DNA of 64,000 bases. It comes from Streptomyces sp. Q6. Its GTDB lineage: Bacteria; Actinomycetota; Actinomycetes; Streptomycetales; Streptomycetaceae. Both the position numbers and the translations under genes were made by a program. Positions 1 through 64,000 of this stretch are shown piece by piece; positions within the stretch are counted from its first letter, which is position 1; each line of letters opens with the position of its first letter. Where the stretch lies: assembly GCF_036967205.1 (NCBI RefSeq), contig NZ_CP146022.1, positions 5,270,001 to 5,334,000 on the forward strand, read 5' to 3'. A model generated the notes under the pieces. It had not been told where the DNA came from. It searched no databases and saw nothing but the letters and a program-made list of their open reading frames with translations.

Positions 1-986
1 TTCTGGTACGGGGCGAGGCGTTCCAGGAGCGTTCCGGTGCCGAGCCGGGCGACCGGGATTCCGTACAGCGCGGACGCGGTGAGCAGCGCCGTGGAGAAGC
101 ATCCGACGACCAGGGCCGGGCGCATCCTCTGGTAGAGGACCTCGGCGAGGACCGGGGTGTCCAGGATGGTCAGCTCGATGCCGAGCCGCTCGGCCTCCCG
201 CTCCAGGGTCCGCGACCAGCGGGCCGGTGCCGTGGGGTGCGGCTTGAACACGATGTGCTGGTGGCCGAGTTCGGCGGCGCCGAGCATCATCCGCACATGC
301 AGGTCCTCTTCCTCCTCGGCGGTGAGGATGTCGAGGGCGGAGAGGTACTGGCCGAGCAGGAGCGCGGAATCGCCGTCATGATGCGGCAACCTCACCGCTG
401 AGGCTTCGAGTTCGGCGAGTACTTTGACGAACAGGGGCGTCGGTACGACCTCCGGCTCGACCCCGAACTCCGTGAGCAGCAGCGGCTTGAGACCGGGGAC
501 GAGGTCGAGGTGGAGCAGTCTGCGCACCCGCGTGCCGACCAGCGGGTCGATCTTGTTACGGGTCGGTCCGTAGCTCATCAGGCCGTCCGCGTACACGTCG
601 ACCGGTGCGCCCGTGAAGATCTGCGCGACGGCCATCGCCGGGTTGACCTGGAGGGACTCGACGGCCAGCTCGACATCGTCGTCGCCCAGGCTCCATTCGA
701 GCCTCAAGTACCGCTCCCACAAGGGGAGATCGTCGGCACGCGGCGTCCAGCCTCCCGGGTGGAAGGGCGCGATGGCCTCGTTCCACGACAGTACGTCGTC
801 GAAACGGCCGCGCAGCTGCTCGAAGCCGGGCATCCGGTCCACGGGCGGAGTGACCTCGGGCGTCGCCGCGTTGTTGGCGACGAGCAGGATCGTGCGATCG
901 GCCGGAGCGAACTGCCCGGCGTCCAGGGCGGCGGCGAGCGTCGCGGTCCCGTACAGCGTCGAGGCGAGAAGAATGCGGGTGGTCAT
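1..986 (-). CDS. Polysialyltransferase-family glycosyltransferase, 3' end cut by window edge
   Basis: The reading frame starts with ATG at 986 and runs open to base 1, so about 328 residues are seen and the C-terminus is missing. The translated protein resembles bacterial alpha-2,8-polysialyltransferase-like proteins: an N-terminal Rossmann-like half, then a segment with FKPHPTAP (base-like His-Pro) and a VVGCFSTALLTAS Ser-rich loop that in this family helps bind the CMP-sugar donor. The start overlaps the stop of the upstream GT2 gene (ATGA at 983-986), so the two are translationally coupled. The neighbouring CMP-nonulosonate genes suggest it polymerises or transfers a sialic-acid-like sugar. 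Family assignment is by motif recognition; the acceptor is unknown. Confidence 0.75.
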   Translation of the reverse strand, partial: MTTRILLASTLYGTATLAAALDAGQFAPADRTILLVANNAATPEVTPPVDRMPGFEQLRGRFDDVLSWNEAIAPFHPGGWTPRADDLPLWERYLRLEWSLGDDDVELAVESLQVNPAMAVAQIFTGAPVDVYADGLMSYGPTRNKIDPLVGTRVRRLLHLDLVPGLKPLLLTEFGVEPEVVPTPLFVKVLAELEASAVRLPHHDGDSALLLGQYLSALDILTAEEEEDLHVRMMLGAAELGHQHIVFKPHPTAPARWSRTLEREAERLGIELTILDTPVLAEVLYQRMRPALVVGCFSTALLTASALYGIPVARLGTGTLLERLAPYQ

Positions 987-1960
987 GCGGTGGCCCCCGC
1001 AGACACGGGACGGCGTCGCAGCCGTCGCAGCCGCGTGGCCCGCTCCAGGTCCATCGAGTCGAGCGCGTCGTCGAGGACCCGCTGCGGCATGCGGCGCAGC
1101 GCCGCCGCGCTGAGAGATTTCAGTGTGCGGGCCACGGGTGGTTCGAACCTTTCGATGGATCCCAAGTGATGGGAAATGATGGCGCAGTAGGTGCGTACAG
1201 CCTTCGGGAGCAGTTGATCCGCGTCCTTGTCCTGAGCGGTTTCCCGGACGACCTGGTCGAATGCGCGAATGAAATCGAGCTGGCGTACGTCACCGATCTG
1301 CGTAAGCGATGACGCGACGCCGCGCCGATAGAAGAGGCCGAGCAGACCCACCGCCGCAAAGGATTTCGCCTCGCGGTGCAGCCGCCAGATCCAGGGCCGG
1401 TCCTCCGCCGTGCGCAGCCCGTCGGTGAAGTGCAGCAGTCCGGCGTCGGCCAGGCGCCGGTGGTACATGCCGGCCCACGCGTACGGGTAGTCCACGGACG
1501 TGGAGCGGTCGGCCGGGAGAATCGCCTCCCGTGGGTCCATCACCACCCCGCGCAGGCCGATCGGCACCCGGTGGACGGTCCGGGCCCTGGCCGTGCACTG
1601 CACATGGTCCGTGCGGACGAAGTCGCAGCCCAGGCCCTCTATGGCGGCCAGGAGTTCGGCGTAGTAGCCGGGGGCGAGCCAGTCGTCACCGTCCAGGAAC
1701 GTGAGGTACTCGCCGCGCGCCGCGTCCAGTCCGGTGTTGCGGGCCGTGGCGAGTCCCCCGTTCTGCTCGTGTCTGACGACGACGGCGCCGGGCAGCTCGC
1801 GCTCGGCGCGCGCGAGAATGTCCGGGGTCTCGTCCTTGGAGCAGTCGTCGACGAGAATGAATTCGAAGTCCTCCCGCGCGTTGGCGCGAAGACTTCGCAG
1901 AGTGTCGGGCGCATATTGCTGCACGTTGTAGAACGGCACGATGACGGAGAGCTTGACCAC
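983..1960 (-). CDS. GT2-family glycosyltransferase
   Basis: A 325-residue GT-A fold glycosyltransferase. The N-terminus has the hallmark KLSVIVPFYN strand, VDDCSKDET near residue 38 and the metal-binding DGDD at about residues 90-93. A longer upstream frame exists, but I choose GTG at 1960: a TAACGT -10-like hexamer lies on the minus strand at 1973-1968, seven bases before it, and homologues begin at this strand, so a leaderless mRNA is likely. It is divergent from the DUF6716 gene and overlaps the polysialyltransferase-like gene by an ATGA. The likely job is adding a sugar to a nonulosonate-containing cell-wall glycopolymer; donor and acceptor cannot be read from sequence. Confidence 0.85.
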   Translation of the reverse strand: MVKLSVIVPFYNVQQYAPDTLRSLRANAREDFEFILVDDCSKDETPDILARAERELPGAVVVRHEQNGGLATARNTGLDAARGEYLTFLDGDDWLAPGYYAELLAAIEGLGCDFVRTDHVQCTARARTVHRVPIGLRGVVMDPREAILPADRSTSVDYPYAWAGMYHRRLADAGLLHFTDGLRTAEDRPWIWRLHREAKSFAAVGLLGLFYRRGVASSLTQIGDVRQLDFIRAFDQVVRETAQDKDADQLLPKAVRTYCAIISHHLGSIERFEPPVARTLKSLSAAALRRMPQRVLDDALDSMDLERATRLRRLRRRPVSAGATA

Positions 1961-2158
1961 GTCCGTGACGTTAGGCGGCGGCCCGGCATTCGTCTTGGCC
2001 GGGAACTTGATGTCAGGTGAACGACGTGTGGCGGGACCGTGAACCGCCCCTTCCGTGAGGCCTTTCCGAGGCCGATTCCCCATTCGTCGGTGTGCTGTTA
2101 ACCGTTTGTTGCACTCCGGTTGGGCCGCGGCTCGAAATGGCTTCCTAACTTCGTCGTC

Positions 2159-3460
2159 GTGCCAGTAAGGAACGAAAAGCAGCAACGAGTCGCCGTACTC
2201 GCGGACTCCGACACCCGGTGGAAATGGGGGTCGCTCACCGCGGCCCGGCTCCTTCCCGACGGTGCGGCCCTCGACGGCTTCCTGCTGCGCGGCCGTGCCA
2301 CCCCGACCCCGCGCCAGCTCCAAGAGGTCGGCGTCCGCGCGGACAGCCTCCGCGAGGTCACCGCCGTCGAGTTCCTGCGCGCGATGAGATCCGGTGGGTA
2401 CGACGTGGTCGTCCTCGCCCTCGTGGGCGGAGCCGTCCAGGCCCTACTGCACGGACTCGCCCACACCTGGCAAGGATCGGCGGACCGGCCCGTCGTCGTC
2501 ACCGGCTACGTCGGCGTCGTCTACGAGAAGCTCGCCGACGGACTGCTCCTGCGCCACGGCGCGGACGTCGTCCTCGCCAACTCGGCCTACGACGCGGACC
2601 GTTTCCGCGCCGTGTACGAGGGCGTGGGCGCCGACGCCACCGCGGTCACGGAGTGCGCGCTGCCCTTCCTCGGCGGCGCGCCCTACCAGAAGGCGCACGA
2701 CCCGTACACGGTGGTGTTCGCGGCGCAGCCGTCCGTGCCGGACACCCCGGCCGACCGGATGTATCTGCTCGACCGCCTCGTCCGGCACGCCGAGTCGCAC
2801 CCGGATCGCGAGGTGCTCCTCAAGCTGCGCAGCAAGCCCGGTGAGCACACCACGCACATCGAGGAGACGCCCTACCAGAAGCTCGTGCAGCGGCTCCGGG
2901 CCCCCGCCAACTTCCGTCTCGTGTACGGAAACATGGGCGAGGTCCTCGACCGTACGGACCTGCTCGTCACGGTCAGTTCCACGGCCGCCCTGGAAGCGCT
3001 GCACCGGCGCGTCCCCACCGCGCTGCTCACCGACCTCGGGGTGCGCGAAGCACTCGGCAACCACCACTTCACCGGCTCCGGCTGCCTCGTGTCGTGGGAC
3101 CAACTGGACGCCGGCCGGATCCCCGAGCCCGACGCCGCGTGGGTGGCACGGCAGGGCGTCGCCGCCGACGGCACGTACGAGAACGCCTTCGACGGGGCCA
3201 GGGCCAGGGTCGCCGAGCTCCTGGCGGGCGACCGCCCGCCCCTCGCGCCGTACTACAGCCGCACCACCGCCCCCGGCTACCTGCCGCGCGTCCTCGCCCG
3301 CCACCACCTCGCGCCCGACGGCTCCCCGCTGCCCGGCGCGCCCGCCGCCGACAAGGACCCCGGCGCCGTACGGCAGATCGTCCGCCGGGCCGCGCGCGGC
3401 GCCTACCGGCACGGCGTGCAGCGCGTCGCCCCCGTGATCCGGCGGATGGGGGAGCTGTGA
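2159..3460 (+). CDS. DUF6716-type putative glycosyltransferase
   Basis: A 433-residue protein that I recognise as the DUF6716 type, always seen beside actinobacterial nonulosonate genes and thought to have a glycosyltransferase-like fold. It shows an N-terminal beta-strand (RVAVLADSDTRWKWG), a long central alpha/beta region and VTVSSTAALEAL, the Ser/Thr-rich loop typical of GT-B donor sites. The GTG at 2159 is chosen because TAACTT at 2146-2151 lies exactly seven bases before it, matching a leaderless promoter; an upstream TTG at 2120 is less attractive. It is probably first in an operon with the CMP-sugar synthetase (48-base gap) and neuB. No activity has been assigned, and function is inferred from context. 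Confidence 0.8.
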   Translation: MPVRNEKQQRVAVLADSDTRWKWGSLTAARLLPDGAALDGFLLRGRATPTPRQLQEVGVRADSLREVTAVEFLRAMRSGGYDVVVLALVGGAVQALLHGLAHTWQGSADRPVVVTGYVGVVYEKLADGLLLRHGADVVLANSAYDADRFRAVYEGVGADATAVTECALPFLGGAPYQKAHDPYTVVFAAQPSVPDTPADRMYLLDRLVRHAESHPDREVLLKLRSKPGEHTTHIEETPYQKLVQRLRAPANFRLVYGNMGEVLDRTDLLVTVSSTAALEALHRRVPTALLTDLGVREALGNHHFTGSGCLVSWDQLDAGRIPEPDAAWVARQGVAADGTYENAFDGARARVAELLAGDRPPLAPYYSRTTAPGYLPRVLARHHLAPDGSPLPGAPAADKDPGAVRQIVRRAARGAYRHGVQRVAPVIRRMGEL

Positions 3461-3507
3461 CCCGGTCGCTCCCCAGGAACCACCGACTCCCCGAAGGAGA
3501 ACCGCAC

Positions 3508-4824
3508 ATGACCGACCAGGAAGCGGGACAGACGACCCCGGTCCGCCGCGTCCTCGCCGTGATCCCCGCCCGCGGCGGCTCCAAGGGAGTGCCGGCCAAG
3601 AACCTCGCCCCGGTCGGCGGCGTGCCCCTCGTGGCCCGCGCCGTCCGCGAGTGCCTCGCCACCCGGCACGTCACCGACGTCGTGGTCTCCACCGACGACG
3701 CGGCGATCGCCGCGGCGGCGCGGGAGGCGGGCGCCGAGGTCGTCACCCGGCCCGCCGCCATCGCCGGCGACAAGTCCTCCTCGGAGGCGGCCGTGCTGCA
3801 CGCCATGGACGCCCACGAGGCGCTCCAGGGGGCGGCCGTCGACGTGGTCCTGCTCGTGCAGTGCACCAGCCCCTTCCTCGTGCGGGACGACATCGACGGC
3901 GTGGTCCGCGCCGTCGTGGAGAACGGGGCGGACAGCGCCCTGACCGTCGCGCCCTTCCACGGGTTCGTGTGGCGGGACACGGCGGACGAGCCGAAGCCCG
4001 TCGCCGCCGAGCGGACCGCGGCCGAGGGCGGCGGCGTCGCCGTCCTCACCGCACAGGAGACCGGCGGCGGCTACGGCGTCAACCACGACAAGTCCTTCCG
4101 CCAGATGCGCCAGGACCGCCCCCAGGACCTCCTGGAGACCGGCGCCGTCTACGCGATGCGGGCCACCGGCTTCCGCCGCCACGAACACCGCTTCTTCGGC
4201 CGTACGGAACTCGTCCGCACCGACCCCGCCCGGGTCCTGGAGATCGACGACCCGCACGACCTGGCCCGCGCCCGCGCGCTGGCCCCCCTCTTCGACGCGT
4301 CCCTGTCCGACACGCTCCCCGCCCGGGAGGACATCGACGCGGTCGTCCTCGACTTCGATGGCACCCAGACCGACGACAAGGTGCTGATCGACTCCGACGG
4401 ACGGGAGTTCGTCACCGTGCACCGCGGTGACGGCCTCGGCATCGCGGCCCTGCGCAAGAGCGGCCTGTCGATGCTGATCCTGTCCACGGAGGTGAACCCG
4501 GTCGTCGCCGCCCGGGCCCGGAAGCTCAAGATCCCGGTCCTGCACGGCATCGACCGCAAGGACCTCGCACTGAAGCAGTGGTGCGAGGAGCAGGGCATCG
4601 CGCCGGAGCGCGTGCTCTACGTCGGGAACGACGTCAACGACCTCCCGTGCTTCGCCGTCGCCGGCTGGCCCGTGGCGGTCGCGAACGCCCATGACGTCGT
4701 ACGCGGCGCCGCACGCGCCGTCACCACCGTCCCCGGTGGCGAAGGCGCGATCAGGGAGATCGCGAGCTGGATCCTCGGCCCGTCACTCGCTCCCGACTCT
4801 CTCGACACCCTCGAAACCACGTAA
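3508..4824 (+). CDS. neuA: CMP-nonulosonate synthetase fused to KdsC-like HAD phosphatase
   Basis: This 438-residue protein joins two enzymes. Residues 15-255 are a CMP-sialate/CMP-KDN cytidylyltransferase (IPARGGSKGVPAKN at 19-32, VQCTSP, EIDDPHDL). Residues 275-430 are a KdsC-type HAD phosphatase with an intact motif I DFDGTQTDD (D282, D284), a motif II LSTE, a conserved Lys near 351 and motif IV GNDVND at 373-378. All HAD catalytic residues are present, so it should be active. The same order of domains occurs in vertebrate CMAS. GAAGGAGA at 3493-3500 sets the ATG start. The phosphatase suggests a 9-phosphorylated nonulosonate intermediate, such as KDN-9-phosphate, is processed before or with CMP activation; that is inference. 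Confidence 0.88.
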   Translation: MTDQEAGQTTPVRRVLAVIPARGGSKGVPAKNLAPVGGVPLVARAVRECLATRHVTDVVVSTDDAAIAAAAREAGAEVVTRPAAIAGDKSSSEAAVLHAMDAHEALQGAAVDVVLLVQCTSPFLVRDDIDGVVRAVVENGADSALTVAPFHGFVWRDTADEPKPVAAERTAAEGGGVAVLTAQETGGGYGVNHDKSFRQMRQDRPQDLLETGAVYAMRATGFRRHEHRFFGRTELVRTDPARVLEIDDPHDLARARALAPLFDASLSDTLPAREDIDAVVLDFDGTQTDDKVLIDSDGREFVTVHRGDGLGIAALRKSGLSMLILSTEVNPVVAARARKLKIPVLHGIDRKDLALKQWCEEQGIAPERVLYVGNDVNDLPCFAVAGWPVAVANAHDVVRGAARAVTTVPGGEGAIREIASWILGPSLAPDSLDTLETT

Positions 4825-4837
4825 GGAACGTTCTGTC

Positions 4838-5779
4838 ATGTCTGTTGCCACCCGTCTGCGCACCTTCGGCCCCGAGCGCATCGCCGGCCCCGGTCAGCCC
4901 GTCTACATCACCGGTGAGATCGGCATCAACCACAACGGCGACCTGGAGAACGCGTTCAAGCTGATCGACGTCGCCGCCGAAGCCGGCTGCGACGCGGTCA
5001 AGTTCCAGAAGCGCACCCCCGAGATCTGCACCCCGCGCGACCAGTGGGACATCGAGCGGGACACCCCCTGGGGCCGCATGACGTACATCGACTACCGCCA
5101 CCGCGTCGAGTTCGGCGAGGACGAGTACCGCCAGATCGACGAGCACTGCAAGAAGCGCGGCATCGACTGGTTCGCCTCCCCGTGGGACACCGAGGCCGTC
5201 GCCTTCCTGGAGAAGTTCGACGTCCCCGCCCACAAGGTCGCCTCCGCGTCGCTCACCGACGACGAGCTGCTGCGCGCCCTGCGCGCCACCGGCCGCACGA
5301 TCATCCTCTCCACCGGCATGTCGACGCCGAAGCAGATCCGCCACGCGGTCGAGGTCCTCGGCAGCGACAACATCCTGATGTGCCACGCCACGTCGACGTA
5401 CCCGTCGGTCGCCGAGGAGCTCAACCTCCGCGTCATCAACACCCTCCAGGCCGAGTACCCGAACGTCCCGATCGGCTACTCCGGCCACGAGACCGGCCTC
5501 CAGACGACCCTCGCCGCCGTCGCCCTCGGCGCCACGTTCGTCGAGCGCCACATCACCCTCGACCGCGCCATGTGGGGCTCGGACCAGGCCGCGTCCGTCG
5601 AGCCGCAGGGCCTCACGCGCCTCGTCCGCGACATCCGCACCATCGAGGCGTCCCTCGGTGACGGCGTCAAGAAGGTCTACGAGTCCGAGCTCGGCCCGAT
5701 GAAGAAGCTGCGCCGCGTCGCGGGCGTCGTCGCCGAGTCGGAGATCGCCGTCGCCGCCGGTGAGCCGGTCGGCGTCTGA
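4838..5779 (+). CDS. neuB: Sialic-acid/KDN synthase (NeuB), short form without SAF domain
   Basis: A 313-residue TIM-barrel nonulosonate synthase that condenses phosphoenolpyruvate with a hexose (ManNAc, mannose or its phosphate). It has GEIGINHNG, KFQKRTPE, YSGHETG and the conserved VERHITLD near the C-terminal end of the barrel. E. coli-type NeuB carries an extra C-terminal antifreeze-like (SAF) domain; here the protein stops soon after the barrel, so that domain is absent. The ATG at 4838 follows GTAAGGAACG 13 bases after the neuA stop, so they are one operon. No NeuC epimerase is seen, which favours mannose-derived KDN over Neu5Ac as product, by inference only. Confidence 0.88.
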   Translation: MSVATRLRTFGPERIAGPGQPVYITGEIGINHNGDLENAFKLIDVAAEAGCDAVKFQKRTPEICTPRDQWDIERDTPWGRMTYIDYRHRVEFGEDEYRQIDEHCKKRGIDWFASPWDTEAVAFLEKFDVPAHKVASASLTDDELLRALRATGRTIILSTGMSTPKQIRHAVEVLGSDNILMCHATSTYPSVAEELNLRVINTLQAEYPNVPIGYSGHETGLQTTLAAVALGATFVERHITLDRAMWGSDQAASVEPQGLTRLVRDIRTIEASLGDGVKKVYESELGPMKKLRRVAGVVAESEIAVAAGEPVGV

Positions 5780-5792
5780 TCCTCAACTCGTA

Positions 5793-5825
5793 GGCGGTCC
5801 GGCGCACCCGCTGCGCCGGACCGCC
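5793..5825. terminator. Strong hairpin between neuB and downstream glycosyltransferase
   Basis: A perfect 14-bp stem (5793-5806 with 5812-5825) and 5-base loop lies just after the neuB stop, with no clear T-run. It looks like a partial terminator or mRNA-stabilising hairpin inside the cluster, so the next gene may be expressed at a lower level. Confidence 0.75.
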
Positions 5826-5851
5826 ACGGCGTCCCCGGGGAGGGCCGCAGC

Positions 5852-6871
5852 ATGTCGAGCAGTACGTTGTGCTTCGTCGAGAGCCCGGTGCAGCTCCTGA
5901 ACGTCCTGGAGTGGGCCCACCACGACCGGGCCACCGCGACCGTCGTCGTCCTGTCGCCCAACGACCCCATGACCCGCGGCCAGCTGCGCCGCATGGCCGA
6001 ACTCGCGCGCGGCGAGGGCCACGTGGTCCGCTGGGAAGAGGCGCGCGGTGGCGCCTCCGCCCCCTTCCACACCATCGGCGGCCTCGCCGGCGCCCTGCGC
6101 GGGGCCGACCGGGTCGTCATCGGCGACCCGTTCTCCCGCTACGTACAACTGCTCCTGACCATCACGCGCGCCCGTGACCTGGTCGTCGTCGACGACGGCA
6201 CCGCCACGATGGAGTTCGTCTCCCAACTGGCCCGCGGCGAACGCCTCGTGCGCTGGCACCGGCGCGGCGGCCGCCCGGGACCGCGCGACATCGCCTTCGG
6301 CCCCGTCTCGTCCGCGGCCCGCCGCCGCCTCACCCCGCGCCCCGGCCGACGCGTCCGCCTGTTCACCTCGATGCCGGTGGACGAGGCACCCGACGGCGTC
6401 GAGACCGCCGCCAACGACTACGCCTGGACCCGCGCCCGGTTCGGCCCGCCGCGTCTGACCCGCGGCGCCGACCTGGTCGGAACCTCCCTGGTGGAGACGG
6501 GAGTCGTCGACCTGGAGCGGTATCTGGAGGCGGTGCGCGGCCTCGCCGCGGCGCACGGCGCCACCCGCTACTTCGCCCACCGCCGCGAGAGCGCCGAGAA
6601 ACTCCACCGCCTCGCGGTCGAGACCGGCCTCCAGATCGTCCGCCCCGACCTGCCCCTGGAGCTCATCGCCCGGCGCGGCCCCATAGGCCGTACGATCCTC
6701 AGCTTCCCGTCGACCGTCGTGCACACCCTGCCCATCGCCCTCGCCGGTACGGGCGTGAAGGTCGCCGTCTGCGAGATCGACCCGGCCTGGCTGAAGCAAG
6801 GCGTCTCCGACCACGCGCAGGGGTTCCTCGCGGGGATCGCCGGGTCGGCGCGGGGCGTGCGGACCGTGTGA
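5852..6871 (+). CDS. Sialyltransferase-like glycosyltransferase (GT52-like)
   Basis: A 339-residue protein beginning LCFVESPVQLLNVLEWA, the type of N-terminal strand seen in GT52-like and polysialyltransferase folds. Later segments include VVDDGTATMEFVSQ, a YFAHRRES motif (candidate catalytic/CMP-binding His) and a Ser-rich LSFPSTVVHTLPIAL loop near residue 285 that fits the CMP-phosphate binding loop. GGGGAGGG about ten bases upstream supports the ATG start. It sits 72 bases after neuB in the same direction, separated by a hairpin. It probably uses the CMP-nonulosonate made by the upstream genes. GT52 assignment is tentative. Confidence 0.65.
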   Translation: MSSSTLCFVESPVQLLNVLEWAHHDRATATVVVLSPNDPMTRGQLRRMAELARGEGHVVRWEEARGGASAPFHTIGGLAGALRGADRVVIGDPFSRYVQLLLTITRARDLVVVDDGTATMEFVSQLARGERLVRWHRRGGRPGPRDIAFGPVSSAARRRLTPRPGRRVRLFTSMPVDEAPDGVETAANDYAWTRARFGPPRLTRGADLVGTSLVETGVVDLERYLEAVRGLAAAHGATRYFAHRRESAEKLHRLAVETGLQIVRPDLPLELIARRGPIGRTILSFPSTVVHTLPIALAGTGVKVAVCEIDPAWLKQGVSDHAQGFLAGIAGSARGVRTV

Positions 6872-6901
6872 AATCCACTGGCCCCGCCCGGGACGGCCGC
6901 C

Positions 6902-7088
6902 TAGCCTGGGGCCCGTGAACAGCCCCGAGTCCGACAGACTCCGGCCACCGGCAGCCGTCCGGTGGCCTTCCTTCCCGTGACGCGCCGAGGCCCGGCTCCG
7001 TAGAGCCCCGCCTCCGCCGACGCACGCGCCACCGCACGGACCGCCGTACCGCGACCATGTCCCGTTCTCTGTACGGTCACGGAGTCCG
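6902..7088 (+). promoter_or_regulatory. Leader-peptide attenuator upstream of efflux gene
   Basis: TAGCCT at 6902-6907 is a -10-like box exactly seven bases before GTG at 6915, which opens a 21-codon leader frame ending at 6980. A perfect 9-bp hairpin (6943-6951 with 6959-6967) lies inside the leader frame. A second hairpin pairs 6987-6998 with 7003-7014 (small internal loop). A third potential structure pairs 7037-7041 and 7044-7049 with 7084-7088 and 7071-7076 and would hold the GGAG ribosome site and the efflux start region. This is the layout of ribosome-stalling attenuators that control drug-resistance genes; the switching itself is inferred. Confidence 0.55.
6915..6980 (+). CDS. 21-residue putative leader peptide
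   Basis: GTG at 6915 to TGA at 6978-6980 encodes a 21-residue peptide. It probably starts at the 5' end of the mRNA, because TAGCCT at 6902-6907 is positioned for transcription to begin at or next to the GTG. A perfect hairpin lies within its codons, so a ribosome stalled here would disrupt it and change the fold of the RNA before the efflux gene. The peptide has no recognisable domain. The alternative is a chance short frame. Confidence 0.45.
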   Translation: MNSPESDRLRPPAAVRWPSFP

Positions 7089-7090
7089 CT

Positions 7091-8303
7091 GTGCCCTTCC
7101 CGCTGTACCTCCTCGCCCTTGCCGTGTTCGCGCAAGGCACCTCCGAGTTCATGCTGTCCGGCCTCGTCCCGGACCTCGCCCACGACCTGGGCGTCTCCAT
7201 CCCGGCCGCCGGTTCCCTCACCTCGGCCTTCGCCGTCGGCATGGTCGTGGGCGCGCCCCTGACCGCCGTGCTCGCCGCCCGCTGGTCGCGGCGCGCCGCC
7301 CTGTCCGGGTTCCTCGCGGTGTTCCTGCTCGTCCACGTGGTGGGCGCGCTGACCGGCAGTTACGGCGTCCTGCTCGCGACCCGGGTGATCGCGGCGCTCG
7401 CCAACGCCGGATTCCTCGCGGTGGCCCTCGCCGCGGCCGCCGCCATGGTCCCGGCCGACGCGAAGGGCCGGGCCACCTCCGTCCTCCTCGGCGGCACCAC
7501 CCTGGCCTGCGTCGCCGGAGTGCCGGGCGGCGCGCTGCTCGGCCAGCTCCTCGGCTGGCGGGCCGCCTTCTGGGCGGTGGCGGCGCTGTGCCTGCCCGCG
7601 CTCGTGGCGGTGGCCCGCTTGGTGCCGGACCGCCCGGACGCCGCGGCCCCCGTCCCCGTACGCGCCGAACTCCGGGCCCTGCGCGCCCCGGGACTCGGCA
7701 CGGTCCTCGCGCTCGGCGCCCTGGTGAACGCGGCCACCTTCTGCACCTTCACCTACCTCACCCCGCTCGCCACCGAGGTGACCGGCCTGGCCGCCGGGTG
7801 GGTGCCCGCGCTCCTCGCCCTCTTCGGCCTCGGCTCGTTCGCCGGGGTCACCGCCGCGGGACGCCTCTCGGACACGCGCCCGGTGCCGGTCCTGGTGGGC
7901 GGGGAGCGGCGCTCGCGGCGGGCTGGGCCCTGTTCGCCCCGGCGGCGGGCAGCGTCCCGGCCACCTTCGCCCTCGCCTTCGTCCAGGGCGCCCTGTCCTT
8001 CGCCGTAGGCTCCACGCTCGTCGCGCGGGCCCTGTACGCGGCGTCCGGCGCCCCGCCCTCGCGGGCGGCCTCGCGACGGCGGCCCTCAACACCGGTGCCG
8101 CGCTCGGCCCTTGGCTGGGCGGACTCGCGCTCGGCGCGGGGTCCGGCTACCGGGGCGTGACGGTGGTGAGCGCGGGGCTCGTGGCCCTGGCGTTCGCGAC
8201 GGGAGGCGTACGCCACACGATGCGGGCGCTCGGCGCGAGGCGAGCGATGAAACCGCAGGTCGAAAGAGATTTCCTACCCACCTCTTCCGATCCGCATGCG
8301 TAG
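7091..8303 (+). pseudogene. Cmx/CmlR-type chloramphenicol efflux MFS transporter, two frameshifts
   Basis: The N-terminal 270 residues match drug:H+ antiporters of the CmlR/Cmx chloramphenicol efflux family (LALAVFAQGTSEFMLSG, RATSVLLGGTTLACVAG, about nine membrane helices before the break). The frame is lost near 7900 in a GGGG run, continues in another frame (ALAAGWALFAPAAGS), and is lost again near 8055 in a CCCC run before ending in a third frame at TAG 8301-8303. Joined, the three pieces give a normal-length family member of about 400 residues with 12 helices. GTG at 7091 follows GGAG at 7081-7084. Either the gene is newly inactivated or the assembly has two single-base errors. Confidence 0.8.
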
Positions 8304-8388
8304 CCCGGCCAGATTTCTTACCCCAATCCGGCTGAACTTTTGTTGATCGAGCGTTAGTTGGCCCCCACATCGCCCTACCCTTCAGAGG

Positions 8389-9648
8389 GTGAACCATCTG
8401 ATGTCCCGAGAGTCCGAGGCCGAACAGCCCGGGGAAGCCCTCCCCGGCAGCACCCTCCCCGGCGTGCTGCCCGAGGCCCTGCGCGCCGAACTCGTCGCCT
8501 TCCGCCGCGACTTGCACATGCACCCCGAGCTCGGCAACCAGGAGTTCCGCACCACCGCCGCGCTCAAGACCCGCCTGGAGAAGGCGGGTCTCGTGCCGCG
8601 CGTCCTCGGCATCGGCACGGGTCTCGTCTGTGACATCGGCGTCGAGGGCGGCGGCGAGTGGAGCGGCGGCCCCGGCATGCTCGCGCTGCGCGCCGACATC
8701 GACGCGCTGCCCATCCCGGACACCAAGGCCGACTGCGCGTACCGCTCCACCGTGCCCGACCGCGCGCACGCCTGCGGCCACGACGTGCACACCACCGTCG
8801 TGCTCGGCGCCGGTCTCGTCCTCGCCGAGCTGCACCGCGAGGGCCGACTCCCGCGGCCGGTCCGGCTGATCTTCCAGCCCGCCGAGGAGGTGCTGCCCGG
8901 CGGCGCGCCCGACGCGATCGAGTGCGGCGTGCTCGACGGCGTACGGAAGATCGTCGGCGTGCACTGCGACCCGAAGGTCGACGCGGGCAGGATCGGCCTG
9001 CGGCACGGCGCCATCACCTCGGCGTGCGACCGCCTGGAGGTCACCCTGGACGGGCCCGGCGAGCACACCGCCCGCCCGCACCTCACCACCGACCTGGTCG
9101 TCGCCGCGGCCAGGGTCGCCACGGACGTCCCGGCGGTCGTCGCCCGCCGCGTCGACGCCCGCTCCGGACTCGCCGTGACCTGGGGCCGCCTGGAGACGGG
9201 CCACGCGTGCAACGTGATCCCGCAGCACGCCGAACTCTCCGGCACCGTGCGCTGCCTGGACCTCGACGCCTGGCGCGCCGCCCCCGACCTGGTGCACGCC
9301 GCGATCCAGGAGATCGCCGACCTGCACCGCGCCAAGCCCGTCGTGAACTACATCCGCGGCGTCCCGCCCGTCGTCAACGACCCGGCGGTGACCGACCTGC
9401 TGCGCGACGCGATGACCGCCCGCCTCGGCGCCGACTCCGTCGAGGACACCCAGCAGAGCCTGGGCGGCGAGGACTTCTCCTGGTACCTGGAGCACGTGCC
9501 GGGCGCGATGGCCAGGCTCGGTGTGAAGACCCCCGGCGACCGGACGTCCCGCGACCTCCATCAGGGCGACTTCGACGCCGACGAGTCGGCGATCACGGTC
9601 GGCGTCGAGCTGTTCACGGCGGCCGCCCTCCTCGACGCGCTCGACTGA
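8389..9648 (+). CDS. M20-family amidohydrolase (hippurate/IAA-amino-acid hydrolase type)
   Basis: A 419-residue metallo-amidohydrolase. The metal site is visible as ACGHDVHT (C129, H131, D132, H134) and PAEEV (E166/E167), followed by the lid domain (ARPHLTTD, GHACNVIP) and a C-terminal GGEDFSWYL motif. These are the usual order for enzymes that remove N-acyl groups from amino acids or similar small amides. GTG at 8389 is chosen because TACCCT at 8376-8381 lies seven bases upstream and there is no Shine-Dalgarno, so it is probably leaderless; ATG 8401 is the alternative. It precedes the nucleoside importer genes but has its own promoter and no copy of the shared operator. Confidence 0.88.
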   Translation: MNHLMSRESEAEQPGEALPGSTLPGVLPEALRAELVAFRRDLHMHPELGNQEFRTTAALKTRLEKAGLVPRVLGIGTGLVCDIGVEGGGEWSGGPGMLALRADIDALPIPDTKADCAYRSTVPDRAHACGHDVHTTVVLGAGLVLAELHREGRLPRPVRLIFQPAEEVLPGGAPDAIECGVLDGVRKIVGVHCDPKVDAGRIGLRHGAITSACDRLEVTLDGPGEHTARPHLTTDLVVAAARVATDVPAVVARRVDARSGLAVTWGRLETGHACNVIPQHAELSGTVRCLDLDAWRAAPDLVHAAIQEIADLHRAKPVVNYIRGVPPVVNDPAVTDLLRDAMTARLGADSVEDTQQSLGGEDFSWYLEHVPGAMARLGVKTPGDRTSRDLHQGDFDADESAITVGVELFTAAALLDALD

Positions 9649-9755
9649 GCCGCCCCGGCCGGTTCGACCCCCTTCGCCGGAGTCCGTCACCGGGGCGTAA
9701 CCGGCCAGCGGCACGAATCGGTAACGGCGGGTTCGAAGGGCATTCCTCGGGCTTT

Positions 9756-9767
9756 CTACGCGCGTTA
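9756..9767. promoter_or_regulatory. Nucleoside-regulon operator copy 1 (before bmp gene 1)
   Basis: CTACGCGCGTTA matches the palindrome CTACGCGCGTAG at 10 of 12 bases. Its right end overlaps a candidate -10 box TATGGT at 9766-9771, so a bound protein would block RNA polymerase. Start of the downstream gene is at 9822. Confidence 0.75.
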
Positions 9768-9821
9768 TGGTGCGCCGAACTGAGCGCCACAGAAGGCGTG
9801 TTGGATGATAGGGGCTTCCTG

Positions 9822-10883
9822 ATGCGTCGAATACCGCGGTTTACGCAGATCGCCGTCGGCGTCACCGGCCTGGCGCTCGCCGCCACCGCTTGTGGCGGAA
9901 CCAGCAGTGACAGCAACTCGGGCGGTGACGGCAAGAAGGAGAACCTGGGCCTCGCGATCGCGTACGACGTCGGCGGCAAGGGCGACCAGTCGTTCAACGA
10001 CTCCGCCTACGAGGGCCTGGAGAAGGCGAAGGCGGAGTTCGGCTACAAGACCGCCGACCAGGAGCCCAAGGACGGCGAGTCCGACGACGACAAGGCGCAG
10101 CGGCTCTCGAACCTCGCCAAGGCGGGCTACAACCCGGTCATCGGCATCGGCTACGCCTACGGCCCGGCGCTGGAGAAGGTCGCGAAGAAGTACCCGAAGA
10201 CCACCTTCGGCATCGTCGACTCGGTCGTCGAGGGCGACAACGTCGCCTCCCTGGTCTTCGCCGAGAACGAGTCCTCGTACCTCGCCGGTGTCGCCGCGGC
10301 CAAGGCCACCAAGACCGACCACGTCGGTTTCGTCGGCGGCGTGGACAACGAACTGATCAACAAGTTCGAGGCCGGCTTCGAGCAGGGCGTCAACGACACC
10401 AAGAAGGGTGTCGACATCGAGGTCCAGTACCTCGACGAGGACCCGGCGAAGGGCTTCGCCAGCCCCGACCTCGGCGAGGCCGCCGCGAAGAAGCAGCTGG
10501 AGGACGGCGCCGACGTGATCTACCACGCGGCCGGCCTCTCCGGGCAGGGCGTGATCAAGGCCGCGGCGACGCAGAAGAAGTGGGTCATCGGCGTCGACTC
10601 CGACCAGTACAACCAGAAGACGCTGGCCGCGTACAAGGACTACATCCTCACCTCCGCGCTCAAGGAGGTCGGCGGCTCCGTCTACGCCCTGGCCAAGTCG
10701 GTCGAGGACAAGAAGCCGCTGACCGGTGTGCAGACCTTCGACCTGAAGGTCGACGGCGTCGGCGCCTCGGAGTCCAACCCGAAGTTCAAGACCATCGCCG
10801 GTCTCGCCGACGCGGTCGCCAAGGCCAAGCAGGGGATCATCGACGGTTCGATCAAGGTCGACACCAAGCCGAAGAAGAAGTAG
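9822..10883 (+). CDS. BMP-family nucleoside-binding lipoprotein 1
   Basis: A 353-residue substrate-binding lipoprotein of the Bmp/PnrA family, which deliver purine and pyrimidine nucleosides to ABC importers. The signal peptide ends in a lipobox with Cys24 (AATAC), followed by a Ser/Gly linker. The binding domain contains AYDVGGKGDQSFND, VGFVGGVDN, YHAAGLSG and GVDSDQ, all family hallmarks. ATG at 9822 follows AGGGG at 9811-9815. It has its own operator-promoter and is followed by a hairpin, so it is transcribed apart from the next, very similar gene. It is about three quarters identical by eye to that neighbour and arose by tandem duplication. Confidence 0.92.
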   Translation: MRRIPRFTQIAVGVTGLALAATACGGTSSDSNSGGDGKKENLGLAIAYDVGGKGDQSFNDSAYEGLEKAKAEFGYKTADQEPKDGESDDDKAQRLSNLAKAGYNPVIGIGYAYGPALEKVAKKYPKTTFGIVDSVVEGDNVASLVFAENESSYLAGVAAAKATKTDHVGFVGGVDNELINKFEAGFEQGVNDTKKGVDIEVQYLDEDPAKGFASPDLGEAAAKKQLEDGADVIYHAAGLSGQGVIKAAATQKKWVIGVDSDQYNQKTLAAYKDYILTSALKEVGGSVYALAKSVEDKKPLTGVQTFDLKVDGVGASESNPKFKTIAGLADAVAKAKQGIIDGSIKVDTKPKKK

Positions 10884-10914
10884 GTCAGCAGCACGTCATA
10901 CGTACAACGTCCAG

Positions 10915-10944
10915 GGCGGGCGCGGAATCCTTTCCGCGCCCGCC
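10915..10944 (+). terminator. Terminator after bmp gene 1
   Basis: A perfect 13-bp stem (10915-10927 with 10932-10944) with a 4-base loop is followed by TTTCTTTG, a good factor-independent terminator separating the two bmp genes. Confidence 0.85.
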
Positions 10945-11036
10945 TTTCTTTGCTTTCGGCAACGCTTGTTTGCTGTGTGTCCGGCGTCTCGTACCGGGCC
11001 GATAACAGTCTGGACAATCAGGGTTTTATGTTTTGT

Positions 11037-11048
11037 CTACGCGCGTTA
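11037..11048. promoter_or_regulatory. Nucleoside-regulon operator copy 2 (before bmp gene 2)
   Basis: CTACGCGCGTTA, identical to copy 1, overlaps a candidate -10 TACTCT at 11047-11052. The surrounding bases (GCGGCGAACTCAGCG after it) also resemble those after copy 1, showing the promoter was duplicated with the gene. Confidence 0.75.
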
Positions 11049-11110
11049 CTCTGCGGCGAACTCAGCGTCGGTCCCTGCTGTTCCGGCGCTTGTACGAAGG
11101 AGCACTTCTC

Positions 11111-12157
11111 ATGCGCCGGGTTTCCCGCATAGCGGTCGCAGGCACCGCCACCGCCTCGCTCGCCCTCGCCCTGTCCGCCTGTGGCGGCACGTCGTCGGAC
11201 GCCTCGTCGTCCGCCGGCGGCAAGGACAAGGGCCTCGCCATCGCGTACGACGTCGGCGGCAAGGGTGACCAGTCGTTCAACGACGCCGCCTACGAGGGCC
11301 TCCAGAAGGCCAAGAGCGAGTTCGGCTACGAGGTCGCCGACCAGGAGCCGAAGGACGGCGAGTCCGACGACGACAAGGCGGCCCGCCTGATCAACCTGGC
11401 GAAGATGGGCTACAACCCGGTCGTCGGCATCGGCTACTCCTACGCCCCGGCCGTCGAGCAGGCCGCGAAGAAGTACCCGAAGACCACCTTCGGCATCGTC
11501 GACGACGCCTCGGTCACCGGCAAGAACATCGCCGACCTGGTCTTCCAGGAGAACGAGGTCTCGTACCTGGCCGGCGTCACCGCCGCCATGAAGACCAAGT
11601 CGAACACCGTCGGCTTCGTGGGCGGCGTGGACAACGCGCTGATCAACAAGTTCGAGGCCGGCTTCGTCAAGGGCGTCAAGGACACGAAGAAGAACGTCGA
11701 GGTCAAGGTCCAGTACCTGGACGAGGACCCGGCCAAGGGCTTCGCCTCCCCGGACCTCGGCAAGGCCGCCGCCGAGAAGCAGCTGGAGGACGGCGCCGAC
11801 GTGGTCTACCACGCCGCGGGCCTCTCCGGTCAGGGCGTGATCGAGGCCGCCGCCGCCGCGAAGAAGTACGCGATCGGCGTCGACTCCGACCAGTACGCGC
11901 AGAAGGCCCTTGCCTCGTACAAGAAGTACATCATCACCTCCGCGACCAAGGGCGTCGCCGAGTCGATCTACAAGCTGGCCAAGTCCGTCGAGGACGGCAA
12001 GGCGGAGACCGGTGTCATCACCGGCGACCTGAAGTCCGGTGAGGTCGCCCTCGCCGACTCCAACCCGGAGTTCAAGAACGACGCCAAGCTCCAGGCGGCG
12101 CTCAAGAAGGCCGAAGCGGGCATCGTCGACGGCTCCATCCAGGTGCCGGTCAAGTAA
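11111..12157 (+). CDS. BMP-family nucleoside-binding lipoprotein 2
   Basis: A 348-residue paralogue of the preceding lipoprotein, with signal peptide and lipobox ending at Cys24 (ALSAC), then AYDVGGKGDQSFND, VGFVGGVDNALINK, YHAAGLSGQGVIEA and GVDSDQYAQK. GAAGGAG at about 11095-11101 sets the ATG. It lies next to the ATPase and permeases of the importer, so it is the more probable partner; the first copy may use the same membrane complex with a different nucleoside preference. Differences are concentrated in the C-terminal lobe and the linker after the lipid-anchored Cys. Confidence 0.92.
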   Translation: MRRVSRIAVAGTATASLALALSACGGTSSDASSSAGGKDKGLAIAYDVGGKGDQSFNDAAYEGLQKAKSEFGYEVADQEPKDGESDDDKAARLINLAKMGYNPVVGIGYSYAPAVEQAAKKYPKTTFGIVDDASVTGKNIADLVFQENEVSYLAGVTAAMKTKSNTVGFVGGVDNALINKFEAGFVKGVKDTKKNVEVKVQYLDEDPAKGFASPDLGKAAAEKQLEDGADVVYHAAGLSGQGVIEAAAAAKKYAIGVDSDQYAQKALASYKKYIITSATKGVAESIYKLAKSVEDGKAETGVITGDLKSGEVALADSNPEFKNDAKLQAALKKAEAGIVDGSIQVPVK

Positions 12158-12170
12158 CACCCGAGCAGCA

Positions 12171-12231
12171 GGGCGCGGGGAGCGGTTCCTCCGTACGCAC
12201 GTCGTATACGAGGACCTTCTTCCCCGCGCCC
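12171..12231 (+). terminator. Long hairpin between bmp gene 2 and ABC ATPase
   Basis: GGGCGCGGGGA at 12171-12181 pairs perfectly with 12221-12231, and inner bases (CGTACG with CGTATACG) extend the structure. It is probably a terminator or attenuator that lowers read-through from the highly expressed binding protein into the ATPase. Confidence 0.65.
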
Positions 12232-12292
12232 CGTTCGTGCGATCCTGCTCGGCATCGCACGAACTCACTTCTCGCACACCGCTGTTGGGGCG

Positions 12293-12304
12293 CTACGCGT
12301 GTAG
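12293..12304. promoter_or_regulatory. Nucleoside-regulon operator copy 3 (before ABC ATPase)
   Basis: CTACGCGTGTAG differs from the perfect palindrome at one base. It is 29 bases before the expected start of the ATPase, indicating that the transporter operon has its own controlled promoter. Confidence 0.7.
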
Positions 12305-12332
12305 GCGACCCCCTTTCCCAGGAGAGTGCGCC

Positions 12333-13889
12333 ATCGCCACGTCAAGCTCCCCGCCGGCCGCCGTAGCCGTAGAACTCAAGGGCATCACCAAGCGCTTCCC
12401 CGGTGTCGTCGCCAACCACGACATCTGCCTCACCGTGACCAAGGGCACCGTGCACGCCCTCGTCGGTGAGAACGGCGCGGGCAAGTCCACCCTGATGAAG
12501 ATCCTCTACGGCATGCAGAAGCCGGACGAGGGCACCATCGCCATCGACGGCGAGCAGGTCTCGTACTCCTCGCCCGCCGACGCGATCGCCCGCGGCATCG
12601 GCATGGTCCACCAGCACTTCATGCTCGCGGACAACCTCACCGTCCTGGAGAACGTCGTCCTCGGCAGCGAGAAGCTGTACGGGATCGGCGCCAAGGCCCG
12701 CCGCAAGATCCTCGAGATATCCGAGCGCTACGGCCTCGGCGTGCGCCCGGACGTCCTCGTCGAGGACCTCGGCGTCGCCGACCGCCAGCGCGTCGAGATC
12801 CTCAAGGTCCTCTACCGCGGCGCGACCACCCTGATCCTCGACGAGCCGACCGCCGTGCTCGTCCCGCAGGAGGTCGACGCGCTCTTCGACAACCTGCGCG
12901 AGCTCAAGGCCGAGGGCCTGTGCGTCATCTTCATCTCGCACAAGCTCGGCGAAGTCCTCTCCGTGGCCGACGAGATCACCGTCATCCGGCGCGGCACCAC
13001 GGTCGGCACGGCCGTCCCCGCCGAGACGACCCCCAAGCAGCTCGCCGAGCTCATGGTCGGCAGCGAACTGCCCACCCCCGAGACGGCGGAGTCCACCGTC
13101 ACCGACCGCCCCGTGGTCGAGGTCGAGGACCTGCGCCTCGCGGCCCCCGGCGGCGGCAAGCCCCTGCTCGACGGCGTCACCTTCACCATCCACGCCGGTG
13201 AGGTGCTCGGCCTCGCGGGCGTCGAGGGCAACGGCCAGACCGAGCTCATCGAGGCGCTGATCGGCCTGGAGCAGGCGGACAGCGGCGTCATCAAGCTGCT
13301 CGGCGACGACGTCACCGGCTGGGCCACCCGCAAGCGCCGCGAGTCCGGCGTCGGCTACATCCCCGAGGACCGCCACCGCCACGGCCTGCTCCTCGACGCC
13401 CCGCTGTGGGAGAACCGCATCCTCGGTCACGTCACCGAGCGGCCCAACAGCAAGGGCTTCTGGCTCGACCCGAAGTCCGCGCAGGCCGACACCGAGCGGA
13501 TCGTCAAGGAGTACGACGTCCGCACGCCCGGCATCGACGTCACCGCGGCCTCGCTCTCCGGCGGCAACCAGCAGAAGCTGATCGTCGGCCGCGAGATGAG
13601 CCACGCCCCCAAGTTCCTGATCGCCGCCCACCCCACCCGCGGTGTGGACGTCGGCGCGCAGGCCCAGATCTGGGACCAGATCCGCGAGGCCCGCCGCGAG
13701 GGTCTCGCCGTCCTGCTGATCTCGGCCGACCTCGACGAGCTGATCGGCCTCTCCGACACCCTCCGGGTCATCTACGACGGCCGCCTGGTCGCCGACGCCG
13801 ATCCGGCCTCGATCACCCCGGAAGAGCTGGGATCCGCCATGACCGGTGCGGCCTCGGGCCACCTGGAGCACACGGAAGACGGTGCCTGA
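12333..13889 (+). CDS. ABC importer ATPase for nucleosides (two fused nucleotide-binding domains), ATC at start
   Basis: A fused ATPase of the RbsA/NupA type, about 518 residues. Domain 1 has Walker A GENGAGKST at 45-53 and Walker B LILDEPTAVL; its signature is the degenerate LGVADRQRVE. Domain 2 has a degenerate Walker A (VEGNGQTEL) but a clean LSGGNQQK signature, as usual for this family. The frame has no ATG, GTG or TTG near its beginning: the codon at the right place, seven bases after AGGAGA, is ATC at 12333, followed by GCCACGTCAAGC, where homologues would read Met-Ala-Thr-Ser-Ser. It is therefore a real AUC start, a mutated start, or a sequencing error. The permease genes follow directly. 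Confidence 0.88.
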   Translation: MATSSSPPAAVAVELKGITKRFPGVVANHDICLTVTKGTVHALVGENGAGKSTLMKILYGMQKPDEGTIAIDGEQVSYSSPADAIARGIGMVHQHFMLADNLTVLENVVLGSEKLYGIGAKARRKILEISERYGLGVRPDVLVEDLGVADRQRVEILKVLYRGATTLILDEPTAVLVPQEVDALFDNLRELKAEGLCVIFISHKLGEVLSVADEITVIRRGTTVGTAVPAETTPKQLAELMVGSELPTPETAESTVTDRPVVEVEDLRLAAPGGGKPLLDGVTFTIHAGEVLGLAGVEGNGQTELIEALIGLEQADSGVIKLLGDDVTGWATRKRRESGVGYIPEDRHRHGLLLDAPLWENRILGHVTERPNSKGFWLDPKSAQADTERIVKEYDVRTPGIDVTAASLSGGNQQKLIVGREMSHAPKFLIAAHPTRGVDVGAQAQIWDQIREARREGLAVLLISADLDELIGLSDTLRVIYDGRLVADADPASITPEELGSAMTGAASGHLEHTEDGA

Positions 13890-13891
13890 CC

Positions 13892-15040
13892 ATGAACACC
13901 CTCAAGCGCTGGTACGACGGGAACGCGGAGCGGGTCCTGCTCGCGGTGGCCGGGCCGGTCATCGCCCTGGTCGTGGCGTTCGCCCTGACCGCGATCGTCC
14001 TCGTGGCGTCAGGTGAGAACCCGTTCGACCCGTTCTCGATCATGTTCGAGCAGGCGACGTTCGCCGACGTCCAGGTGCTCATCATCAACGACGCCGCCGG
14101 TCTCTACATCGGCGCGCTCGCGGTGGCCATCGGCTTCCGGATGAACCTCTTCAACATCGGTGTCGAGGGCCAGTACCGGCTCGCCGCCTGTGTCGCCGCC
14201 ATCGTCGGCGCGCACATCGCCTTCCCGGCGTTCCTCCAGATCCCGCTCCTGATGCTGTCGGCCGCCGTGACCGGCGCCATCTGGTCCGGCATCGCGGGCG
14301 TCCTCAAGGTGACCCGCGGCGTCAGCGAGGTCGTCTCCACGATCATGCTGAACTCGATCGCGGCCTCGGTCATCGCGTACCTCACCCTGGAGGACGCGTT
14401 CGGTGTCGCCGTCGGCAACAACCGCACCACCGGCGAGATGGACAAGGCCGGCTGGTTCCCGGGCATCAACCTGGGCGACGCGGTCGGCACGATCTACGGC
14501 TTCGTCGTCGTCGCCGCGATCCTCGGCGTCGTCTACTGGGTGATGCTGAACCGCACCCGCTTCGGCTTCGACCTGCGCGCCTCGGGCGCCTCGGAGTCCG
14601 CGGCCGCCGCGTCCGGTGTCTCCGCGAAGAAGATGGTCCTCACGGCCATGCTCCTGTCGGGCGCGGTCGCCGGTCTCGCCGGTCTGCCCACGCTGCTCGG
14701 CTCGACGCACACCTTCTCCGACTCCTTCCCGGCCTCGCTCGGCTTCAACGCCATCACCGTGGCGCTGCTGGGCCGCAACAGCCCGGCCGGCATGGCGCTC
14801 GCCTCCCTCCTGCTCTCCTGGCTGTTCAACGCGGCCGACCCGCTGGACCTCCAGGGCTACAGCTCCGAGATCGCCACGATCATGCAGGGCCTGATCGTCA
14901 TCGCCGTCGTCGTCTCCTACGAGGCGGTCCGCGTCTGGGGCACCCGCCGCCAGCAGCAGCGCGTCGGTGCCGAACTCGCCGCGGGCCATGTTCTCGGCAC
15001 CCCCGACACCCACGACAAGAAGCAGGAGGTGGCCGCCTGA
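13892..15040 (+). CDS. Nucleoside ABC importer permease 1
   Basis: A 382-residue integral membrane protein of the RbsC/NupP branched-chain-type permease family, with about nine to ten hydrophobic helices and the conserved FNIGVEGQ motif after the third helix, used to couple to the ATPase. It begins two bases after the ATPase stop and overlaps the second permease by ATGA at 15040, so the three are co-translated. Pairing with the BMP lipoproteins identifies nucleosides as the probable substrate. Confidence 0.92.
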   Translation: MNTLKRWYDGNAERVLLAVAGPVIALVVAFALTAIVLVASGENPFDPFSIMFEQATFADVQVLIINDAAGLYIGALAVAIGFRMNLFNIGVEGQYRLAACVAAIVGAHIAFPAFLQIPLLMLSAAVTGAIWSGIAGVLKVTRGVSEVVSTIMLNSIAASVIAYLTLEDAFGVAVGNNRTTGEMDKAGWFPGINLGDAVGTIYGFVVVAAILGVVYWVMLNRTRFGFDLRASGASESAAAASGVSAKKMVLTAMLLSGAVAGLAGLPTLLGSTHTFSDSFPASLGFNAITVALLGRNSPAGMALASLLLSWLFNAADPLDLQGYSSEIATIMQGLIVIAVVVSYEAVRVWGTRRQQQRVGAELAAGHVLGTPDTHDKKQEVAA

Positions 15041-16299
15041 TGAGTACGGCACCCGTCCTCGACAAGCCCGCCGCGGCCCCGGCCGCCCGGCGCAAGGTCA
15101 GTCTTCCCGTCCTGCTCCTGATCGTCTCCGGCCTGCTCTGCCTGGTCTCCGCCGTCCGTCTGATCACCGACGCCGACGGCCTGACCTCCGTCAGCCAGAT
15201 GTCCACCGCGCTCCAGCTCGCCGTCCCGATCGGCCTCGCCGGTCTCGGCGGCCTGTGGGCGGAGCGCGCGGGCGTCGTCAACATCGGCCTCGAAGGCATG
15301 CTCATCCTCGGCACCTGGTTCGGCGCCTGGGCCGGCTACCAGTGGGGTCCGTGGGTCGGCGTCATCGCCGCGCTCGTCGGCGGCGCGCTCGGCGGCCTCG
15401 TGCACGCCCTCGCGACGGTCACCTTCAACGTCAACCACATCGTCTCCGGTGTGGCCATCAACATCCTGGCCCTCGGCGCCACCCGCTACCTCTCCGTCCT
15501 GATGTACGACGGCATGGACGGCGCCACCTCCCGCCAGTCCCCGGCGGTGCCGAGCCTCGGCGAGTTCACCGTCCCCGGGCTCGCCGACGCCCTCGCCGAC
15601 CTCAACAAACAGGGCTACTTCCTGATCTCCGACATCGCGGGCCTGCTCGGTGGCGTGATGACGGGCGTCTCCTGGCTGACCCTGATCGCCGTCGCCCTGA
15701 TCCCGCTGTCCTGGTGGATCCTGTGGCGCACGGCGTTCGGTCTGCGGCTGCGGTCCTGCGGCGAGAACCCGGTCGCGGCCGAGTCCCTCGGCGTCAACGT
15801 GATCAAGTACAAGTACCTGGCCGTGATCATCTCCGGTGCCCTCGCGGGCCTCGGTGGCGCGTTCCTGTCGATGGTCTCCTCCAACTACTACCTGGAGGGC
15901 CAGACCGGCGGCCGCGGCTACATCGGCCTCGCCGCGATGATCTTCGGCAACTGGATGCCCGGCGGACTCGCCCTGGGCGCGAGCCTGTTCGGCTACAGCG
16001 ACACCCTCAAGGTCCGCGGCGGCACCGAGAACACCCACGCGCTGCTCCTGCTGATCGCGATCCTCGCGCTGCTCGCGGTGGCCTGGCTGATCTGGAAGAA
16101 GAAGTACGTCGGCGGCGCCGTCACGCTCGCCGTCTCCGTCCTGCTCTTCTTCTGGTACGCCTCCACCGACTCGGTGCCCAGCCAGGTCGCCACGGCCATG
16201 CCGTACGTCCTGACCCTGCTCGTTCTGGCACTCTCGGCCCAACGCCTGCGCATGCCGAAGGCGGACGGGCAGCCGTACCGGAAGGGACAGGGCAAGTGA
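15040..16299 (+). CDS. Nucleoside ABC importer permease 2
   Basis: A 419-residue membrane protein, paralogous to the first permease and containing the matching NIGLEGMLI motif (residues about 83-91) and SGALAGLGGAFLS. These importers use a heterodimer of two such permeases. ATG overlaps the preceding stop by one base and its own stop overlaps the GTG of cytidine deaminase, so uptake and the first catabolic step are expressed as one unit. There is a long extra C-terminal helical stretch after the core. Confidence 0.92.
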   Translation: MSTAPVLDKPAAAPAARRKVSLPVLLLIVSGLLCLVSAVRLITDADGLTSVSQMSTALQLAVPIGLAGLGGLWAERAGVVNIGLEGMLILGTWFGAWAGYQWGPWVGVIAALVGGALGGLVHALATVTFNVNHIVSGVAINILALGATRYLSVLMYDGMDGATSRQSPAVPSLGEFTVPGLADALADLNKQGYFLISDIAGLLGGVMTGVSWLTLIAVALIPLSWWILWRTAFGLRLRSCGENPVAAESLGVNVIKYKYLAVIISGALAGLGGAFLSMVSSNYYLEGQTGGRGYIGLAAMIFGNWMPGGLALGASLFGYSDTLKVRGGTENTHALLLLIAILALLAVAWLIWKKKYVGGAVTLAVSVLLFFWYASTDSVPSQVATAMPYVLTLLVLALSAQRLRMPKADGQPYRKGQGK

Positions 16300-16688
16300 C
16301 CTCGGAAGCCGACTGGGGGGCGCTGCGGGACGCGGCCCGCGAGGCCATGTCCCGCGCGTACGCCCCGTACTCGGGCTTCCCGGTCGGCGCGGCGGCCCTC
16401 GTCGACGACGGCCGCACGGTCTCCGGCTGCAACGTGGAGAACGCGTCGTACGGACTCGGCCTGTGCGCCGAGTGCGGTCTGGTCTCGCAGCTGACCGCCA
16501 CCGGCGGCGGCCGCCTGACCCACTTCACGTGCGTGGACGGCAAGGGCGACCTCCTGATGCCGTGCGGCCGCTGCCGTCAGCTCCTCTACGAGTTCGGCGG
16601 CAGGGAGCTGCTCCTGGAGACGGCGTCGGGCGTACGGACGCTGGGTGAGATGCTGCCGGACGCCTTCGGCCCCGAGCACCTCGTCTGA
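16296..16688 (+). CDS. cdd: Cytidine deaminase
   Basis: A 130-residue enzyme that converts cytidine and deoxycytidine to uridine and deoxyuridine. The zinc and catalytic motifs are both present: CAEC (with the Glu proton shuttle) and PCGRCRQ. SGFPVGAAAL and GCNVENASYGLGLCAEC are the substrate loop. Its length fits the small homotetrameric form. GTG at 16296 overlaps the permease stop (GTGA), so it is the last gene of the importer operon and is followed by a strong terminator. Confidence 0.95.
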   Translation: MTSEADWGALRDAAREAMSRAYAPYSGFPVGAAALVDDGRTVSGCNVENASYGLGLCAECGLVSQLTATGGGRLTHFTCVDGKGDLLMPCGRCRQLLYEFGGRELLLETASGVRTLGEMLPDAFGPEHLV

Positions 16689-16710
16689 CCTTCCCGCACA
16701 CCCTCGTGAG

Positions 16711-16743
16711 GGCCGTCTTTCCGATCCGATCGGAAAGACGGCC
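16711..16743. terminator. Terminator after cytidine deaminase
   Basis: A perfect 33-base inverted repeat (16-base arms around one central base) follows the cdd stop by 22 bases and ends in CCCTTTCG. It closes the importer operon. Confidence 0.85.
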
Positions 16744-16832
16744 CTTTCGCTGTCACACGCGCGGACCGGCCGGCGTCTTCATGCCGAACAGCCGGACAGC
16801 CCGGCAGACAGCGTCCAGGAGGACACGACACC

Positions 16833-17384
16833 ATGACGGAACTCCGTATCCCCAAGGCCGAACTCCCCGCCGAACTGCGGGCCGGCATGATCGAGCAGCT
16901 CGGCGCGGTCATGGAGCCCGCCGAAGTGCTCTGGCACAACCCGCGCGTCGCCCAGGACGGCCTCGCGCTCGGTGGCCAGGTCGCCCAGTGGAACGAGGCC
17001 GACGCGAGCCTCAAGTCGTACGCGCACATGGCGGTGGCCGCGCAGGTCGGGTGCAGCTGGTGCCTCGACATCGGCTACTTCCAGGCGCAGAACGAGAAGC
17101 TCGATCTGACCAAGGCGAGCCAGGTCCCGCAGTGGCGCGACTCCGACGTCTTCGAGCCGCTGGAGCGGGACGTCATGGAGTACGCCGAGGCCATGACGAA
17201 CACCCCGCCCACGGTCACCGACGAGATGTACGCGGGCCTGCTCGACCGGGTCGGCCCGGCCGCGATGGTCGAACTCACCACGTACATCGCCTTCGTCAAC
17301 TTCTCGACCCGGGGCAACACGGCCCACGGCATCACCTCGCAGGGCTTCTCGGAGGCCTGCGAGATCCCGCTGGCCGCGCGGTAG
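16833..17384 (+). CDS. Carboxymuconolactone-decarboxylase/AhpD-like protein
   Basis: A 183-residue all-helical CMD-family protein. The AhpD-type redox motif CSWC with a following D (GCSWCLDIG, near residue 75) is present, so it may be a thiol-dependent peroxidase partner or related oxidoreductase instead of a true decarboxylase. AGGAGG about ten bases upstream supports ATG 16833. It faces the SnoaL-like gene convergently. There is no link in sequence to nucleoside metabolism; the exact substrate is unknown. Confidence 0.82.
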   Translation: MTELRIPKAELPAELRAGMIEQLGAVMEPAEVLWHNPRVAQDGLALGGQVAQWNEADASLKSYAHMAVAAQVGCSWCLDIGYFQAQNEKLDLTKASQVPQWRDSDVFEPLERDVMEYAEAMTNTPPTVTDEMYAGLLDRVGPAAMVELTTYIAFVNFSTRGNTAHGITSQGFSEACEIPLAAR

Positions 17385-17407
17385 GGCGCGGGCGGGAGCG
17401 GGGGTCG

Positions 17408-17851
17408 TCAGGCGGGACCGTCGGGCAGCACGCCGAGCCGGCGCAGCTGCGCGAGGACGTCGACGACCCCCCAGATCTCCACGATGCGCTCGCCGTCGAA
17501 GCGGAAGATGAAGATCTCGTCGTACGCGACGGCCCTCCCGGTGGGGGCGATCCCCCGGAACTCGCCCCGGTGCGTGCCCGTCACCCGGTTCCGGAAGACG
17601 ACCTTGTCGCCCTCGGCGATCACGTCCTCGACGGACACGTGCAGGTCCGGGTACGCGTGCAGCAGTACGACCCACACCTGCTTCAGGGCCTGCGCGCCGG
17701 TCGTCCCGGTCGGGGTGGGGGAGTGGAACAGCACGTCGGGTGCGACGAGTTGGTCCACGGCCTTGGCGAAGACCTCCGCGTCGCCGGAGTTCATGGCGTC
17801 GTGGAAGCGGGCGAAGAGCGCCTTGTTGGCGGCGGCCTGGTCGGTGGACAT
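17408..17851 (-). CDS. SnoaL-like (NTF2-fold) protein
   Basis: A 147-residue protein with the SnoaL/ester-cyclase pattern: an N-terminal helix with ARFHDAMNSGD, then VAPDVLFHSP, HAYPDLHVSVEDVIAEGDKVVFRNRVTGTHRGEF and FIFRFDGERIVEIWGVVD. This cone-shaped fold hosts many small-molecule isomerases and hydrolases, and many members have no known activity. It is a single gene on the minus strand between the CMD gene and deoA. The ATG start at 17851 follows a purine-rich GAGGAGGACCCC. Confidence 0.8.
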   Translation of the reverse strand: MSTDQAAANKALFARFHDAMNSGDAEVFAKAVDQLVAPDVLFHSPTPTGTTGAQALKQVWVVLLHAYPDLHVSVEDVIAEGDKVVFRNRVTGTHRGEFRGIAPTGRAVAYDEIFIFRFDGERIVEIWGVVDVLAQLRRLGVLPDGPA

Positions 17852-17886
17852 GGGGTCCTCCTCGATCGTGACGATGGTGGCTGCGT

Positions 17887-17958
17887 GGTGCCTGGGTGAT
17901 GCCTGTGCGGTGATGCCTGTGCCGTGGTGCCTGTGCCGTGGTGCCTCACGGTGGTGCC
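17887..17958. repeat. Short degenerate tandem repeat upstream of SnoaL-like gene
   Basis: Four to five imperfect copies of a 15-base unit similar to GGTGCCTGTGCCGTG fill the interval before the minus-strand SnoaL-like gene. Such runs vary in copy number by slippage; no function can be seen. Confidence 0.6.
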
Positions 17959-18015
17959 TTCATGAAGGGGACGGAGGGGGCGGGCCGCATGTGACATCAC
18001 CTTCACGCCGGGCGT

Positions 18016-18027
18016 CTATGCGCGTAG
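18016..18027. promoter_or_regulatory. Nucleoside-regulon operator copy 4 (before deoA)
   Basis: CTATGCGCGTAG matches the palindrome at 11 of 12 bases and overlaps a candidate -10 box TAGAGT at 18025-18030. Transcription would start near 18037 and give a 45-base leader before deoA. Confidence 0.75.
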
Positions 18028-18082
18028 AGTCGGCGGGTCAGTGATCGCATCGCGCCTGTCCCGAACCGTTGGAGGATCTGCC

Positions 18083-19360
18083 ATGGACGTCATCTCCGTC
18101 ATCCGCGCCAAGCGGGACCGGGGCCGCCTCACCGACGAGCAGATCGACTGGGTCGTCGATGCGTACACGCGCGGCGAGGTCGCCGACGAGCAGATGTCGG
18201 CCCTCGCCATGGCGATCTTCCTCAACGGGATGGACCGCGCGGAGATCGCCCGCTGGACCGCCGCGATGATCAACTCCGGGGAGCGGATGGACTTCTCCGT
18301 CCTCGCCCGCCCCGCCGCCGACAAACACTCCACGGGCGGCGTCGGCGACAAGATCACGCTGCCGCTCGCCCCGCTGGTCGCGGCGTGCGGCGCGGCCGTG
18401 CCGCAGCTGTCCGGGCGCGGCCTCGGCCACACCGGCGGCACCCTCGACAAGCTGGAGTCGATCCCGGGCTGGCGCGCCGACATCTCGAACGAGGAGATGA
18501 TGCGCACCCTGGAGGACGTCGGCGCGGTCATCTGCGCACCGGGCAGCGGCCTGGCCCCCGCCGACAAGAAGCTCTACGCCCTGCGGGACGTCACCGCGAC
18601 CGTGGACTGCATTCCGCTCATCGCCTCCTCGATCATGTCGAAGAAGATCGCTGAGGGGACGGGCTCGCTGGTCCTGGACGTGAAGGTCGGCACCGGCGCC
18701 TTCATGCAGGAGCTCGACCAGGCCCGCGAACTCGCCCGCACGATGGTCGGGTTGGGCCGCGACCACGGCCTGCCGACCGTCGCGCTGGTGACGGACATGA
18801 ACACCCCGCTCGGCCTGACCGCGGGCAACGCCCTCGAAGTCCGGGAATCCGTCGAGGTGTTGGCGGGCGGCGGCCCGGCCGACGTCGTCGAGCTGACCCT
18901 GGCCCTCGCCCGCGAAATGCTCGACGCGGCGGGCCTGAAGGACGCCGACCCGGCGAAGGCCCTGGCCGACGGCTCGGCGATGGACGCCTGGCGCCGGATG
19001 ATCGCGGCGCAGGGCGGCGACCCGGACGCGGCGCTCCCCGTGGCCCGCGAGACGCAGGTGGTGACGGCGCGCGAGTCCGGCGTCCTCACCCGCCTCGACG
19101 CCCTCTCGGTGGGCCTCGCCGCCTGGCGGCTCGGCGCCGGGCGGGCCCGCAAGGAGGACCCGGTCCAGGCCGCCGCCGGTGTCGAACTCCACGCCAAGCC
19201 GGGCGACTCCGTCTTCGCGGGCCAGGCCCTCATGACCCTGCACACGGACACCCCGGAGCGCTTCGCGTACGCCCTGGAGGCGCTGGACGGCGCGTACGAC
19301 GTGGCACCCGCCGGCACGGTGTTCACGGCGGGGCCGATCGTGCTGGAACGTATCGGCTGA
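18083..19360 (+). CDS. deoA: Thymidine phosphorylase
   Basis: A 425-residue pyrimidine nucleoside phosphorylase that splits thymidine or deoxyuridine with phosphate to give the base and deoxyribose-1-phosphate. It has the phosphate and nucleoside site KHSTGGVGDK (near residue 82), the family signature SGRGLGHTGGTLDKLE, and KVGTGAFM. GGAGG at 18071-18075 fixes the start at ATG 18083, not at the upstream ATGs in the same frame. It is monocistronic, preceded by the shared operator and ended by a bidirectional hairpin at 19393-19430. Confidence 0.95.
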   Translation: MDVISVIRAKRDRGRLTDEQIDWVVDAYTRGEVADEQMSALAMAIFLNGMDRAEIARWTAAMINSGERMDFSVLARPAADKHSTGGVGDKITLPLAPLVAACGAAVPQLSGRGLGHTGGTLDKLESIPGWRADISNEEMMRTLEDVGAVICAPGSGLAPADKKLYALRDVTATVDCIPLIASSIMSKKIAEGTGSLVLDVKVGTGAFMQELDQARELARTMVGLGRDHGLPTVALVTDMNTPLGLTAGNALEVRESVEVLAGGGPADVVELTLALAREMLDAAGLKDADPAKALADGSAMDAWRRMIAAQGGDPDAALPVARETQVVTARESGVLTRLDALSVGLAAWRLGAGRARKEDPVQAAAGVELHAKPGDSVFAGQALMTLHTDTPERFAYALEALDGAYDVAPAGTVFTAGPIVLERIG

Positions 19361-19392
19361 CCTGGGGATCCTTCCAGGTCAGCCCTGTCGGG

Positions 19393-19430
19393 CGAACGGG
19401 AACGGCGGACCCCCCCGCCGGTCCCGTTCG
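19393..19430. terminator. Bidirectional terminator between deoA and AEC transporter
   Basis: CGAACGGGA at 19393-19401 pairs with 19422-19430 and GGCGG with CCGCC inside, leaving a C-rich loop. It sits between convergent genes. The remaining 150 bases up to 19582 show no gene. Confidence 0.75.
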
Positions 19431-19581
19431 GCATGGCGGCATCGGTGACGCGGCGACAGGAGACGGCCACGAGCGCCCCTGGGGCGGCGCTCGTACTCCG
19501 TGATCCCTGATGAAGCGGGGGTCTTCCGGACCCTCGCCGTGGCCGTGCCGTTCTGCCCGGGGATCTCCCCCGCCCCGTCGG

Positions 19582-20517
19582 TCACCCCAGCAGCGCCGCC
19601 ACCACGACGAGCACCGGCACCGAGGCCATCGTCGACAGCAGGATCGACTCCCGCGCCAGCCGCTCGCCCACCCGGTACCGGCTCGCGTACGTGTAGAGGT
19701 TCTGCGCCGCCGGGAGCGCCGACGTCACCACGACGTCCAGCAGCCGGGCGCCGTGCAGGCCGAAGGCCCCCGCCGCGAGGGCCCACGCCGCCACCGGCTG
19801 GCCCACCGACTTCAGGGCCGTCGAGAGCAGCACCGGCACCCGGTCCGCGCCCCGCCCGCCCGGCCAGGAACTCCCGCACAGCGATATGCCGAACGCGATC
19901 AGGATCGCCGGGACCGACATGTTCGCGATCAGTTCCAGCGGGTCGAGGACGGGGGAGGGCACGCGCCGGCCGGTCGCCGAGACGACGACCCCCGACAGGG
20001 CGCCGATCGCGATCGGATTGCGGAACGGGGTGAGCAGCCGCTGCCACCACGTCTGCCGCGTCCCCGACGCCTCCGCCAGATCGAGGATCGTCAGCGCGAC
20101 GGGCGTCACCACGAGCTGCTGGAAGAGCAGCACCGGCGCCACGAGCGAGGCGTCACCGAGGACGTACACCGCGATCGGGATGCCGAGATTCCCCGAGTTC
20201 ACGTAACTGGAGCAGAGCGCGCCGATCGTCGTACGGCCCACGCCCCAGCGGCGCACCGCCGCGACCGCCACGAAGACGCCCGCCACCACCACCGTCGACA
20301 GCGCCGTGACCAGCAGGCTCGGCGAGAGGATCAGCGACAGGTCCGCCTTCGCCAGCATGGTGAAGAGCAGGGCCGGGGTCGCCACGTGGAAGGCGAGCCG
20401 GGTGAGGACCTCCCGGCCGTTCTCCCCCAAGGAGCCGCGCCGGCCGATGACATAGCCGACCGCAATGACGATCGCGATGACCGCGAACCCGTTGAGAACC
20501 CCTTGCACGGGCTCCAC
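19582..20517 (-). CDS. AEC-family (auxin efflux carrier-like) transporter
   Basis: A 311-residue membrane protein with ten hydrophobic helices in two five-helix halves. The conserved crossover helix SSYVNSGNLGIP is present, as is the second-half TSALPAAQN, both typical of AEC/BASS-fold secondary transporters for organic acids such as malate. GTG at 20517 is used; GTG 20508 is an alternative. It diverges from a STAS protein, with an imperfect inverted repeat containing TCAACGTTGA at about 20542-20551 between them. Substrate is not known. Confidence 0.88.
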   Translation of the reverse strand: MEPVQGVLNGFAVIAIVIAVGYVIGRRGSLGENGREVLTRLAFHVATPALLFTMLAKADLSLILSPSLLVTALSTVVVAGVFVAVAAVRRWGVGRTTIGALCSSYVNSGNLGIPIAVYVLGDASLVAPVLLFQQLVVTPVALTILDLAEASGTRQTWWQRLLTPFRNPIAIGALSGVVVSATGRRVPSPVLDPLELIANMSVPAILIAFGISLCGSSWPGGRGADRVPVLLSTALKSVGQPVAAWALAAGAFGLHGARLLDVVVTSALPAAQNLYTYASRYRVGERLARESILLSTMASVPVLVVVAALLG

Positions 20518-20598
20518 CCTCGGCCGCGCCGGAACCGCAGGTCAACGTTGATCCCCGTCAACGTGACCCAGCCCACGCCGCGTATCCGGCCGACGCCG

Positions 20599-21009
20599 AT
20601 GAGTTCCGCCGCGCCGCCCGGTCATGTCTACGTGGCTGCTTCCCCGTCTCCTTCCGTCGTGGTCGTCGCCGGGCCGATCCGTCCCGGCGACGCTCCTCAG
20701 CTGTGCGACCGCGTCCGGGCCGCCCGTACCGGCGCACCGGACGCCGACATCGTGTGTGACGTGTCCGGGGTCACCAGCACCGACCTCGCCACGATCGACG
20801 CCCTCGCCCGGATGCAGCTCGCCGCCCGCCGGGCCGGGGGACGGATCAGGCTGCGCGACCCGTCCCCGAAACTGGCCCTGCTGCTCCGACTCGCCGGTCT
20901 CGACGAGCTGTTGGGCCTAGGCGTCGAGGTGGTCCGGGACGCCGAACAGCGGGAACCACCGGTCGCTGAGGTCCAGGAAGCAGTGGAAGCCGGCGATCCT
21001 GCCCTCTGA
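20599..21009 (+). CDS. STAS-domain (anti-sigma antagonist-like) protein
   Basis: A 136-residue protein with one STAS domain (VVVVAGPIRPGDAPQL, CDVSGVTSTDLATIDALARMQLAARRAGGRIRLRDPSP, LLRLAGLDELLGL). In SpoIIAA-like antagonists a Ser/Thr in this DVSG..S loop is phosphorylated by an anti-sigma kinase; the Ser-Thr pair here could serve. The start is uncertain (ATG 20599; GTG 20563 also in frame). The last 31 codons run into the 3' end of the opposite-strand sigma factor; a lost stop through an indel is possible. It might act in the same stress pathway as that sigma factor, but this is only proximity. Confidence 0.72.
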   Translation: MSSAAPPGHVYVAASPSPSVVVVAGPIRPGDAPQLCDRVRAARTGAPDADIVCDVSGVTSTDLATIDALARMQLAARRAGGRIRLRDPSPKLALLLRLAGLDELLGLGVEVVRDAEQREPPVAEVQEAVEAGDPAL

Positions 21010-21897
21010 GATCTCCAGGACCTGGATCGCCCAGGGCTTGAACCCGCCGTTGTCCGGGTCGGGCTTGTAGTGGGCGAACGCCGGCGTGCCGTTCGCCGAG
21101 ACCGGCAGCAGCCGCGAGTTCTCGCACTCGTGGCCGAGCGACAGCATGAAGCCCGTGATGTCGTCCGTGCCGCGCAGCCACAGGTCGAACGGCGGCATCG
21201 TCATGACCGCGTCCTCGGCGAGCAGCTCGGTGAGCGCCTTCATGTCATAGCCCTCGAAGGCCGCGACATAGCGGTCGAGGAGCTTCTGCTGCTCGTCGTC
21301 GAGCGGGTCCGCCGTCGCCGAGTCGGCCGGCGGGGCCTCCGCGAGCGTCGCCCGCGCCCGCTGCAACGCGCTGTTGACCGACGCCACCGACGTGTCGAGC
21401 AGCTCGGCGACCTCGCTCGCCTTCCACGCGAGGACCTCGCGCAGGATCAGCACCGCCCGCTGCTTGGAGGGGAGCTGCTGGAGCGCCGCGACGAACGCGA
21501 GCCGGACCGACTCCTTCGCCACCGCGGCCTCGGCGGGATCGTGCACGGACGGCAGGACGCGGGCGTCGGGCATGGGCTCCAACCAGACATGGTCCGGGCG
21601 GGGGTTCAGCGCGGCCTGCGCGAGCGGCGCCGCCGCCGTCAGGTCCATCGGGCGGGCCCGCTTGTTCCCCGCGTTCAACAGGTCCAGGCACACGTTCGTC
21701 GCGATGCGGTAGAGCCAGGAGCGGAGGCTGGAGCGGCCCTCGAACTTGTCGAAGCTCCGCCACGCCCGCACCATCGTGTCCTGCACGGCGTCCTCGGCCT
21801 CGAACGCCGAGCCCAGCATCCGATAGCAGTACCCGGTCAGCTCGACCCGGTGCTTCTCCAGGTCGTCCAGTCCGGCTTTCGTAGCGGTGTCGCTCAT
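20917..21897 (-). CDS. ECF sigma factor of SigG/SigX5 type with C-terminal SnoaL domain
   Basis: A 326-residue sigma factor. Region 2 is near residues 20-85 (GYCYRMLGSAFEAEDAVQDTM, SLRSWLYRIATNVCLDLL), region 4 near 140-195 (LQQLPSKQRAVLILREVLAWKASEVAELL). It is followed by an extra NTF2/SnoaL-like domain (AFEGYDMKALTELLAEDAV to FLDLSDRWFPLFG). This fused architecture marks the SigG-like ECF groups, in which the C-terminal domain is thought to regulate activity in place of a separate anti-sigma. No anti-sigma gene adjoins it. Its gene overlaps the STAS gene tail-to-tail by 93 bases. Confidence 0.88.
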   Translation of the reverse strand: MSDTATKAGLDDLEKHRVELTGYCYRMLGSAFEAEDAVQDTMVRAWRSFDKFEGRSSLRSWLYRIATNVCLDLLNAGNKRARPMDLTAAAPLAQAALNPRPDHVWLEPMPDARVLPSVHDPAEAAVAKESVRLAFVAALQQLPSKQRAVLILREVLAWKASEVAELLDTSVASVNSALQRARATLAEAPPADSATADPLDDEQQKLLDRYVAAFEGYDMKALTELLAEDAVMTMPPFDLWLRGTDDITGFMLSLGHECENSRLLPVSANGTPAFAHYKPDPDNGGFKPWAIQVLEISEGRIAGFHCFLDLSDRWFPLFGVPDHLDA

Positions 21898-22028
21898 TGT
21901 CCAACGCCCCCATCGCGGCTGTGAATCCCAGCACTCCGCAAGCTACCGCAGCCCACTGACAACGGCCCCCGGACCAGCGAAATGCGCAGGTCCGAGGGCC
22001 GAAGGCCGAACTGGTGAGACGGCTGGGG

Positions 22029-23321
22029 TCAGTGCGCCGGGAGGGCTCCGGCCGTCGTCCGGTGCCGCTGCGCGCGGGCCGCGTACGTCCCCCACAGCGT
22101 CAGCGAGACGACGCCGAGCACCGCCACCAGACCGAGGCCCACCGTCCCCGCCCAGCCCTGCGCGTGGAAGGCGATCGCGCCGACGGCCGAGCCCGCGCTG
22201 GAGCCGATGTAGTACGCGGACTGGTAGAGGGCCGAGGCCTGCGCCCTGCCGTGCGTGGCCGTGTGGCTCACCGACGACGACGCCGTCGCGTGCCCGGCGA
22301 AGAAGCCCGCCGTGATCAGCATCAACCCGAGCAGGACGACCGGCAGTCGGGGCACGAGGGCCAGGAACAGGCCCGCGGTCGTGGTACCCGCGGCCAGGTA
22401 CAGCGTGCCGCGCCGCCCGAGCCGTGCGACGAGCTTCCCGGCCGCCGCCGACGAGACCGTGCCCACCAGATACACCAGGAAGATCGAGCCGACGATGCCC
22501 TGGGGCAGCGAGAACGGCGCGGCCGTGAGCCGGTAGCCGATCACCGTGTACACCGCGCCGAACACCGTCATGAACAGGGCGCCGATCACGTACAGGCGGC
22601 GCAGCAGCGGGTTCGCCAGGTGGCCGCCCACCGTCCGGGCCAGGGCGCGGGGGCGCAGCGACCCCGGCGTGAAGTGACGCGGCGCGGGCAGCAGCGCGCG
22701 GAACGCGACGGCGCACACCACCGCGATCACACCGATCGTCCCGACGGCCGCCCGCCAGCCCCACGCCTGCGCGATCCAGCCGCCGATGACCCGGCCGCTC
22801 ATGCCCCCGATGGAGTTGCCCGCGACGAACAGGCCGATGGCCGCGACCAGTGCCTTCGGCCGCACCTCCTCCGCCAGGTACGCCATCGCGGAGGCGGGCA
22901 GACCGGCGAGCGCCGCGCCCTGGAGCGCGCGCAGCGCGATCAGCACGCCGAGCGACGGCGCGAAGGGAACCAGGAGCCCGACCGTGACGGCCACCGACAG
23001 CGACGCCGTCATCACCGTGCGCCGCCCGAACCGCTCGGAGAGCGCGCTCAGCGGCAGCACGCACAGCGCGAGCGCGAACGTCGCCCCGGACACCGTCCAG
23101 CTCGCCGTGGACGCGCTCGCCCCGAAGTCGGCGGAGACCAGCGGCAGCAGCGCCTGCGTCGAGTACAGCAGGGCGAAGGTGGCGACACCGGCGAGGAAGA
23201 GGGCGAAGCTCATCCGGCGGTAGCCGGGACCGCCCGGACTCATCCGCGTGTCCGTCGGGGTGGGGGCGGCGGGGGCGGCGACCGCGTGGGTGGCGGCCGC
23301 CCGGCTACTGGCAGGAGACAT
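22029..23321 (-). CDS. YnfM-like MFS transporter
   Basis: A 430-residue transporter with 12 hydrophobic helices after a 35-residue hydrophilic N-terminus. Motif A-like LSERFGRRTVMT lies between helices 2 and 3, with a matching KLVARLGRRGTL in the second half. TACCGT on the minus strand at 23333-23328 lies six bases before ATG 23321, so it is probably leaderless. It is divergently paired with a LysR regulator across 62 bases, the usual arrangement for a regulated efflux pump. Substrate unknown. Confidence 0.87.
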   Translation of the reverse strand: MSPASSRAAATHAVAAPAAPTPTDTRMSPGGPGYRRMSFALFLAGVATFALLYSTQALLPLVSADFGASASTASWTVSGATFALALCVLPLSALSERFGRRTVMTASLSVAVTVGLLVPFAPSLGVLIALRALQGAALAGLPASAMAYLAEEVRPKALVAAIGLFVAGNSIGGMSGRVIGGWIAQAWGWRAAVGTIGVIAVVCAVAFRALLPAPRHFTPGSLRPRALARTVGGHLANPLLRRLYVIGALFMTVFGAVYTVIGYRLTAAPFSLPQGIVGSIFLVYLVGTVSSAAAGKLVARLGRRGTLYLAAGTTTAGLFLALVPRLPVVLLGLMLITAGFFAGHATASSSVSHTATHGRAQASALYQSAYYIGSSAGSAVGAIAFHAQGWAGTVGLGLVAVLGVVSLTLWGTYAARAQRHRTTAGALPAH

Positions 23322-23383
23322 GCCACGACGGTAGGACCGCCCGACTCATGCGTCCAATGCACGAACACTCCATAATCGTTCCC

Positions 23384-24352
23384 ATGCAGCATCAGCAGAG
23401 GTCACAGCCGCGCCTGTCACCCGCCAGTGACACAGAAGACATGGTCACGCTGCTCGCGCCGCGGCTCGCCTACTTCGCGGCCGTCGCCCGCACCGAGCAC
23501 GTCACGCGCGCCGCGCAGGAGCTCCAGGTACCCCAGTCGACGCTCTCGCGGGCGATGGTGCGGCTCGAACACGACCTCGGCGTCGACCTGTTCGCCCGCC
23601 ACGGCCGCACGGTCTCGCTCACCCCCGCGGGCCGCACCTTCCTGACGTCCGTGGAGCGCGCGCTCGGCGAGGTCGCCAAGGCCGCCGAGTCCGTCCGCGC
23701 CGACGCCGACCCGGAGTCCGGCAAGGTCGCGTTCGGCTTCCTGCACACCATGGGGACGGAGACGGTCCCCGGCCTGATCCGCGCCTTCCGCGCCGACCAC
23801 CCCCGCATCCGCTTCAGCCTCGTCCAGAACTACGGCGAGGCGATGCTGGAGCGGCTGCGCGCGGGGGAGCTCGACCTGTGCCTGACCTCGCCGGTCCCCG
23901 ACGCTCCCGACCTGGTCGCGCGCCGCCTCGACGAACAGCGCCTGCGCCTCGTCGTCCCCGAGGACCACCGCCTCGCCGCCCGCAAGCGCATCCGCCTCGC
24001 CGAGACCGCCGACGAGGTCTTCGTGACCCTCGAACCCGGCTACGGACTGCGCCGCATCACCGACGACCTGTGCGCGGAGGCCGGGTTCCGGCCCCGGATC
24101 GCGTTCGAGGGGGAGGAGGCGGAGACGCTGCGCGGCCTCGTCGCGGCGGGCCTCGGCGTGGCCCTCCTGCCGCCACCGGCCGTGCCCCGCCCCGGAGTCG
24201 TGGAACTGGCGGTCACCGGTCAGCGCGCCGTCCGCGAGATCGGTGTGGCGTGGCTCGACGGCCACCCGGACACGCCCCCGGTCGCGGCGTTCAAGAAGTT
24301 CCTGCTGTCCCGGCGGGGCCGGCTGCTGCCCGAACAGGCCGGAGCGGAGTAG
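23384..24352 (+). CDS. LysR-family transcriptional regulator
   Basis: A 322-residue LTTR. Residues 25-85 form the winged HTH (LAYFAAVARTEHVTRAAQELQVPQSTLSRAMVRLEHDLGVDLFARHGRTVSLTPAG), and residues 105 on form the two-lobed effector domain. CATAAT at 23371-23376 lies seven bases before ATG 23384, with no Shine-Dalgarno; the upstream in-frame ATG at 23348 would overlap the promoter. It very probably controls the divergent MFS gene; ATGCGTCCAATGCACGAAC in the shared interval has partial dyad symmetry around a T-N11-A type site. Confidence 0.88.
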   Translation: MQHQQRSQPRLSPASDTEDMVTLLAPRLAYFAAVARTEHVTRAAQELQVPQSTLSRAMVRLEHDLGVDLFARHGRTVSLTPAGRTFLTSVERALGEVAKAAESVRADADPESGKVAFGFLHTMGTETVPGLIRAFRADHPRIRFSLVQNYGEAMLERLRAGELDLCLTSPVPDAPDLVARRLDEQRLRLVVPEDHRLAARKRIRLAETADEVFVTLEPGYGLRRITDDLCAEAGFRPRIAFEGEEAETLRGLVAAGLGVALLPPPAVPRPGVVELAVTGQRAVREIGVAWLDGHPDTPPVAAFKKFLLSRRGRLLPEQAGAE

Positions 24353-24476
24353 GCGCAGGCCCTCGTCGTTGCCGGAGCCCGGCAGGCCGCAGTGCCCGGT
24401 GATGCCGTGGGACGGCCCTGACGCGCGGGCCCGCCGGGGCGCATGGTTCGGGGGACGAGACAGAGGGTGACGGAAC

Positions 24477-25589
24477 ATGGCTGACGCGCCGAGCGTACAT
24501 GCGGGGGAGTCCGGTGAATGGGCCCGCAGGGGCCGCGGGTTCGGCTGGGCGGGGCTGCTCCTCGTCCTGCTGGGCGCCGCGCTGTTCGCCCTGGTCCCGT
24601 GGGCCGAGGCGGACAACCGGGGGTACGCGGCGGCGCCCGACTGCCCGCCGGGCACCCGGTCCGGCACGTGCCGGGCGGCCGTCCCGCAGATCGTCGGGAG
24701 CAAGGGCACCGACGGCGGCAGGACCGTGACGTACCACCTCTACCTGCGCGACGTCGGCGCCCCGGCGGACGACGAGCGCATGGTGCGGCTCCCCGACGAC
24801 CTGCCGATCTACGACGCGGTGCGTCCCGGCGACCGGGTCACCGCCACGTACTGGAAGGACGAGATCCGCGCCGTCCGCTTCGGTGACGCCGTCCAGGAGG
24901 CGGAGCTGTCGCCCGTCCACGACGGCCGGCTGCCCGGGGCGTTCGCCGTGGCGGCGCTGGCCTTCGGGCTCGGCGCGCTGTCCTTCTGGGGCGGGCTGCG
25001 CCTGCGGCCCGTGCGCCAGGGAGCCGCCTACCCGTGGCCGCACATCGCCGGATTCACGGCGGGCGTCCTGATCGGCTCGGCCGGCTTCCCCGTGGTGCTC
25101 CTGGGCGACGACGTGTGGTCGGGCCTCAGGTTCACGGCCTGGGCCGTCCTGCCCGCCCTGGTCCTGTCGGTCCTGCTCTGCCGGTGGACCGTGCGCCGCG
25201 TGCGCCGGGCCGCGGCGCGCATCGTCCCCGTCGCGCCCACCGAGCGGCGGGTGGTGACCGCGGCCGTGCACGGCGACGTGCCCTACAGCAGAGCGGGCTA
25301 CGGGTACCTGCTGATCGGCGACGGGCCCGTGACGGCCACGACCGATCCCGCGGGCCGGGTCGCCCTCGCCCCGCTCCCGGAGACCCTCACGGTGCTGCGC
25401 GTACGCGAGACGCTCGTCGGCGACCCGCCGTTCTCGCCGCCCCGGCGCGGCGAGTACTACGTCGTCGTCGAGTGCGCCGACGGCGACCGCACGGTGCTCG
25501 TCATGGCCGGGCACGAGGACGCGCCGCGGGTGCTCGGCGCCCTCCTCGAAGCCGGTGGCCCACCGTCCGCCTACGCGCCGAGCGACTGA
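24477..25589 (+). CDS. Hypothetical membrane protein
   Basis: A 370-residue protein I do not recognise. One membrane helix lies near residues 22-42 (WAGLLLVLLGAALFALVPW), followed by an extracytoplasmic domain of about 100 residues with two Cys (DCPPGTRSGTC) that may form a disulfide. Three further helices lie between about 150 and 240, then a soluble cytoplasmic C-terminal domain. The pattern of a short beta-rich external domain between helices resembles DUF3592-type proteins, but this is weak. Its 3' end overlaps the convergent hydrolase gene by 19 bases. Confidence 0.75.
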   Translation: MADAPSVHAGESGEWARRGRGFGWAGLLLVLLGAALFALVPWAEADNRGYAAAPDCPPGTRSGTCRAAVPQIVGSKGTDGGRTVTYHLYLRDVGAPADDERMVRLPDDLPIYDAVRPGDRVTATYWKDEIRAVRFGDAVQEAELSPVHDGRLPGAFAVAALAFGLGALSFWGGLRLRPVRQGAAYPWPHIAGFTAGVLIGSAGFPVVLLGDDVWSGLRFTAWAVLPALVLSVLLCRWTVRRVRRAAARIVPVAPTERRVVTAAVHGDVPYSRAGYGYLLIGDGPVTATTDPAGRVALAPLPETLTVLRVRETLVGDPPFSPPRRGEYYVVVECADGDRTVLVMAGHEDAPRVLGALLEAGGPPSAYAPSD

Positions 25590-26329
25590 CCGAACCCGGC
25601 GGCCAGCGGCATCCGCAGCCCGATCGGCGGCGGCGCGGCGAGAGCGTCCTGGAGCGGCCGGGAGAACGGGTGGCCGAAGAGCGTCCCGCGGACGAAGTCG
25701 ACGGCCAGGGCGGTCACTTCGGCCCGGTGCTGCGCCAGGCGGTGCCCGTCCGAGTGCACCTCGAACCGGCACACGTCCCGGTTCGCCTTCTTCGCCCGCC
25801 CGGCGAGCCGGAACGACAACTCCGGGTCCGTACGCCGGTCGTCGGTGCCGTGCACGATCAGGACCTGCCGGCCCGCGAGCTGTTTCACCGGTTCGGGCGG
25901 CGCCGCGACATCGTCCTCCGGCAGCCAAGGGGCCAGCGCGAGCACGGAGTTGACGGCCGGATGCCCGCCCGCGCGCAGCGCCGCGCGGCCGCCCATGTCC
26001 TGCCCCGCGAGACAGACCGGCACGTCGCCGTAGCGGCGCACGACCTCGTCGGCGGCCCAGGCGGCGTCCCGGGCGAGTTCCGCCTGGGTGCCGTTCCAGC
26101 CCCGGTAGCGGTAGTGCACGACATGCGTGACCAGGCCGTCGTCGCGGCCCGCGCGCGTGAGGCGGCGCGCCAGGCGGCGGGCGGACGGGATCGTGAGCGG
26201 AGACGGTCTGCGGGTGGAGGACTCGTCGCCCCCGGGGAGCAGCAGCACCACGCCGCTGACCGCCCCGGGCACCGGCCCGATCGCCTTGCCCAGTCCGGCC
26301 GCGCGGACCGGCGTCGCTTCCTGCTGCAT
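25571..26329 (-). CDS. Alpha/beta-hydrolase-like protein with Asp at the nucleophile position
   Basis: A 252-residue alpha/beta hydrolase fold (VVLLLPGGDES oxyanion strand, nucleophile elbow CLAGQDMGGRAALR, LIVHGTDDRRTDP acid loop, SDGHRL near the C-terminus for the catalytic His). The elbow reads G-Q-D-M-G, where esterases and lipases have Ser, so Asp would be the nucleophile, as in epoxide hydrolases and dehalogenases, or the enzyme is not an esterase. It is convergent with the preceding gene and divergent from adenosine deaminase. Substrate unknown. Confidence 0.83.
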   Translation of the reverse strand: MQQEATPVRAAGLGKAIGPVPGAVSGVVLLLPGGDESSTRRPSPLTIPSARRLARRLTRAGRDDGLVTHVVHYRYRGWNGTQAELARDAAWAADEVVRRYGDVPVCLAGQDMGGRAALRAGGHPAVNSVLALAPWLPEDDVAAPPEPVKQLAGRQVLIVHGTDDRRTDPELSFRLAGRAKKANRDVCRFEVHSDGHRLAQHRAEVTALAVDFVRGTLFGHPFSRPLQDALAAPPPIGLRMPLAAGFGQSLGA

Positions 26330-26425
26330 GACAGAACAGTGTCAGAAGCCGTGATGTACGCCACCCGTCCGCAGGGTCACCGTTGCGTATCGGCGGATCA
26401 CTTTCTTTTCGCGACCCGGCCCGAT

Positions 26426-26437
26426 CTACGCGCGTAG
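26426..26437. promoter_or_regulatory. Nucleoside-regulon operator copy 5 (before add)
   Basis: A perfect CTACGCGCGTAG ending four bases before TACAGT (26442-26447), the presumed -10 box of adenosine deaminase. It therefore lies between the -35 and -10 positions, a classical repressor site. Confidence 0.82.
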
Positions 26438-26453
26438 GCATTACAGTGCCGAA

Positions 26454-27587
26454 ATGACGAGCCAGACCACCGCGAACCCCAGCAGCCCTCAGGTTCCGAC
26501 CCCGGAGCAGATCCGCCGCGCGCCGAAGGTGCTCCTCCACGACCACCTCGACGGCGGCCTGCGCCCCGGCACGATCGTCGACCTGGCACGCGAGCAGGGG
26601 TACGAGAACCTGCCGGAGACCGAGCCCGACAAGCTCGGCCTCTGGTTCCGCGAGGCCGCCGACTCCGGTTCCCTGGAGCGGTACCTGGAGACGTTCGCCC
26701 ACACCTGCGCCGTCATGCAGACGCGCGAGGCGCTGGTCCGGGTCGCCGCGGAGTGCGCCGAGGACCTCGCCGAGGACGGCGTCGTCTACGCCGAGGTCAG
26801 GTACGCCCCCGAGCAGCACCTGGAGCGGGGCCTCACCCTCGAAGAGGTCGTCGAGGCGGTCAACGAGGGCTTCCGCGAGGGCGAGCGCCGCGCCAAGGAG
26901 AACGGCCACCGCATCCGCATCGGCGCGCTCCTCACCGCCATGCGCCACGCCGCCCGCGCCCTGGAGATCGCCGAACTCGCCAACCGCTACCGCGACTCGG
27001 GCGTCGTCGGCTTCGACATCGCGGGCGCCGAGGCCGGCTTCCCGCCCACCCGTCACCTCGACGCCTTCGAGTACCTCAAGGGCGAGAACAACCACTTCAC
27101 GATCCACGCCGGCGAGGCCTTCGGACTCCCGTCGATCTGGCAGGCCCTCCAGTGGTGCGGCGCCGACCGCCTCGGCCACGGCGTGCGCATCATCGACGAC
27201 ATCAAGGTCGAGACCGACGGCACCGTCCAGCTCGGCCGCCTCGCCGCGTACGTCCGCGACAAGCGCGTCCCGCTGGAGCTGTGCCCGTCCTCCAACCTCC
27301 AGACGGGCGCCGCGAGTTCGATCGCCGAGCACCCGATCGGGCTGCTGCGCAAGCTCCGGTTCCGCGCCACGGTCAACACGGACAACCGGCTGATGTCGGG
27401 GACGTCCATGAGCCGCGAGTTCGGCCTCCTCGCCGACGCGTTCGGCTACACCCTCACCGACTTCGAGTGGTTCACCGTCAACGCCCTGAAGTCGGCCTTC
27501 ATCCCCTTCGACGAGCGGCTCGCGATGATCAACGACGTGGTCAAGCCGCGCTACGCCGAACTGCGCGCGGAGTGGCTGTTCCAGTAG
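26454..27587 (+). CDS. add: Adenosine deaminase
   Basis: A 377-residue zinc TIM-barrel deaminase converting adenosine and deoxyadenosine to inosine forms. Zinc ligands His29 and His31 are in LHDHLDGG; further on come [14 protein letters not shown] (His and Glu), LGHGVRI (His) and [10 protein letters not shown] (Asp pair). The length matches the Streptomyces-type enzymes. ATG 26454 lies six bases after TACAGT and has no Shine-Dalgarno, so it is leaderless. The product inosine is the substrate of the deoD phosphorylase encoded at 51207, which carries the same operator. Confidence 0.95.
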
Positions 27588-27813
27588 GCCGTTCCCGAGG
27601 CGGTCACGGCCGCCCGGTCAACGTGGGGTTGACGATGATCGAAGTATTACCGTCCCCCGCGCATCCGGGCGGCCACACGCCGCTGACCTGCGGTTCCGTC
27701 CTGGCGGCGGAGCGCGTGCCGAGGGCGGGCGCGGGGGTGTGGCAGTAACTCCAGGGCGATGTCCGGTGTTTGCCGAACAGAACCGTCGCCAAGGAATCAG
27801 GAACAAGGGACCC

Positions 27814-28191
27814 ATGAAGCAGTCTGCCGCCAAGACCCTCGGTGTCGCCGCCCTCGGTGCCGCCTTCGCCGCCGCCGGTGCCGGTGCCGCGAACGCCGCC
27901 CCGGCCGTGCCCGACGCCGCGGGAACCGTCGGATCCGTCACCTCGATGCTCCCCGTCGAGCAGACGGCGAGCACGCTGCCCGCCGGTGCCCCCGAGTCGC
28001 TGGCCGCCGGGCAGAACGCCCTGGGCAGCAGCCTCAACGGCGCCAAGCCCACGCTCGACAAGGCCGCCCCGGCCATCCTCCCCGGCGACAGCGGCGACCC
28101 GGTCTCCGGCCTGCTCGGCGGTCTGCCGCTCCAGCAGACGCTGCCGACGCAGGGCCTGCCGGTCGGCGGCGGTCTGCCGGCCCTCGGCTGA
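27814..28191 (+). CDS. Small secreted protein
   Basis: A 125-residue protein with a clear Sec signal peptide (MKQSAAKTLGVAALGAAF then ANAA-type cleavage near residue 29). The mature part is about 95 residues, rich in Ala, Gly, Leu and Pro, without Cys, and ends in repeated short Leu-Pro-Gly motifs. I see no known domain; homologues in Streptomyces are often mislabelled ATP-binding. A similar small secreted protein is encoded at 34111. Start chosen by AAGGGA just before the ATG; an upstream frame of 25 codons is not needed. Confidence 0.75.
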   Translation: MKQSAAKTLGVAALGAAFAAAGAGAANAAPAVPDAAGTVGSVTSMLPVEQTASTLPAGAPESLAAGQNALGSSLNGAKPTLDKAAPAILPGDSGDPVSGLLGGLPLQQTLPTQGLPVGGGLPALG

Positions 28192-28209
28192 CCCGGCACC
28201 GTACACAGC

Positions 28210-28250
28210 GCCGAAGGGCGCGCCCGCAGTCGCGGGCGCGCCCCTTCGGC
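28210..28250. terminator. Bidirectional terminator before the PspC gene
   Basis: An 18-bp stem (28210-28227 with 28232-28250, one bulged C) and a 4-base loop lies between the convergent small secreted protein and PspC genes. Confidence 0.82.
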
Positions 28251-28259
28251 GTACGTGCG

Positions 28260-28460
28260 TCACCAGGCCCGGCCGGCCTTGTGCTCGCTCGGGAACATGA
28301 TCCACAGGGCGATGTAGAGCAGGAACTGCGGCCCCGGCAGCAGGCAGGAGACCAGGAAGATCACGCGCATCGTGGTCGCGGAGGTGCCGAAGCGCCGTGC
28401 CAGCGCTGCGCACACTCCGCCGATCATCCGTCCGTTCGTGGGGCGGGCAAGGGCGGTCAT
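28260..28460 (-). CDS. PspC-domain small membrane protein
   Basis: A 66-residue PspC-domain protein: RMIGGVCAALARRFG followed by TTMRVIFLVSCLLPGPQFLLYIALWIMFP, a pair of hydrophobic segments. In other bacteria PspC is a membrane partner in phage-shock or envelope stress signalling; in actinobacteria short free-standing copies are common and their roles unclear. It is a single gene, ATG 28460, and ends at the terminator. Confidence 0.85.
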   Translation of the reverse strand: MTALARPTNGRMIGGVCAALARRFGTSATTMRVIFLVSCLLPGPQFLLYIALWIMFPSEHKAGRAW

Positions 28461-28549
28461 GGTGGGCTCCTTCGCGAACCGTGAGACGTCGACGCGGGGT
28501 CGTGCTTACGTATGCGAAAGTACGGTCACGAAGCGGGCGAAGCGTCAGC

Positions 28550-29092
28550 TCACGGGGCGATGCCGACCCTGGAAATCGTCGGGGTCCGACCCTGAGCCGG
28601 CTCCTCCACGGGGAGGGGCGCGCGCTCGGTCCAGCGGCGGAGCCTGGCCCTGAGGGCGGGCACCACGGCGAGATGGGCGACGGCCACGCCCACGGTGTTC
28701 AGAAGCAGCGAGTCGACGTCCACGACCTGCCCCGGCACGCCGGTCTGCAACAGCTCGATGCCGAGGGAGATCAGGGCGCCGGCCGCGACCGTACGCACCA
28801 GCGAACCCCATACGGACACCTGGAGCCGACCGCCGGCCAGCGGCAGCAGCACGCCCAGCGGGGCGAGCAGCGCGAGCCCTTCGCCGATCCGCCACGCCCC
28901 CTCCCGCCAGCCGAGGGAGAGATCGGCCCGGATGCCGGCCAGGGGATGCAGGTTCGCCGGGCTGACCCACGGCACGTCCAGCGGGCGCAGCGTGATCCAT
29001 CCGACGAACAGGAGATGTACGGCGAGGAGGGCGATCCCTGCCGTACGGAAGCGGAGGGCGGCCCCGTGGCCGCCCGAGCGATGGCGCTGCAC
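28550..29092 (-). CDS. VanZ-family membrane protein
   Basis: A 180-residue VanZ-like protein with four or five membrane helices. The family motif VGWITLRPLD after the first helix and the acidic QVVDVDSLLLNTVGVAVAH segment are present. VanZ gives low teicoplanin resistance in enterococci; most family members are of unknown function. It lies between pspC and the lipoprotein of the afsQ locus, with short gaps on each side. Confidence 0.82.
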   Translation of the reverse strand: MQRHRSGGHGAALRFRTAGIALLAVHLLFVGWITLRPLDVPWVSPANLHPLAGIRADLSLGWREGAWRIGEGLALLAPLGVLLPLAGGRLQVSVWGSLVRTVAAGALISLGIELLQTGVPGQVVDVDSLLLNTVGVAVAHLAVVPALRARLRRWTERAPLPVEEPAQGRTPTISRVGIAP

Positions 29093-29167
29093 GCACCCCT
29101 AGACGCCGGGGGCGGGACGATCGGTTCCGGGGCGCTCCCGATGACGTACGTCACCCGGGGCGCGGCG

Positions 29168-29770
29168 CTACCCGACGGTTTCGGCGGGGGCCGGGATCAG
29201 CCCGGGGCGTGCCTTCACCGCGTCCGTGCACTCGTAGCTGCGCAGCGGATCGCCCGCCGGGCCGCCGAGCACGACGTGGTCGCTGCCGTCCGTCGTCACC
29301 TTGCTGTTCGCGAACGTGCAGACGATCTGGGCCAGCGCGTTGGGCGACAGGTCGTCCGGCGGGGTGCTCAGCCGCAGCGCGTCGGCCGGGTCGCCCTTCA
29401 GCGGCCCCGACACCTTCGTGGCGGCCGCGACGTCCGTCGAGTAGCCGGCTTCCTTCTCGGTCGCCGTCAGCGCCTTCCCGAGCTGGGCGAGCAGTGCCTG
29501 CGCGACCAGGACGCGGTCGGAGGACGAGTCGAGCTCCAGCGTCACCGTACGGTCGACCGTCACCAGCTGGGACGTACAGACCAGGTACACCTGCACCGGG
29601 AACTCGCCGCCCGCCCGCCCCTGCACGTCGTCCGAGTGGGACAGCGAGCAGCCCACGCGCGTGGGCGCCGCGCCGAAGTCGGTCGGCACCTCCGTGGAGC
29701 GGATCCCGCAGCCGCTGAGCAGTACCGCCGTCAGCCCGAGCAGGCCCAGCAGTCGTCCACGAAGCCTCAC
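29168..29770 (-). CDS. Lipoprotein of the afsQ operon
   Basis: A 200-residue lipoprotein: short signal peptide with lipobox LLSGC (Cys21) and a mature domain of about 180 residues with two further Cys, which may form a disulfide. No known fold is recognised. Its GTG start (29770-29768) overlaps the afsQ2 stop (GTGA), so it is translationally coupled to the kinase and is probably an extracytoplasmic part of the signalling system or a sensor accessory, like other lipoproteins encoded next to two-component systems. Role inferred from position only. Confidence 0.82.
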   Translation of the reverse strand: MRLRGRLLGLLGLTAVLLSGCGIRSTEVPTDFGAAPTRVGCSLSHSDDVQGRAGGEFPVQVYLVCTSQLVTVDRTVTLELDSSSDRVLVAQALLAQLGKALTATEKEAGYSTDVAAATKVSGPLKGDPADALRLSTPPDDLSPNALAQIVCTFANSKVTTDGSDHVVLGGPAGDPLRSYECTDAVKARPGLIPAPAETVG

Positions 29771-31347
29771 TTGGCGACACCGTCTTCCTGGGATGCGGAG
29801 TCGGGGTCCTTGGCCTCGTCCTGCGCCGACTCCGTCAGCGGCGACGCGTCGCGCGGCAGGCGCAGCGTGAACACGGCGCCGCCGTCGGGGGAGTTGGCCG
29901 CGGTGATCTCGCCACCGTGGATGTGGGCGTTCTCCATGGCGATGGAGAGGCCGAGGCCGCTGCCCTCCGACCGCGGCCGCGAGGCGCTCGCCTTGTAGAA
30001 CCGGTCGAAGACGTGCGGCAGCACGTCCTCGGGGATGCCGGGCCCGTGGTCCCGTACGGCGATGACGAGATCGTCGCCCTCCACCCGGACGGCGACCCGC
30101 ACCGGCGATCCGCCGTGCTTGAGCGCGTTGCCGATCAGGTTGGCGAGGATCACGTCGAGGCGGCGCGGGTCGAGCAGCGCCATCGTGCCGCGCTCGGCGT
30201 CGAGATCGACGGCGTCCAGCCAGGCGCGGGCGTCGATGCAGGCGGTGATCTGGTCGGCGATGTCGACGTTGTCGAGGACGAGCCGGGCGGTGCCCGCGTC
30301 GAAGCGGGTGACCTCCATCAGGTTCTCGACCAGGTCGTTCAGGCGCCGGGTCTCGCTGACCACGAGCCGGACGGCGGGCTCGATCATGGGGTCGACGGAC
30401 CCGGTCTCCGCGTCGAGCTCCTCCTCAAGGACCTCGGTCACGGCGGTGATGGCGGTCAGCGGCGTACGGAGCTCGTGCGACATGTCGGCGACGAAACGGC
30501 GCGACGACTCGTCGCGCGCGCTCATGTCGGCGACCTTCTTCTCCAGGTTCTCGGCCGTCTTGTTGAACGTCCGTGACAGCTCGGCGAGTTCGTCCGTGCC
30601 GGAGACGCGCAGGCGGGTGTCCAGCTTGCCCTCGCCGAGCCGCCGCGCGGCGACCCCCAGCCGGTGCACCGGCCGGAGCACGGTCGTCGCGGCGGCCTGC
30701 GCGAGCAGCGCCGAACCGATCAGCGCGAGCGCCGTGGCGATCCCGAGCGACCAGGCGAGGGAGTTGAGGTCCTTCGCCTCCGGCTCCAGGGACTTGAGCA
30801 TGTAACCGGTGGGCCCGCCGGCCACCTTCGCGCCGCCCACGAGGTACGGGGTGTCGTCCTGCGTGATCCGCTGCCAGTACAGGTGGTACGCGTGCTTGTT
30901 GCTGTCGTCGACCTTCTGCTTGTCGTTGACGGCGTGCTGCAAGGACCGCGGTACGTCGCCGATGGTGAAGGCGTCGAGATCCGAATTGCCGAGGACCCGC
31001 TTGCCGTTCTCGTCCGTGCCGATGAGCAGCACGCTGAAGTGCTGGCTGCTGTCGGCCATCAGGTTCGCCGCGTGCTGGAGCTCGCCCTGCGTGGGGTGCT
31101 CGGGCAGGACGGCGGCCCGGTTCTGCATCTCCTGCTGGAAGTCGCTGAGCGTCGAGTCCTGGGTCCGGGTCAGCACGGCTTCGCGGTTGAGCCAGTACGC
31201 GATGCCGGACGCGGAGACCGCGGCCGTCAGGGCGACCAGCGCGAACACGACGACGAGGCGCAGCCGCAGGCTGGTGAAGCGCAGTCCGGACAGGAACGCC
31301 TTCTTCGCCGCGACCGGACCGCGGGGCTTGTCGTGCGGCTCCGTCAC
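29767..31347 (-). CDS. afsQ2: AfsQ2 sensor histidine kinase
   Basis: A 526-residue membrane histidine kinase of the AfsQ1-AfsQ2 system, which in S. coelicolor modulates antibiotic production and nitrogen response. Two membrane helices near 31-53 and 197-220 flank an external sensor domain; then HAMP (LRPVHRLGVAARRLGEG), H-box SHELRTPL with His291, and ATPase N, G1 and G2 boxes (NLIGNALKHG, DHGPGIPE, GSGLGLSI). GTG at 31347 overlaps the afsQ1 stop. The C-terminal 35 residues are low-complexity and acidic. Confidence 0.93.
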   Translation of the reverse strand: MTEPHDKPRGPVAAKKAFLSGLRFTSLRLRLVVVFALVALTAAVSASGIAYWLNREAVLTRTQDSTLSDFQQEMQNRAAVLPEHPTQGELQHAANLMADSSQHFSVLLIGTDENGKRVLGNSDLDAFTIGDVPRSLQHAVNDKQKVDDSNKHAYHLYWQRITQDDTPYLVGGAKVAGGPTGYMLKSLEPEAKDLNSLAWSLGIATALALIGSALLAQAAATTVLRPVHRLGVAARRLGEGKLDTRLRVSGTDELAELSRTFNKTAENLEKKVADMSARDESSRRFVADMSHELRTPLTAITAVTEVLEEELDAETGSVDPMIEPAVRLVVSETRRLNDLVENLMEVTRFDAGTARLVLDNVDIADQITACIDARAWLDAVDLDAERGTMALLDPRRLDVILANLIGNALKHGGSPVRVAVRVEGDDLVIAVRDHGPGIPEDVLPHVFDRFYKASASRPRSEGSGLGLSIAMENAHIHGGEITAANSPDGGAVFTLRLPRDASPLTESAQDEAKDPDSASQEDGVAK

Positions 31348-32021
31348 TGAGGCGTGTCCAGCCGGTAGCCGACGCCACGCACCGTACGGATCAGGGTCGG
31401 CGACGACGGCACGTCCTCGACCTTCGCGCGCAGCCGCTGCACACAGGCGTCGACGAGCCGCGAGTCGCCGAGGTAGTCGTGCTCCCACACCAGCCGCAGC
31501 AACTGCTGCCGGGACAGGGCCTGACCGGGCCTGCGGCTCAGTTCGAGCAGCAGTCTCAGCTCGGTGGGCGTCAGTTGGAGGTCCTCACCGTTCTTGGTGA
31601 CGGTCATCGCGGCGCGGTCGATGACCAGGGAGCCGAACGACGCCGAGTCGTTGGCCTCCCGCTCGCCGCGGCGCAGCACGGCACGGATCCGGGCGTCGAG
31701 CACCCGCCCCTGCACCGGTTTGACGACATAGTCGTCCGCCCCGGACTCCAGGCCGACCACCACATCGATGTCATCGCTGCGCGCGGTGAGCAGGATGATC
31801 GGCAACTGGTCCGTGCGCCGGATGCGCCGGCACACCTCGAACCCGTCGATGCCGGGCAGCATCACGTCGAGAACGATCAGATCCGGCCGCGACTCGCGCA
31901 GCAGCTTCAGACCGTCCTCACCGGTGGCAGCGGTGGCGACCCGGTGACCCTGGCGCGTAAGAGACAGCTCCAGGGCCGTGCGGATGGCGTCGTCGTCCTC
32001 GATCAGCAACAGGGAAGGCAC
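31344..32021 (-). CDS. afsQ1: AfsQ1 response regulator
   Basis: A 225-residue OmpR-type regulator. The receiver domain has IEDDD, phosphoacceptor Asp52 (LIVLDVMLPG), TAR and the conserved Lys in VVKP. The C-terminal winged helix ends with RGVGYRLD. I choose GTG 32021 over ATG 32030: CAGAAT at 32034-32029 on the minus strand lies seven bases before it (leaderless), and S. coelicolor AfsQ1 also begins at this Met-Pro-Ser. It is divergent from sigQ. An exact AfsQ1 box at 32104-32119 lies between them, so it probably controls itself and sigQ. Confidence 0.94.
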   Translation of the reverse strand: MPSLLLIEDDDAIRTALELSLTRQGHRVATAATGEDGLKLLRESRPDLIVLDVMLPGIDGFEVCRRIRRTDQLPIILLTARSDDIDVVVGLESGADDYVVKPVQGRVLDARIRAVLRRGEREANDSASFGSLVIDRAAMTVTKNGEDLQLTPTELRLLLELSRRPGQALSRQQLLRLVWEHDYLGDSRLVDACVQRLRAKVEDVPSSPTLIRTVRGVGYRLDTPQ

Positions 32022-32103
32022 GAGCGCCATTCTGGCCCATCAGAGGCCTTTAGTTCGACCGCCGGTGAGGTCTCGCACGCGACCCGCACACGCACAGGCC
32101 GCT

Positions 32104-32119
32104 GTGACAGGTCTGTGAC
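32104..32119 (+). promoter_or_regulatory. AfsQ1 box in the afsQ1-sigQ interval
   Basis: GTGAC-N6-GTGAC is an exact match to GTnAC-n6-GTnAC, the site reported for AfsQ1 upstream of sigQ. The 11-base spacing puts both half-sites on one face of the helix. A further GTCAT/GTCAC pair follows at 32134-32146. Confidence 0.8.
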
Positions 32120-32239
32120 AGTCGACGGACACCGTCATGAAGTCACCCGGGCAAGCTTTTGGACATCGCAACGAACGACGGCGATGACGCAGGGAACGAC
32201 CGCAGGGAAGTACCGGAACTCCACGACGGGGGGCGCGAG

Positions 32240-33004
32240 ATGAACACGCTGCACAGCACCACCTCAAGCGCAGTTGTCACGCGTCTGCACGACCTGGGCC
32301 GGGCGGTCTCCGAGCGTCATGAGAAGTCCGGTGCCGTGAGCGGGCGGGGGTGCGCTCGCGGCACCGGGCGTCAGCACACCGGTTACATGACGGTGGTTGA
32401 CGCGCACCAGGCGGTTTCCGAGGGGGGAGCTCACGGGGGAGCCGCGTACAGGGAGGAATCGGGGGAGCAGCGTCCTTCCTTGTCGGAGGCCGAGTTCACG
32501 GCCTACGTCCAGGAACGCCGCGCCTCCCTGTACGCAACCGCCTACCACCTGACCGGTGACCGTTTCGAGGCCGAGGACCTGCTCCAGAGCGCCCTCTTCT
32601 CGACGTACCGGGCCTGGGACCGGATCAGCGACAAGGCCGCGGTCGGGGGCTACCTCCGCCGCACCATGACGAACCTGCACATCAGCGCGTGGCGCCGCCG
32701 CAAGCTGAACGAGTACCCGACCGAGGAGCTGCCGGAGACGGCGGGCGACACGGACGCGATGCGCGGCACGGAGCTGCGCGCGGTGCTCTGGCAGGCGCTG
32801 GCCCGCCTTCCCGAACTTCAGCGCACGATGCTCGTGCTCCGCTACTACGAGGGCCGCACCGACCCGGAGATCGCCGAGATCCTCGACATCAGTGTCGGCA
32901 CGGTCAAGTCCAGCATCTGGCGCTCGCTGCGCCGGCTGCGCGACGACGAGGTCCTGAGCTTCGGCCGGGACCAGGAGGAGTCCTTCGGCGAGCTCGTCGC
33001 CTGA
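32240..33004 (+). CDS. sigQ: SigQ, ECF sigma factor
   Basis: A 254-residue ECF sigma factor of the SigE-like group. Residues 1-80 are a non-conserved extension; then come region 2 (YVQERRASLYATAYHLTGDRFEAEDLLQSALF) and region 4 (LARLPELQRTMLVLRYYEGRTDPEIAEILDISVGTVKSSIWRSLRRL). Position, divergent from afsQ1 with an AfsQ1 box between, identifies it as sigQ, which opposes antibiotic production in S. coelicolor. ATG 32240 is preceded by GGGGGGCGCGAG. Two hairpins follow the gene. Confidence 0.92.
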   Translation: MNTLHSTTSSAVVTRLHDLGRAVSERHEKSGAVSGRGCARGTGRQHTGYMTVVDAHQAVSEGGAHGGAAYREESGEQRPSLSEAEFTAYVQERRASLYATAYHLTGDRFEAEDLLQSALFSTYRAWDRISDKAAVGGYLRRTMTNLHISAWRRRKLNEYPTEELPETAGDTDAMRGTELRAVLWQALARLPELQRTMLVLRYYEGRTDPEIAEILDISVGTVKSSIWRSLRRLRDDEVLSFGRDQEESFGELVA

Positions 33005-33119
33005 GGCTGGGGGGACACGGGGGCCCGCTCGGGGGAGCGGGGACGTGAAGAGGGGGAATCCGGGGGGATCCGGGGGGATCCAGCCGGGGGGGAACACGGG
33101 GAACACGGGGAAACCGAGG

Positions 33120-33150
33120 GGTCCGGGCGGACGGGGGGTCTGCCCGGACC
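33120..33150. terminator. Hairpin after sigQ
   Basis: GGTCCGGGC (33120-33128) pairs perfectly with 33142-33150; loop 13 bases. First of two terminator-like hairpins downstream of sigQ. Confidence 0.65.
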
Positions 33151-33188
33151 TTCCGGCTGTCCGGACCTGTTTCACCTGTCCGGGGGGC

Positions 33189-33225
33189 GTGGCTCCCGCC
33201 CGAGGGCAGTCCCGCCGGGAGCCAC
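33189..33225. terminator. Second hairpin between sigQ and uridine-kinase-like gene
   Basis: GTGGCTCCCG (33189-33198) pairs perfectly with 33216-33225; loop 17 bases. It lies between convergent genes and could end either transcript. Confidence 0.65.
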
Positions 33226-33339
33226 ACGGCGGCGCCCTTCTTCGCGCCGTCGCCCGACTCCACGCTCCCCTCGTACGCCGCCTGAGCGGCCGGGGTGATG
33301 GTCCGGCTGCCGCGCCGCGTCAGCCCGGCCGACGGGCTC

Positions 33340-33981
33340 CTACCGGGCCGTGGCGCTGCGTGCCTTCACGCAGCGTCCGGCCGCGGCGGCCGCGAGCCGC
33401 CCCAGCGCCTCGTCCTTGCCGCAGGCGTACGCGCCGAGCCCCACCTGGCGGGCCACGATCGAGCGCTCCTCGCGCATCAGGCGCCATCCGCGGCGCAGCA
33501 GGAACGGGACCGACTTGCGGCCCTCCTTGAGATCGCGCAGCAGCCGACGGCGGAACGTCGTCGAGGGCCGCCCGCGCAGACACAGCGCGTCCGCGAGCAC
33601 CCCGAGCTCCGCGCACCGCTCCACGATGTCCGCGGCGAAGATGCCCTCCGCGATGAACAAGGGCGTGCGCGCGATGTCCAGCGCCTCCTCGCCCACCCGT
33701 GAGCTGGTCGCGATGTCGTAGACGGGAACGTGCGTACGGCCCTTCTCGCACAGCTCGACGATCGCGGCGAGCGCGACCTCGGCGTCCCAGGACAGCGGCG
33801 AGTCCCAGTCGATGTCGGAGGTGCCCGGCACCAGCGGCAGCGTGGGGTCGCCCGCCTCCTTGTAGAAGTCGTCGAGGCAGAGCACGGGCAGCCCGGAGCG
33901 GGTGGCGAACGACGACTTGCCGGACCCGGAGGGGCCGGCCAGCAGGACGACACGGGTCGGTATCGGAGGATGCGAACTCAC
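33340..33981 (-). CDS. Uridine-kinase-like P-loop protein
   Basis: A 213-residue P-loop kinase with Walker A GPSGSGKSS near residue 17, the DDFYKEAGDPTLP segment and DWDSPLSWD, which fit the uridine kinase/phosphoribulokinase fold, and RGRPSTTFRRRLLRDLKEGR for the lid. The family phosphorylates nucleosides, but short actinobacterial members often have untested activity. It starts at GTG 33981. There is no copy of the shared nucleoside operator upstream, so it appears to be outside that regulon. Confidence 0.8.
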   Translation of the reverse strand: MSSHPPIPTRVVLLAGPSGSGKSSFATRSGLPVLCLDDFYKEAGDPTLPLVPGTSDIDWDSPLSWDAEVALAAIVELCEKGRTHVPVYDIATSSRVGEEALDIARTPLFIAEGIFAADIVERCAELGVLADALCLRGRPSTTFRRRLLRDLKEGRKSVPFLLRRGWRLMREERSIVARQVGLGAYACGKDEALGRLAAAAAGRCVKARSATAR

Positions 33982-34110
33982 GAGAGAACAGTGTGCGGCA
34001 TCCGGGGCGCAACACCGACCCCGCGTGGTGACGTTGTGGCGCGGACCACGTCAACTACGCTACGTGGCCACGTGGTTACCCCGCACCCGAAAGGCTCAGG
34101 CGCACTCCCC

Positions 34111-34539
34111 ATGGCTCGACACGCTGCTCTCAAGTCCCTCTCGAACTCCCGCCGTACGCTGCTGCGCGCCGGCCTCACCGTGGCCGCGGCCGGAGCCGCC
34201 GTGGGCGCGGGCGCCGCCACCGCGAGCGCGGCGCCGCTGCCCGCGACGCAGGCGCCCGGCCTGGCCACGCCGGTCGGTGACATCGACGCCGGGTCGCCGA
34301 CGCAGGCGCTCACCCAGGCGCTCCACTCGTCGACGACCCATGGCCTCGCCCCCGCCAAGGCCCTGCGGCTCGACCCGCTGGCCGGCACGGGCGTCGACCC
34401 GCTCGACAACTCCCTCGGCACCCAGATCGCCGACTTCAAGCCGGTCAGTACGGCTCCGGCGACCGCCCCGCTGTCGTCCGGGGGCTCGCTGGACGACCTG
34501 CCGCTGGTGGGCCCTGCGACGGGGCTGCTGCCGGGCTGA
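34111..34539 (+). CDS. Small secreted protein with long signal peptide
   Basis: A 142-residue protein. Residues 1-42 look like a signal peptide, with NSRRTLLRAGLTVAAAG giving a twin-Arg-like start and a cleavage site near TASAA. The mature part of about 100 residues is Ala/Leu/Pro-rich and without Cys or known domain, ending PLVGPATGLLPG. It is of the same kind as the protein at 27814. GAAAGG about 20 bases before ATG is a weak ribosome site. The final 95 bases overlap the 3' end of the convergent MFS gene. Confidence 0.72.
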   Translation: MARHAALKSLSNSRRTLLRAGLTVAAAGAAVGAGAATASAAPLPATQAPGLATPVGDIDAGSPTQALTQALHSSTTHGLAPAKALRLDPLAGTGVDPLDNSLGTQIADFKPVSTAPATAPLSSGGSLDDLPLVGPATGLLPG

Positions 34540-35941
34540 CCCCCGCGGGCGGACCCGAGCGCAGCGGCGCCTCCCGGACCAGCCAGGACACCGCGAACGC
34601 CACCGCGCCCAGCGCCGCCGTACCGAGCGCGACCCCGTGCACCCCGGCGACGATCCCCGCCGGGGTGGACCCGCCGTGCGCCCGCTGGGCGAACACGGAG
34701 CCGAGTACCGCCACCCCGAGCGAGCCGCCGATGGTCCGCAGCAGCGTCTGCGTCCCACTGGCCGCGCCGATGTCCCGGGGCTCGGCGCTGTTCATGGTGA
34801 TCAGCAGGGCGGGCTGGAGCAGGCAGCCGAGGCCGATGCCGAGGAGCAGCGTCAGGACGGACGCCGCCCAGGTCGCCGTCCCCGTGCCCAGCAGGAGCAG
34901 GGACAGGGCGCCCGCGGTCGCGAGGGCGCCGCCCGCGATCGGGTAGGGCCGGTAGCGGCCGCCCTCGCTCACCCGCCGCCCGATGGTCAGCTGGGCGCCC
35001 ATCATGCCGAGCATCAGCGGGAGCAGCAGCAGTCCGCTCCCCGTCGACGACATGCCGCGCACCTGCTGCATGTACTGCGGTAGATAGGTGGCGGCCCCGA
35101 GCATCGCCGCCCCCGCGGTGAAGCTCAGCGCCTGCGCGACGCCGAAGTTGCGGTCGCGGAACAGCCGGGGCGGGATCACCGGCTCGGCCGCGCGCCGCTC
35201 CACCGCGACGAACCCCGCGACGGCCGCCACCGCGACCAGCGCGAGCGCCCCGATCCGCGGTGACGTCCAGGCGTACGTCGTGCCGCCCCAGGACGACAGC
35301 AGCGTCAGGGCGAGGATCGCGGCGGTGAGCAGCGCCGCGCCCGCCAGGTCGACCCGCGCCCGCACCCGCTCCGTGCGCACGCGCACGCCCGCTCCGACGA
35401 CGGCGAGGGCGACGCCCCCGACCGGCACGTTCACGTAGAACACCCACCGCCAGTCCAGCTGGTCCGTGAGGAGGCCGCCGATCAGCGGGCCGCCGATCAT
35501 CGCGGCGGGCAGCAGCACGCCGATGACGGACTGCGAGCGGCCCGCCCCCGCGGGGCCGAGCAACGTGCCCACCAGGGAGATCGCCCCCACGAACAGACCG
35601 CCGGCGCCGACGCCCTGCACCGCCCTGAACGCGATCAACTGCCCCATGTCCTGGGCGAGTCCGCACAGCACGGAGCCGGCGAGGAAGACGCTGATGGAGG
35701 CGAGATAGCCGCCCTTGTGGCCGTAGAGGTCGCCGACCTTGCCCCAGAGCGGGGTGGTGACGGCCGCGGCCAGCAGGTACGCGGTCACCACCCAGGACAG
35801 CCGGTCCAGGCCGCCGAGGTCGTCGACGATCACGGGCAGGGCCGTGCCGACGATCGTGCCGTCGAGCGTGGCGAGCACGACGCCGAGCAGCAGCCCGGCG
35901 ATCACCGGCCGGGACGGTACCGGCACCACCTGGCCGGCCAT
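34445..35941 (-). CDS. DHA2-family (EmrB/QacA-type) MFS efflux transporter
   Basis: A 498-residue multidrug efflux protein with 14 hydrophobic helices. LDGTIVGTALPVI in helix 1, motif A GKVGDLYGHKGGY and motif C-like GPLIGGLL with DWRWVFYVNVPVG are present, all DHA2 hallmarks. ATG 35941 overlaps the FMN reductase stop (ATGA), so they are one operon. The divergent TetR regulator and its four operator repeats probably control it. The 40-residue hydrophilic tail overlaps the small secreted protein gene on the other strand. Confidence 0.9.
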   Translation of the reverse strand: MAGQVVPVPSRPVIAGLLLGVVLATLDGTIVGTALPVIVDDLGGLDRLSWVVTAYLLAAAVTTPLWGKVGDLYGHKGGYLASISVFLAGSVLCGLAQDMGQLIAFRAVQGVGAGGLFVGAISLVGTLLGPAGAGRSQSVIGVLLPAAMIGGPLIGGLLTDQLDWRWVFYVNVPVGGVALAVVGAGVRVRTERVRARVDLAGAALLTAAILALTLLSSWGGTTYAWTSPRIGALALVAVAAVAGFVAVERRAAEPVIPPRLFRDRNFGVAQALSFTAGAAMLGAATYLPQYMQQVRGMSSTGSGLLLLPLMLGMMGAQLTIGRRVSEGGRYRPYPIAGGALATAGALSLLLLGTGTATWAASVLTLLLGIGLGCLLQPALLITMNSAEPRDIGAASGTQTLLRTIGGSLGVAVLGSVFAQRAHGGSTPAGIVAGVHGVALGTAALGAVAFAVSWLVREAPLRSGPPAGVSPAAAPSQGPPAAGRPASPRTTAGRSPEPY

Positions 35942-36534
35942 CAGGCGGTGTACGGGCGGATCGACTTGGCGTCGCGCAGCGCGTGCGCCCACCAGGTCAG
36001 CTGGTCGAGCATCGCCTTCGCGGCGGCGTCCACCGCCGGGTCGTCGACTCGGCCCGCCGCGTCGAAGGCACCGTACGCCTGATGGAAGCTGACCGTGTTG
36101 CGGATGGTCATGGCGTTCAACTCGGCCATCACGAGCCGGAGTTGCTCGACCGCGCGCAGGCCGCCGGACAGGCCCCCGTACGAGACGAAGGCGATCGGCT
36201 TGCCGTGCCACTGCTCGTTGTGCCAGTCGATCGCGTTCTTCAGGGACGCCGGGAAGCTGTGGTTGTACTCGGGCGTGACGAAGACGAACGCGTCGGCGGC
36301 GGCGAGGCGCGGTGACACGGCCGCGAGCGCCTCCTCGGTGCCGGCCGGCGGCGCCTGTCCGAAGGCGGGCAGGACGGTCGGCAGTGGCGTCTCGGCGAGG
36401 TCGACGACATCGGCGCGCAGGTCGCCGCGCTGCCCGAGCTGACCGCTCAGCCACTTCGTCACGACGGGCGCGAAGCGGCCCTCGCGGGTGGAGCCGACGA
36501 GGACGGCGACGCGGAGCGGAGCGGAGCGTGACAT
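35941..36534 (-). CDS. NADPH-dependent FMN reductase
   Basis: A 197-residue flavodoxin-like reductase. VLVGSTREGRFAPVV is the FMN phosphate loop, and TPEYNHSFPASLKNAIDW is the second signature of the NADPH-FMN reductase/quinone reductase family. ATG 36534 is preceded by AGGGGG; longer frames upstream run through the operator repeats and are not credible. It is the first gene of an operon with the DHA2 transporter, suggesting a reduce-and-export response to a redox-active or quinone-like compound. That pairing is an inference. Confidence 0.88.
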   Translation of the reverse strand: MSRSAPLRVAVLVGSTREGRFAPVVTKWLSGQLGQRGDLRADVVDLAETPLPTVLPAFGQAPPAGTEEALAAVSPRLAAADAFVFVTPEYNHSFPASLKNAIDWHNEQWHGKPIAFVSYGGLSGGLRAVEQLRLVMAELNAMTIRNTVSFHQAYGAFDAAGRVDDPAVDAAAKAMLDQLTWWAHALRDAKSIRPYTA

Positions 36535-36550
36535 GAGGAACCCCCTATGT

Positions 36551-36627
36551 GTGTACGGCGTACACTCTCTTGTGCGTACAACGTACACATCGATGTGTAC
36601 GGCGTCCACTGCCGATACGATGTACAC
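36551..36627. promoter_or_regulatory. Four tandem operator repeats in TetR divergent promoter
   Basis: Four 15-base sites with the pattern GTGTAC-N3-GTACAC start at 36551 (perfect), 36574, 36595 and 36613 (each with one to three mismatches). They fill the interval between the FMN reductase and TetR starts, with spacings of 23, 21 and 18 bases, about two helical turns. They are the expected operators of the adjacent TetR protein. Confidence 0.82.
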
Positions 36628-36662
36628 GTCCGCACGCCCGCCGGAACCGGAGGAGTCCACCC

Positions 36663-37388
36663 GTGGCCACCAAGAAGACGGCAGCACCCGAGGTGTCCCT
36701 CTGGGAGCGCCTCGACCGGCCCGCCGCGCCGCGCGCCGCGCTCACCCCGGCCCGGATCGCCGAGGTCGCCGTCGCCGTGGCGGACGCGGAGGGGTTCGCG
36801 GCCGTGACCATGCGCCGGATCGCGACGGAACTGGGCGTCGCGCCCATGGCCGCGTACCGCCATGTCTCGGGGAAGGACGACCTGCTCGCCCTGATGGTCG
36901 ACCGGGTCTCGACCGAGCTCACCGTCCCGGACGAGCTGACCGGCTGGCGCGAGGTGCTGCGCGCCTTCGCCGTACGGACGCGGGAGGTGACCCTGCGCCA
37001 CCCGTGGATGATCCAGCTGCCCGCGCCGCTCTTCGTGCTCACGCCCGCCCGGATGGCCGTCGCGGAGCGGCAGCTCGCGTCGCTGGACGGCCTCGGGCTC
37101 GACCCGGACGCGATGATGGCCGCGTTCCGCGCCGTCGCCTCGTACGTCCAGGGCGCGACGCAGTCGGAGGTGGCCCTCGCCCGGTTCCGGGAGGAGCGCG
37201 GGTGGGAGAGCGGCGACGAGACCCGGCAGGGACTCGCGCCGCAGATGAACTACCTGCTGGGCACCGGGCGTTACCCGTTCTACCGGGCCTACGCGCACAA
37301 CGCGACCCGCAAGGACGACCCCGCCTGGGAGTTCACCTTCGGTCTCGACTGCGTGCTCGACGGCATCGCGCGACGCCTGGAGATCTGA
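36663..37388 (+). CDS. TetR-family regulator
   Basis: A 241-residue regulator. Residues 27-75 are the TetR HTH (LTPARIAEVAVAVADAEGFAAVTMRRIATELGVAPMAAYRHVSGKDDLLALMVD), followed by a TetR_C-like ligand domain. GTG 36663 has GGAGGAG nine bases upstream; earlier starts would lie inside the operator region. It probably represses itself and the divergent FMN-reductase/MFS operon and is released by the pump's substrate. It is followed by a perfect terminator shared with the convergent aldehyde dehydrogenase genes. Confidence 0.88.
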   Translation: MATKKTAAPEVSLWERLDRPAAPRAALTPARIAEVAVAVADAEGFAAVTMRRIATELGVAPMAAYRHVSGKDDLLALMVDRVSTELTVPDELTGWREVLRAFAVRTREVTLRHPWMIQLPAPLFVLTPARMAVAERQLASLDGLGLDPDAMMAAFRAVASYVQGATQSEVALARFREERGWESGDETRQGLAPQMNYLLGTGRYPFYRAYAHNATRKDDPAWEFTFGLDCVLDGIARRLEI

Positions 37389-37402
37389 CCCCGGACACGG
37401 GC

Positions 37403-37444
37403 GAGGCCCCGGCCCCTCCTGGACGGAGAAGGGGCCGGGGCCTC
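37403..37444. terminator. Bidirectional terminator between TetR and ALDH genes
   Basis: A perfect 15-bp stem (37403-37417 with 37430-37444) and 12-base loop between convergent genes. Confidence 0.85.
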
Positions 37445-37469
37445 GGGATCGGGAGACTCGGGGAACGTC

Positions 37470-38357
37470 CTAGTACGACGACCCGGACGCGCCCAGGGAA
37501 CCCGTCGGGTGCCAGACCGTCTTGGTCTCCAGGAAGTACGTCAGGCGGTCCGTGCCCGGGTCCGCTGTGAAGTCCTCCACCCCCTGGGGGCGGCGCACGC
37601 GCTTCAGGTTGTCCGCCGCCGCGATCTCCAGCTCTTTGGCCAGCTCCGCGTCGGCGCCCGTCAGGTCGATGCCGTTGACGTCCTGGTGCGCGGCGAGCGA
37701 CGGCGCGATCTCCGACGCCTTGCCGGACAGGATGTTGACGACGCCGCCCGGCAGGTCGGAGGTGGCGAGCACCTCGCCGAGGGAGAGCGCGGGGAGCGGC
37801 GACTTCTCGCTCGCGATCACGACGACCGTGCTGCCGGTGGCGATGACCGGCGCGATCACCGAGACCAGCCCGAGGAACGACGACTCCTGCGGCGCGATCA
37901 CGGTGACGACACCCGTCGCCTCCGGCGTCGAGAGGTTGAGGAACGGGCCCGCGACCGGGTTCGCCCCGCCCACGACCTGGCCGATCTTGTCGGTCCAGCC
38001 CGCGTACCAGACCCAACGGTCGATGGCGGCGTCGACGACCGCGGCCGCCTTCGACCTGCCCAGCCCCTCGGCCTCCGCGACCTCGCGCGCGAACTGCTCG
38101 CGGCGCCCCTCCAGCATCTCGGCGACGCGGTAGAGGACCTGCCCGCGGTTGTACGCCGTCGCGCCCGACCAGCCGCCGAACGCCTTGCGCGCGGCGACGA
38201 CGGCGTCCCTGCCGTCCTTGCGGGACGAGAGAGGGGCGTTGGCGAGCCACTCACCCTTGCTGGAGGTCACTTCGTACACCCGGCCGCTCTCGGAACGCGG
38301 GAACTTCCCGCCCACGTACAGCTTGTAGGTCTTGAGGACACTCAAACGGTCAGACAC
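37470..38357 (-). CDS. Truncated aldehyde-dehydrogenase-family protein without catalytic Cys
   Basis: A 295-residue protein aligned to the N-terminal, NAD-binding half of aldehyde dehydrogenases (KLYVGGKFPRSESGR, AFGGWSGATAYNRGQVLYR, VVTVIAPQESSFLGLVSVIAPVIATGSTVVVI). It ends at about the point where a complete enzyme would go on to the catalytic domain: no Cys nucleophile and no GGYKESG-like C-terminus. GTG 38357 overlaps the full-length ALDH stop by eight bases, so they are co-translated. It may assemble with the full-length enzyme, or serve as a regulatory subunit. I see no frameshift, so it is probably a real short protein and not a decayed gene. Confidence 0.8.
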   Translation of the reverse strand: MSDRLSVLKTYKLYVGGKFPRSESGRVYEVTSSKGEWLANAPLSSRKDGRDAVVAARKAFGGWSGATAYNRGQVLYRVAEMLEGRREQFAREVAEAEGLGRSKAAAVVDAAIDRWVWYAGWTDKIGQVVGGANPVAGPFLNLSTPEATGVVTVIAPQESSFLGLVSVIAPVIATGSTVVVIASEKSPLPALSLGEVLATSDLPGGVVNILSGKASEIAPSLAAHQDVNGIDLTGADAELAKELEIAAADNLKRVRRPQGVEDFTADPGTDRLTYFLETKTVWHPTGSLGASGSSY

Positions 38358-39801
38358 TGAGGTACGCCTCCAGGCCGTGACGGCCGCCCTCGCGGCCGAA
38401 GCCCGACTCCTTGTAACCGCCGAAGGGCGAGGTCGGGTCGAACTTGTTGAACGTGTTGGCCCAGACGACGCCCGCGCGCAGCTTGCCGGCGACGGCCAGG
38501 ATCCGGGAGCCCTTCTCGGTCCAGATGCCGGCCGAGAGCCCGTACTGCGTGTTGTTCGCCTTGGCGACGGCCTCTTCCGGCGTACGGAAGGTCAGGACCG
38601 ACAGCACCGGGCCGAAGATCTCGTCGCGGGCGACGGTGTGGGCCTGCGTGACGTTCGTGAAGAGCGTCGGCGCGAACCAGTAGCCGGAGGAGGGGAGTTC
38701 GCAGGGCGCGGACCAGCGCTCGGCACCCTCGGCCTCGCCGGTCTCGGCGAGCGCGGTGATCCGGGCGAGCTGCTCCGCGGAGTTGATCGCGCCGATGTCG
38801 GTGTTCTTGTCGAGCGGGTCGCCGAGGCGCAGGGTCGTCAGGCGCCGCTTGAGCGCGTCGAGCACCTCGTCCCGCACGGACTCCTGGACGAGGAGGCGCG
38901 AGCCCGCGCAGCAGACCTGGCCCTGGTTGAAGAAGATGCCGGTGACGATGCCTTCGACGGCCTGGTCGATGGGGGCGTCGTCGAAGACGATGTTGGCGCC
39001 CTTGCCGCCGAGTTCGAGGGTGAGCTTCTTGTCGGTGCCCGCGACCGTGCGCGCGATCTGCTTGCCGACGGCCGTGGAGCCGGTGAAGGCCACCTTGTTC
39101 ACGTCCGGGTGCGCGACGAGGGCCGCGCCCGCGTCGCCGTACCCGGGAAGGATGTTGACGACGCCCTTCGGCAGGCCCGCCTGGCGGCAGATGTCCGCGA
39201 AGAAGAGCGCGGACAGCGGGGTCGTCTCGGCGGGCTTGAGGACCACGGTGTTGCCCGTGGCGAGCGCCGGGGCGATCTTCCACGCGAGCATCAGGAGCGG
39301 GAAGTTCCACGGGATGACCTGGCCCGCGACGCCGAGCGGCGCCGGGTTCGGGCCGAAGCCGGCGTGGTCGAGCTTGTCGGCCCAGCCCGCGTAGTAGAAG
39401 AAGTGCGCCGCGACCAGGGGGAGGTCCGCGTCGCGGGTCTCCTTGATCGGCTTGCCGTTGTCGAGCGTCTCCAGGACGGCCAGCTCGCGCGAGCGCTCCT
39501 GGATGATCCGCGCGATGCGGAACAGGTACTTGCCGCGCTCGGCGCCCGGCAGGGCGGACCACTTCTCGAAGGCCTTGCGGGCGGCCTTCACGGCGCGCTC
39601 CACGTCGGCCTCGCCGGCCTGCGCGACCTCGGAGAGGACCTCCTCGGTGGACGGCGAGACGGTCTTGAAGACCTTGCCGTCGGCGGCCTCGGTGAACTCG
39701 CCGTCGATGAACAGCCCGTAGGACGGGGCGATGTCGACGACGGACCGCGACTCGGGCGCGGGCGCGTACTCGAACACAGATGTCTGCTTTTCCATAGCCA
39801 T
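38350..39801 (-). CDS. Aldehyde dehydrogenase
   Basis: A 483-residue NAD(P)-dependent aldehyde dehydrogenase with complete motifs: VIPWNFPLLM, VAFTGSTAVGK, LELGGKG (general-base Glu), NQGQVCCAGSR (catalytic Cys) and FGGYKESGFGREGG. It lies just downstream of deoC, whose reaction releases acetaldehyde, so acetaldehyde oxidation to acetate is a natural role. The first ATG is at 39801 and another is two codons later. It forms an operon with deoC (7-base gap) and the truncated paralogue. Confidence 0.92.
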   Translation of the reverse strand: MAMEKQTSVFEYAPAPESRSVVDIAPSYGLFIDGEFTEAADGKVFKTVSPSTEEVLSEVAQAGEADVERAVKAARKAFEKWSALPGAERGKYLFRIARIIQERSRELAVLETLDNGKPIKETRDADLPLVAAHFFYYAGWADKLDHAGFGPNPAPLGVAGQVIPWNFPLLMLAWKIAPALATGNTVVLKPAETTPLSALFFADICRQAGLPKGVVNILPGYGDAGAALVAHPDVNKVAFTGSTAVGKQIARTVAGTDKKLTLELGGKGANIVFDDAPIDQAVEGIVTGIFFNQGQVCCAGSRLLVQESVRDEVLDALKRRLTTLRLGDPLDKNTDIGAINSAEQLARITALAETGEAEGAERWSAPCELPSSGYWFAPTLFTNVTQAHTVARDEIFGPVLSVLTFRTPEEAVAKANNTQYGLSAGIWTEKGSRILAVAGKLRAGVVWANTFNKFDPTSPFGGYKESGFGREGGRHGLEAYLSV

Positions 39802-39808
39802 GGGGTTC

Positions 39809-40777
39809 TCAGTCCACCGTCACGTAGTCGGGACCGGAGTAGCGGCCGGTGGCCAGCTTCTGACGCTGCATCAGCAGGTCGTTCAGGAGGCTGGAGGCGC
39901 CGAACCGGAACCAGTGGTTGTCGAGCCAGTCCTCGCCCGCCGTCTCGTTCACGAGCACGAGGAACTTGACGGCGTCCTTGGAGGTACGGATGCCGCCGGC
40001 GGGCTTCACGCCGATCTGGATGCCGGTGGCGGCGCGGAAGTCGCGCACGGCCTCCAGCATCAGCAGGGTGTTGGCGGGCGTGGCGTTGACCCCGACCTTG
40101 CCCGTCGAGGTCTTGATGAAGTCGGCTCCGGCCAGCATGCCGATCCAGCTCGCGCGCCGGATGTTGTCGTACGTCGACAGCTCACCGGTCTCGAAGATGA
40201 CCTTGAGCCGGGCGGGCCCCGAGGCCTCCTTCACGGCGCGGATCTCCTCGTAGACCTTCATGTAGTGGCCGGCGAGGAAGGCGCCGCGGTCGATGACCAT
40301 GTCGATCTCGTCGGCCCCGGCCTCCACGGCGTCCTGCACGTCCGCGAGCTTCACGTCGAGCGCGGCGCGGCCCGCCGGGAAGGCGGTGGCCACGGACGCG
40401 ACCTTCACGTCGGTGCCGGCGACGGCGGCCTTCGCGGTGGCCACCATGTCCGGGTAGACGCAGACGGCGGCGGTGCGCGGGGTCGTGCGGTCGGTCGGGT
40501 CGGGGTTGACGGCCTTCGCGCCGAGGGTCCGGACCTTGCCCGGGGTGTCGGCGCCTTCGAGGGTCGTCAGGTCGATCATCGAGATGGCCAGGTCGATGGC
40601 GTACGCCTTGGCCGCGGCCTTGATGGAACGGGTCCCCAGGGCGGCGGCCCGCGCCTCCAGGCCCACCGCGTCGACGCCAGGCAGTCCCTGGAGGAATCGG
40701 CGCAGAGTGGCCTCGGAGGCGACGGCGTCGGCCAGCGCGTGTTCTTTGGCGGTTGCGGGTGCAGTGGGCATGGTCAC
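39809..40777 (-). CDS. deoC: Deoxyribose-phosphate aldolase
   Basis: A 322-residue class I aldolase splitting deoxyribose-5-phosphate to acetaldehyde and glyceraldehyde-3-phosphate. The Schiff-base Lys222 is in DFIKTSTGK, with LKVIFETGEL and IGVKPAGGI also conserved. GTG at 40777 is chosen because TATGCT on the minus strand (40789-40784) ends six bases before it and the shared operator is directly upstream of that. The enzyme takes the product of deoA and deoD after mutase conversion. It is followed by two aldehyde dehydrogenase genes. Confidence 0.95.
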   Translation of the reverse strand: MTMPTAPATAKEHALADAVASEATLRRFLQGLPGVDAVGLEARAAALGTRSIKAAAKAYAIDLAISMIDLTTLEGADTPGKVRTLGAKAVNPDPTDRTTPRTAAVCVYPDMVATAKAAVAGTDVKVASVATAFPAGRAALDVKLADVQDAVEAGADEIDMVIDRGAFLAGHYMKVYEEIRAVKEASGPARLKVIFETGELSTYDNIRRASWIGMLAGADFIKTSTGKVGVNATPANTLLMLEAVRDFRAATGIQIGVKPAGGIRTSKDAVKFLVLVNETAGEDWLDNHWFRFGASSLLNDLLMQRQKLATGRYSGPDYVTVD

Positions 40778-40790
40778 GAGGGGAGCATAT

Positions 40791-40802
40791 CTACGCGCGT
40801 AG
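40791..40802. promoter_or_regulatory. Nucleoside-regulon operator copy 6 (before deoC)
   Basis: A perfect CTACGCGCGTAG, one base upstream of the TATGCT -10 box of the leaderless deoC promoter. Confidence 0.82.
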
Positions 40803-40876
40803 CGGCTGTACAGAGGGGCTTCGCGTTCGGGGTCGGTGCGGCGCGGGGCGCTGTCCTGACCGCCGGCATCGCGACC

Positions 40877-40970
40877 GGGGCCGACGCGAAGGTCACGGGG
40901 CTCCGCCCCGGACCCCGCTGCTCAATCGCCGCAGGGGCTTGAATGGCTCGACCGGCGCTGCGGGGCTTGA
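40877..40970 (+). repeat. 94-base direct repeat, copy A
   Basis: Begins GGGGCCGACGCGAAGG and ends CGGGGCTTGA; includes a GGGGCTCCGCCCC hairpin. One base differs from copy B. This element type (a GGGGCTCCGCCCC hairpin followed by GACCCCGCTGCTCAA) is a common dispersed intergenic repeat in Streptomyces, from memory. Confidence 0.85.
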
Positions 40971-41050
40971 GGGGGGCTGAGGTCAGGTGGCCCAGGGGCG
41001 TGGGGAGGTGCGTGAGCGGCCACGGTCGTGTCGCATCCGTGAGCGGGGAC

Positions 41051-41144
41051 GGGGCCGACGCGAAGGTCACGGGGCTCCGCCCCGGACCCCGCTGCTCAAT
41101 CGCCGCAGGGGCTTGAATGGCTCGACCGGCGATGCGGGGCTTGA
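41051..41144 (+). repeat. 94-base direct repeat, copy B
   Basis: Second copy of the 94-base repeat, 174 bases after the start of copy A, differing at a single base near the end (GGCGATGC for GGCGCTGC). Confidence 0.85.
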
Positions 41145-41271
41145 TGGGGGCGCGGAGAGCTGCGCGAGTGGCCGCGGGGCTTGAGGGGGGCGTGGGGAGG
41201 TGTGTGAGCGGCCACGGGGGCGCCGCACCCGCGAGGAGATCGCTATCGGTGCGGCGCCCGGGCCGGGACGG

Positions 41272-42738
41272 TCACGCGCCGCAGGCGTACGCGTGCAGGG
41301 TGAGGGACAGGGCCGAGGTCAGGCGGCGGGCGTACGGGACGTGGAGGGACTCGTTCGGGCCGTGGGCGTTCGCGCCGGGGCCGAGAACCCCGCACGCCAG
41401 GAACTGGGCCTGCGGGAAGCGCCCGGACAACGTGCCCATCAGCGGAATCGTCCCGCCCTGCCCGATCCGGGCGACATCCGCCCCACCGAAGCACTCCCGG
41501 CTCGCCGCGCCGAGCGCCTCCCGCAGCCACGGCTGTTCAGCGGGCGCGTGCCACCCGTCGGCGCACACCCGGTCCGGGGTGAACGTGACCGAGACGCCGT
41601 AGGGCGGGTCCGCCTCCAGGAGCCGGCCCACCTCGGCCACCGCCGCCGCGCTGTCCACCGTCGGCGGCAGCCGCAGGGCCAGCTTGACCCGGGTGTGCGG
41701 ACGCAGCACATTGCCCGCGACGGCGACCGGCGGCAGCCCGTCCGCCCCGGTGACCTCGAGGGCCGGACGCCACGCCCGGTTCAGGAGCAGCTCCGCGGGG
41801 TCGTCCGCCGCCGGGGACGCCGACCCGTGCCACGCGAACCGGCGCGCCACCTGGTCGCCCAGGAGCTTCGCCGCCTCCCGCGCCTGCGTCCGGCGTTCCT
41901 CCGGCACCGCGCAGTGCAGCGCCTGCGCCCTGATCCGCCCGGTGGCGCTGTCCTCCAGGCGGTCGAGCAGATGCCGCAGCACCCGGAACGACGACGGCAC
42001 GACACCGCCCGCGTCCCCGGAGTGCGCCCCGTCGTCCAGGACCCGCACGTCGAGCGTGCCGCCACAGGCCCCGCGCAACGACGTGACCAGCCACAGCCGC
42101 TCGTAGTCGCCCGCGCCGGAGTCCAGGCAGACCACGAGGCCCACCGTGCCGATGCGCGGCGCGAGCACGTCGAACCAGTGGCCGAGGTCCGGGCTGCCCG
42201 ACTCCTCGCCCGCCTCGAACACGCCGACGCAGCGCGGCCGGGCCGCACCCTGCGCGGCGAGCGCGCGCACCGCGGTGACGGCGGCGAACAGCGCGTATCC
42301 GTCGTCGGCGCCACCGCGCCCGTACAGTCGGGTGCCGTCGAACACCGGCTCCCACGCGGACAGGCCGTCGGCCCACCCGTCGCCTTCGGGCTGCTTGTCG
42401 AGATGCCCGTAGAAGAGGACCGTCTCCTCGGCCCGGCCGCCCTCGCCCGGTACCTCGAAGAAGACCAGCGGGGTGCGGCCGGGTGCGCGCAGCACCTCGA
42501 CGCGCAGGCCGGGGAGGTCGTCGATGCCGCGCAGCCATCCGGCGGCGTCGGCGGCGACCTGGTCGAGGAAGCCGTGCGCCTCCCAGTCGGCGTCGTAGCC
42601 GGGGCTGACCGCGGGGACGCGGATGTGCTCCTCGATCAGCGGCAGCAGGTCCGCGTCCCAGCGGGCGTCACAGAACTCCCGTACGCGGGCGGGGTCCACG
42701 GTCCGCCCGCGCAACGGCTCGGGGAGCGTCTCAGGCAT
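41272..42738 (-). CDS. M20-family dipeptidase-like metallopeptidase
   Basis: A 488-residue M20 peptidase. Metal-binding motifs are FYGHLDKQPE, RLYGRGGADDGYA and EAGEESGS, in the order of carnosinase/dipeptidase-type enzymes; the Glu pair of EAGEES gives the catalytic base and zinc ligand. A separate dimerisation domain lies in the middle. ATG at 42738 overlaps the DUF917 stop by eight bases, so they are co-translated. With the OPT transporter and DUF917 gene upstream, it suggests import and splitting of a peptide or amide. Confidence 0.88.
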   Translation of the reverse strand: MPETLPEPLRGRTVDPARVREFCDARWDADLLPLIEEHIRVPAVSPGYDADWEAHGFLDQVAADAAGWLRGIDDLPGLRVEVLRAPGRTPLVFFEVPGEGGRAEETVLFYGHLDKQPEGDGWADGLSAWEPVFDGTRLYGRGGADDGYALFAAVTAVRALAAQGAARPRCVGVFEAGEESGSPDLGHWFDVLAPRIGTVGLVVCLDSGAGDYERLWLVTSLRGACGGTLDVRVLDDGAHSGDAGGVVPSSFRVLRHLLDRLEDSATGRIRAQALHCAVPEERRTQAREAAKLLGDQVARRFAWHGSASPAADDPAELLLNRAWRPALEVTGADGLPPVAVAGNVLRPHTRVKLALRLPPTVDSAAAVAEVGRLLEADPPYGVSVTFTPDRVCADGWHAPAEQPWLREALGAASRECFGGADVARIGQGGTIPLMGTLSGRFPQAQFLACGVLGPGANAHGPNESLHVPYARRLTSALSLTLHAYACGA

Positions 42739-43795
42739 CGGCGAGGACCTTCGCGGCCGGGGCGAAGGGGAAGCCCAGCAGCTCCTCCAGCGGCGCGTAC
42801 AGCTCCGGCGCGAACATCGTGGGGGACAGGAGCAGGCTGGCGGCGGGGGCGACCAGGACCGAGACCTGCTTGCCGACCGCCACATGAGCGGAGGAGAGCG
42901 GCATGCCCGCCTCGTCGAACGTCGTGATCAGGTCGGGGAACGCCGCCTTGCGCTCGCCGCCCACCTCGAGCGTCATGTACTCGTTGACGAAGTGCAGCGT
43001 CGTGCCCGCCGCGTCGTCCAGCACCGCGACACCGATGTCCAGGCCCTCGCGCTGCTCGCACCGGTACGAGCGGACCGTGCCGGTCACGGCCAGCTCGCCG
43101 CCGAGGTGCGCGGCCGCGCCCTCGGGACCGTCCGCCAGGAAGCGGCGGCCCAGCTCGATCGCGGAGCTGATCGCGCCGGGGGCGCCGTGCTGGACGGCGT
43201 AACCGACCTCGACCGGGTTGCGCGCCGCGCCCACCCAGCCGCCCGCCTCGACCGACGCGCGGCGCACGACGTTCGACGTGGCGTCCAGGCGCCCGGAGAC
43301 CGAGCCCTCGACGTACGCGTACGGCTTGCCGCCCGCGTAGCCCTGGTACGAGCGGTAGCCGTCGCGGGCGTGCAGGCCCATCGCGCCCATCTGGCTGGAC
43401 GGGTGGGCGCGGCCGTTGCACGCCAGGTCGATGACGGGCAGGCCGGTCATCGCCGAGTGGAACCAGCCGTTGATCGTGGTCTCGGCGCCGTTCTCGTTGG
43501 TGTGCAGGGCGGCGAGCGGGCGGGGGAGGTCGCGGCGCAGCAGCTCAAGGGCGCGCAGCAGGTGGGTGGGGAGCACCTGCGGGTCGGGCGCGGCGGGGGC
43601 GCCGACCAGGGCGACCGTCGCGGTCAGCTCCTCCGGGGCGAACTCGTCCGCGCTCCACAGCTCCGGCGTACCGACCTGGAGGGCCAGCTCGGCGGTGCGC
43701 AGCCCCCGCTCCACGAAGCCGCCGCCGCCCCCGCCGAGTACGGCACCGCCGTACACGGCCGCGCGGATGTCGTCATGGGTCAGCTGTCGCTTCAC
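42731..43795 (-). CDS. DUF917-family protein
   Basis: A 354-residue protein of the DUF917 family, which is often encoded beside hydantoinase genes or permeases and is not biochemically defined. GGAVLGGGGGG near residue 15 is a nucleotide- or phosphate-loop-like Gly-rich stretch and GRAHPSSQMGAMGLHA carries conserved His/Ser. GTG 43795 was chosen at the family start MKRQLTHDDI; upstream frame has no ribosome site. It is co-translated with the M20 peptidase. Catabolic role inferred. Confidence 0.83.
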   Translation of the reverse strand: MKRQLTHDDIRAAVYGGAVLGGGGGGFVERGLRTAELALQVGTPELWSADEFAPEELTATVALVGAPAAPDPQVLPTHLLRALELLRRDLPRPLAALHTNENGAETTINGWFHSAMTGLPVIDLACNGRAHPSSQMGAMGLHARDGYRSYQGYAGGKPYAYVEGSVSGRLDATSNVVRRASVEAGGWVGAARNPVEVGYAVQHGAPGAISSAIELGRRFLADGPEGAAAHLGGELAVTGTVRSYRCEQREGLDIGVAVLDDAAGTTLHFVNEYMTLEVGGERKAAFPDLITTFDEAGMPLSSAHVAVGKQVSVLVAPAASLLLSPTMFAPELYAPLEELLGFPFAPAAKVLADA

Positions 43796-43867
43796 GGGGG
43801 TCTCCCAGGTGGCTCTCGGTGTACGACGGGCGGTGCGGGGTGGCATCACCCGCCAGGTACGGCGTGC

Positions 43868-43965
43868 AAGGGGTGTACGGGGTGTGAGGGGTGTACGGGG
43901 TGTACGGGGGGTGAGGGGTGCAGTCGTGCGATACGGGGTGTCAGGGGTGTCAGAGGTGTAGAGCT
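43868..43965. repeat. GTGTACGGGG-type degenerate tandem repeat
   Basis: About nine imperfect copies of a ten-base unit resembling GGTGTACGGG lie before the DUF917 start, between it and the OPT gene. No gene is seen here; it may be a slippage-prone spacer. Confidence 0.6.
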
Positions 43966-44003
43966 CGGGTCGCGTGGAGGGGGCGTGGCGGCGGTTCTCG
44001 CGG

Positions 44004-45670
44004 TTACTTGGTGGCCTTCCAGACGCCGTTGCCGAACGAGTAGAGGGCGTCGCCCGCGATCGCTCCGCCCGCGAAGATCTCCAGGTTCTCCTTGGCCTTC
44101 GGGCCGAGGAAGCGCGGCGCGAGGACGCGGACGGCGAGGCCCGCGACGACCATCCAGCCGGCCATCGGCGTCGTGATCAGGAGGCCGGTGGCGAGCATGA
44201 TGCCGAGCTGGCGCTTCGAGCCGCCGATCAGCTGGACCAGCGCGCCGGGGATCGCCCACAGGGCGAGGTGCTTCGCGGTCTCCGCGGACGGGCCCGCCTT
44301 GATGGCGGCGACGTACGCCGCGTCGATCGGCGCGGTCTGGCCGTTGTCGAAGAACATCCGGTACGAGACGAGGACGACGACGATGGCCACGCCGAAGCCG
44401 ATCATCGCGGCGATCAGCTGCTGGCGGCGGCCCTCCAGTTCGAACGCCGGGTCGGCGCCCTCGCCGCGCAGCAGGAACCCGGCCTTGAGGTCGTAGCCCA
44501 TGTCGGCGAAGGCGGGTCCGGTGGCCGCGGTGAAGCCGGCGAGGACGACCAGGGCCTCGGCGGGGAAGCCGATGAGGATGCCGACCAGGAGCGTGATCAG
44601 GGCGATCGCGAAGGCCGGGAACCAGCCCGAGTGCATGGACGCGATGCCGACGAGCATCTCGTGCAGGAACGCGGCGACGGCGGCGTAGAGGACGAAGGCG
44701 ATCAGCATGCCGACGCTCATGTGCGTGGCGACGCCGCTGCCGAGCGAGAGCAGTACGGCGATGACGAGGTAGGCGCCGAAGCCCAGACGCATCGACGTGC
44801 CGAGGCGGCGCGCGTCGTTCCGCGCGGGAGCGCCGGGAGCGCCGGGAGCGGTGGTCGTGGCCGCGGGAGCGGGCGTGGCCCGGCGCGTCGCGAGGATCGT
44901 GCGGCCGACCTGGAACAGCGCGACCAGACCGGCGCCGATCATCATGCCGTGCGGCAGGTACTGGGCGGTCAGGTCGACGCCGGTCAGCGGTTCCGCGTAG
45001 CTGATGACGAGCAGACCGGTGCCGAACGCGGCCATCGCGGCGAGCCCGCCGATCAGGGCGACGCCGAACGCCGACATCGGCAGCGCGAACGCGGCGCCCG
45101 CCAGGCCGGTGACCAGGCCGAGGCCGAGGACCCCGCCCGGCGCCCGCCCTCGTCGCCCGCCTTGATCGCCTCGGCGGCGGCGAGTCCGGGCGGCCAGGGG
45201 GCGGTCGCCGGGAAGGCCGGGGTGTCGTACATCCGGTAGAGCAGCCAGGCATCGACGAGCATCGCGGCGGCGACGCCGATCAGCATCGGGACGACCATGT
45301 GGTGCAGCCCGAACAGGAACGGGATGCCGATCGGCAGGAACAGGCTGTTGGCCGCGCCGAAGGTGGCCGAGGAGATGCTCGTCTGCGCCAGGTTCTGGGC
45401 GTGCACCGAGCGGAAGCCGCGGAAGGCGACGAGGGGCACGCGGGCCAGTGTCATCGCGGCGAGGGCGCCGATCAGCGACGTGGACGGGGTGACGCCGAGC
45501 GTGGCGAGCAGCTGCACGCCGACGACGGCGCCGAACACGCTGAGCACCACGGTGAGGATCAGGTTGCCGGGCGCGAGGGCGCGCGGGTGGCGGCGTGCGC
45601 CGGACCCGCCGGGCGGTGCCGGGGCCTCCTCGGCCGGAGCCGGTCGCGCGGCGTCGGCGGCAGTGCTCAT
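44004..45670 (-). pseudogene. OPT/YSL-family oligopeptide transporter, one frameshift
   Basis: Two frames together encode an OPT-family transporter of about 555 residues and some 14 helices. The N-terminal part (ATG 45670, AGGAG just before it; LTVVLSVFGAVVGVQLL, RVPLVAFRGFRSVHAQNLAQTSISSATFGAANS) is lost near 45135, where the minus strand reads GGGG. One more G would restore the second frame, which continues GLGLVTGLAGAAFALPMSAFGVALIGG to the stop at 44004. So this is either a fresh inactivating deletion or an assembly error. It is divergent from the IclR regulator with a perfect operator palindrome between them. OPT proteins import peptides or metal chelates. Confidence 0.85.
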
Positions 45671-45711
45671 GGGTGCTCCTGATGGTCGTGCCCGCTGGGC
45701 CACCTCACGTT

Positions 45712-45728
45712 GTTCCATAATTTGGAAC
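45712..45728. promoter_or_regulatory. IclR operator, perfect palindrome
   Basis: GTTCCA-TAATT-TGGAAC is a perfect 17-base palindrome in the divergent OPT/IclR interval. A related site lies before aroM. It is A+T-rich, which stands out in this DNA. Confidence 0.8.
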
Positions 45729-45870
45729 TCGGTACTAATATATGGATCATCCGGCGGGCAGGGCTCCGCCGTCAAGAGGCTGGCGTGTGGTCTCAGAATG
45801 TGAGCCGCATACGATCGTCGCGACATGGCCGGGGGACGCCCTCCTCAGGGGCGCGGGAGGAAGGCAGACG

Positions 45871-46647
45871 GTGAGCACACTCGCCAACGCGCGGGACGTC
45901 CTGCGTCTGATCGCGCACCTGCAGCGCGACGTCACCGTCACGGACGTGGCGGGTGAGCTCGGACTGCCCAAGAGCTCGGTGTCGCGGACGCTGAGCATGA
46001 TGGCCGAGTACGGCTTCCTGGAGCGCGACCCGGCGACCCGCGCCTACCGCCCCGGCGAGCTGATCATGGAGGCCTCGTACCACTTCAGGGCCTCGCGCGG
46101 CACGGTCTCGCTGCTGGAGGAGGAGGTCGCCCGGCTCGTCGCCGACACCGGATACACCGGCTACGTCGACGTCCTGGACGGCGGCGAGTCGCTCGTCCTG
46201 CACATGCGCATCGGCACCACCGGCGCCCTCCAGGCCTACACCCCCGCGGGCACCCGGGCGCCCGCCTACGCCAGCTCGATGGGCCGCGCCCTGCTCGCGC
46301 GCCTCGACGACTCCGAGGTCATGCGGCTGGTGGACTCCGGGATCGAGCGCAGCGCGGGCAGCGCCCCCAAGTCCCGCAGGGAGCTCCTCGCCCAGCTGGC
46401 CCGGGTCCGCGTCGACGGCTGGGAGTTCTCGCGCGGCGAGTACGTCCCGGGCGTCTCCGGGATCTCGGCCGCCGTCGAGGACCCCGACACCGGCCAGCTC
46501 TTCGGCATCGGGATCGCGCTGCCGGCCTCGGAGCTCCGCGACGACGTCGCCGAGCGCCACGGCAGGTCGGTGCGCGACGCCGCCCTGCGGGTGGGCAAGC
46601 GCATCGGCGACCCGTACTGGCTGCGGTACGTCGGCGCCGAGCGCTGA
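45871..46647 (+). CDS. IclR-family regulator
   Basis: A 258-residue IclR protein. Residues 1-60 hold the winged HTH (ARDVLRLIAHLQRDVTVTDVAGELGLPKSSVSRTLSMMAEYGFLERD), followed by the effector domain (SLLEEEVARLVADTGYTGYVDVLDGGESLVL to GISAAVEDPDTGQLFGIGIALP). GTG 45871 follows GGAGGAAGG at 45855-45863. It lies between the OPT/DUF917/M20 genes and aroM; the GTTCCA-N5-TGGAAC sites at both promoters suggest it controls both sides. Confidence 0.9.
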   Translation: MSTLANARDVLRLIAHLQRDVTVTDVAGELGLPKSSVSRTLSMMAEYGFLERDPATRAYRPGELIMEASYHFRASRGTVSLLEEEVARLVADTGYTGYVDVLDGGESLVLHMRIGTTGALQAYTPAGTRAPAYASSMGRALLARLDDSEVMRLVDSGIERSAGSAPKSRRELLAQLARVRVDGWEFSRGEYVPGVSGISAAVEDPDTGQLFGIGIALPASELRDDVAERHGRSVRDAALRVGKRIGDPYWLRYVGAER

Positions 46648-46654
46648 CCGGGAC

Positions 46655-47338
46655 CTACCCCAGCAACGGCCCCGTCCAGGCGCCCACCATCGCGCCCGAC
46701 GTGAGCACCGGCACCGTGACACCGCCCCGGCGCAGCGCGGCCCGGTGGCGCTCGGCGTATCCCATGCAGTCCAGAACGAGCGCCTGCGCCCCGTCGTCCA
46801 CCAGGGCGCGGGCCGCGGCCAGCAGCCCCGCGTCGTCCTCGGCGTAGGGCGAGGCCGTCGCGAACGCGGGCGCGGGCGCCAGGCCCCGCCACTTCTCGCG
46901 GGCGTCGGCCACCTGCTCGGGCAGCGGCACGATCACCCCGGTGGGGTTCCCGGCCAGGAGGGTCTCCACGTACGCCGTCACCAGCGCGTCGGGCTCGATC
47001 AGCCGTGCGCGGCGGGCGCGCAGGCCGGGGAACTCGCCGGTGCACAGCACGACGATCACGTCGACGCCGTCCCGCTCCAGCTCGTCGATCCGCTCCTGGA
47101 GGCCGGCGCCGACGGCCGCGGCGTCCAGCGTGACGGTGCTCCCGTCCTGGAGGCGGCTGATCAGGGTGCCGGGCGCACCGGGAGCGGCGCCGAAGCGGGC
47201 GAGGGCCCCGGCGCGGTCGAGCCCGTCGAGCACGCCGGCGTGCCGGGCCCGCACCGTCGTGGGCAGGGCGGCCTCCACCGCCTCCGACAGATCCGGTCGC
47301 GGTGCCTGGCCGATGGTCACGAAAGCGAGAGCGCGCAC
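46655..47338 (-). CDS. AroM-family protein
   Basis: A 227-residue AroM-like protein (VTIGQAPRPDL at the N-terminus, GVDVIVVLCTGEFPGL, LDCMGYA and a VLTSGAMVGAW end). The family has an Asp/Glu-racemase-like fold but no proven activity; E. coli AroM is also unknown. Two Cys (in CTGEF and CMGY) occupy the positions expected of a racemase pair. GTG 47338 is preferred over 47368, which would lie in the operator. AAGGAAAGG is 13 bases upstream. It converges on the IclR gene end with seven bases between. Confidence 0.8.
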   Translation of the reverse strand: MRALAFVTIGQAPRPDLSEAVEAALPTTVRARHAGVLDGLDRAGALARFGAAPGAPGTLISRLQDGSTVTLDAAAVGAGLQERIDELERDGVDVIVVLCTGEFPGLRARRARLIEPDALVTAYVETLLAGNPTGVIVPLPEQVADAREKWRGLAPAPAFATASPYAEDDAGLLAAARALVDDGAQALVLDCMGYAERHRAALRRGGVTVPVLTSGAMVGAWTGPLLG

Positions 47339-47361
47339 GGTCGTGCCGACCGCCTTTCCTT

Positions 47362-47378
47362 GTTCCACTTTTTGGATG
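47362..47378. promoter_or_regulatory. Second IclR-type operator before aroM
   Basis: GTTCCA-CTTTT-TGGATG matches the perfect palindrome in the OPT/IclR interval at 10 of 12 arm bases. A further half-site GTTCCATAA lies at 47382-47390. Its position overlaps the probable aroM promoter. Confidence 0.65.
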
Positions 47379-47483
47379 TGAGTTCCATAAAGCTAGACGC
47401 GGGCGGTCCTCAGGGGAAGAGGGGCGAGCAGCGCGACGAACCTCACGGCCACCGTCCGTCGGCCGTCAGGCAGAATCAGGGGC

Positions 47484-48092
47484 ATGACGAGCGAAACCAC
47501 GACCCCGGACCGCATCTACCGGTCACCCGCAGGCATCGCCGGGGGTGTCGTGCTGCTCGCCCTGGGCGCCTGGCTGGGCTTCGACGCGCTGGTCAACGGC
47601 GACGGGCGCACTCCGTGGCTCGCGCTCGCCGGGCTGCTGTTCGCCGTGCCGCTGGTGATCGCGTTCACCATCCGCCCGGCCGTCTACGGCAATGACGACC
47701 GCCTGCGCGTCCGCAACCCCTTCCGCATGATCACGCTCCCGTGGGCCGCCGTCGGAGGCTTCCGTTCGGGCTACTCGAACGAGGTGTTCGATCAGGAGGG
47801 CACCACGTACCAGCTCTGGTCGATCCCGGTCTCCCTGCGCGCCCGCCGCCGTGCGCAGCGCAGTCAGATGCGGGCCGAGACCAAGCAGGCCCGCAACCCG
47901 TCGGCCACCGTCGACCCGCCCGCGGCCCGCCCCTCCGCCGACCAGGCCATGGGCGAACTGCGCGAGCTGTGCGAGGCCCGCGCCGCCGCGGCCACGTCGC
48001 AGGGCGAGCCGACCGTCCGCTGGGCGTACGAGATCATCGCCCCGGCCCTCGCCGGAGCCGTCCTGCTCGTCATCCTCATCGCCCTCGGCTGA
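47484..48092 (+). CDS. PH-domain membrane protein
   Basis: A 202-residue protein with two N-terminal helices (about 17-38 and 45-64), a bacterial PH-like domain (RPAVYGNDDRLRVRNPFRMITLPWAAVGGFRSGYS to YQLWSIPV), a charged linker and a C-terminal helix (near 180-200). This arrangement fits the PF10756-type bacterial PH family seen throughout actinobacteria. Function unknown; it is a monocistronic gene on the other strand from the mannosyltransferase-like gene. Confidence 0.83.
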   Translation: MTSETTTPDRIYRSPAGIAGGVVLLALGAWLGFDALVNGDGRTPWLALAGLLFAVPLVIAFTIRPAVYGNDDRLRVRNPFRMITLPWAAVGGFRSGYSNEVFDQEGTTYQLWSIPVSLRARRRAQRSQMRAETKQARNPSATVDPPAARPSADQAMGELRELCEARAAAATSQGEPTVRWAYEIIAPALAGAVLLVILIALG

Positions 48093-48116
48093 GGGCCGCC
48101 AGGACCGACCGCGCGC

Positions 48117-48145
48117 GCCGAGCGCTCCCTCAGGGAGCGCTCGGC
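48117..48145. terminator. Bidirectional terminator spanning a stop codon
   Basis: A perfect 13-bp stem with a 3-base loop TCA, which is the stop codon of the minus-strand glycosyltransferase gene. It ends transcripts from both convergent genes. Confidence 0.85.
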
Positions 48146-49326
48146 CAGACCAGCACCATGTACGCCCCGCAGTACGCCGCGCACAGCACCGCGCTCGTCA
48201 CCCCGAGCACCAGGAAGCGCCGCGACGCCCGCGCCATCACCAGCGCCACCGGAAGCAGCAGCGGGAACGCGGGCAGCAGGAAGCGGGCCCGCGAGAAGTA
48301 GACGCCGCCGCTGCCGAGCACGATCGCGAGCAGCACACCGGTGAAGACCAGCAGCGGCAGCGGCTGACGGTCCCAGACCGAGAGCCCCCACAGCACCACC
48401 GAGGCCAGCAGCGTCGCCGTCACGATCACCAGGAAGAGCTCGGGCGTCGAGTCGTACGCGAGGAACTCCCGCATCCGGCGCAGCGTCTCGACCCCGCCGT
48501 CCAGCTCGTTGTGCCAGAGCTTCTGCACGGCGAAATAGCCGTCCCAGCGGCCGAGCCGCAGCCCGACCCACCCCACGTACGCGAGCCAGCCCAGCGGGGC
48601 GAGCAGCGTGCCCGCGAGGACCCGCGGGGAGAAGCGGCGGCGCAGCGCGATCAGCCCGCACAGGCTCACCGCCGCCGCGAGCGCGATGCCGGTCGGCCGG
48701 GTCAGCCCCGACAGCGCCGCCAGGGTCCCGGCCCACACCCACCGGCCCGTCAGGACCGCGTACAGGGACCACGCCGCGAACGCCGTGAACAGCGACTCGG
48801 TGTAGCCCATCCACTCGACCAGGCCGACCGGCAGGCACGCCCACAGGAAGGTCAGGAGGATGCCGACGCGGCGGCCGTGCAGCCGGTTGCCGACCGCGAA
48901 GACGCCCCACGCCGCCGCGAACGAGCAGACCACGGCGAGGACCAGCCCGACGCTCGCCCGCGAGCCCGGCGTCACCACCGCGAAGCCCTTCACGAGGTAC
49001 GGGTACAGCGGGAAGAACGCCAGGTTGTTGGCGTCGTACTCGGTGCCCAGGGTGCGCTCGTAGCCGTGGTCGGCGATGCCCAGGTACCACTTCGAGTCCC
49101 AGTCGGCGGCGAGCGTCGGCCAGATGCCGTGGCCCTCCTTGTGCGCCCACACGCCGAGCACGAGCAGCGCGAAGACGCGGACCGCCGTGTACGCGAGCAG
49201 CGCGGGAGCCGCCTGCCGCAGCGAGCGGGCGACGCGGGAGCGGACCCCGCCGAAGGTCAGTGACGTGGTGGGGCGGCTGCGCCGGGCCGGGGGGAGGAGA
49301 GGGGCCTCGGTGGCGGTCGGGGGCAC
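48130..49326 (-). CDS. PIG-V-like membrane mannosyltransferase
   Basis: A 398-residue membrane protein with about nine helices. DWDSKWYLGIADHGY after the first helix carries the acidic pair typical of GT-C lipid-linked sugar transferases, and AFFPLYPYLVKG and WMGYTESLFTAFAAWSLYAV are seen in PIG-V/GT-C members. GTG 49326 follows CAGGAG by nine bases; the longer frame to ATG 49371 lacks a ribosome site. The likely substrate is a polyprenyl-phosphate-linked sugar at the membrane's outer face. Confidence 0.8.
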   Translation of the reverse strand: MPPTATEAPLLPPARRSRPTTSLTFGGVRSRVARSLRQAAPALLAYTAVRVFALLVLGVWAHKEGHGIWPTLAADWDSKWYLGIADHGYERTLGTEYDANNLAFFPLYPYLVKGFAVVTPGSRASVGLVLAVVCSFAAAWGVFAVGNRLHGRRVGILLTFLWACLPVGLVEWMGYTESLFTAFAAWSLYAVLTGRWVWAGTLAALSGLTRPTGIALAAAVSLCGLIALRRRFSPRVLAGTLLAPLGWLAYVGWVGLRLGRWDGYFAVQKLWHNELDGGVETLRRMREFLAYDSTPELFLVIVTATLLASVVLWGLSVWDRQPLPLLVFTGVLLAIVLGSGGVYFSRARFLLPAFPLLLPVALVMARASRRFLVLGVTSAVLCAAYCGAYMVLVWPSAP

Positions 49327-49482
49327 GTCGGCGGCTCCTGGGAGTCTGAGAGGCGAAGAGGGCGGGGGCAACGTTCCCGTCGCACCCCGCCCTTGTCGCC
49401 CCGCCTTGCGTCAACTGACCCGCAGAAATCACCCGTTGGAGTGCCCGCCGGGCGCCTGCGAGGGCACCGGCGGCACCAGCCC

Positions 49483-51164
49483 TCAGATCCCGGCGGCCGC
49501 CGCCAGGTCCCGCTTGAGCTCCGCGAGCCGCTCCGCCGCCGTCGCGCGCGCCGCGGGCAGCCCGCGCGGTCCGCGACCGGCACGACGACCTCCAGGTAGC
49601 ACTTCAGCTTGGGCTCCGTGCCGGACGGGCGGACGATGACCCGCGCGCCGTCCAGCGTGTAGCGCAGCCCGTCCGTCGGGGGCAGTCCGTTCGCACCCTC
49701 CGTCAGGTCCTCCGCCTTCGTCACGGCGAGATTCGCCAGACGGGCCGGGGGCTGCTCGCGCAGACGGCGCATGGCGTCCGCGATGACCGTCAGGTCCTCG
49801 ACGCGCACGCTCAGCTGGTCCGTGGCGTGCAGCCCGTGGGCGAGCGCCAGGTCGTCGAGCGCGTCCAGGAGCGTGCGGCCCCGCTCCTTGAGCCCGCTCG
49901 CCAGCTCGGTCACGAGGAGCGCGGCCGTGATGCCGTCCTTGTCGCGCACGCCCTCGGGGTCGACGCAGTAGCCGAGCGCCTCCTCGTAGCCGTAGCGCAG
50001 CCCTTCGACGCGGGCGATCCACTTGAAGCCGGTCAGCGTCTCCTCGTACGGGAGCGACGCGGCCTCGGCGATCCGGCCGAGCAGCGACGACGACACGATC
50101 GACTCCGCGAACACACCGCTGACGCCCCGCTCGACGAGGTGGGCGGCCAGCAGCGCGCCGACCTCGTCGCCGCGCAGCATGCGCCAGTCGTCCGCGTCCG
50201 GGCCGTCCGCGACCGCCACCGCGCAGCGGTCCGCGTCCGGGTCGTTGGCGATGATCAGGTCCGGCCGCGCGGTACGGGCCGTCGCGAACGACAGGTCCAT
50301 CGCGCCCGGCTCCTCCGGGTTCGGGAACGCGACCGTCGGGAAGTCCGGGTCGGGCTCGGCCTGCTCGGGCACGAGCACCGGCTCGGGGAAGCCCGCGCGG
50401 GCGAACGCGGCGAGCAGGGTGTCCTTGCCGACGCCGTGCATCGCCGTGTAGACGACGCGGGCGGTGCGGGCGGACCCGGGGGCCAGGACCGCGTCCGTAC
50501 GCGCCAGGTACGCCTCCAGGACCTCGTCGCCGAGGATCTCCCAGCCGCTGTCCGGGCGGGGCACGTCGTGCAGCGAGACCACCGCGTCGATCTCGGCGGC
50601 GATCTCCGCGTCGGCGGGCGGCACGATCTGCGAGCCGTCGCCCAGGTACACCTTGTAGCCGTTGTCCCGCGGCGGGTTGTGCGAGGCCGTGACCTCGACA
50701 CCGGCCACCGCGCCCAGGTGTCGTACGGCGAAAGCGAGGACGGGCGTCGGCAGCGGGCGGGGGAGCACCACGGCGCGCAGCCCGGCACCCACCATGACCG
50801 CCGCCGTGTCCCGGGCGAAGTCCGCGGACTTGTGCCGCGCGTCGTACCCGATGACGACGAGACCGCCCGTGCCCGAGAGCGCTTCGCGCTCGCTCCCCTG
50901 ATGCCGGCCCTTCGCCTTCAGGTACGCGGCGAGGCCCGCGGCCGCGCGGATGACGACCGCGCGGTTCATCCGCATCGGGCCCGCGCCCAGCTCGCCGCGC
51001 AGGCCCGCCGTGCCGAACTGCAACGTCCCCGAGAAACGCTCGCCGATGGCCTCCAGGTCGCCGGCCTCGATGAGCTTCGCCAGCTCCTCGCGGGTCTCGG
51101 CGTCGGGGTCCTCGGCCAGCCAGGTCTTCGCCCGGTCGAGCAGTTCGCTGCCAGATGCGGTCAC
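49483..51164 (-). pseudogene. Phosphosugar mutase (PGM/PMM family), frameshift near the C-terminus
   Basis: The main frame has all PGM/PMM features: phosphoserine loop TASHNPPRDNGYK, metal loop NDPDADRC and sugar loop (GFKWIARVEGLRYGYEEALG), and phosphate-binding RPSGTEPKLKCYLE. Near 49562 the minus strand lacks one C (GGGCTGCCC for GGGCCTGCCC); restoring it gives a normal end with LAELKRDLAAAAGI at stop 49483. As it stands it would read on to 49257. It lies downstream of deoD, 42 bases away, in place of a deoB gene, so it may convert (deoxy)ribose-1-phosphate to the 5-phosphate, i.e. act as a phosphopentomutase. Confidence 0.85.
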
Positions 51165-51206
51165 GGTTCGTATTCCTTCGGACGTCGGGCGTTCGGACGT
51201 GGGGGA

Positions 51207-52031
51207 TCAGATCTTGGCGAGGACCTGGGTCAGCAGCTCACCCATGCGGACGGCGGAGTCGCGGCCGGCCTGGAGGACTTCCTCGTGGTTGAGCGGCTCG
51301 CCGGACAGGCCCGCGGCCAGGTTCGTCACCAGGGAGATGCCGAGGACCTCCGCGCCCGCCTCGCGGGCCGCGATGGCCTCCAGGGTGGTGGACATGCCGA
51401 CCAGGTCGGCGCCGAGGATGCCGGCCATGCGGACCTCGGCCGGGGTCTCGTAGTGCGGGCCGGGGAACTGGGCGTAGACGCCCTCTTCCAGCGTCGGGTC
51501 GATCTCCTGGCACAGCGTGCGCAGACGCGGCGAGTACAGGTCGGTGAGGTCGACGAAGTTCGCGCCGACGATCGGCGACGTCGCCGTCAGGTTGATGTGG
51601 TCGGAGATGAGGACCGGCTGGCCCGGACGCATGCCCTGGCGCAGACCGCCGCAGCCGTTCGTCAGGACGATGGTCTTGCAGCCCGCGGCGGCGGCGGTGC
51701 GCACGCCGTGCGCGACCGAGGCGACACCGCGGCCCTCGTAGTAGTGGGTGCGGCCCAGGAAGACCAGGGCGCGCTTCTCCCCGACCTGGTACGAGCGCAC
51801 CTTGCCGCCGTGGCCCGCCACCGCCGCGCCGGTGAAGCCGGGCAGCTCGGTGAAGGGGAACTCGGCGGCGGGCGCGCCGAGCGCCTCGGCGGCGGGCGCC
51901 CAGCCGGAGCCCATCACGAGGGCGACGTCGTGGGTCTCGGCGCCCGTCAGCTCGCGCAGGCGCGCGGCGGCGGCGTCGGCGGCGGCGTAGGGGTCGCCCT
52001 TGAGGTGGTCCGGAGTCACAGATGCGTTCAC
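51207..52031 (-). CDS. deoD: Purine nucleoside phosphorylase
   Basis: A 274-residue trimeric-type PNP, which splits inosine or guanosine nucleosides with phosphate. Motifs include GSGWAPAA near residue 41, [10 protein letters not shown] and [14 protein letters not shown] and the C-terminal [14 protein letters not shown] with NLAAGL. GTG 52031 lies seven bases after TACCCT (52044-52039, minus strand), so it is leaderless, and the operator is 12 bases further upstream over the -35. It is the first gene of an operon with the phosphosugar mutase. The symbol follows Streptomyces usage; the class is the low-molecular-mass (PunA) form. Confidence 0.93.
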
Positions 52032-52056
52032 GCGGTTGAGGGTAGCCGGTCACGTC

Positions 52057-52068
52057 CTACGCGCGTAG
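52057..52068. promoter_or_regulatory. Nucleoside-regulon operator copy 7 (before deoD)
   Basis: A perfect CTACGCGCGTAG overlapping the predicted -35 position of the deoD promoter. Confidence 0.82.
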
Positions 52069-52170
52069 ATGACAAGGCTCACGGGATTGCGATCGTTGTC
52101 TTGTCGTTTCCGACGAGAGCGCTGCGCCGCCCGCGGAGCCGCAGGGCCGACGCGGGACGCGGAGGACCTC

Positions 52171-52608
52171 TCAGCAGGGGCGCTTGCGGAGTTCCATCAC
52201 GTAGTCGTGCGGCGCGCCCGCCGATTCCGCCGCGTCGGCGATCTCGCCCAGGTACCGCGCCGAGGGGAGACCGCCCTCGTATCCGTTCAGTACGTACACC
52301 CAGGCGGGCTCCTCGCCCTCCAGGGTGTCGACGCGGACCCGCATCCGCCGGTAGATGTCGAGCCCGACACCCTCCCAGCGGTCCATCGACTCCTCGTCCA
52401 TGGGCGCGATGTCGAAGAGCGCGACGAAGACCTGCGACCGGGGCGCCTCCACGACGGTGGCGAGCGCGCCTTCCCAGCCCATGTGCTCGCCCCCGAACGT
52501 CAGCCGCCAGCCGTTCAGCCAGCCCGTCGCGCGCAGCGGCGAGTGCGGAGCGCGGCGCGTCATGAGCCGCGGGTCGAGATTGCCGGCGTACGCGGCGTAG
52601 AGCGACAT
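52171..52608 (-). CDS. Gamma-glutamylcyclotransferase-like protein
   Basis: A 145-residue GGCT-fold protein. MSLYAAYAGNLDPRLMTRRAP resembles the family substrate loop YGSN(L), with Ala-Gly in place of Gly-Ser; VVEAPRSQVFVALFDIAPMDEESMDRWEGVGLDIYRR supplies the conserved acidic residues. ATG 52608 is used. It is a single gene between deoD and the quinone reductase. Family members cleave gamma-glutamyl amides or modify peptides; the substrate here is unknown. Confidence 0.8.
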   Translation of the reverse strand: MSLYAAYAGNLDPRLMTRRAPHSPLRATGWLNGWRLTFGGEHMGWEGALATVVEAPRSQVFVALFDIAPMDEESMDRWEGVGLDIYRRMRVRVDTLEGEEPAWVYVLNGYEGGLPSARYLGEIADAAESAGAPHDYVMELRKRPC

Positions 52609-52747
52609 GAGACCGAGGGTACGTCAGACGGCTCACACGTCTCCTCCGTAACCGAATCACCCCTCTTAAGAGGGGATACGTCCGCACGGCACCCGGACGG
52701 GGGCCCCGGCTCGGTGCGGGCTTGAAGCGTGCGGGACAATGGGGCAT

Positions 52748-54187
52748 GTGACTCGGATCGTGATCATCGGTGGCGGACCAGGCGGATACGAGGCGGCACT
52801 GGTGGCCGCCTCGCTCGGCGCGGAGGTGACCGTCGTCGACTGCGACGGTCTGGGCGGGGCGTCGGTGCTCACCGACTGCGTGCCGTCGAAGACCCTGATC
52901 GCCACGGCCGAGGTGATGACCACCTTCGACTCCTCCTACGAGGAGCTCGGCATCATCGTCGAGGACGACACCCCCGACCCGGACTCCCCGGCCCGCGTCG
53001 TCGGCGTCGACCTCGGCAAGGTCAACCGCCGCGTGAAGCGCCTCGCGCTCGCCCAGTCCCACGACATCACCGCCTCCGTCACCCGCGCGGGCGCCCGCGT
53101 GCTGCGCGGCCGCGGCCGCCTCGACGGCCAGCAGGACCTCGACGGCTCCCGCAAGGTGATCGTCAGCGCGGCCGACGGCACCGAGGAGACCCTCGTCGCC
53201 GACGCCGTCCTGATCGCGACCGGCGGCCACCCGCGCGAGGTCCCGGACGCGCAGCCCGACGGCGAGCGCATCTTCAACTGGACGCAGGTGTACGACATGG
53301 AGGAGCTCCCCGAGGAGCTCATCGTGGTCGGCTCCGGTGTCACGGGCGCCGAGTTCGCGGGCGCCTACCAGGCGCTCGGCTCCAAGGTCACCCTCGTCTC
53401 GTCCCGCGACCGGGTGCTGCCCGGCGAGGACCCGGACGCCGCCGCCGTCCTGGAGGACGTCTTCCGGCGCCGCGGCATGAACGTCATGGCCCGCTCCCGC
53501 GCCGCCTCCGCCAAGCGCGTCGGCGACCGCGTCGAGGTCACCCTGAACGACGGCCGGGTCATCTCCGGCACGCACTGCCTCATGGCGGTCGGCGCGATCC
53601 CCAACAGCGAGGGCCTCGGCCTCGAGGGCGCCGGCGTCAAGGTGAAGGAGTCCGGGCACATCTGGACCGACAAGGTCTCCCGGACGACCGCTCCCGGTGT
53701 GTACGCGGCCGGAGACGTGACCGGCGTCTTCGCCCTCGCCTCCGTCGCGGCGATGCAGGGCCGCATCGCGATGTACCACTTCCTGGGCGACGCGGTGGCG
53801 CCGCTCAACCTGAAGACGGTCTCGTCGAACGTCTTCACCGACCCCGAGATCGCCACCGTCGGCGTCTCGCAGGCCGACGTCGACTCCGGCACGTTCGACG
53901 CCCGCGTCGTGAAGCTGCCGCTGCTGCGCAACCCGCGCGCGAAGATGCAGGGCATCCGGGACGGCTTCGTCAAGATCTTCTGCCGCCCGGGTACGGGGAT
54001 CGTGGTCGGCGGCGTGGTCGTCGCGCCGCGCGCTTCGGAACTGATCCATCCCATCTCGATCGCGGTCGACAACAATCTGACGGTGGAACAGATCGCGAAC
54101 GCGTTCACCGTGTACCCCTCTCTTTCGGGCTCGATCGCCGAAGTGGCGCGCCAGCTGCACGCGCGGAAGGTCGCCGAGGAGAGCTGA
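52748..54187 (+). CDS. lpdA: NAD(P)H-quinone dehydrogenase (LpdA-type flavoprotein)
   Basis: A 479-residue member of the flavin disulfide reductase family. The FAD site IGGGPGGYEAA is near residue 7, and NAD site VVGSGVTGAEFAGA follows. The usual redox pair CxxxxC is broken: GGASVLTDCVPSKT keeps only the second Cys, as in mycobacterial LpdA, which reduces quinones rather than lipoamide. The C-terminal His-Glu pair is also absent. GTG 52748 follows GACAAT by seven bases (leaderless); ATG 52739 is the alternative. A hairpin follows the gene. Confidence 0.9.
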   Translation: MTRIVIIGGGPGGYEAALVAASLGAEVTVVDCDGLGGASVLTDCVPSKTLIATAEVMTTFDSSYEELGIIVEDDTPDPDSPARVVGVDLGKVNRRVKRLALAQSHDITASVTRAGARVLRGRGRLDGQQDLDGSRKVIVSAADGTEETLVADAVLIATGGHPREVPDAQPDGERIFNWTQVYDMEELPEELIVVGSGVTGAEFAGAYQALGSKVTLVSSRDRVLPGEDPDAAAVLEDVFRRRGMNVMARSRAASAKRVGDRVEVTLNDGRVISGTHCLMAVGAIPNSEGLGLEGAGVKVKESGHIWTDKVSRTTAPGVYAAGDVTGVFALASVAAMQGRIAMYHFLGDAVAPLNLKTVSSNVFTDPEIATVGVSQADVDSGTFDARVVKLPLLRNPRAKMQGIRDGFVKIFCRPGTGIVVGGVVVAPRASELIHPISIAVDNNLTVEQIANAFTVYPSLSGSIAEVARQLHARKVAEES

Positions 54188-54260
54188 GCGCTCCGCCGCG
54201 AAGGGCGGGCGGGGATCAACTTCCCGCAGGTCACGGTGAGTTGCGGCCCATGCGGTCGGC

Positions 54261-54296
54261 ATAGGCGCGACGGGTAGGCACCCCCGTCGCGCCTAT
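54261..54296. terminator. Terminator after lpdA
   Basis: A perfect 14-bp stem (54261-54274 with 54283-54296) with an 8-base loop, in the 197-base gap before the DeoR gene. Nothing else is seen in that gap apart from the DeoR promoter. Confidence 0.85.
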
Positions 54297-54384
54297 ACCA
54301 CTCCCGGGGTTGTTGTGCGAACAGAACCTGTAATTCGGCGCAAACTGCTGAAAGCAGACGGTCGTTGGGGTTACTGTCAGTTTC

Positions 54385-55353
54385 GTGTTCGCTGCAGAAC
54401 GTCGTCAATTGATCCTCGAAATGGTGCGAGCCAATGGAGCTGTATCGCTCCGGGAGCTCGCCCGCGTCGTCCAGACCTCCGAAGTGACCGTGCGGCGGGA
54501 CGTGCGCGCACTGGAGGCAGAAGGACTCCTCGACCGCCGACACGGCGGTGCGGTATTGCCGGGCGGATTCACGCGGGAGTCCGGCTTTCCGCAGAAATCA
54601 CATCTCGCGACCGCAGAGAAGACGGCCATCGCCGATCTCGCCGCGGGTCTCGTCGAAGAGGGCGAGGCCATCGTGGTGGGCGCGGGGACGACCACGCAGG
54701 AGCTGGCCCGCCGGCTCGCGCGTGTGCCGGGCCTGACCGTCGTCACCAACTCCCTCCTGGTGGCCCAGGCGCTGGCTCACGCCAACCGCGTCGAGGTCGT
54801 CATGACCGGTGGCACGCTGCGCGGTTCCAACTACGCACTGGTGGGCAGCGGGGCGGAGCAGTCCCTGCAAGGTCTGAGAGTCTCCCGGGCGTTCCTGTCC
54901 GGCAGCGGTCTCACGGCCGAGCGCGGGCTCTCCACGTCCAACATGCTGTCGGCCTCCGTCGACCGGGCGCTGGTGCAGGCCGCGGCCGAGGTCGTGGTCC
55001 TCGCCGATCACTCCAAGCTCGGTACGGACACCATGTTCCAGACCGTGCCCACGGACGTGATCACGCGTCTCGTCACCGACGAGCCGCCGGCCCACGACGA
55101 CCGCGCCGCGACCGAGTTGCAGGCACTGGCCGATCAGGGCGTGCAGATCGCCGTCGCGGGAGCCGGACCCGGCACGGCCTCCTCCGGGGGCGGTGATTCC
55201 GTCCCGGCGCGCCCACCGCGCCGGGATGTCCCGCTCCCGGGCCAGCGCCGCACCCAACTTCCCGGCGGGGGACACCCGTTGAGGAGCGCGGCGACGCTGG
55301 ACCCCGCGGCGCCCGAGCGGTCGGCCCGGGTCGCCGACCTCCGGCGGCGCTGA
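54385..55353 (+). CDS. DeoR-family transcriptional regulator
   Basis: A 322-residue DeoR protein. Residues 1-55 are the winged HTH (ERRQLILEMVRANGAVSLRELARVVQTSEVTVRRDVRALEAEGLLDRRHGGA), and residues 75-235 the sugar-phosphate isomerase-like sensor (EAIVVGAGTTTQELARRL, MTGGTLRGSNYALVG, VLADHSKLG). A Pro/Arg-rich tail of about 80 residues ends VADLRRR. GTG 54385 lies seven bases after TACTGT (leaderless). The sensor domain usually binds a phosphosugar, so it is a candidate regulator of the nucleoside genes, with deoxyribose-5-phosphate as inducer; no operator copy lies at its own promoter, so this is unproven. Confidence 0.88.
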   Translation: MFAAERRQLILEMVRANGAVSLRELARVVQTSEVTVRRDVRALEAEGLLDRRHGGAVLPGGFTRESGFPQKSHLATAEKTAIADLAAGLVEEGEAIVVGAGTTTQELARRLARVPGLTVVTNSLLVAQALAHANRVEVVMTGGTLRGSNYALVGSGAEQSLQGLRVSRAFLSGSGLTAERGLSTSNMLSASVDRALVQAAAEVVVLADHSKLGTDTMFQTVPTDVITRLVTDEPPAHDDRAATELQALADQGVQIAVAGAGPGTASSGGGDSVPARPPRRDVPLPGQRRTQLPGGGHPLRSAATLDPAAPERSARVADLRRR

Positions 55354-55364
55354 ACCCCGGCCCG

Positions 55365-55949
55365 TCAGGGGGCCGTGATGCCCCGCAGGGTGAGACGCAG
55401 CAGGCGGTCCGTCAGGTCCGGGTCCGACGGTGTCTCCTCGGCGGCCAGCGCGATCGCGTTGGTGAGTTGCAGGAGGTCCGAGATGGAGACGTCACGGCGT
55501 ACCGCGCCCGACTCCTGGGCCCGGGACAGCAGTGCCTGACCCGCCTCCCGGATCGGATCACTGCACCGCGAGAGCGCCGAACCGGGGTCCTGCGACGTCG
55601 ACATGAGCGCCCGGGACAGCCCCCGGTACTCGCTCGCGTGGGTGATGATCCCGCGCAGCCACGTCACGAGCGCCGAGCACGGCTGCGGGGCGTCGAGCAG
55701 GGCGCGCGCCCGCGCGAGCAGATCGTTCACCGCGTCCTCGAAGACGGCGCTCATCAGCGCGTACCGATTCGGGAAGTGCCGGTACAACGTCCCGATACCG
55801 ACCCCGGCGCTCCGGGCCACGTCCTCCAGGGACGCCCCGGTGCCGTGCTCGGCGAACGCCTTGCGGGCCTGGACGAGCAGCCGCTCGTAGTTGCGGCGAG
55901 CGTCCGCCCGCATGGGACGGGCACGATCCTGCTCGGTACCGGACGTCAT
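55365..55949 (-). CDS. TetR-family regulator
   Basis: A 194-residue TetR protein. The HTH is at residues 20-66 (NYERLLVQARKAFAEHGTGASLEDVARSAGVGIGTLYRHFPNRYALM) and a SbtR-like/TetR_C ligand domain follows (ALMSTSQDP, ISDLLQLTNAIALAAEE). It ends 11 bases from the DeoR gene and is divergent from a LuxR regulator across 116 bases. No obvious partner transporter adjoins; its targets are unknown. Confidence 0.86.
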   Translation of the reverse strand: MTSGTEQDRARPMRADARRNYERLLVQARKAFAEHGTGASLEDVARSAGVGIGTLYRHFPNRYALMSAVFEDAVNDLLARARALLDAPQPCSALVTWLRGIITHASEYRGLSRALMSTSQDPGSALSRCSDPIREAGQALLSRAQESGAVRRDVSISDLLQLTNAIALAAEETPSDPDLTDRLLRLTLRGITAP

Positions 55950-56065
55950 CGGGCCTCCCTGGGCATGCGCGGGGCCTTCAAGGATGCCTGATCGTCCGAC
56001 CGGCCCGGTGCGGAGGGACGGCCACCGCAGTAGCGTCGTCCCAGGGAAACGTCCTGGAGTGCGGG

Positions 56066-57052
56066 ATGGACATCAGCGACGGGGACGTACGGGATGTGCG
56101 GCAGCTCGTACGGGAACTCGAACAGGCGGGAGACGTCGAGGAGTTGCGGGCGATCGCCGTGCGCGAACTCCTCCGGACGATCCCCGCCGACGGCGGACAG
56201 TGGTACCACTTCGACGCGCGCGGCCAGGGCGTGCGGGCGCTCGCGCTGCCCGCCGAGTCCTTCCACAGCGACCCCTCCGTCATCTACGAGCATCCCGTCG
56301 ACCACCCGCTGACCGAGGCCATGCTCGTCGCGGGGACCGGAGGCGCCTGGCGGGTCAGCGACGCCGCCGCCGACCTGGAGTGGCAGCGCACCCACTGCTT
56401 CAACCTCGACTTCCGCCCCTTCGGCATGCGCCGCCACCTCGTCGCCAGCAGCCGCGAACCGACGGGCGTCGTCGGCTACGCGCTGGTGCGCGGCGGCAGC
56501 GACTTCACCGAGCACCAGCGCGCGCTGCTCGGCTACATCCACCCGCGCGTCGCCGCCGCCGAGCGGCTGCTCCTGGAGCGACAGCGGCTGCTCGCCCTGG
56601 CCGCCGCCGCGCTCGACTCCGTCGGACGCCCGGGGCACGGGGCGGCCGCGGCGGGCGAGGACGGCGGGCTGCAGCCCCTGGACAGCGTCGCCGAGGCACT
56701 GCTGCCCCTCGTGCGCGACGACCCTCGGCTCGGCGCACCGGGCACGTTCCGGGTGGGGAACGCGCGGGTGCGGGTCGTGCCGTGCGCGGTGCCCGGGGTG
56801 CCACGGCTCGTGCTGCTGCACGACCTCGCGCCGGGCCGCGCCGTCGCCCGCCGCCTCGGCCTCACCGAGCGCGAGCACCGCACGCTGGAGCACATCGACG
56901 CGGGCCGCACCCCGGCCGAGGCCGCCCGCGCGATGGGCATCTCCCTGACGACCGTACGAGGCTACGTGGCCTCCCTGCACCGCAAGCTGGCCGCCGGTCA
57001 CACCGCCGCACTGCTGCGTACGGGACGGGAGTTGGGGCTGCTCGGGGAGTGA
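56066..57052 (+). CDS. LuxR-type HTH regulator
   Basis: A 328-residue protein. The C-terminal LuxR/FixJ HTH is clear (RRLGLTEREHRTLEHIDAGRTPAEAARAMGISLTTVRGYVASLHRKLAAG, about residues 268-318). The N-terminal 170 residues have no receiver domain and look like a GAF/autoinducer-like sensor (WYHFDARGQGVRALALP, HCFNLDFRPFGMRRHL), so the ligand is probably small and cytoplasmic. ATG 56066 follows CTGGAGTGCGGG. Target genes unknown. Confidence 0.85.
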   Translation: MDISDGDVRDVRQLVRELEQAGDVEELRAIAVRELLRTIPADGGQWYHFDARGQGVRALALPAESFHSDPSVIYEHPVDHPLTEAMLVAGTGGAWRVSDAAADLEWQRTHCFNLDFRPFGMRRHLVASSREPTGVVGYALVRGGSDFTEHQRALLGYIHPRVAAAERLLLERQRLLALAAAALDSVGRPGHGAAAAGEDGGLQPLDSVAEALLPLVRDDPRLGAPGTFRVGNARVRVVPCAVPGVPRLVLLHDLAPGRAVARRLGLTEREHRTLEHIDAGRTPAEAARAMGISLTTVRGYVASLHRKLAAGHTAALLRTGRELGLLGE

Positions 57053-57191
57053 GGCGGAGTGCGGCGGTGGGCCGCGACGTGCCGCGGGCGCCCCTCAGAA
57101 TTGACGGATGGTCCGGGCCGGAGGGCGCCGCTTCACTGGTGACAGCCGAGGCATCGAGGCACAGAAGGCATCAAGGCACAGGGGGAACGCC

Positions 57192-57923
57192 ATGACCGCC
57201 ACACCGTCGCCCGCGCACGTCCCAGCGGCCGCGTCCGGAACCGCCGTCGGGCGGGTCGGCCCCGCCCGCACCACCATGGCCGTCGTGACGCTCCTGGGAC
57301 CCGTCCTGTTCGTCCTGGCGTTCCTGTTCGAGCCGTACGGACTCGACGCGGACGACAAGGCAATGGTGCGGGGCATCGCCGAGCACACCGGGCAGATGAA
57401 GGCCGACCTGTGGATCTGGCTGGCCGCCTCGCTGCTGCTCACCGCCGCCATCCTGATCGTCGGCGTCTACACGATGGCCCGCTCGCCCAAACTCGGCCTC
57501 GCCGGAACGCTGTTGTTCGGCGGTGCCGTGATCCTCATCAACGGCACGCCGTCCACCGACGCCGTCACCCTCGCGGGCCTCGACAAGGGCATCGACCAGC
57601 CGGTGCTCGTCACCCTTCAGAAGGGCATCGAGTCGCTGCCCCAGCTGAACGTCGCGATCATCGGGTTCATCGCGGGGCACGTCATCGGGTCGATCCTCCT
57701 GGGCGTCGCGCTGCTGCGCAGCCGTGCCGTGCCGGTGTGGGCCGCGTGGGCGGTGATCGTGGCGATGCCGCTCAACGTGGCCGGGTGGATCACCGGTGTG
57801 GAGGCCGTGGCCGTGGTCGGCTTCGCCGCCCTGGCCGTCGGCTTCGGCGCGGTGGGCCTGTCCATCGCGCGCAACGGCACCGGCTGGGTGCGAGCCACCA
57901 CGGAGACCGGAGCGTCCGGCTGA
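57192..57923 (+). CDS. Hypothetical four- to six-helix membrane protein
   Basis: A 243-residue integral membrane protein I do not recognise. Hydrophobic helices lie near residues 27-46, 74-94, 101-117, 154-175, 182-203 and 206-224, joined by short loops; residues 1-25 are Ala/Pro-rich. The external loop KGIDQPVLVTLQKGIESL is conserved-looking. GGGGGAA sets ATG 57192. It resembles the DUF998/DUF4386-like groups of small membrane proteins but I cannot assign one. It is ended by a perfect terminator. Confidence 0.75.
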   Translation: MTATPSPAHVPAAASGTAVGRVGPARTTMAVVTLLGPVLFVLAFLFEPYGLDADDKAMVRGIAEHTGQMKADLWIWLAASLLLTAAILIVGVYTMARSPKLGLAGTLLFGGAVILINGTPSTDAVTLAGLDKGIDQPVLVTLQKGIESLPQLNVAIIGFIAGHVIGSILLGVALLRSRAVPVWAAWAVIVAMPLNVAGWITGVEAVAVVGFAALAVGFGAVGLSIARNGTGWVRATTETGASG

Positions 57924-57944
57924 GCCGCTGAGGGGGAACGGCGA

Positions 57945-57980
57945 AGGGCCCGTCGAACCGGTGTCGGTTCGACGGGCCCT
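57945..57980. terminator. Bidirectional terminator before the biotin carboxylase gene end
   Basis: A perfect 16-bp stem (57945-57960 with 57965-57980) with a 4-base loop between convergent genes. Confidence 0.88.
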
Positions 57981-58000
57981 CCGTGCGTGCGGGGTGCCGG

Positions 58001-59773
58001 TCAGTCCTTGATCTCGCAGATCGCGGCGCCGGACGTGAGCGAGGCGCCGACCTCGGCGGACAGGCCCTTGATCGTGCCGGCCTTGTGGGCGTTGAGCGGC
58101 TGCTCCATCTTCATGGCCTCCAGGACCACGATCAGGTCGCCCTCCTTGACCTCCTGGCCCTCCTCGACCGCGACCTTGACGATCGTGCCCTGCATCGGGG
58201 AGGCGAGGGTGTCACCGGAGGCGGCCGGGCCGGACTTCTTGGCGGCGCGGCGCTTGGGCTTGGCACCCGCGCTGAGCCCGGTGCGGGCCAGCGACATGCC
58301 CATCCCGGCCGGGAGGGAGACCTCCAGGCGCTTGCCGCCGACCTCGACGACGATCGTCTCGCGGTCGCCGTCCTCCTCGTCCGCGTCGGTGCCGGCCGGC
58401 GCGAACGGCTTGATGTCGTTGACGAACTCGGTCTCGATCCACCGGGTGAAGATGGTGAACGGGGCGTCCGAGCCGGTCAGTTCGGGCGCGAACGCCGGGT
58501 CGGTGACCACCTTGCGGTGGAAGGGGATGGCGGTGGCCATGCCCTCGACGTCGAACTCCGCCAGCGCGCGGGCGGCCCGCTGAAGGGCCTCCTTGCGGGT
58601 GCGGCCGGTGACGATCAGCTTGGCCAGGAGCGAGTCCCAGGCCGGGCCGATGACGCTGCCGGACTCGACACCGGCGTCCAGCCGGACACCGGGGCCGGAC
58701 GGCGCCTCGAACTTGGTGACGGTGCCGGGCGCGGGCAGGAAGCCGCGGCCCGGGTCCTCGCCGTTGATACGGAACTCGAAGGAGTGGCCGCGCAGTTCGG
58801 GGTCGCCGTAACCGAGTTCCTCGCCGTCGGCGATCCGGAACATCTCGCGGACCAGGTCGATGCCGGCGACCTCTTCGGTGACCGGGTGCTCGACCTGGAG
58901 GCGGGTGTTGACCTCCAGGAAGGAGATCGTGCCGTCCGCGCCGACCAGGAACTCGACCGTGCCGGCGCCGACGTAGCCGGCCTCCTTCAGGATCGCCTTG
59001 GACGACGCGTACAGCTCGTCCAGCTGGGCCTGGCTCAGGAACGGCGCCGGGGCCTCCTCCACCAGCTTCTGGTGGCGGCGCTGGAGCGAGCAGTCACGGG
59101 TGGAGACGACCACCACGTTGCCGAACTTGTCGGCGAGGCACTGGGTCTCGACGTGGCGCGGCTTGTCGAGGTAGCGCTCGACGAAGCACTCGCCGCGGCC
59201 GAACGCCGCGACGGCCTCGCGGACCGCGGAGTCGTACAGCTCCGGCACCTCGTCGAGGGTGCGGGCGACCTTCAGACCGCGACCGCCGCCGCCGAAGGCG
59301 GCCTTGATCGCGATCGGCAGGCCGTGTTCCTCGGCGAACGCGACGACCTCGTCGGCGCCGGAGACCGGGTCGGGGGTGCCGGCGACCAGCGGGGCACCCG
59401 CGCGCTGCGCGATGTGCCGGGCGGCGACCTTGTCGCCCAGGTCACGGATGGCCTGCGGCGGCGGGCCGATCCAGATCAGATCCGCGTCCAGCACGGCTTG
59501 GGCGAACTCGGCGTTCTCCGACAGGAATCCGTAGCCGGGGTGGATGGCGTCCGCGCCGGAGTCCTTGGCGGCCTGCAACACCTTGGCGATGTCCAGGTAG
59601 CTGGTCGCGGGGGTGTCACCACCCAGCGCGAAGGCCTCGTCGGCCGCGCGGACATGCAGAGCGTCCCGGTCCGGATCGGCATAGACGGCAACGCTCGCGA
59701 TCCCGGCGTCCCGGCACGCCCGGGCCACGCGGACAGCGATTTCGCCACGGTTGGCGATGAGCACCTTGCGCAC
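58001..59773 (-). CDS. accA2: Acyl-CoA carboxylase alpha subunit (biotin carboxylase plus biotin carrier)
   Basis: A 590-residue alpha subunit shared by acetyl- and propionyl-CoA carboxylases. The biotin carboxylase domain starts [13 protein letters not shown] and has the glycine-rich ATP loop [10 protein letters not shown] and catalytic [14 protein letters not shown]. The C-terminal biotin-carrier domain has EAMKM with the biotinylated Lys. GTG 59773 is preceded by AAGGAGGGAG. It acts with the pccB beta and AccE epsilon subunits encoded near the right end, making malonyl- and methylmalonyl-CoA for lipid and polyketide synthesis. AccA2-type naming follows S. coelicolor. Confidence 0.93.
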
Positions 59774-60127
59774 GATGGCTCCCTCCTTGAAACAAGCCGA
59801 GTTTAGGGACTGCCGACACGGCCTTACGACCCGTCCCCAATGGTGAGCTTGCCCACACGGAGTGTGACTCGAGGCCCGCTCGGAACGTGAAATCCCTTGT
59901 TGTGCCTGGCTGCACGGGATTCCTGGCAGCAACCCTAGCCCGGTGATGTGGCCTAGGTCTCTGTGAGACCGTGCCGCGCGCGGTCGGCATTCTTTGTGGA
60001 GTCCCTACGAATGGCCCAACGATTCTTTGCCTGCGCCGGGGCCCTTGTCCCCAGGTTTACCCGTTAGTAGCGTTCGCGATGTATCGAACGTACTCGGGGT
60101 AACCGTCTGGCGAAGGTGGGTGGACCG
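59774..60127. other. Divergent non-coding interval (354 bases)
   Basis: No gene is seen. Features include GTTGGGCCATTCGTAGGGAC on the minus strand at about 60018-60000, which I take to be part of the accA2 promoter; an imperfect hairpin AATCCC..GGGATT at 59891-59921 in the accA2 leader; and a CGTTCG-N8-CGAACG inverted repeat at 60071-60090 before the membrane protein gene. Confidence 0.55.
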
Positions 60128-60586
60128 GTGGCGCGCAGACCGGTGGCATGGGTGGCCGCGATCGTGCTCCTCGCGGAGGCGATCGGCATCGTGCTCGTGA
60201 ACTGGTTCCTCGGCGTGGTCGTCGACCGTCAGGACATGTCCCTGGCCGGTCTCGACCCGCGGGCGATGTCCGTGGGGGCCTGGGTGGCCGGCGGTCTGTT
60301 CGGGCTCTACCTGGCGCTGTGCGCCTTCGTCCTGGCCCGCAGCGCGGCCAGGGACCGGGCGCCCGCCGGGATCGGCCGCATCCTGCTGATCAGCGCGGCC
60401 GTGGTGCACGGCCTGCTCGGCGCGTTCTCCATCGGCCTGGTGGGCTGGGCCGCCTTCGTCTTCATGATGCTCGTGCTCGCCCTGATCGTGCTGACGCTCG
60501 TGGCGTACGACCGGTACGAGAACGGGGAGCAGCCCCCGTCCCCGCCCGCGGTTGCTCCTAGCTCGCCGGAGCCCACAACTCCGTGA
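60128..60586 (+). CDS. Hypothetical membrane protein
   Basis: A 152-residue protein with four hydrophobic helices (near 5-27, 49-71, 86-105 and 108-127) and a Pro-rich hydrophilic tail. GTG 60128 follows GAAGGTGGG. No family is recognised; gene position next to accA2 and maf is conserved in Streptomyces as far as I remember. Its 3' end overlaps the convergent maf gene by 29 bases. Confidence 0.78.
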
Positions 60587-61166
60587 TCCCGATGCCCAGT
60601 TGGGCGAGGAGGCGGCGCAGCAGCGGCAGCGAGAGCCCGATCACGTTGCCGTGGTCGCCGTCGATGCCGTCGATGAACGGGGCCGAGCGCCCGTCGAGCG
60701 TGAACGCGCCCGCTACGTGGAGGGGCTCACCGGTCGCGACGTACGCGGCGATCTCCGCGTCGCTCGGCTCGCCGAACCGGACGACGGTGGAGGCCGTCCC
60801 GGAGACGTACCGGCCGCTGTCCGTGTCGTAGACGCAGTGCCCGGTCTGAAGGGTCCCCGCGCGGCCGCGCATCGCCTTCCAGCGGGCGGTCGCCTCCTCG
60901 GCGTCGGCGGGCTTGCCGAGCGCCTCGCCGTCGAGGTCGAGCACGGAGTCGCAGCCGATGACGACGGCGCCGTGCGCCTCGGGGCGCGCGGCGACCACGG
61001 AGGCCTTGGCCTCGGCGAGGGCGAGGGCCAGTTCGGCGGGGGTGGGGGCGGTGACGGCGTCCTCGTCGACGCCGCTGACGATCACCTCGGGGGCGAACCC
61101 GGACTGCCGCAGCAGGCCGAGCCGGGCGGGGGACTGGGAAGCGAGGATGAGGCGGCGAGCTGTCAT
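60558..61166 (-). CDS. maf: Maf-family nucleoside triphosphate pyrophosphatase
   Basis: A 202-residue Maf protein. [16 protein letters not shown] (N-terminal phosphate loop), [16 protein letters not shown] (catalytic Asp) and [16 protein letters not shown] are all conserved. Maf proteins hydrolyse modified or canonical nucleoside triphosphates to monophosphates and are linked to septum inhibition. ATG 61166. It lies in the carboxylase cluster between the alpha subunit and the epsilon/beta genes, an arrangement common in actinobacteria. Confidence 0.93.
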
Positions 61167-61219
61167 GGGCGCAAGGTTATAGAAGACGGGCACCGGGGGG
61201 GCCGGGTGAGGCTCGCCCC

Positions 61220-61348
61220 TCACAGCAAGCCCAGCAGCACCATCGCGACGAACATCGCCAGAGCCACCACGAGGCCCGCGCGGCGCAGCATCTCCTGCGC
61301 CTCGCGAAGCTCCTCGGGGGGCTCGTCCTCGGGGTCTGACCACAGCAC
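61220..61348 (-). CDS. 42-residue single-pass membrane protein (MmpB-like)
   Basis: GTG 61348 to TGA 61220 encodes 42 residues: an acidic/charged N-terminal half ([19 protein letters not shown]) and one hydrophobic helix (about 25-42) at the C-terminus. It matches my memory of the small protein called morphogenic membrane protein MmpB in Streptomyces annotation, but I cannot verify that. It lies between accE and maf, 25 bases after a large inverted repeat. Confidence 0.7.
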
Positions 61349-61372
61349 ACTTCGATACTGCGGCGCACACGG

Positions 61373-61408
61373 CCGGGGCGCCTGAGTACGCGTACTCAAA
61401 CGCCCCGG
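61373..61408. promoter_or_regulatory. 36-base inverted repeat with 16-base palindrome
   Basis: CCGGGGCG and CGCCCCGG flank the perfect palindrome TGAGTACGCGTACTCA at 61383-61398, with two-base joints. It lies between the accE stop and the 42-residue protein start. It could be the accE terminator or a regulatory site; the A+T-containing core palindrome argues for a protein-binding site. Confidence 0.65.
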
Positions 61409-61418
61409 TGCGGACGGA

Positions 61419-61625
61419 CTACGCCGGCCAGCAGGACCGGGTCCAGCTGGTGGGGCCCGGGGCCGGGAGGCGGTTGCGGGCGATCCTCGACGGGTCGGCC
61501 CACGCGTCCCGCTCCGCCACCGCGGCCGGGGCACCGGACACCGCGGCGGCGCGGGCCTGGACCACCGCCAGTGCGGCGGCCAGCTCCTCGGGGGTCGGGT
61601 TGCCCCGTACGACCTTGATCATCAT
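61419..61625 (-). CDS. accE: Acyl-CoA carboxylase epsilon subunit
   Basis: A 68-residue epsilon subunit, which in S. coelicolor carboxylases binds the beta hexamer and raises activity. The conserved motif VVRGNPTPEELAAALAVV is near the start; the rest is variable. The start is ATG 61625 or the next codon, ATG 61622. It follows pccB by 11 bases, so they are one operon. Confidence 0.9.
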   Translation of the reverse strand: MMIKVVRGNPTPEELAAALAVVQARAAAVSGAPAAVAERDAWADPSRIARNRLPAPGPTSWTRSCWPA

Positions 61626-61636
61626 CGGCGGGTCTC

Positions 61637-63256
61637 CTAGAGGGGGATGTTGCCGTGCTTCTTCGGCGGCAGGGACTCCCGCTTGGTGCGCAGCTGGCGC
61701 AGGCCCCGTACGACGTGGGCGCGGGTGTCGGACGGCATCACGACCGCGTCGATGTAGCCGCGCTCGGCCGCCGTGTACGGGTTCAGGAGGGTGTCCTCGT
61801 ACTCCTGGATCAGCCGGGCACGGGTGGCCTCGACGTCTCCCGCGGCCTCGGCCGCCGCGATCGTCTTGCGGTGCAGGATGTTGACCGCGCCCTGCGCGCC
61901 CATCACCGCGATCTGCGCGGTCGGCCAGGCCAGGTTGAGGTCGGCGCCCAGGTGCTTGGAGCCCATCACGTCGTACGCGCCGCCGAACGCCTTGCGCGTG
62001 ATGATCGTGATCAGCGGGACCGTCGCCTCCGCGTACGCGTAGATCAGCTTGGCGCCGCGCCGGATGATGCCGGTGTGCTCCTGCTCCACGCCCGGCAGGA
62101 AGCCCGGCACGTCGACGAAGGTCAGCACCGGCACGTTGAACGCGTCGCAGGTCCGCACGAACCGGGCGGCCTTCTCCGAGGCGTCGATGTCCAGACAGCC
62201 GGCGAACTGCATCGGCTGGTTGGCGACGATGCCCACCGCACGCCCCTCGACCCGGCCGAACCCGGTGAGGATGTTCGGCGCGAACAGCGACTGCGTCTCG
62301 AAGAACTCCGCGTCGTCCAGGACGTGTTCGATCACCGTGTGCATGTCGTACGGCTGGTTCGCACTGTCCGGGATCAGCGTGTCGAGCTCGCGGTCCTCGT
62401 CCGTGAGCGCCAGGTCCGCCTCCTCGGGGAAGGCCGGCGCCTCGCTCAGGTTGTTCGACGGCAGGTACGACAGCAGCGACTTGACGTACTCGATGGCGTC
62501 CTTCTCGTCACCCGCCATGTGGTGCGCCACGCCCGAGGCCGAGTTGTGGGTGCGCGCCCCGCCCAGCTCCTCGAAGCCGACGTCCTCACCGGTGACCGTC
62601 TTGATGACGTCCGGACCGGTGATGAACATGTGCGAGGTCTGGTCGACCATCACCGTGAAGTCGGTGATCGCCGGCGAGTACACCGCGCCGCCCGCGCACG
62701 GCCCGACGACCAGGCTGATCTGCGGGATGACGCCCGACGCGTGGGTGTTGCGGCGGAAGATCTCGCCGTACATCCCCAGGGCCATCACACCCTCCTGGAT
62801 GCGGGCGCCGCCGGAGTCGTTGATGCCGATGACCGGGCAGCCGGTCTTCAGCGCGAAGTCCATCACCTTCATGATCTTCTGCCCGAACACCTCGCCGAGC
62901 GCCCCGCCGAAGACGGTGAAGTCCTGCGAGAACACGGCGACCGGCCGGTCGTCGACCGTGCCGTAGCCGGTCACCACCCCGTCGCCGTACGGCTTGTTGG
63001 CATCGAGGCCGAAGTCGGTGGAGCGGTGGCGGGCGAACTCGTCGAGCTCCACGAAGGAGCCCTCGTCGAGCAGCAGCTCGATCCGCTCACGCGCCGTCAA
63101 CTTGCCCTTGGCGTGCTGCTTCTCGACCGCACGGGCCGACCCCGCATGGGTCGCCTCGTCGATCCGGCGCCGCAGATCCTCGATCTTGCCCGCGGTGGTG
63201 TGGATATCGGCACGCGCAGACTGCTGAGTCTTCTGGGGATCTTCCAACTCGGACAT
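61637..63256 (-). CDS. pccB: Propionyl-CoA carboxylase beta subunit
   Basis: A 539-residue carboxyltransferase. Oxyanion-hole glycines are in [12 protein letters not shown] and [11 protein letters not shown]. In [15 protein letters not shown] the Asp corresponds to the residue that sets specificity in S. coelicolor PccB (Ile in AccB), so propionyl-CoA is the preferred substrate. ATG 63256 is preceded by CAGGGAG. It works with accA2 and accE and diverges from birA, which biotinylates the alpha subunit. Confidence 0.94.
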
Positions 63257-63373
63257 CGGGATGCGGCTCCCTGCCTGATTCGACGAACGCTGGGGGTGGG
63301 GCTACTGACTCGTAGGGTAGTGGCGCGAATACGGCTGCGCAGTGCGGCGTTTACCACACCTAGGGTGGGTTGC

Positions 63374-64000
63374 ATGACGCCGCGAGATGGTTCAGACGTG
63401 CATGACAACCCGTGGTCCGACCTGGACCGACCACCCCTGAACGGGACAGGCCTGCGCAGGTCTCTCGTACGGGACGGAGGGCTCTGGTCGTCCGTGGAGG
63501 TGGTGCCCGCCACGGGCTCCACCAACACGGACCTGGTGGCGCGGGCCGCGGCCGGCACCGCCGACGAGGGCGCCGTGCTCATCGCCGAGGAGCAGAGCGC
63601 GGGGCGCGGCCGCCTCGACCGCCGCTGGTCGGCGCCGCCGCGCTCGGGCCTCTTCTTCTCCGTGCTGCTCAAGCCGGGCGAGCACGAGGTGCCGGTGGCG
63701 CGCTGGGGCTGGCTGCCGCTGCTCACCGGGGTCGCGGTCGCCACGGCCCTGTCCTCGACGGCCGGCGTCGACACCGCGCTGAAGTGGCCGAACGACCTGC
63801 TGGTGACCGTCGGCGACGAGGAGCGCAAGGCGGGCGGCATCCTCGCGGAGGCCTCCGGCGGGGGCGGCGTCGTCGTGGGCGTCGGGCTCAACGTCTCGCT
63901 GCGCGCCGACGAGTTGCCGGTCCCCGGAGCGGGGTCGCTGGCGCTGGCCGGGGCGAAGGTCGTCGACCGGGAGCCGGTGCTGCGGGCCGTGCTCAGGTCG
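63374..64000 (+). CDS. birA: Biotin-[acetyl-CoA carboxylase] ligase, 3' end cut by window edge
   Basis: The first 209 residues of a biotin protein ligase are seen, open to the last base. There is no N-terminal HTH, so it is the enzyme-only class. TGSTNTDL, EEQSAGRGRLDRRW (biotinyl-AMP site), KWPNDLLV (with the catalytic Lys) and KAGGILAE are present. ATG 63374 lies seven bases after TAGGGT (63361-63366), with no Shine-Dalgarno: probably leaderless. It is divergent from pccB and supplies the biotin on the accA2 EAMKM Lys. Confidence 0.93.
   Translation, partial: MTPRDGSDVHDNPWSDLDRPPLNGTGLRRSLVRDGGLWSSVEVVPATGSTNTDLVARAAAGTADEGAVLIAEEQSAGRGRLDRRWSAPPRSGLFFSVLLKPGEHEVPVARWGWLPLLTGVAVATALSSTAGVDTALKWPNDLLVTVGDEERKAGGILAEASGGGGVVVGVGLNVSLRADELPVPGAGSLALAGAKVVDREPVLRAVLRS

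Follow-up and report, generated by a model that had tools for sequence, protein, structure and literature searches.

In Escherichia coli, DeoR and CytR repress nucleoside uptake and deo catabolic genes through one operator type. In Streptomyces, the repressor DasR alone covers the path from secreted depolymerases to monomer uptake and catabolism, with chitin/GlcNAc as the substrate. Bacillus PurR is described in the available text of PMC8789054 as a dedicated repressor of purine biosynthesis, and the cited passages of PMC4052901 confine LacI-type orthologues of PurR to three gamma-proteobacterial orders and give the LacI-type operator as an even palindrome of 16-22 nt with a central CG. In E. 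coli purine nucleoside use also involves PunR/PunC, a LysR-type regulator encoded beside an MFS transporter (PMC8376909, in part).

We describe a palindrome that is very probably the operator of one dimeric repressor, serving a chromosome-wide regulon for nucleic-acid scavenging in Streptomyces and its family. As with DeoR/CytR, uptake and deo genes lie under one operator type, and a DeoR-family gene is found beside deoD; the palindrome differs, however, the regulon takes in a secreted RNase, a DNase, a nucleotidase and also purS, and the regulator is a candidate only. As in the PurR regulons, so far as the cited excerpts describe them, purine biosynthesis is touched, here by an operator at purS, but the motif is different and the targets are mostly catabolic or secreted. 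Set beside the LacI-type operator as outlined there, the palindrome (extended consensus tCTACGCGCGTAGa) has a central CG and a conserved length of only 12-14 nt. Upstream of add, a LysR gene and, divergently oriented, an MFS gene recall the PunR/PunC arrangement, but the palindrome is missing from the lysR promoter in 9/9 genomes. The likeness to DasR lies in one repressor spanning secreted depolymerases to monomer uptake and catabolism; operator, genes and substrate are different. No account of such a regulon was found in the open-licence literature by motif, locus names, regulon or regulator.

Probable operator sites in the window

The window is a stretch of 64,000 nucleotides from Streptomyces sp. 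Q6 (Table 1). The preliminary description had reported seven copies of the palindrome, three perfect, two with one mismatch and two with two mismatches, all at nucleoside genes. Positions and mismatch counts were reproduced, and the Pfam families downstream agree: Bmp, Bmp, ABC ATPase, pyrimidine-nucleoside phosphorylase, adenosine deaminase, DeoC aldolase and PNP. It had also stated that the window holds no further intergenic copy; the four other two-mismatch matches (25571, 27561, 29653 and 31422) overlap called ORFs.

Table 1. Probable operator copies, nucleoside genes and regulator genes in the window
Feature	Position	Strand	Remarks
Operator CTACGCGCGTTA	9756..9767	+	before first bmp gene; two mismatches
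Bmp/PnrA-like nucleoside binding protein	9822..10883	+	PF02608, 2.6e-56
Operator CTACGCGCGTTA	11037..11048	+	before second bmp gene; two mismatches
Second Bmp/PnrA-like binding protein	11111..12157	+	PF02608, 3.7e-53
Operator CTACGCGTGTAG	12293..12304	+	before ABC ATPase; one mismatch
ABC ATPase, nucleoside transporter	12333..13889	+	PF00005 for 12369-13889; apparent ATC start, from start context
Transporter permease	15040..16299	+	PF02653
Probable cytidine deaminase	16293..16688	+	identity from CAEC and PCGRCRQ motifs alone, by eye in translation; start provisional
Operator CTATGCGCGTAG	18016..18027	+	before deoA; one mismatch
deoA-type pyrimidine-nucleoside phosphorylase	18083..19360	+	PF00591, PF07831, PF02885
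LysR regulator	23348-24352		
Perfect operator	26426..26437	+	before add; 4 bp before TAnnnT
add, adenosine deaminase	26454..27587	+	PF00962, 3.2e-106
deoC, deoxyribose-phosphate aldolase family	39809..40777	-	PF01791
Perfect operator	40791..40802	-	before deoC; 1 bp before TAnnnT
IclR regulator	45742-46647		
deoD-type purine-nucleoside phosphorylase	51207..52031	-	PF01048
Perfect operator	52057..52068	-	before deoD
DeoR-family regulator, candidate repressor	54385..55353	+	PF00455, PF08220
TetR regulator	55365-55949		

Four of the seven sites had been said to overlap or abut a -10 box, and this is borne out in sequence at both bmp genes, deoC and add. At both bmp genes a -10-like hexamer, TAnnnT, starts within the site (+10 in 14/14 promoters; for the first copy, at the last two bases of the operator), and it follows the site directly at deoC (+13 in 10/10 promoters) and closely at add (+16 in 10/10). 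At deoD it lies at +24 in 10 of 11 promoters, and at purS the offset is fixed in 30/30. The offset is constant for each gene and differs between the five gene sets (+10, +13, +16, +24 and +26); no fixed TAnnnT was found in the ATPase, RNase and cyclic nucleotidase promoters. That these five gene sets each keep the hexamer at an offset of their own, in or close to the site, suggests a repressor, and repressor control seems the best reading of site position. An activator would be compatible with the same sites so long as the regulator is a candidate only, but it is unlikely: activators mostly bind upstream of -35 at restricted spacing, whereas here the register to TAnnnT varies by gene and the site overlaps or abuts the hexamer at bmp, deoC and add. 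We consider two further roles very unlikely, that of a promoter or alternative-sigma element and that of a motif acting at the mRNA level. The site is often close to a -10-like hexamer, and often no more than about 100 bp from the start codon, but its register to TAnnnT is variable, DNase promoters carry it in both orientations, and at five cyclic nucleotidase promoters it occurs in tandem at a spacing of 13 or 14 bp.

Genome-wide counts and conservation in relatives

By number alone the excess in the window is modest, with 11 matches at up to two mismatches against 5.09 expected, a count attained by 1 of 100 shuffles. Counted genome-wide, as the preliminary description had proposed, the perfect palindrome occurs exactly three times in the 8,951,745-base genome, always inside the window; with one mismatch allowed, however, there are 23 sites against 38 for a reversed control pattern, so that near-matches without context mean nothing. 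Their number is ordinary, and what stands out is where the sites sit. The genome has CTACGCGCGTTA twice, once in each bmp promoter and nowhere else. Of the 22 CTACGCGCGTNR positions, 12 precede nucleic-acid, nucleoside or nucleobase genes. The remaining ten (L007, L015, L016, L017, L018, L019, L022, L024, L026 and L029) either fall in coding sequence or stand at genes without an obvious link to the pathway. By a simple ORF caller, 7 of the 22 CTACGCGCGTNR positions are coding, of which L005 and L006 precede a probable gene start, as compared with 24 of the 30 loci of the pyrimidine-ending near-matches (NTACGCGCGTNY).

The other check proposed at the outset was conservation at orthologous promoters: add, deoC, deoD and bmp keep the site, the ATPase does so in most genomes, and deoA in only a minority. 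In ten other genomes, a perfect site was present at add (9/9), deoC (9/9) and deoD (10/10), and a site at bmp (12/12) and the ATPase (7/9; lacking in G171 and G285), while control regions held none at up to two mismatches (neighbouring genes 0/61, coding 0/119). Of the 81 family genomes, 80 have a perfect copy and G254 has near-perfect sites; outside the family, 5 of 238 genomes have a perfect copy. The same palindrome at matching genes in relatives indicates one repressor over the pathway. What the DNA itself shows is where the sites lie, that they are conserved before orthologous genes, and which gene families follow them; from this we infer the repressor's action. The dispersed repressor originally put forward, controlling import, deamination, phosphorolysis and deoxyribose breakdown, is supported by this conservation, by the genome-wide confinement of the perfect motif to the window and by site position.

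Counterpoints to a shared operator are that deoA retains its site in only 3/9 genomes, that 10 of the 22 CTACGCGCGTNR positions are unlinked, and that purN of this genome carries no site. Absence of the deoA site only when the gene stands close behind the transporter operon was considered and rejected, the spacing after perm2 being about 0.4-0.55 kb with or without the site. Perfect sites in other genomes are also found at unrelated or unknown genes; seemingly accidental or unexplained are those at L088 (within a hairpin), at L083 (HAD hydrolase), and at L087 and L097, where they overlap a called gene. Chance recurrence of a GC-rich palindrome would account for a window count that shuffling can match and for near-matches that do not surpass the reversed control, but it has almost no probability given sites conserved at orthologous promoters beside clean neighbouring-gene controls, and perfect copies restricted to the family.

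Candidate regulators

Our best candidate for the repressor, put forward tentatively, is the DeoR-family protein encoded beside deoD. It has a DeoR-type HTH (PF08220) and a DeoRC sensor domain (PF00455), and its only PDB relative at E 0.01 is the deoxyribose operon repressor 7l6l. The gene is present in 81/81 family genomes and stands beside deoD in the ten genomes read; residues 1-62 are identical in 10/10 genomes, with the rest 77-88% identical. Its co-occurrence with the perfect motif (81/81 against 80/81 family genomes) lends weak support, since only one clade is involved. SCO4920 is its putative orthologue. An inferred module that includes sigma factors and bldN is centred on SCO4920 (PMC3224704), and the gene is also listed in a table dealing with the effects of glucose (PMC4848846); neither report, in the passages cited, decides its role.

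There is an even chance that the regulon is real but answers to some other regulator present across the family (LacI, TetR, GntR, LysR or other), whose gene lies nearby or elsewhere. The deoR promoter, though conserved, carries the operator in 0/10 genomes (best match 3-5 mismatches). Outside the family, the DeoR homologues read, 15 out of 19, are located away from deo genes; their 15 regions hold no match at 0 or 1 mismatch and ten at two mismatches, and the three closest homologues have GATCGG-type repeats upstream, as seen by eye. Against another factor stand the constancy of the DeoR-family gene, of its place beside deoD and of its first 62 residues, and the record of the other regulators in the window. 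The IclR has no match in the ten stretches, and the text available from PMC8222616 gives no nucleoside or purine regulon for this type. The TetR is found in 4/10 stretches and at 18/30 DeoR loci; the LysR is kept in 9/10, but its gene has no site and its HTH varies more.

A wider regulon and its proposed control

The seven genes of the preliminary description stand as members, but the list was too short: RNase, DNase, nucleotidase and purS also belong. The site is present in the promoters of 24 of 25 secreted RNase Sa orthologues (leaving out L192, where the match falls inside the coding start), 30/30 for 2',3'-cyclic nucleotidase, 79/80 for the secreted DNase and 30/30 for purS, the first gene of purSQL.

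Under the proposed repressor, RNA polymerase would be blocked when no substrate is present. With RNA or DNA available, an intermediate (a nucleoside, or ribose- or deoxyribose-phosphate) would release the repressor, upon which secreted RNase, DNase and nucleotidases would produce nucleosides and the Bmp/ABC transporter would bring them into the cell. Cdd, Add, DeoA, DeoD and DeoC would supply salvage with bases and central metabolism with pentose phosphate, and the shared operator at purS would couple purine synthesis to salvage. It is conceivable, if short of an expectation, that Streptomycetaceae possess a master repressor dedicated to the use of nucleic acids as food, analogous to DasR for chitin, with one operator joining secreted RNase/DNase, nucleotidases, nucleoside/nucleobase import, nucleoside breakdown and purine synthesis, and possibly sensing pentose phosphate from recycled RNA/DNA, such as that of the colony's own lysed mycelium. 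If true, a single switch would link extracellular nucleic acid with metabolism in an antibiotic-producing bacterial family, extending from RNase Sa, well known as a model protein, as far as purine synthesis, and it could be tested whether Streptomyces has specific control over recycling the DNA and RNA of dying mycelium. Ready reporters would be available in the add and deoC promoters, and the perfect site would serve as a direct bait for the repressor.

Perfect sites also precede purN and purH in two genomes of genus g183, and a UriH gene was seen in 1/31 genomes. Putative sites were observed at an NCS1 permease, PhoX, the L011 phosphoesterase, a xanthine/uracil permease and endonuclease I; at the locus of the xanthine/uracil permease (L010), a DUF2530 gene is nearer to the site.

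Palindrome sites in the window and in relatives

The preliminary description placed seven copies of a 12-bp palindrome, a putative operator, at nucleoside gene promoters of Streptomyces sp. Q6, and all seven were recovered exactly as described. Pfam identified the gene products as two Bmp/PnrA-like binding proteins (bmp), an ABC ATPase, a pyrimidine-nucleoside phosphorylase (deoA), an adenosine deaminase (add), a DeoC-family aldolase (deoC) and a purine-nucleoside phosphorylase family member (deoD). The remaining four two-mismatch matches in the window overlap called genes. The window count by itself would not convince, with 11 matches observed versus 5.09 expected and 1/100 shuffles reaching that many.

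Orthologous promoters were compared in ten other genomes by reading 80 kb around the cluster in each and scoring the best match between -200 bp and +30 bp of the aligned start (in G289, deoD was the only scored gene in the stretch read). The site was perfect at add (9/9), deoC (9/9) and deoD (10/10); at deoA it was kept in 3/9 other genomes with one mismatch each. CTACGCGCGTTA occupied 12/12 bmp promoters in the other genomes, and the ATPase promoter in nine of them had six perfect sites and one with one mismatch, the site being absent in G171 and G285. At up to two mismatches, matches were found at 0/61 neighboring-gene control promoters (ABC permease gene perm2, 0/9; phosphomannomutase, 0/10; disulphide reductase, 0/10; aldehyde dehydrogenase, 0/9; lysR, 0/9; deoR, 0/10; tetR, 0/4) and in 0/119 coding-stretch controls. 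The perm2-deoA distance was rejected as the cause of deoA site variation because it is 0.4-0.55 kb with and without the site alike. Two genes lie between the probable cytidine deaminase gene (cdd) and deoA in the window.

The ATPase gene seems to begin at ATC after a conserved AGGAGAG-TGCGCC or -TGCGTC leader. This start is ATC in the window and six other genomes and ATA in G128; G285 has ATC after AGGAG, and the element is absent in G171. In G193, G023 and G317, the reading frame from the upstream stop to the conserved ATPase part offers no ATG, GTG, TTG or CTG, and nothing on an ATC start of the ATPase was found in the open-licence literature.

Coordinates and loci of the features in the Streptomyces sp. 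Q6 genome (window positions unless a locus is given)
Position or locus	Feature	Observation
9756, 11037	bmp promoters	site
12293	ATPase promoter	site
12320-12335	ATPase gene	apparent start
16833-17384, 17408-17851	two genes	between cdd and deoA
18016	deoA promoter	site
22029-24352	MFS transporter and LysR regulator genes	divergent pair upstream of add
26426	add promoter	site
40791	deoC promoter	site
52057	deoD promoter	site
54330-54390	deoR promoter	strongly conserved in family; contains CTGCTGAAAGCAG, whose inverted repeat does not resemble the operator
54385-55353	deoR	DeoR-family regulator
L005	secreted nuclease, endonuclease/exonuclease/phosphatase fold (seen on relative L274)	CTACGCGCGTNR upstream
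L006	2',3'-cyclic phosphodiesterase/3'-nucleotidase-like gene	CTACGCGCGTNR upstream
L011	second nucleotidase-like phosphoesterase	CTACGCGCGTNR upstream
L023	NCS1 nucleobase permease	CTACGCGCGTNR upstream
L025	PhoX phosphatase	CTACGCGCGTNR upstream
L027	RNase of RNase Sa family	CTACGCGCGTNR upstream
L028	UriH-type nucleoside hydrolase	CTACGCGCGTNR upstream
L231 1501-1533 (G000:C1:3111865-3111897)	endonuclease I gene	upstream mirrored pair CTACGCGGGTTG-N9-CAACCCGCGTAG, a long inverted repeat

Genome-wide placement and further putative targets

The whole Q6 assembly (8,951,745 bases, two contigs) contains three copies of CTACGCGCGTAG, every one inside the window (add, deoC, deoD), and two of CTACGCGCGTTA, both at bmp promoters. 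At one mismatch there were 23 palindrome sites versus 38 for the reversed control pattern, so the signal is carried by placement and not by number. CTACGCGCGTNR occurs at 22 distinct positions, of which 5 are window sites, 7 precede genes linked to nucleic acids, nucleosides or nucleobases, and 10, including those at a peptidase M15 (L016) and a subtilase (L026), have no evident pathway link. Further near-matches were found at purS (L012) and, as two mirrored sites, at the endonuclease I gene; the xanthine/uracil permease (L010) is a less clear case, and a GDSL lipase (L004) is a counter-example.

RNase Sa orthologues were present in 25/31 genomes searched, and 24/25 promoters have the site (22 identical, CTACGCGCGTCA; two with one additional change), ~22 bp upstream of ATG where the start was aligned. 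Orthologue L192 has no promoter site, none of five paralogues (51-60% identity) has one, and coding controls gave 1/30 at two mismatches. The site was likewise found at 30/30 cyclic nucleotidase loci from 27/31 genomes (coding controls, 0/30) and at 30/30 purS loci read, the gene being present in 31 genomes (controls, 0/30). Among 80 secreted DNase loci, taken as best relatives and titled Streptomyces in 78, it was found at 79 (controls, 0/80), in some promoters in the opposite orientation; for the miss, L306, the upstream sequence spans just 56 bp. Perfect sites were also found at a second adenosine deaminase gene in G128 and upstream of purN or purH in two genomes of genus g183.

At five cyclic nucleotidase promoters (L201, L208, L209, L211, L212) the site is repeated in tandem, with a spacing of 13 or 14 bp. 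In three g183 genomes, a perfect site precedes secreted-protein genes without assigned function (L093, L094, L095), whose products show a weak ABC_transp_aux match or He_PIG or CBM_4_9 domains.

Perfect copies occur in 80/81 Streptomycetaceae genomes and 16/17 genera, with two to five copies in 71 genomes and one in nine; in the genome without one, G254, the deoC site reads CTACGCGAGTAG and the deoD site CTACGCGCGTTA. In a phylum-wide draw they were present in 8/8 same-genus genomes (Q6 included) versus 5/238 others, single copy each.

Site architecture and promoter register

The consensus of 18 Q6 sites assigned to the regulon, two of which share one promoter, is tCTACGCGCGTAGa, with T preceding the core in 14/18. 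When viewed in gene orientation, the 5' half is almost constant and the 3' half variable at most targets; purS sites have the reverse pattern, with a variable 5' half. A TAnnnT hexamer is offset from the site start by +10 at bmp (14/14), +13 at deoC (10/10), +16 at add (10/10), +24 at deoD (10/11) and +26 at purS (30/30). The bmp sites deviate from the palindrome because their hexamer begins inside the site in 14/14 cases. At DNase promoters it lies immediately ahead of the site in 29/79, and a fixed hexamer was not seen at ATPase (2/8), cyclic nucleotidase (1/30) or RNase (1/23) promoters. Registers that are fixed per gene and different between genes, near or inside a -10-like element, would be the pattern of repressor operators, judging from sequence.

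Set beside the features of the DeoR, CytR and DasR regulons, the proposed regulon would resemble those of DeoR, CytR or PurR in mode of working and that of DasR in its reach from secreted enzymes to catabolism. LacI operators, according to PMC4052901, are mostly 16-22 nt with a central CG, longer than the palindrome here. No account of the operator, its range or the gene combination was found in the open-licence literature.

Candidate regulator

The DeoR-family protein is our tentative candidate for the repressor. It is near deoD in 10/10 genomes read and was found in 81/81 family genomes. The deoxyribose operon repressor 7l6l was the sole PDB relative that it had at E 0.01. Residues 1-62 are identical in 10/10 other genomes, with the remainder 77-88% identical; among 36 family loci, these residues are identical in 29, differ only at residue 62 in six and differ at three places in one. 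The LysR protein near add keeps 42 to 59 of 62 HTH residues. An invariant DNA-binding domain in the DeoR-family protein would fit the idea of many conserved targets. Against this candidate, the deoR promoter, itself conserved, lacks the site (0/10 genomes, up to two mismatches).

Homologues occur in 19/197 genomes of the class outside the family, and they too speak against the candidate. Among the 15 read, none is near deo genes, and their regions gave no match at 0 or 1 mismatch and ten at 2; inspection by eye showed GATCGG-type repeats upstream of the three closest. The LysR gene stays near add in 9/10 genomes.
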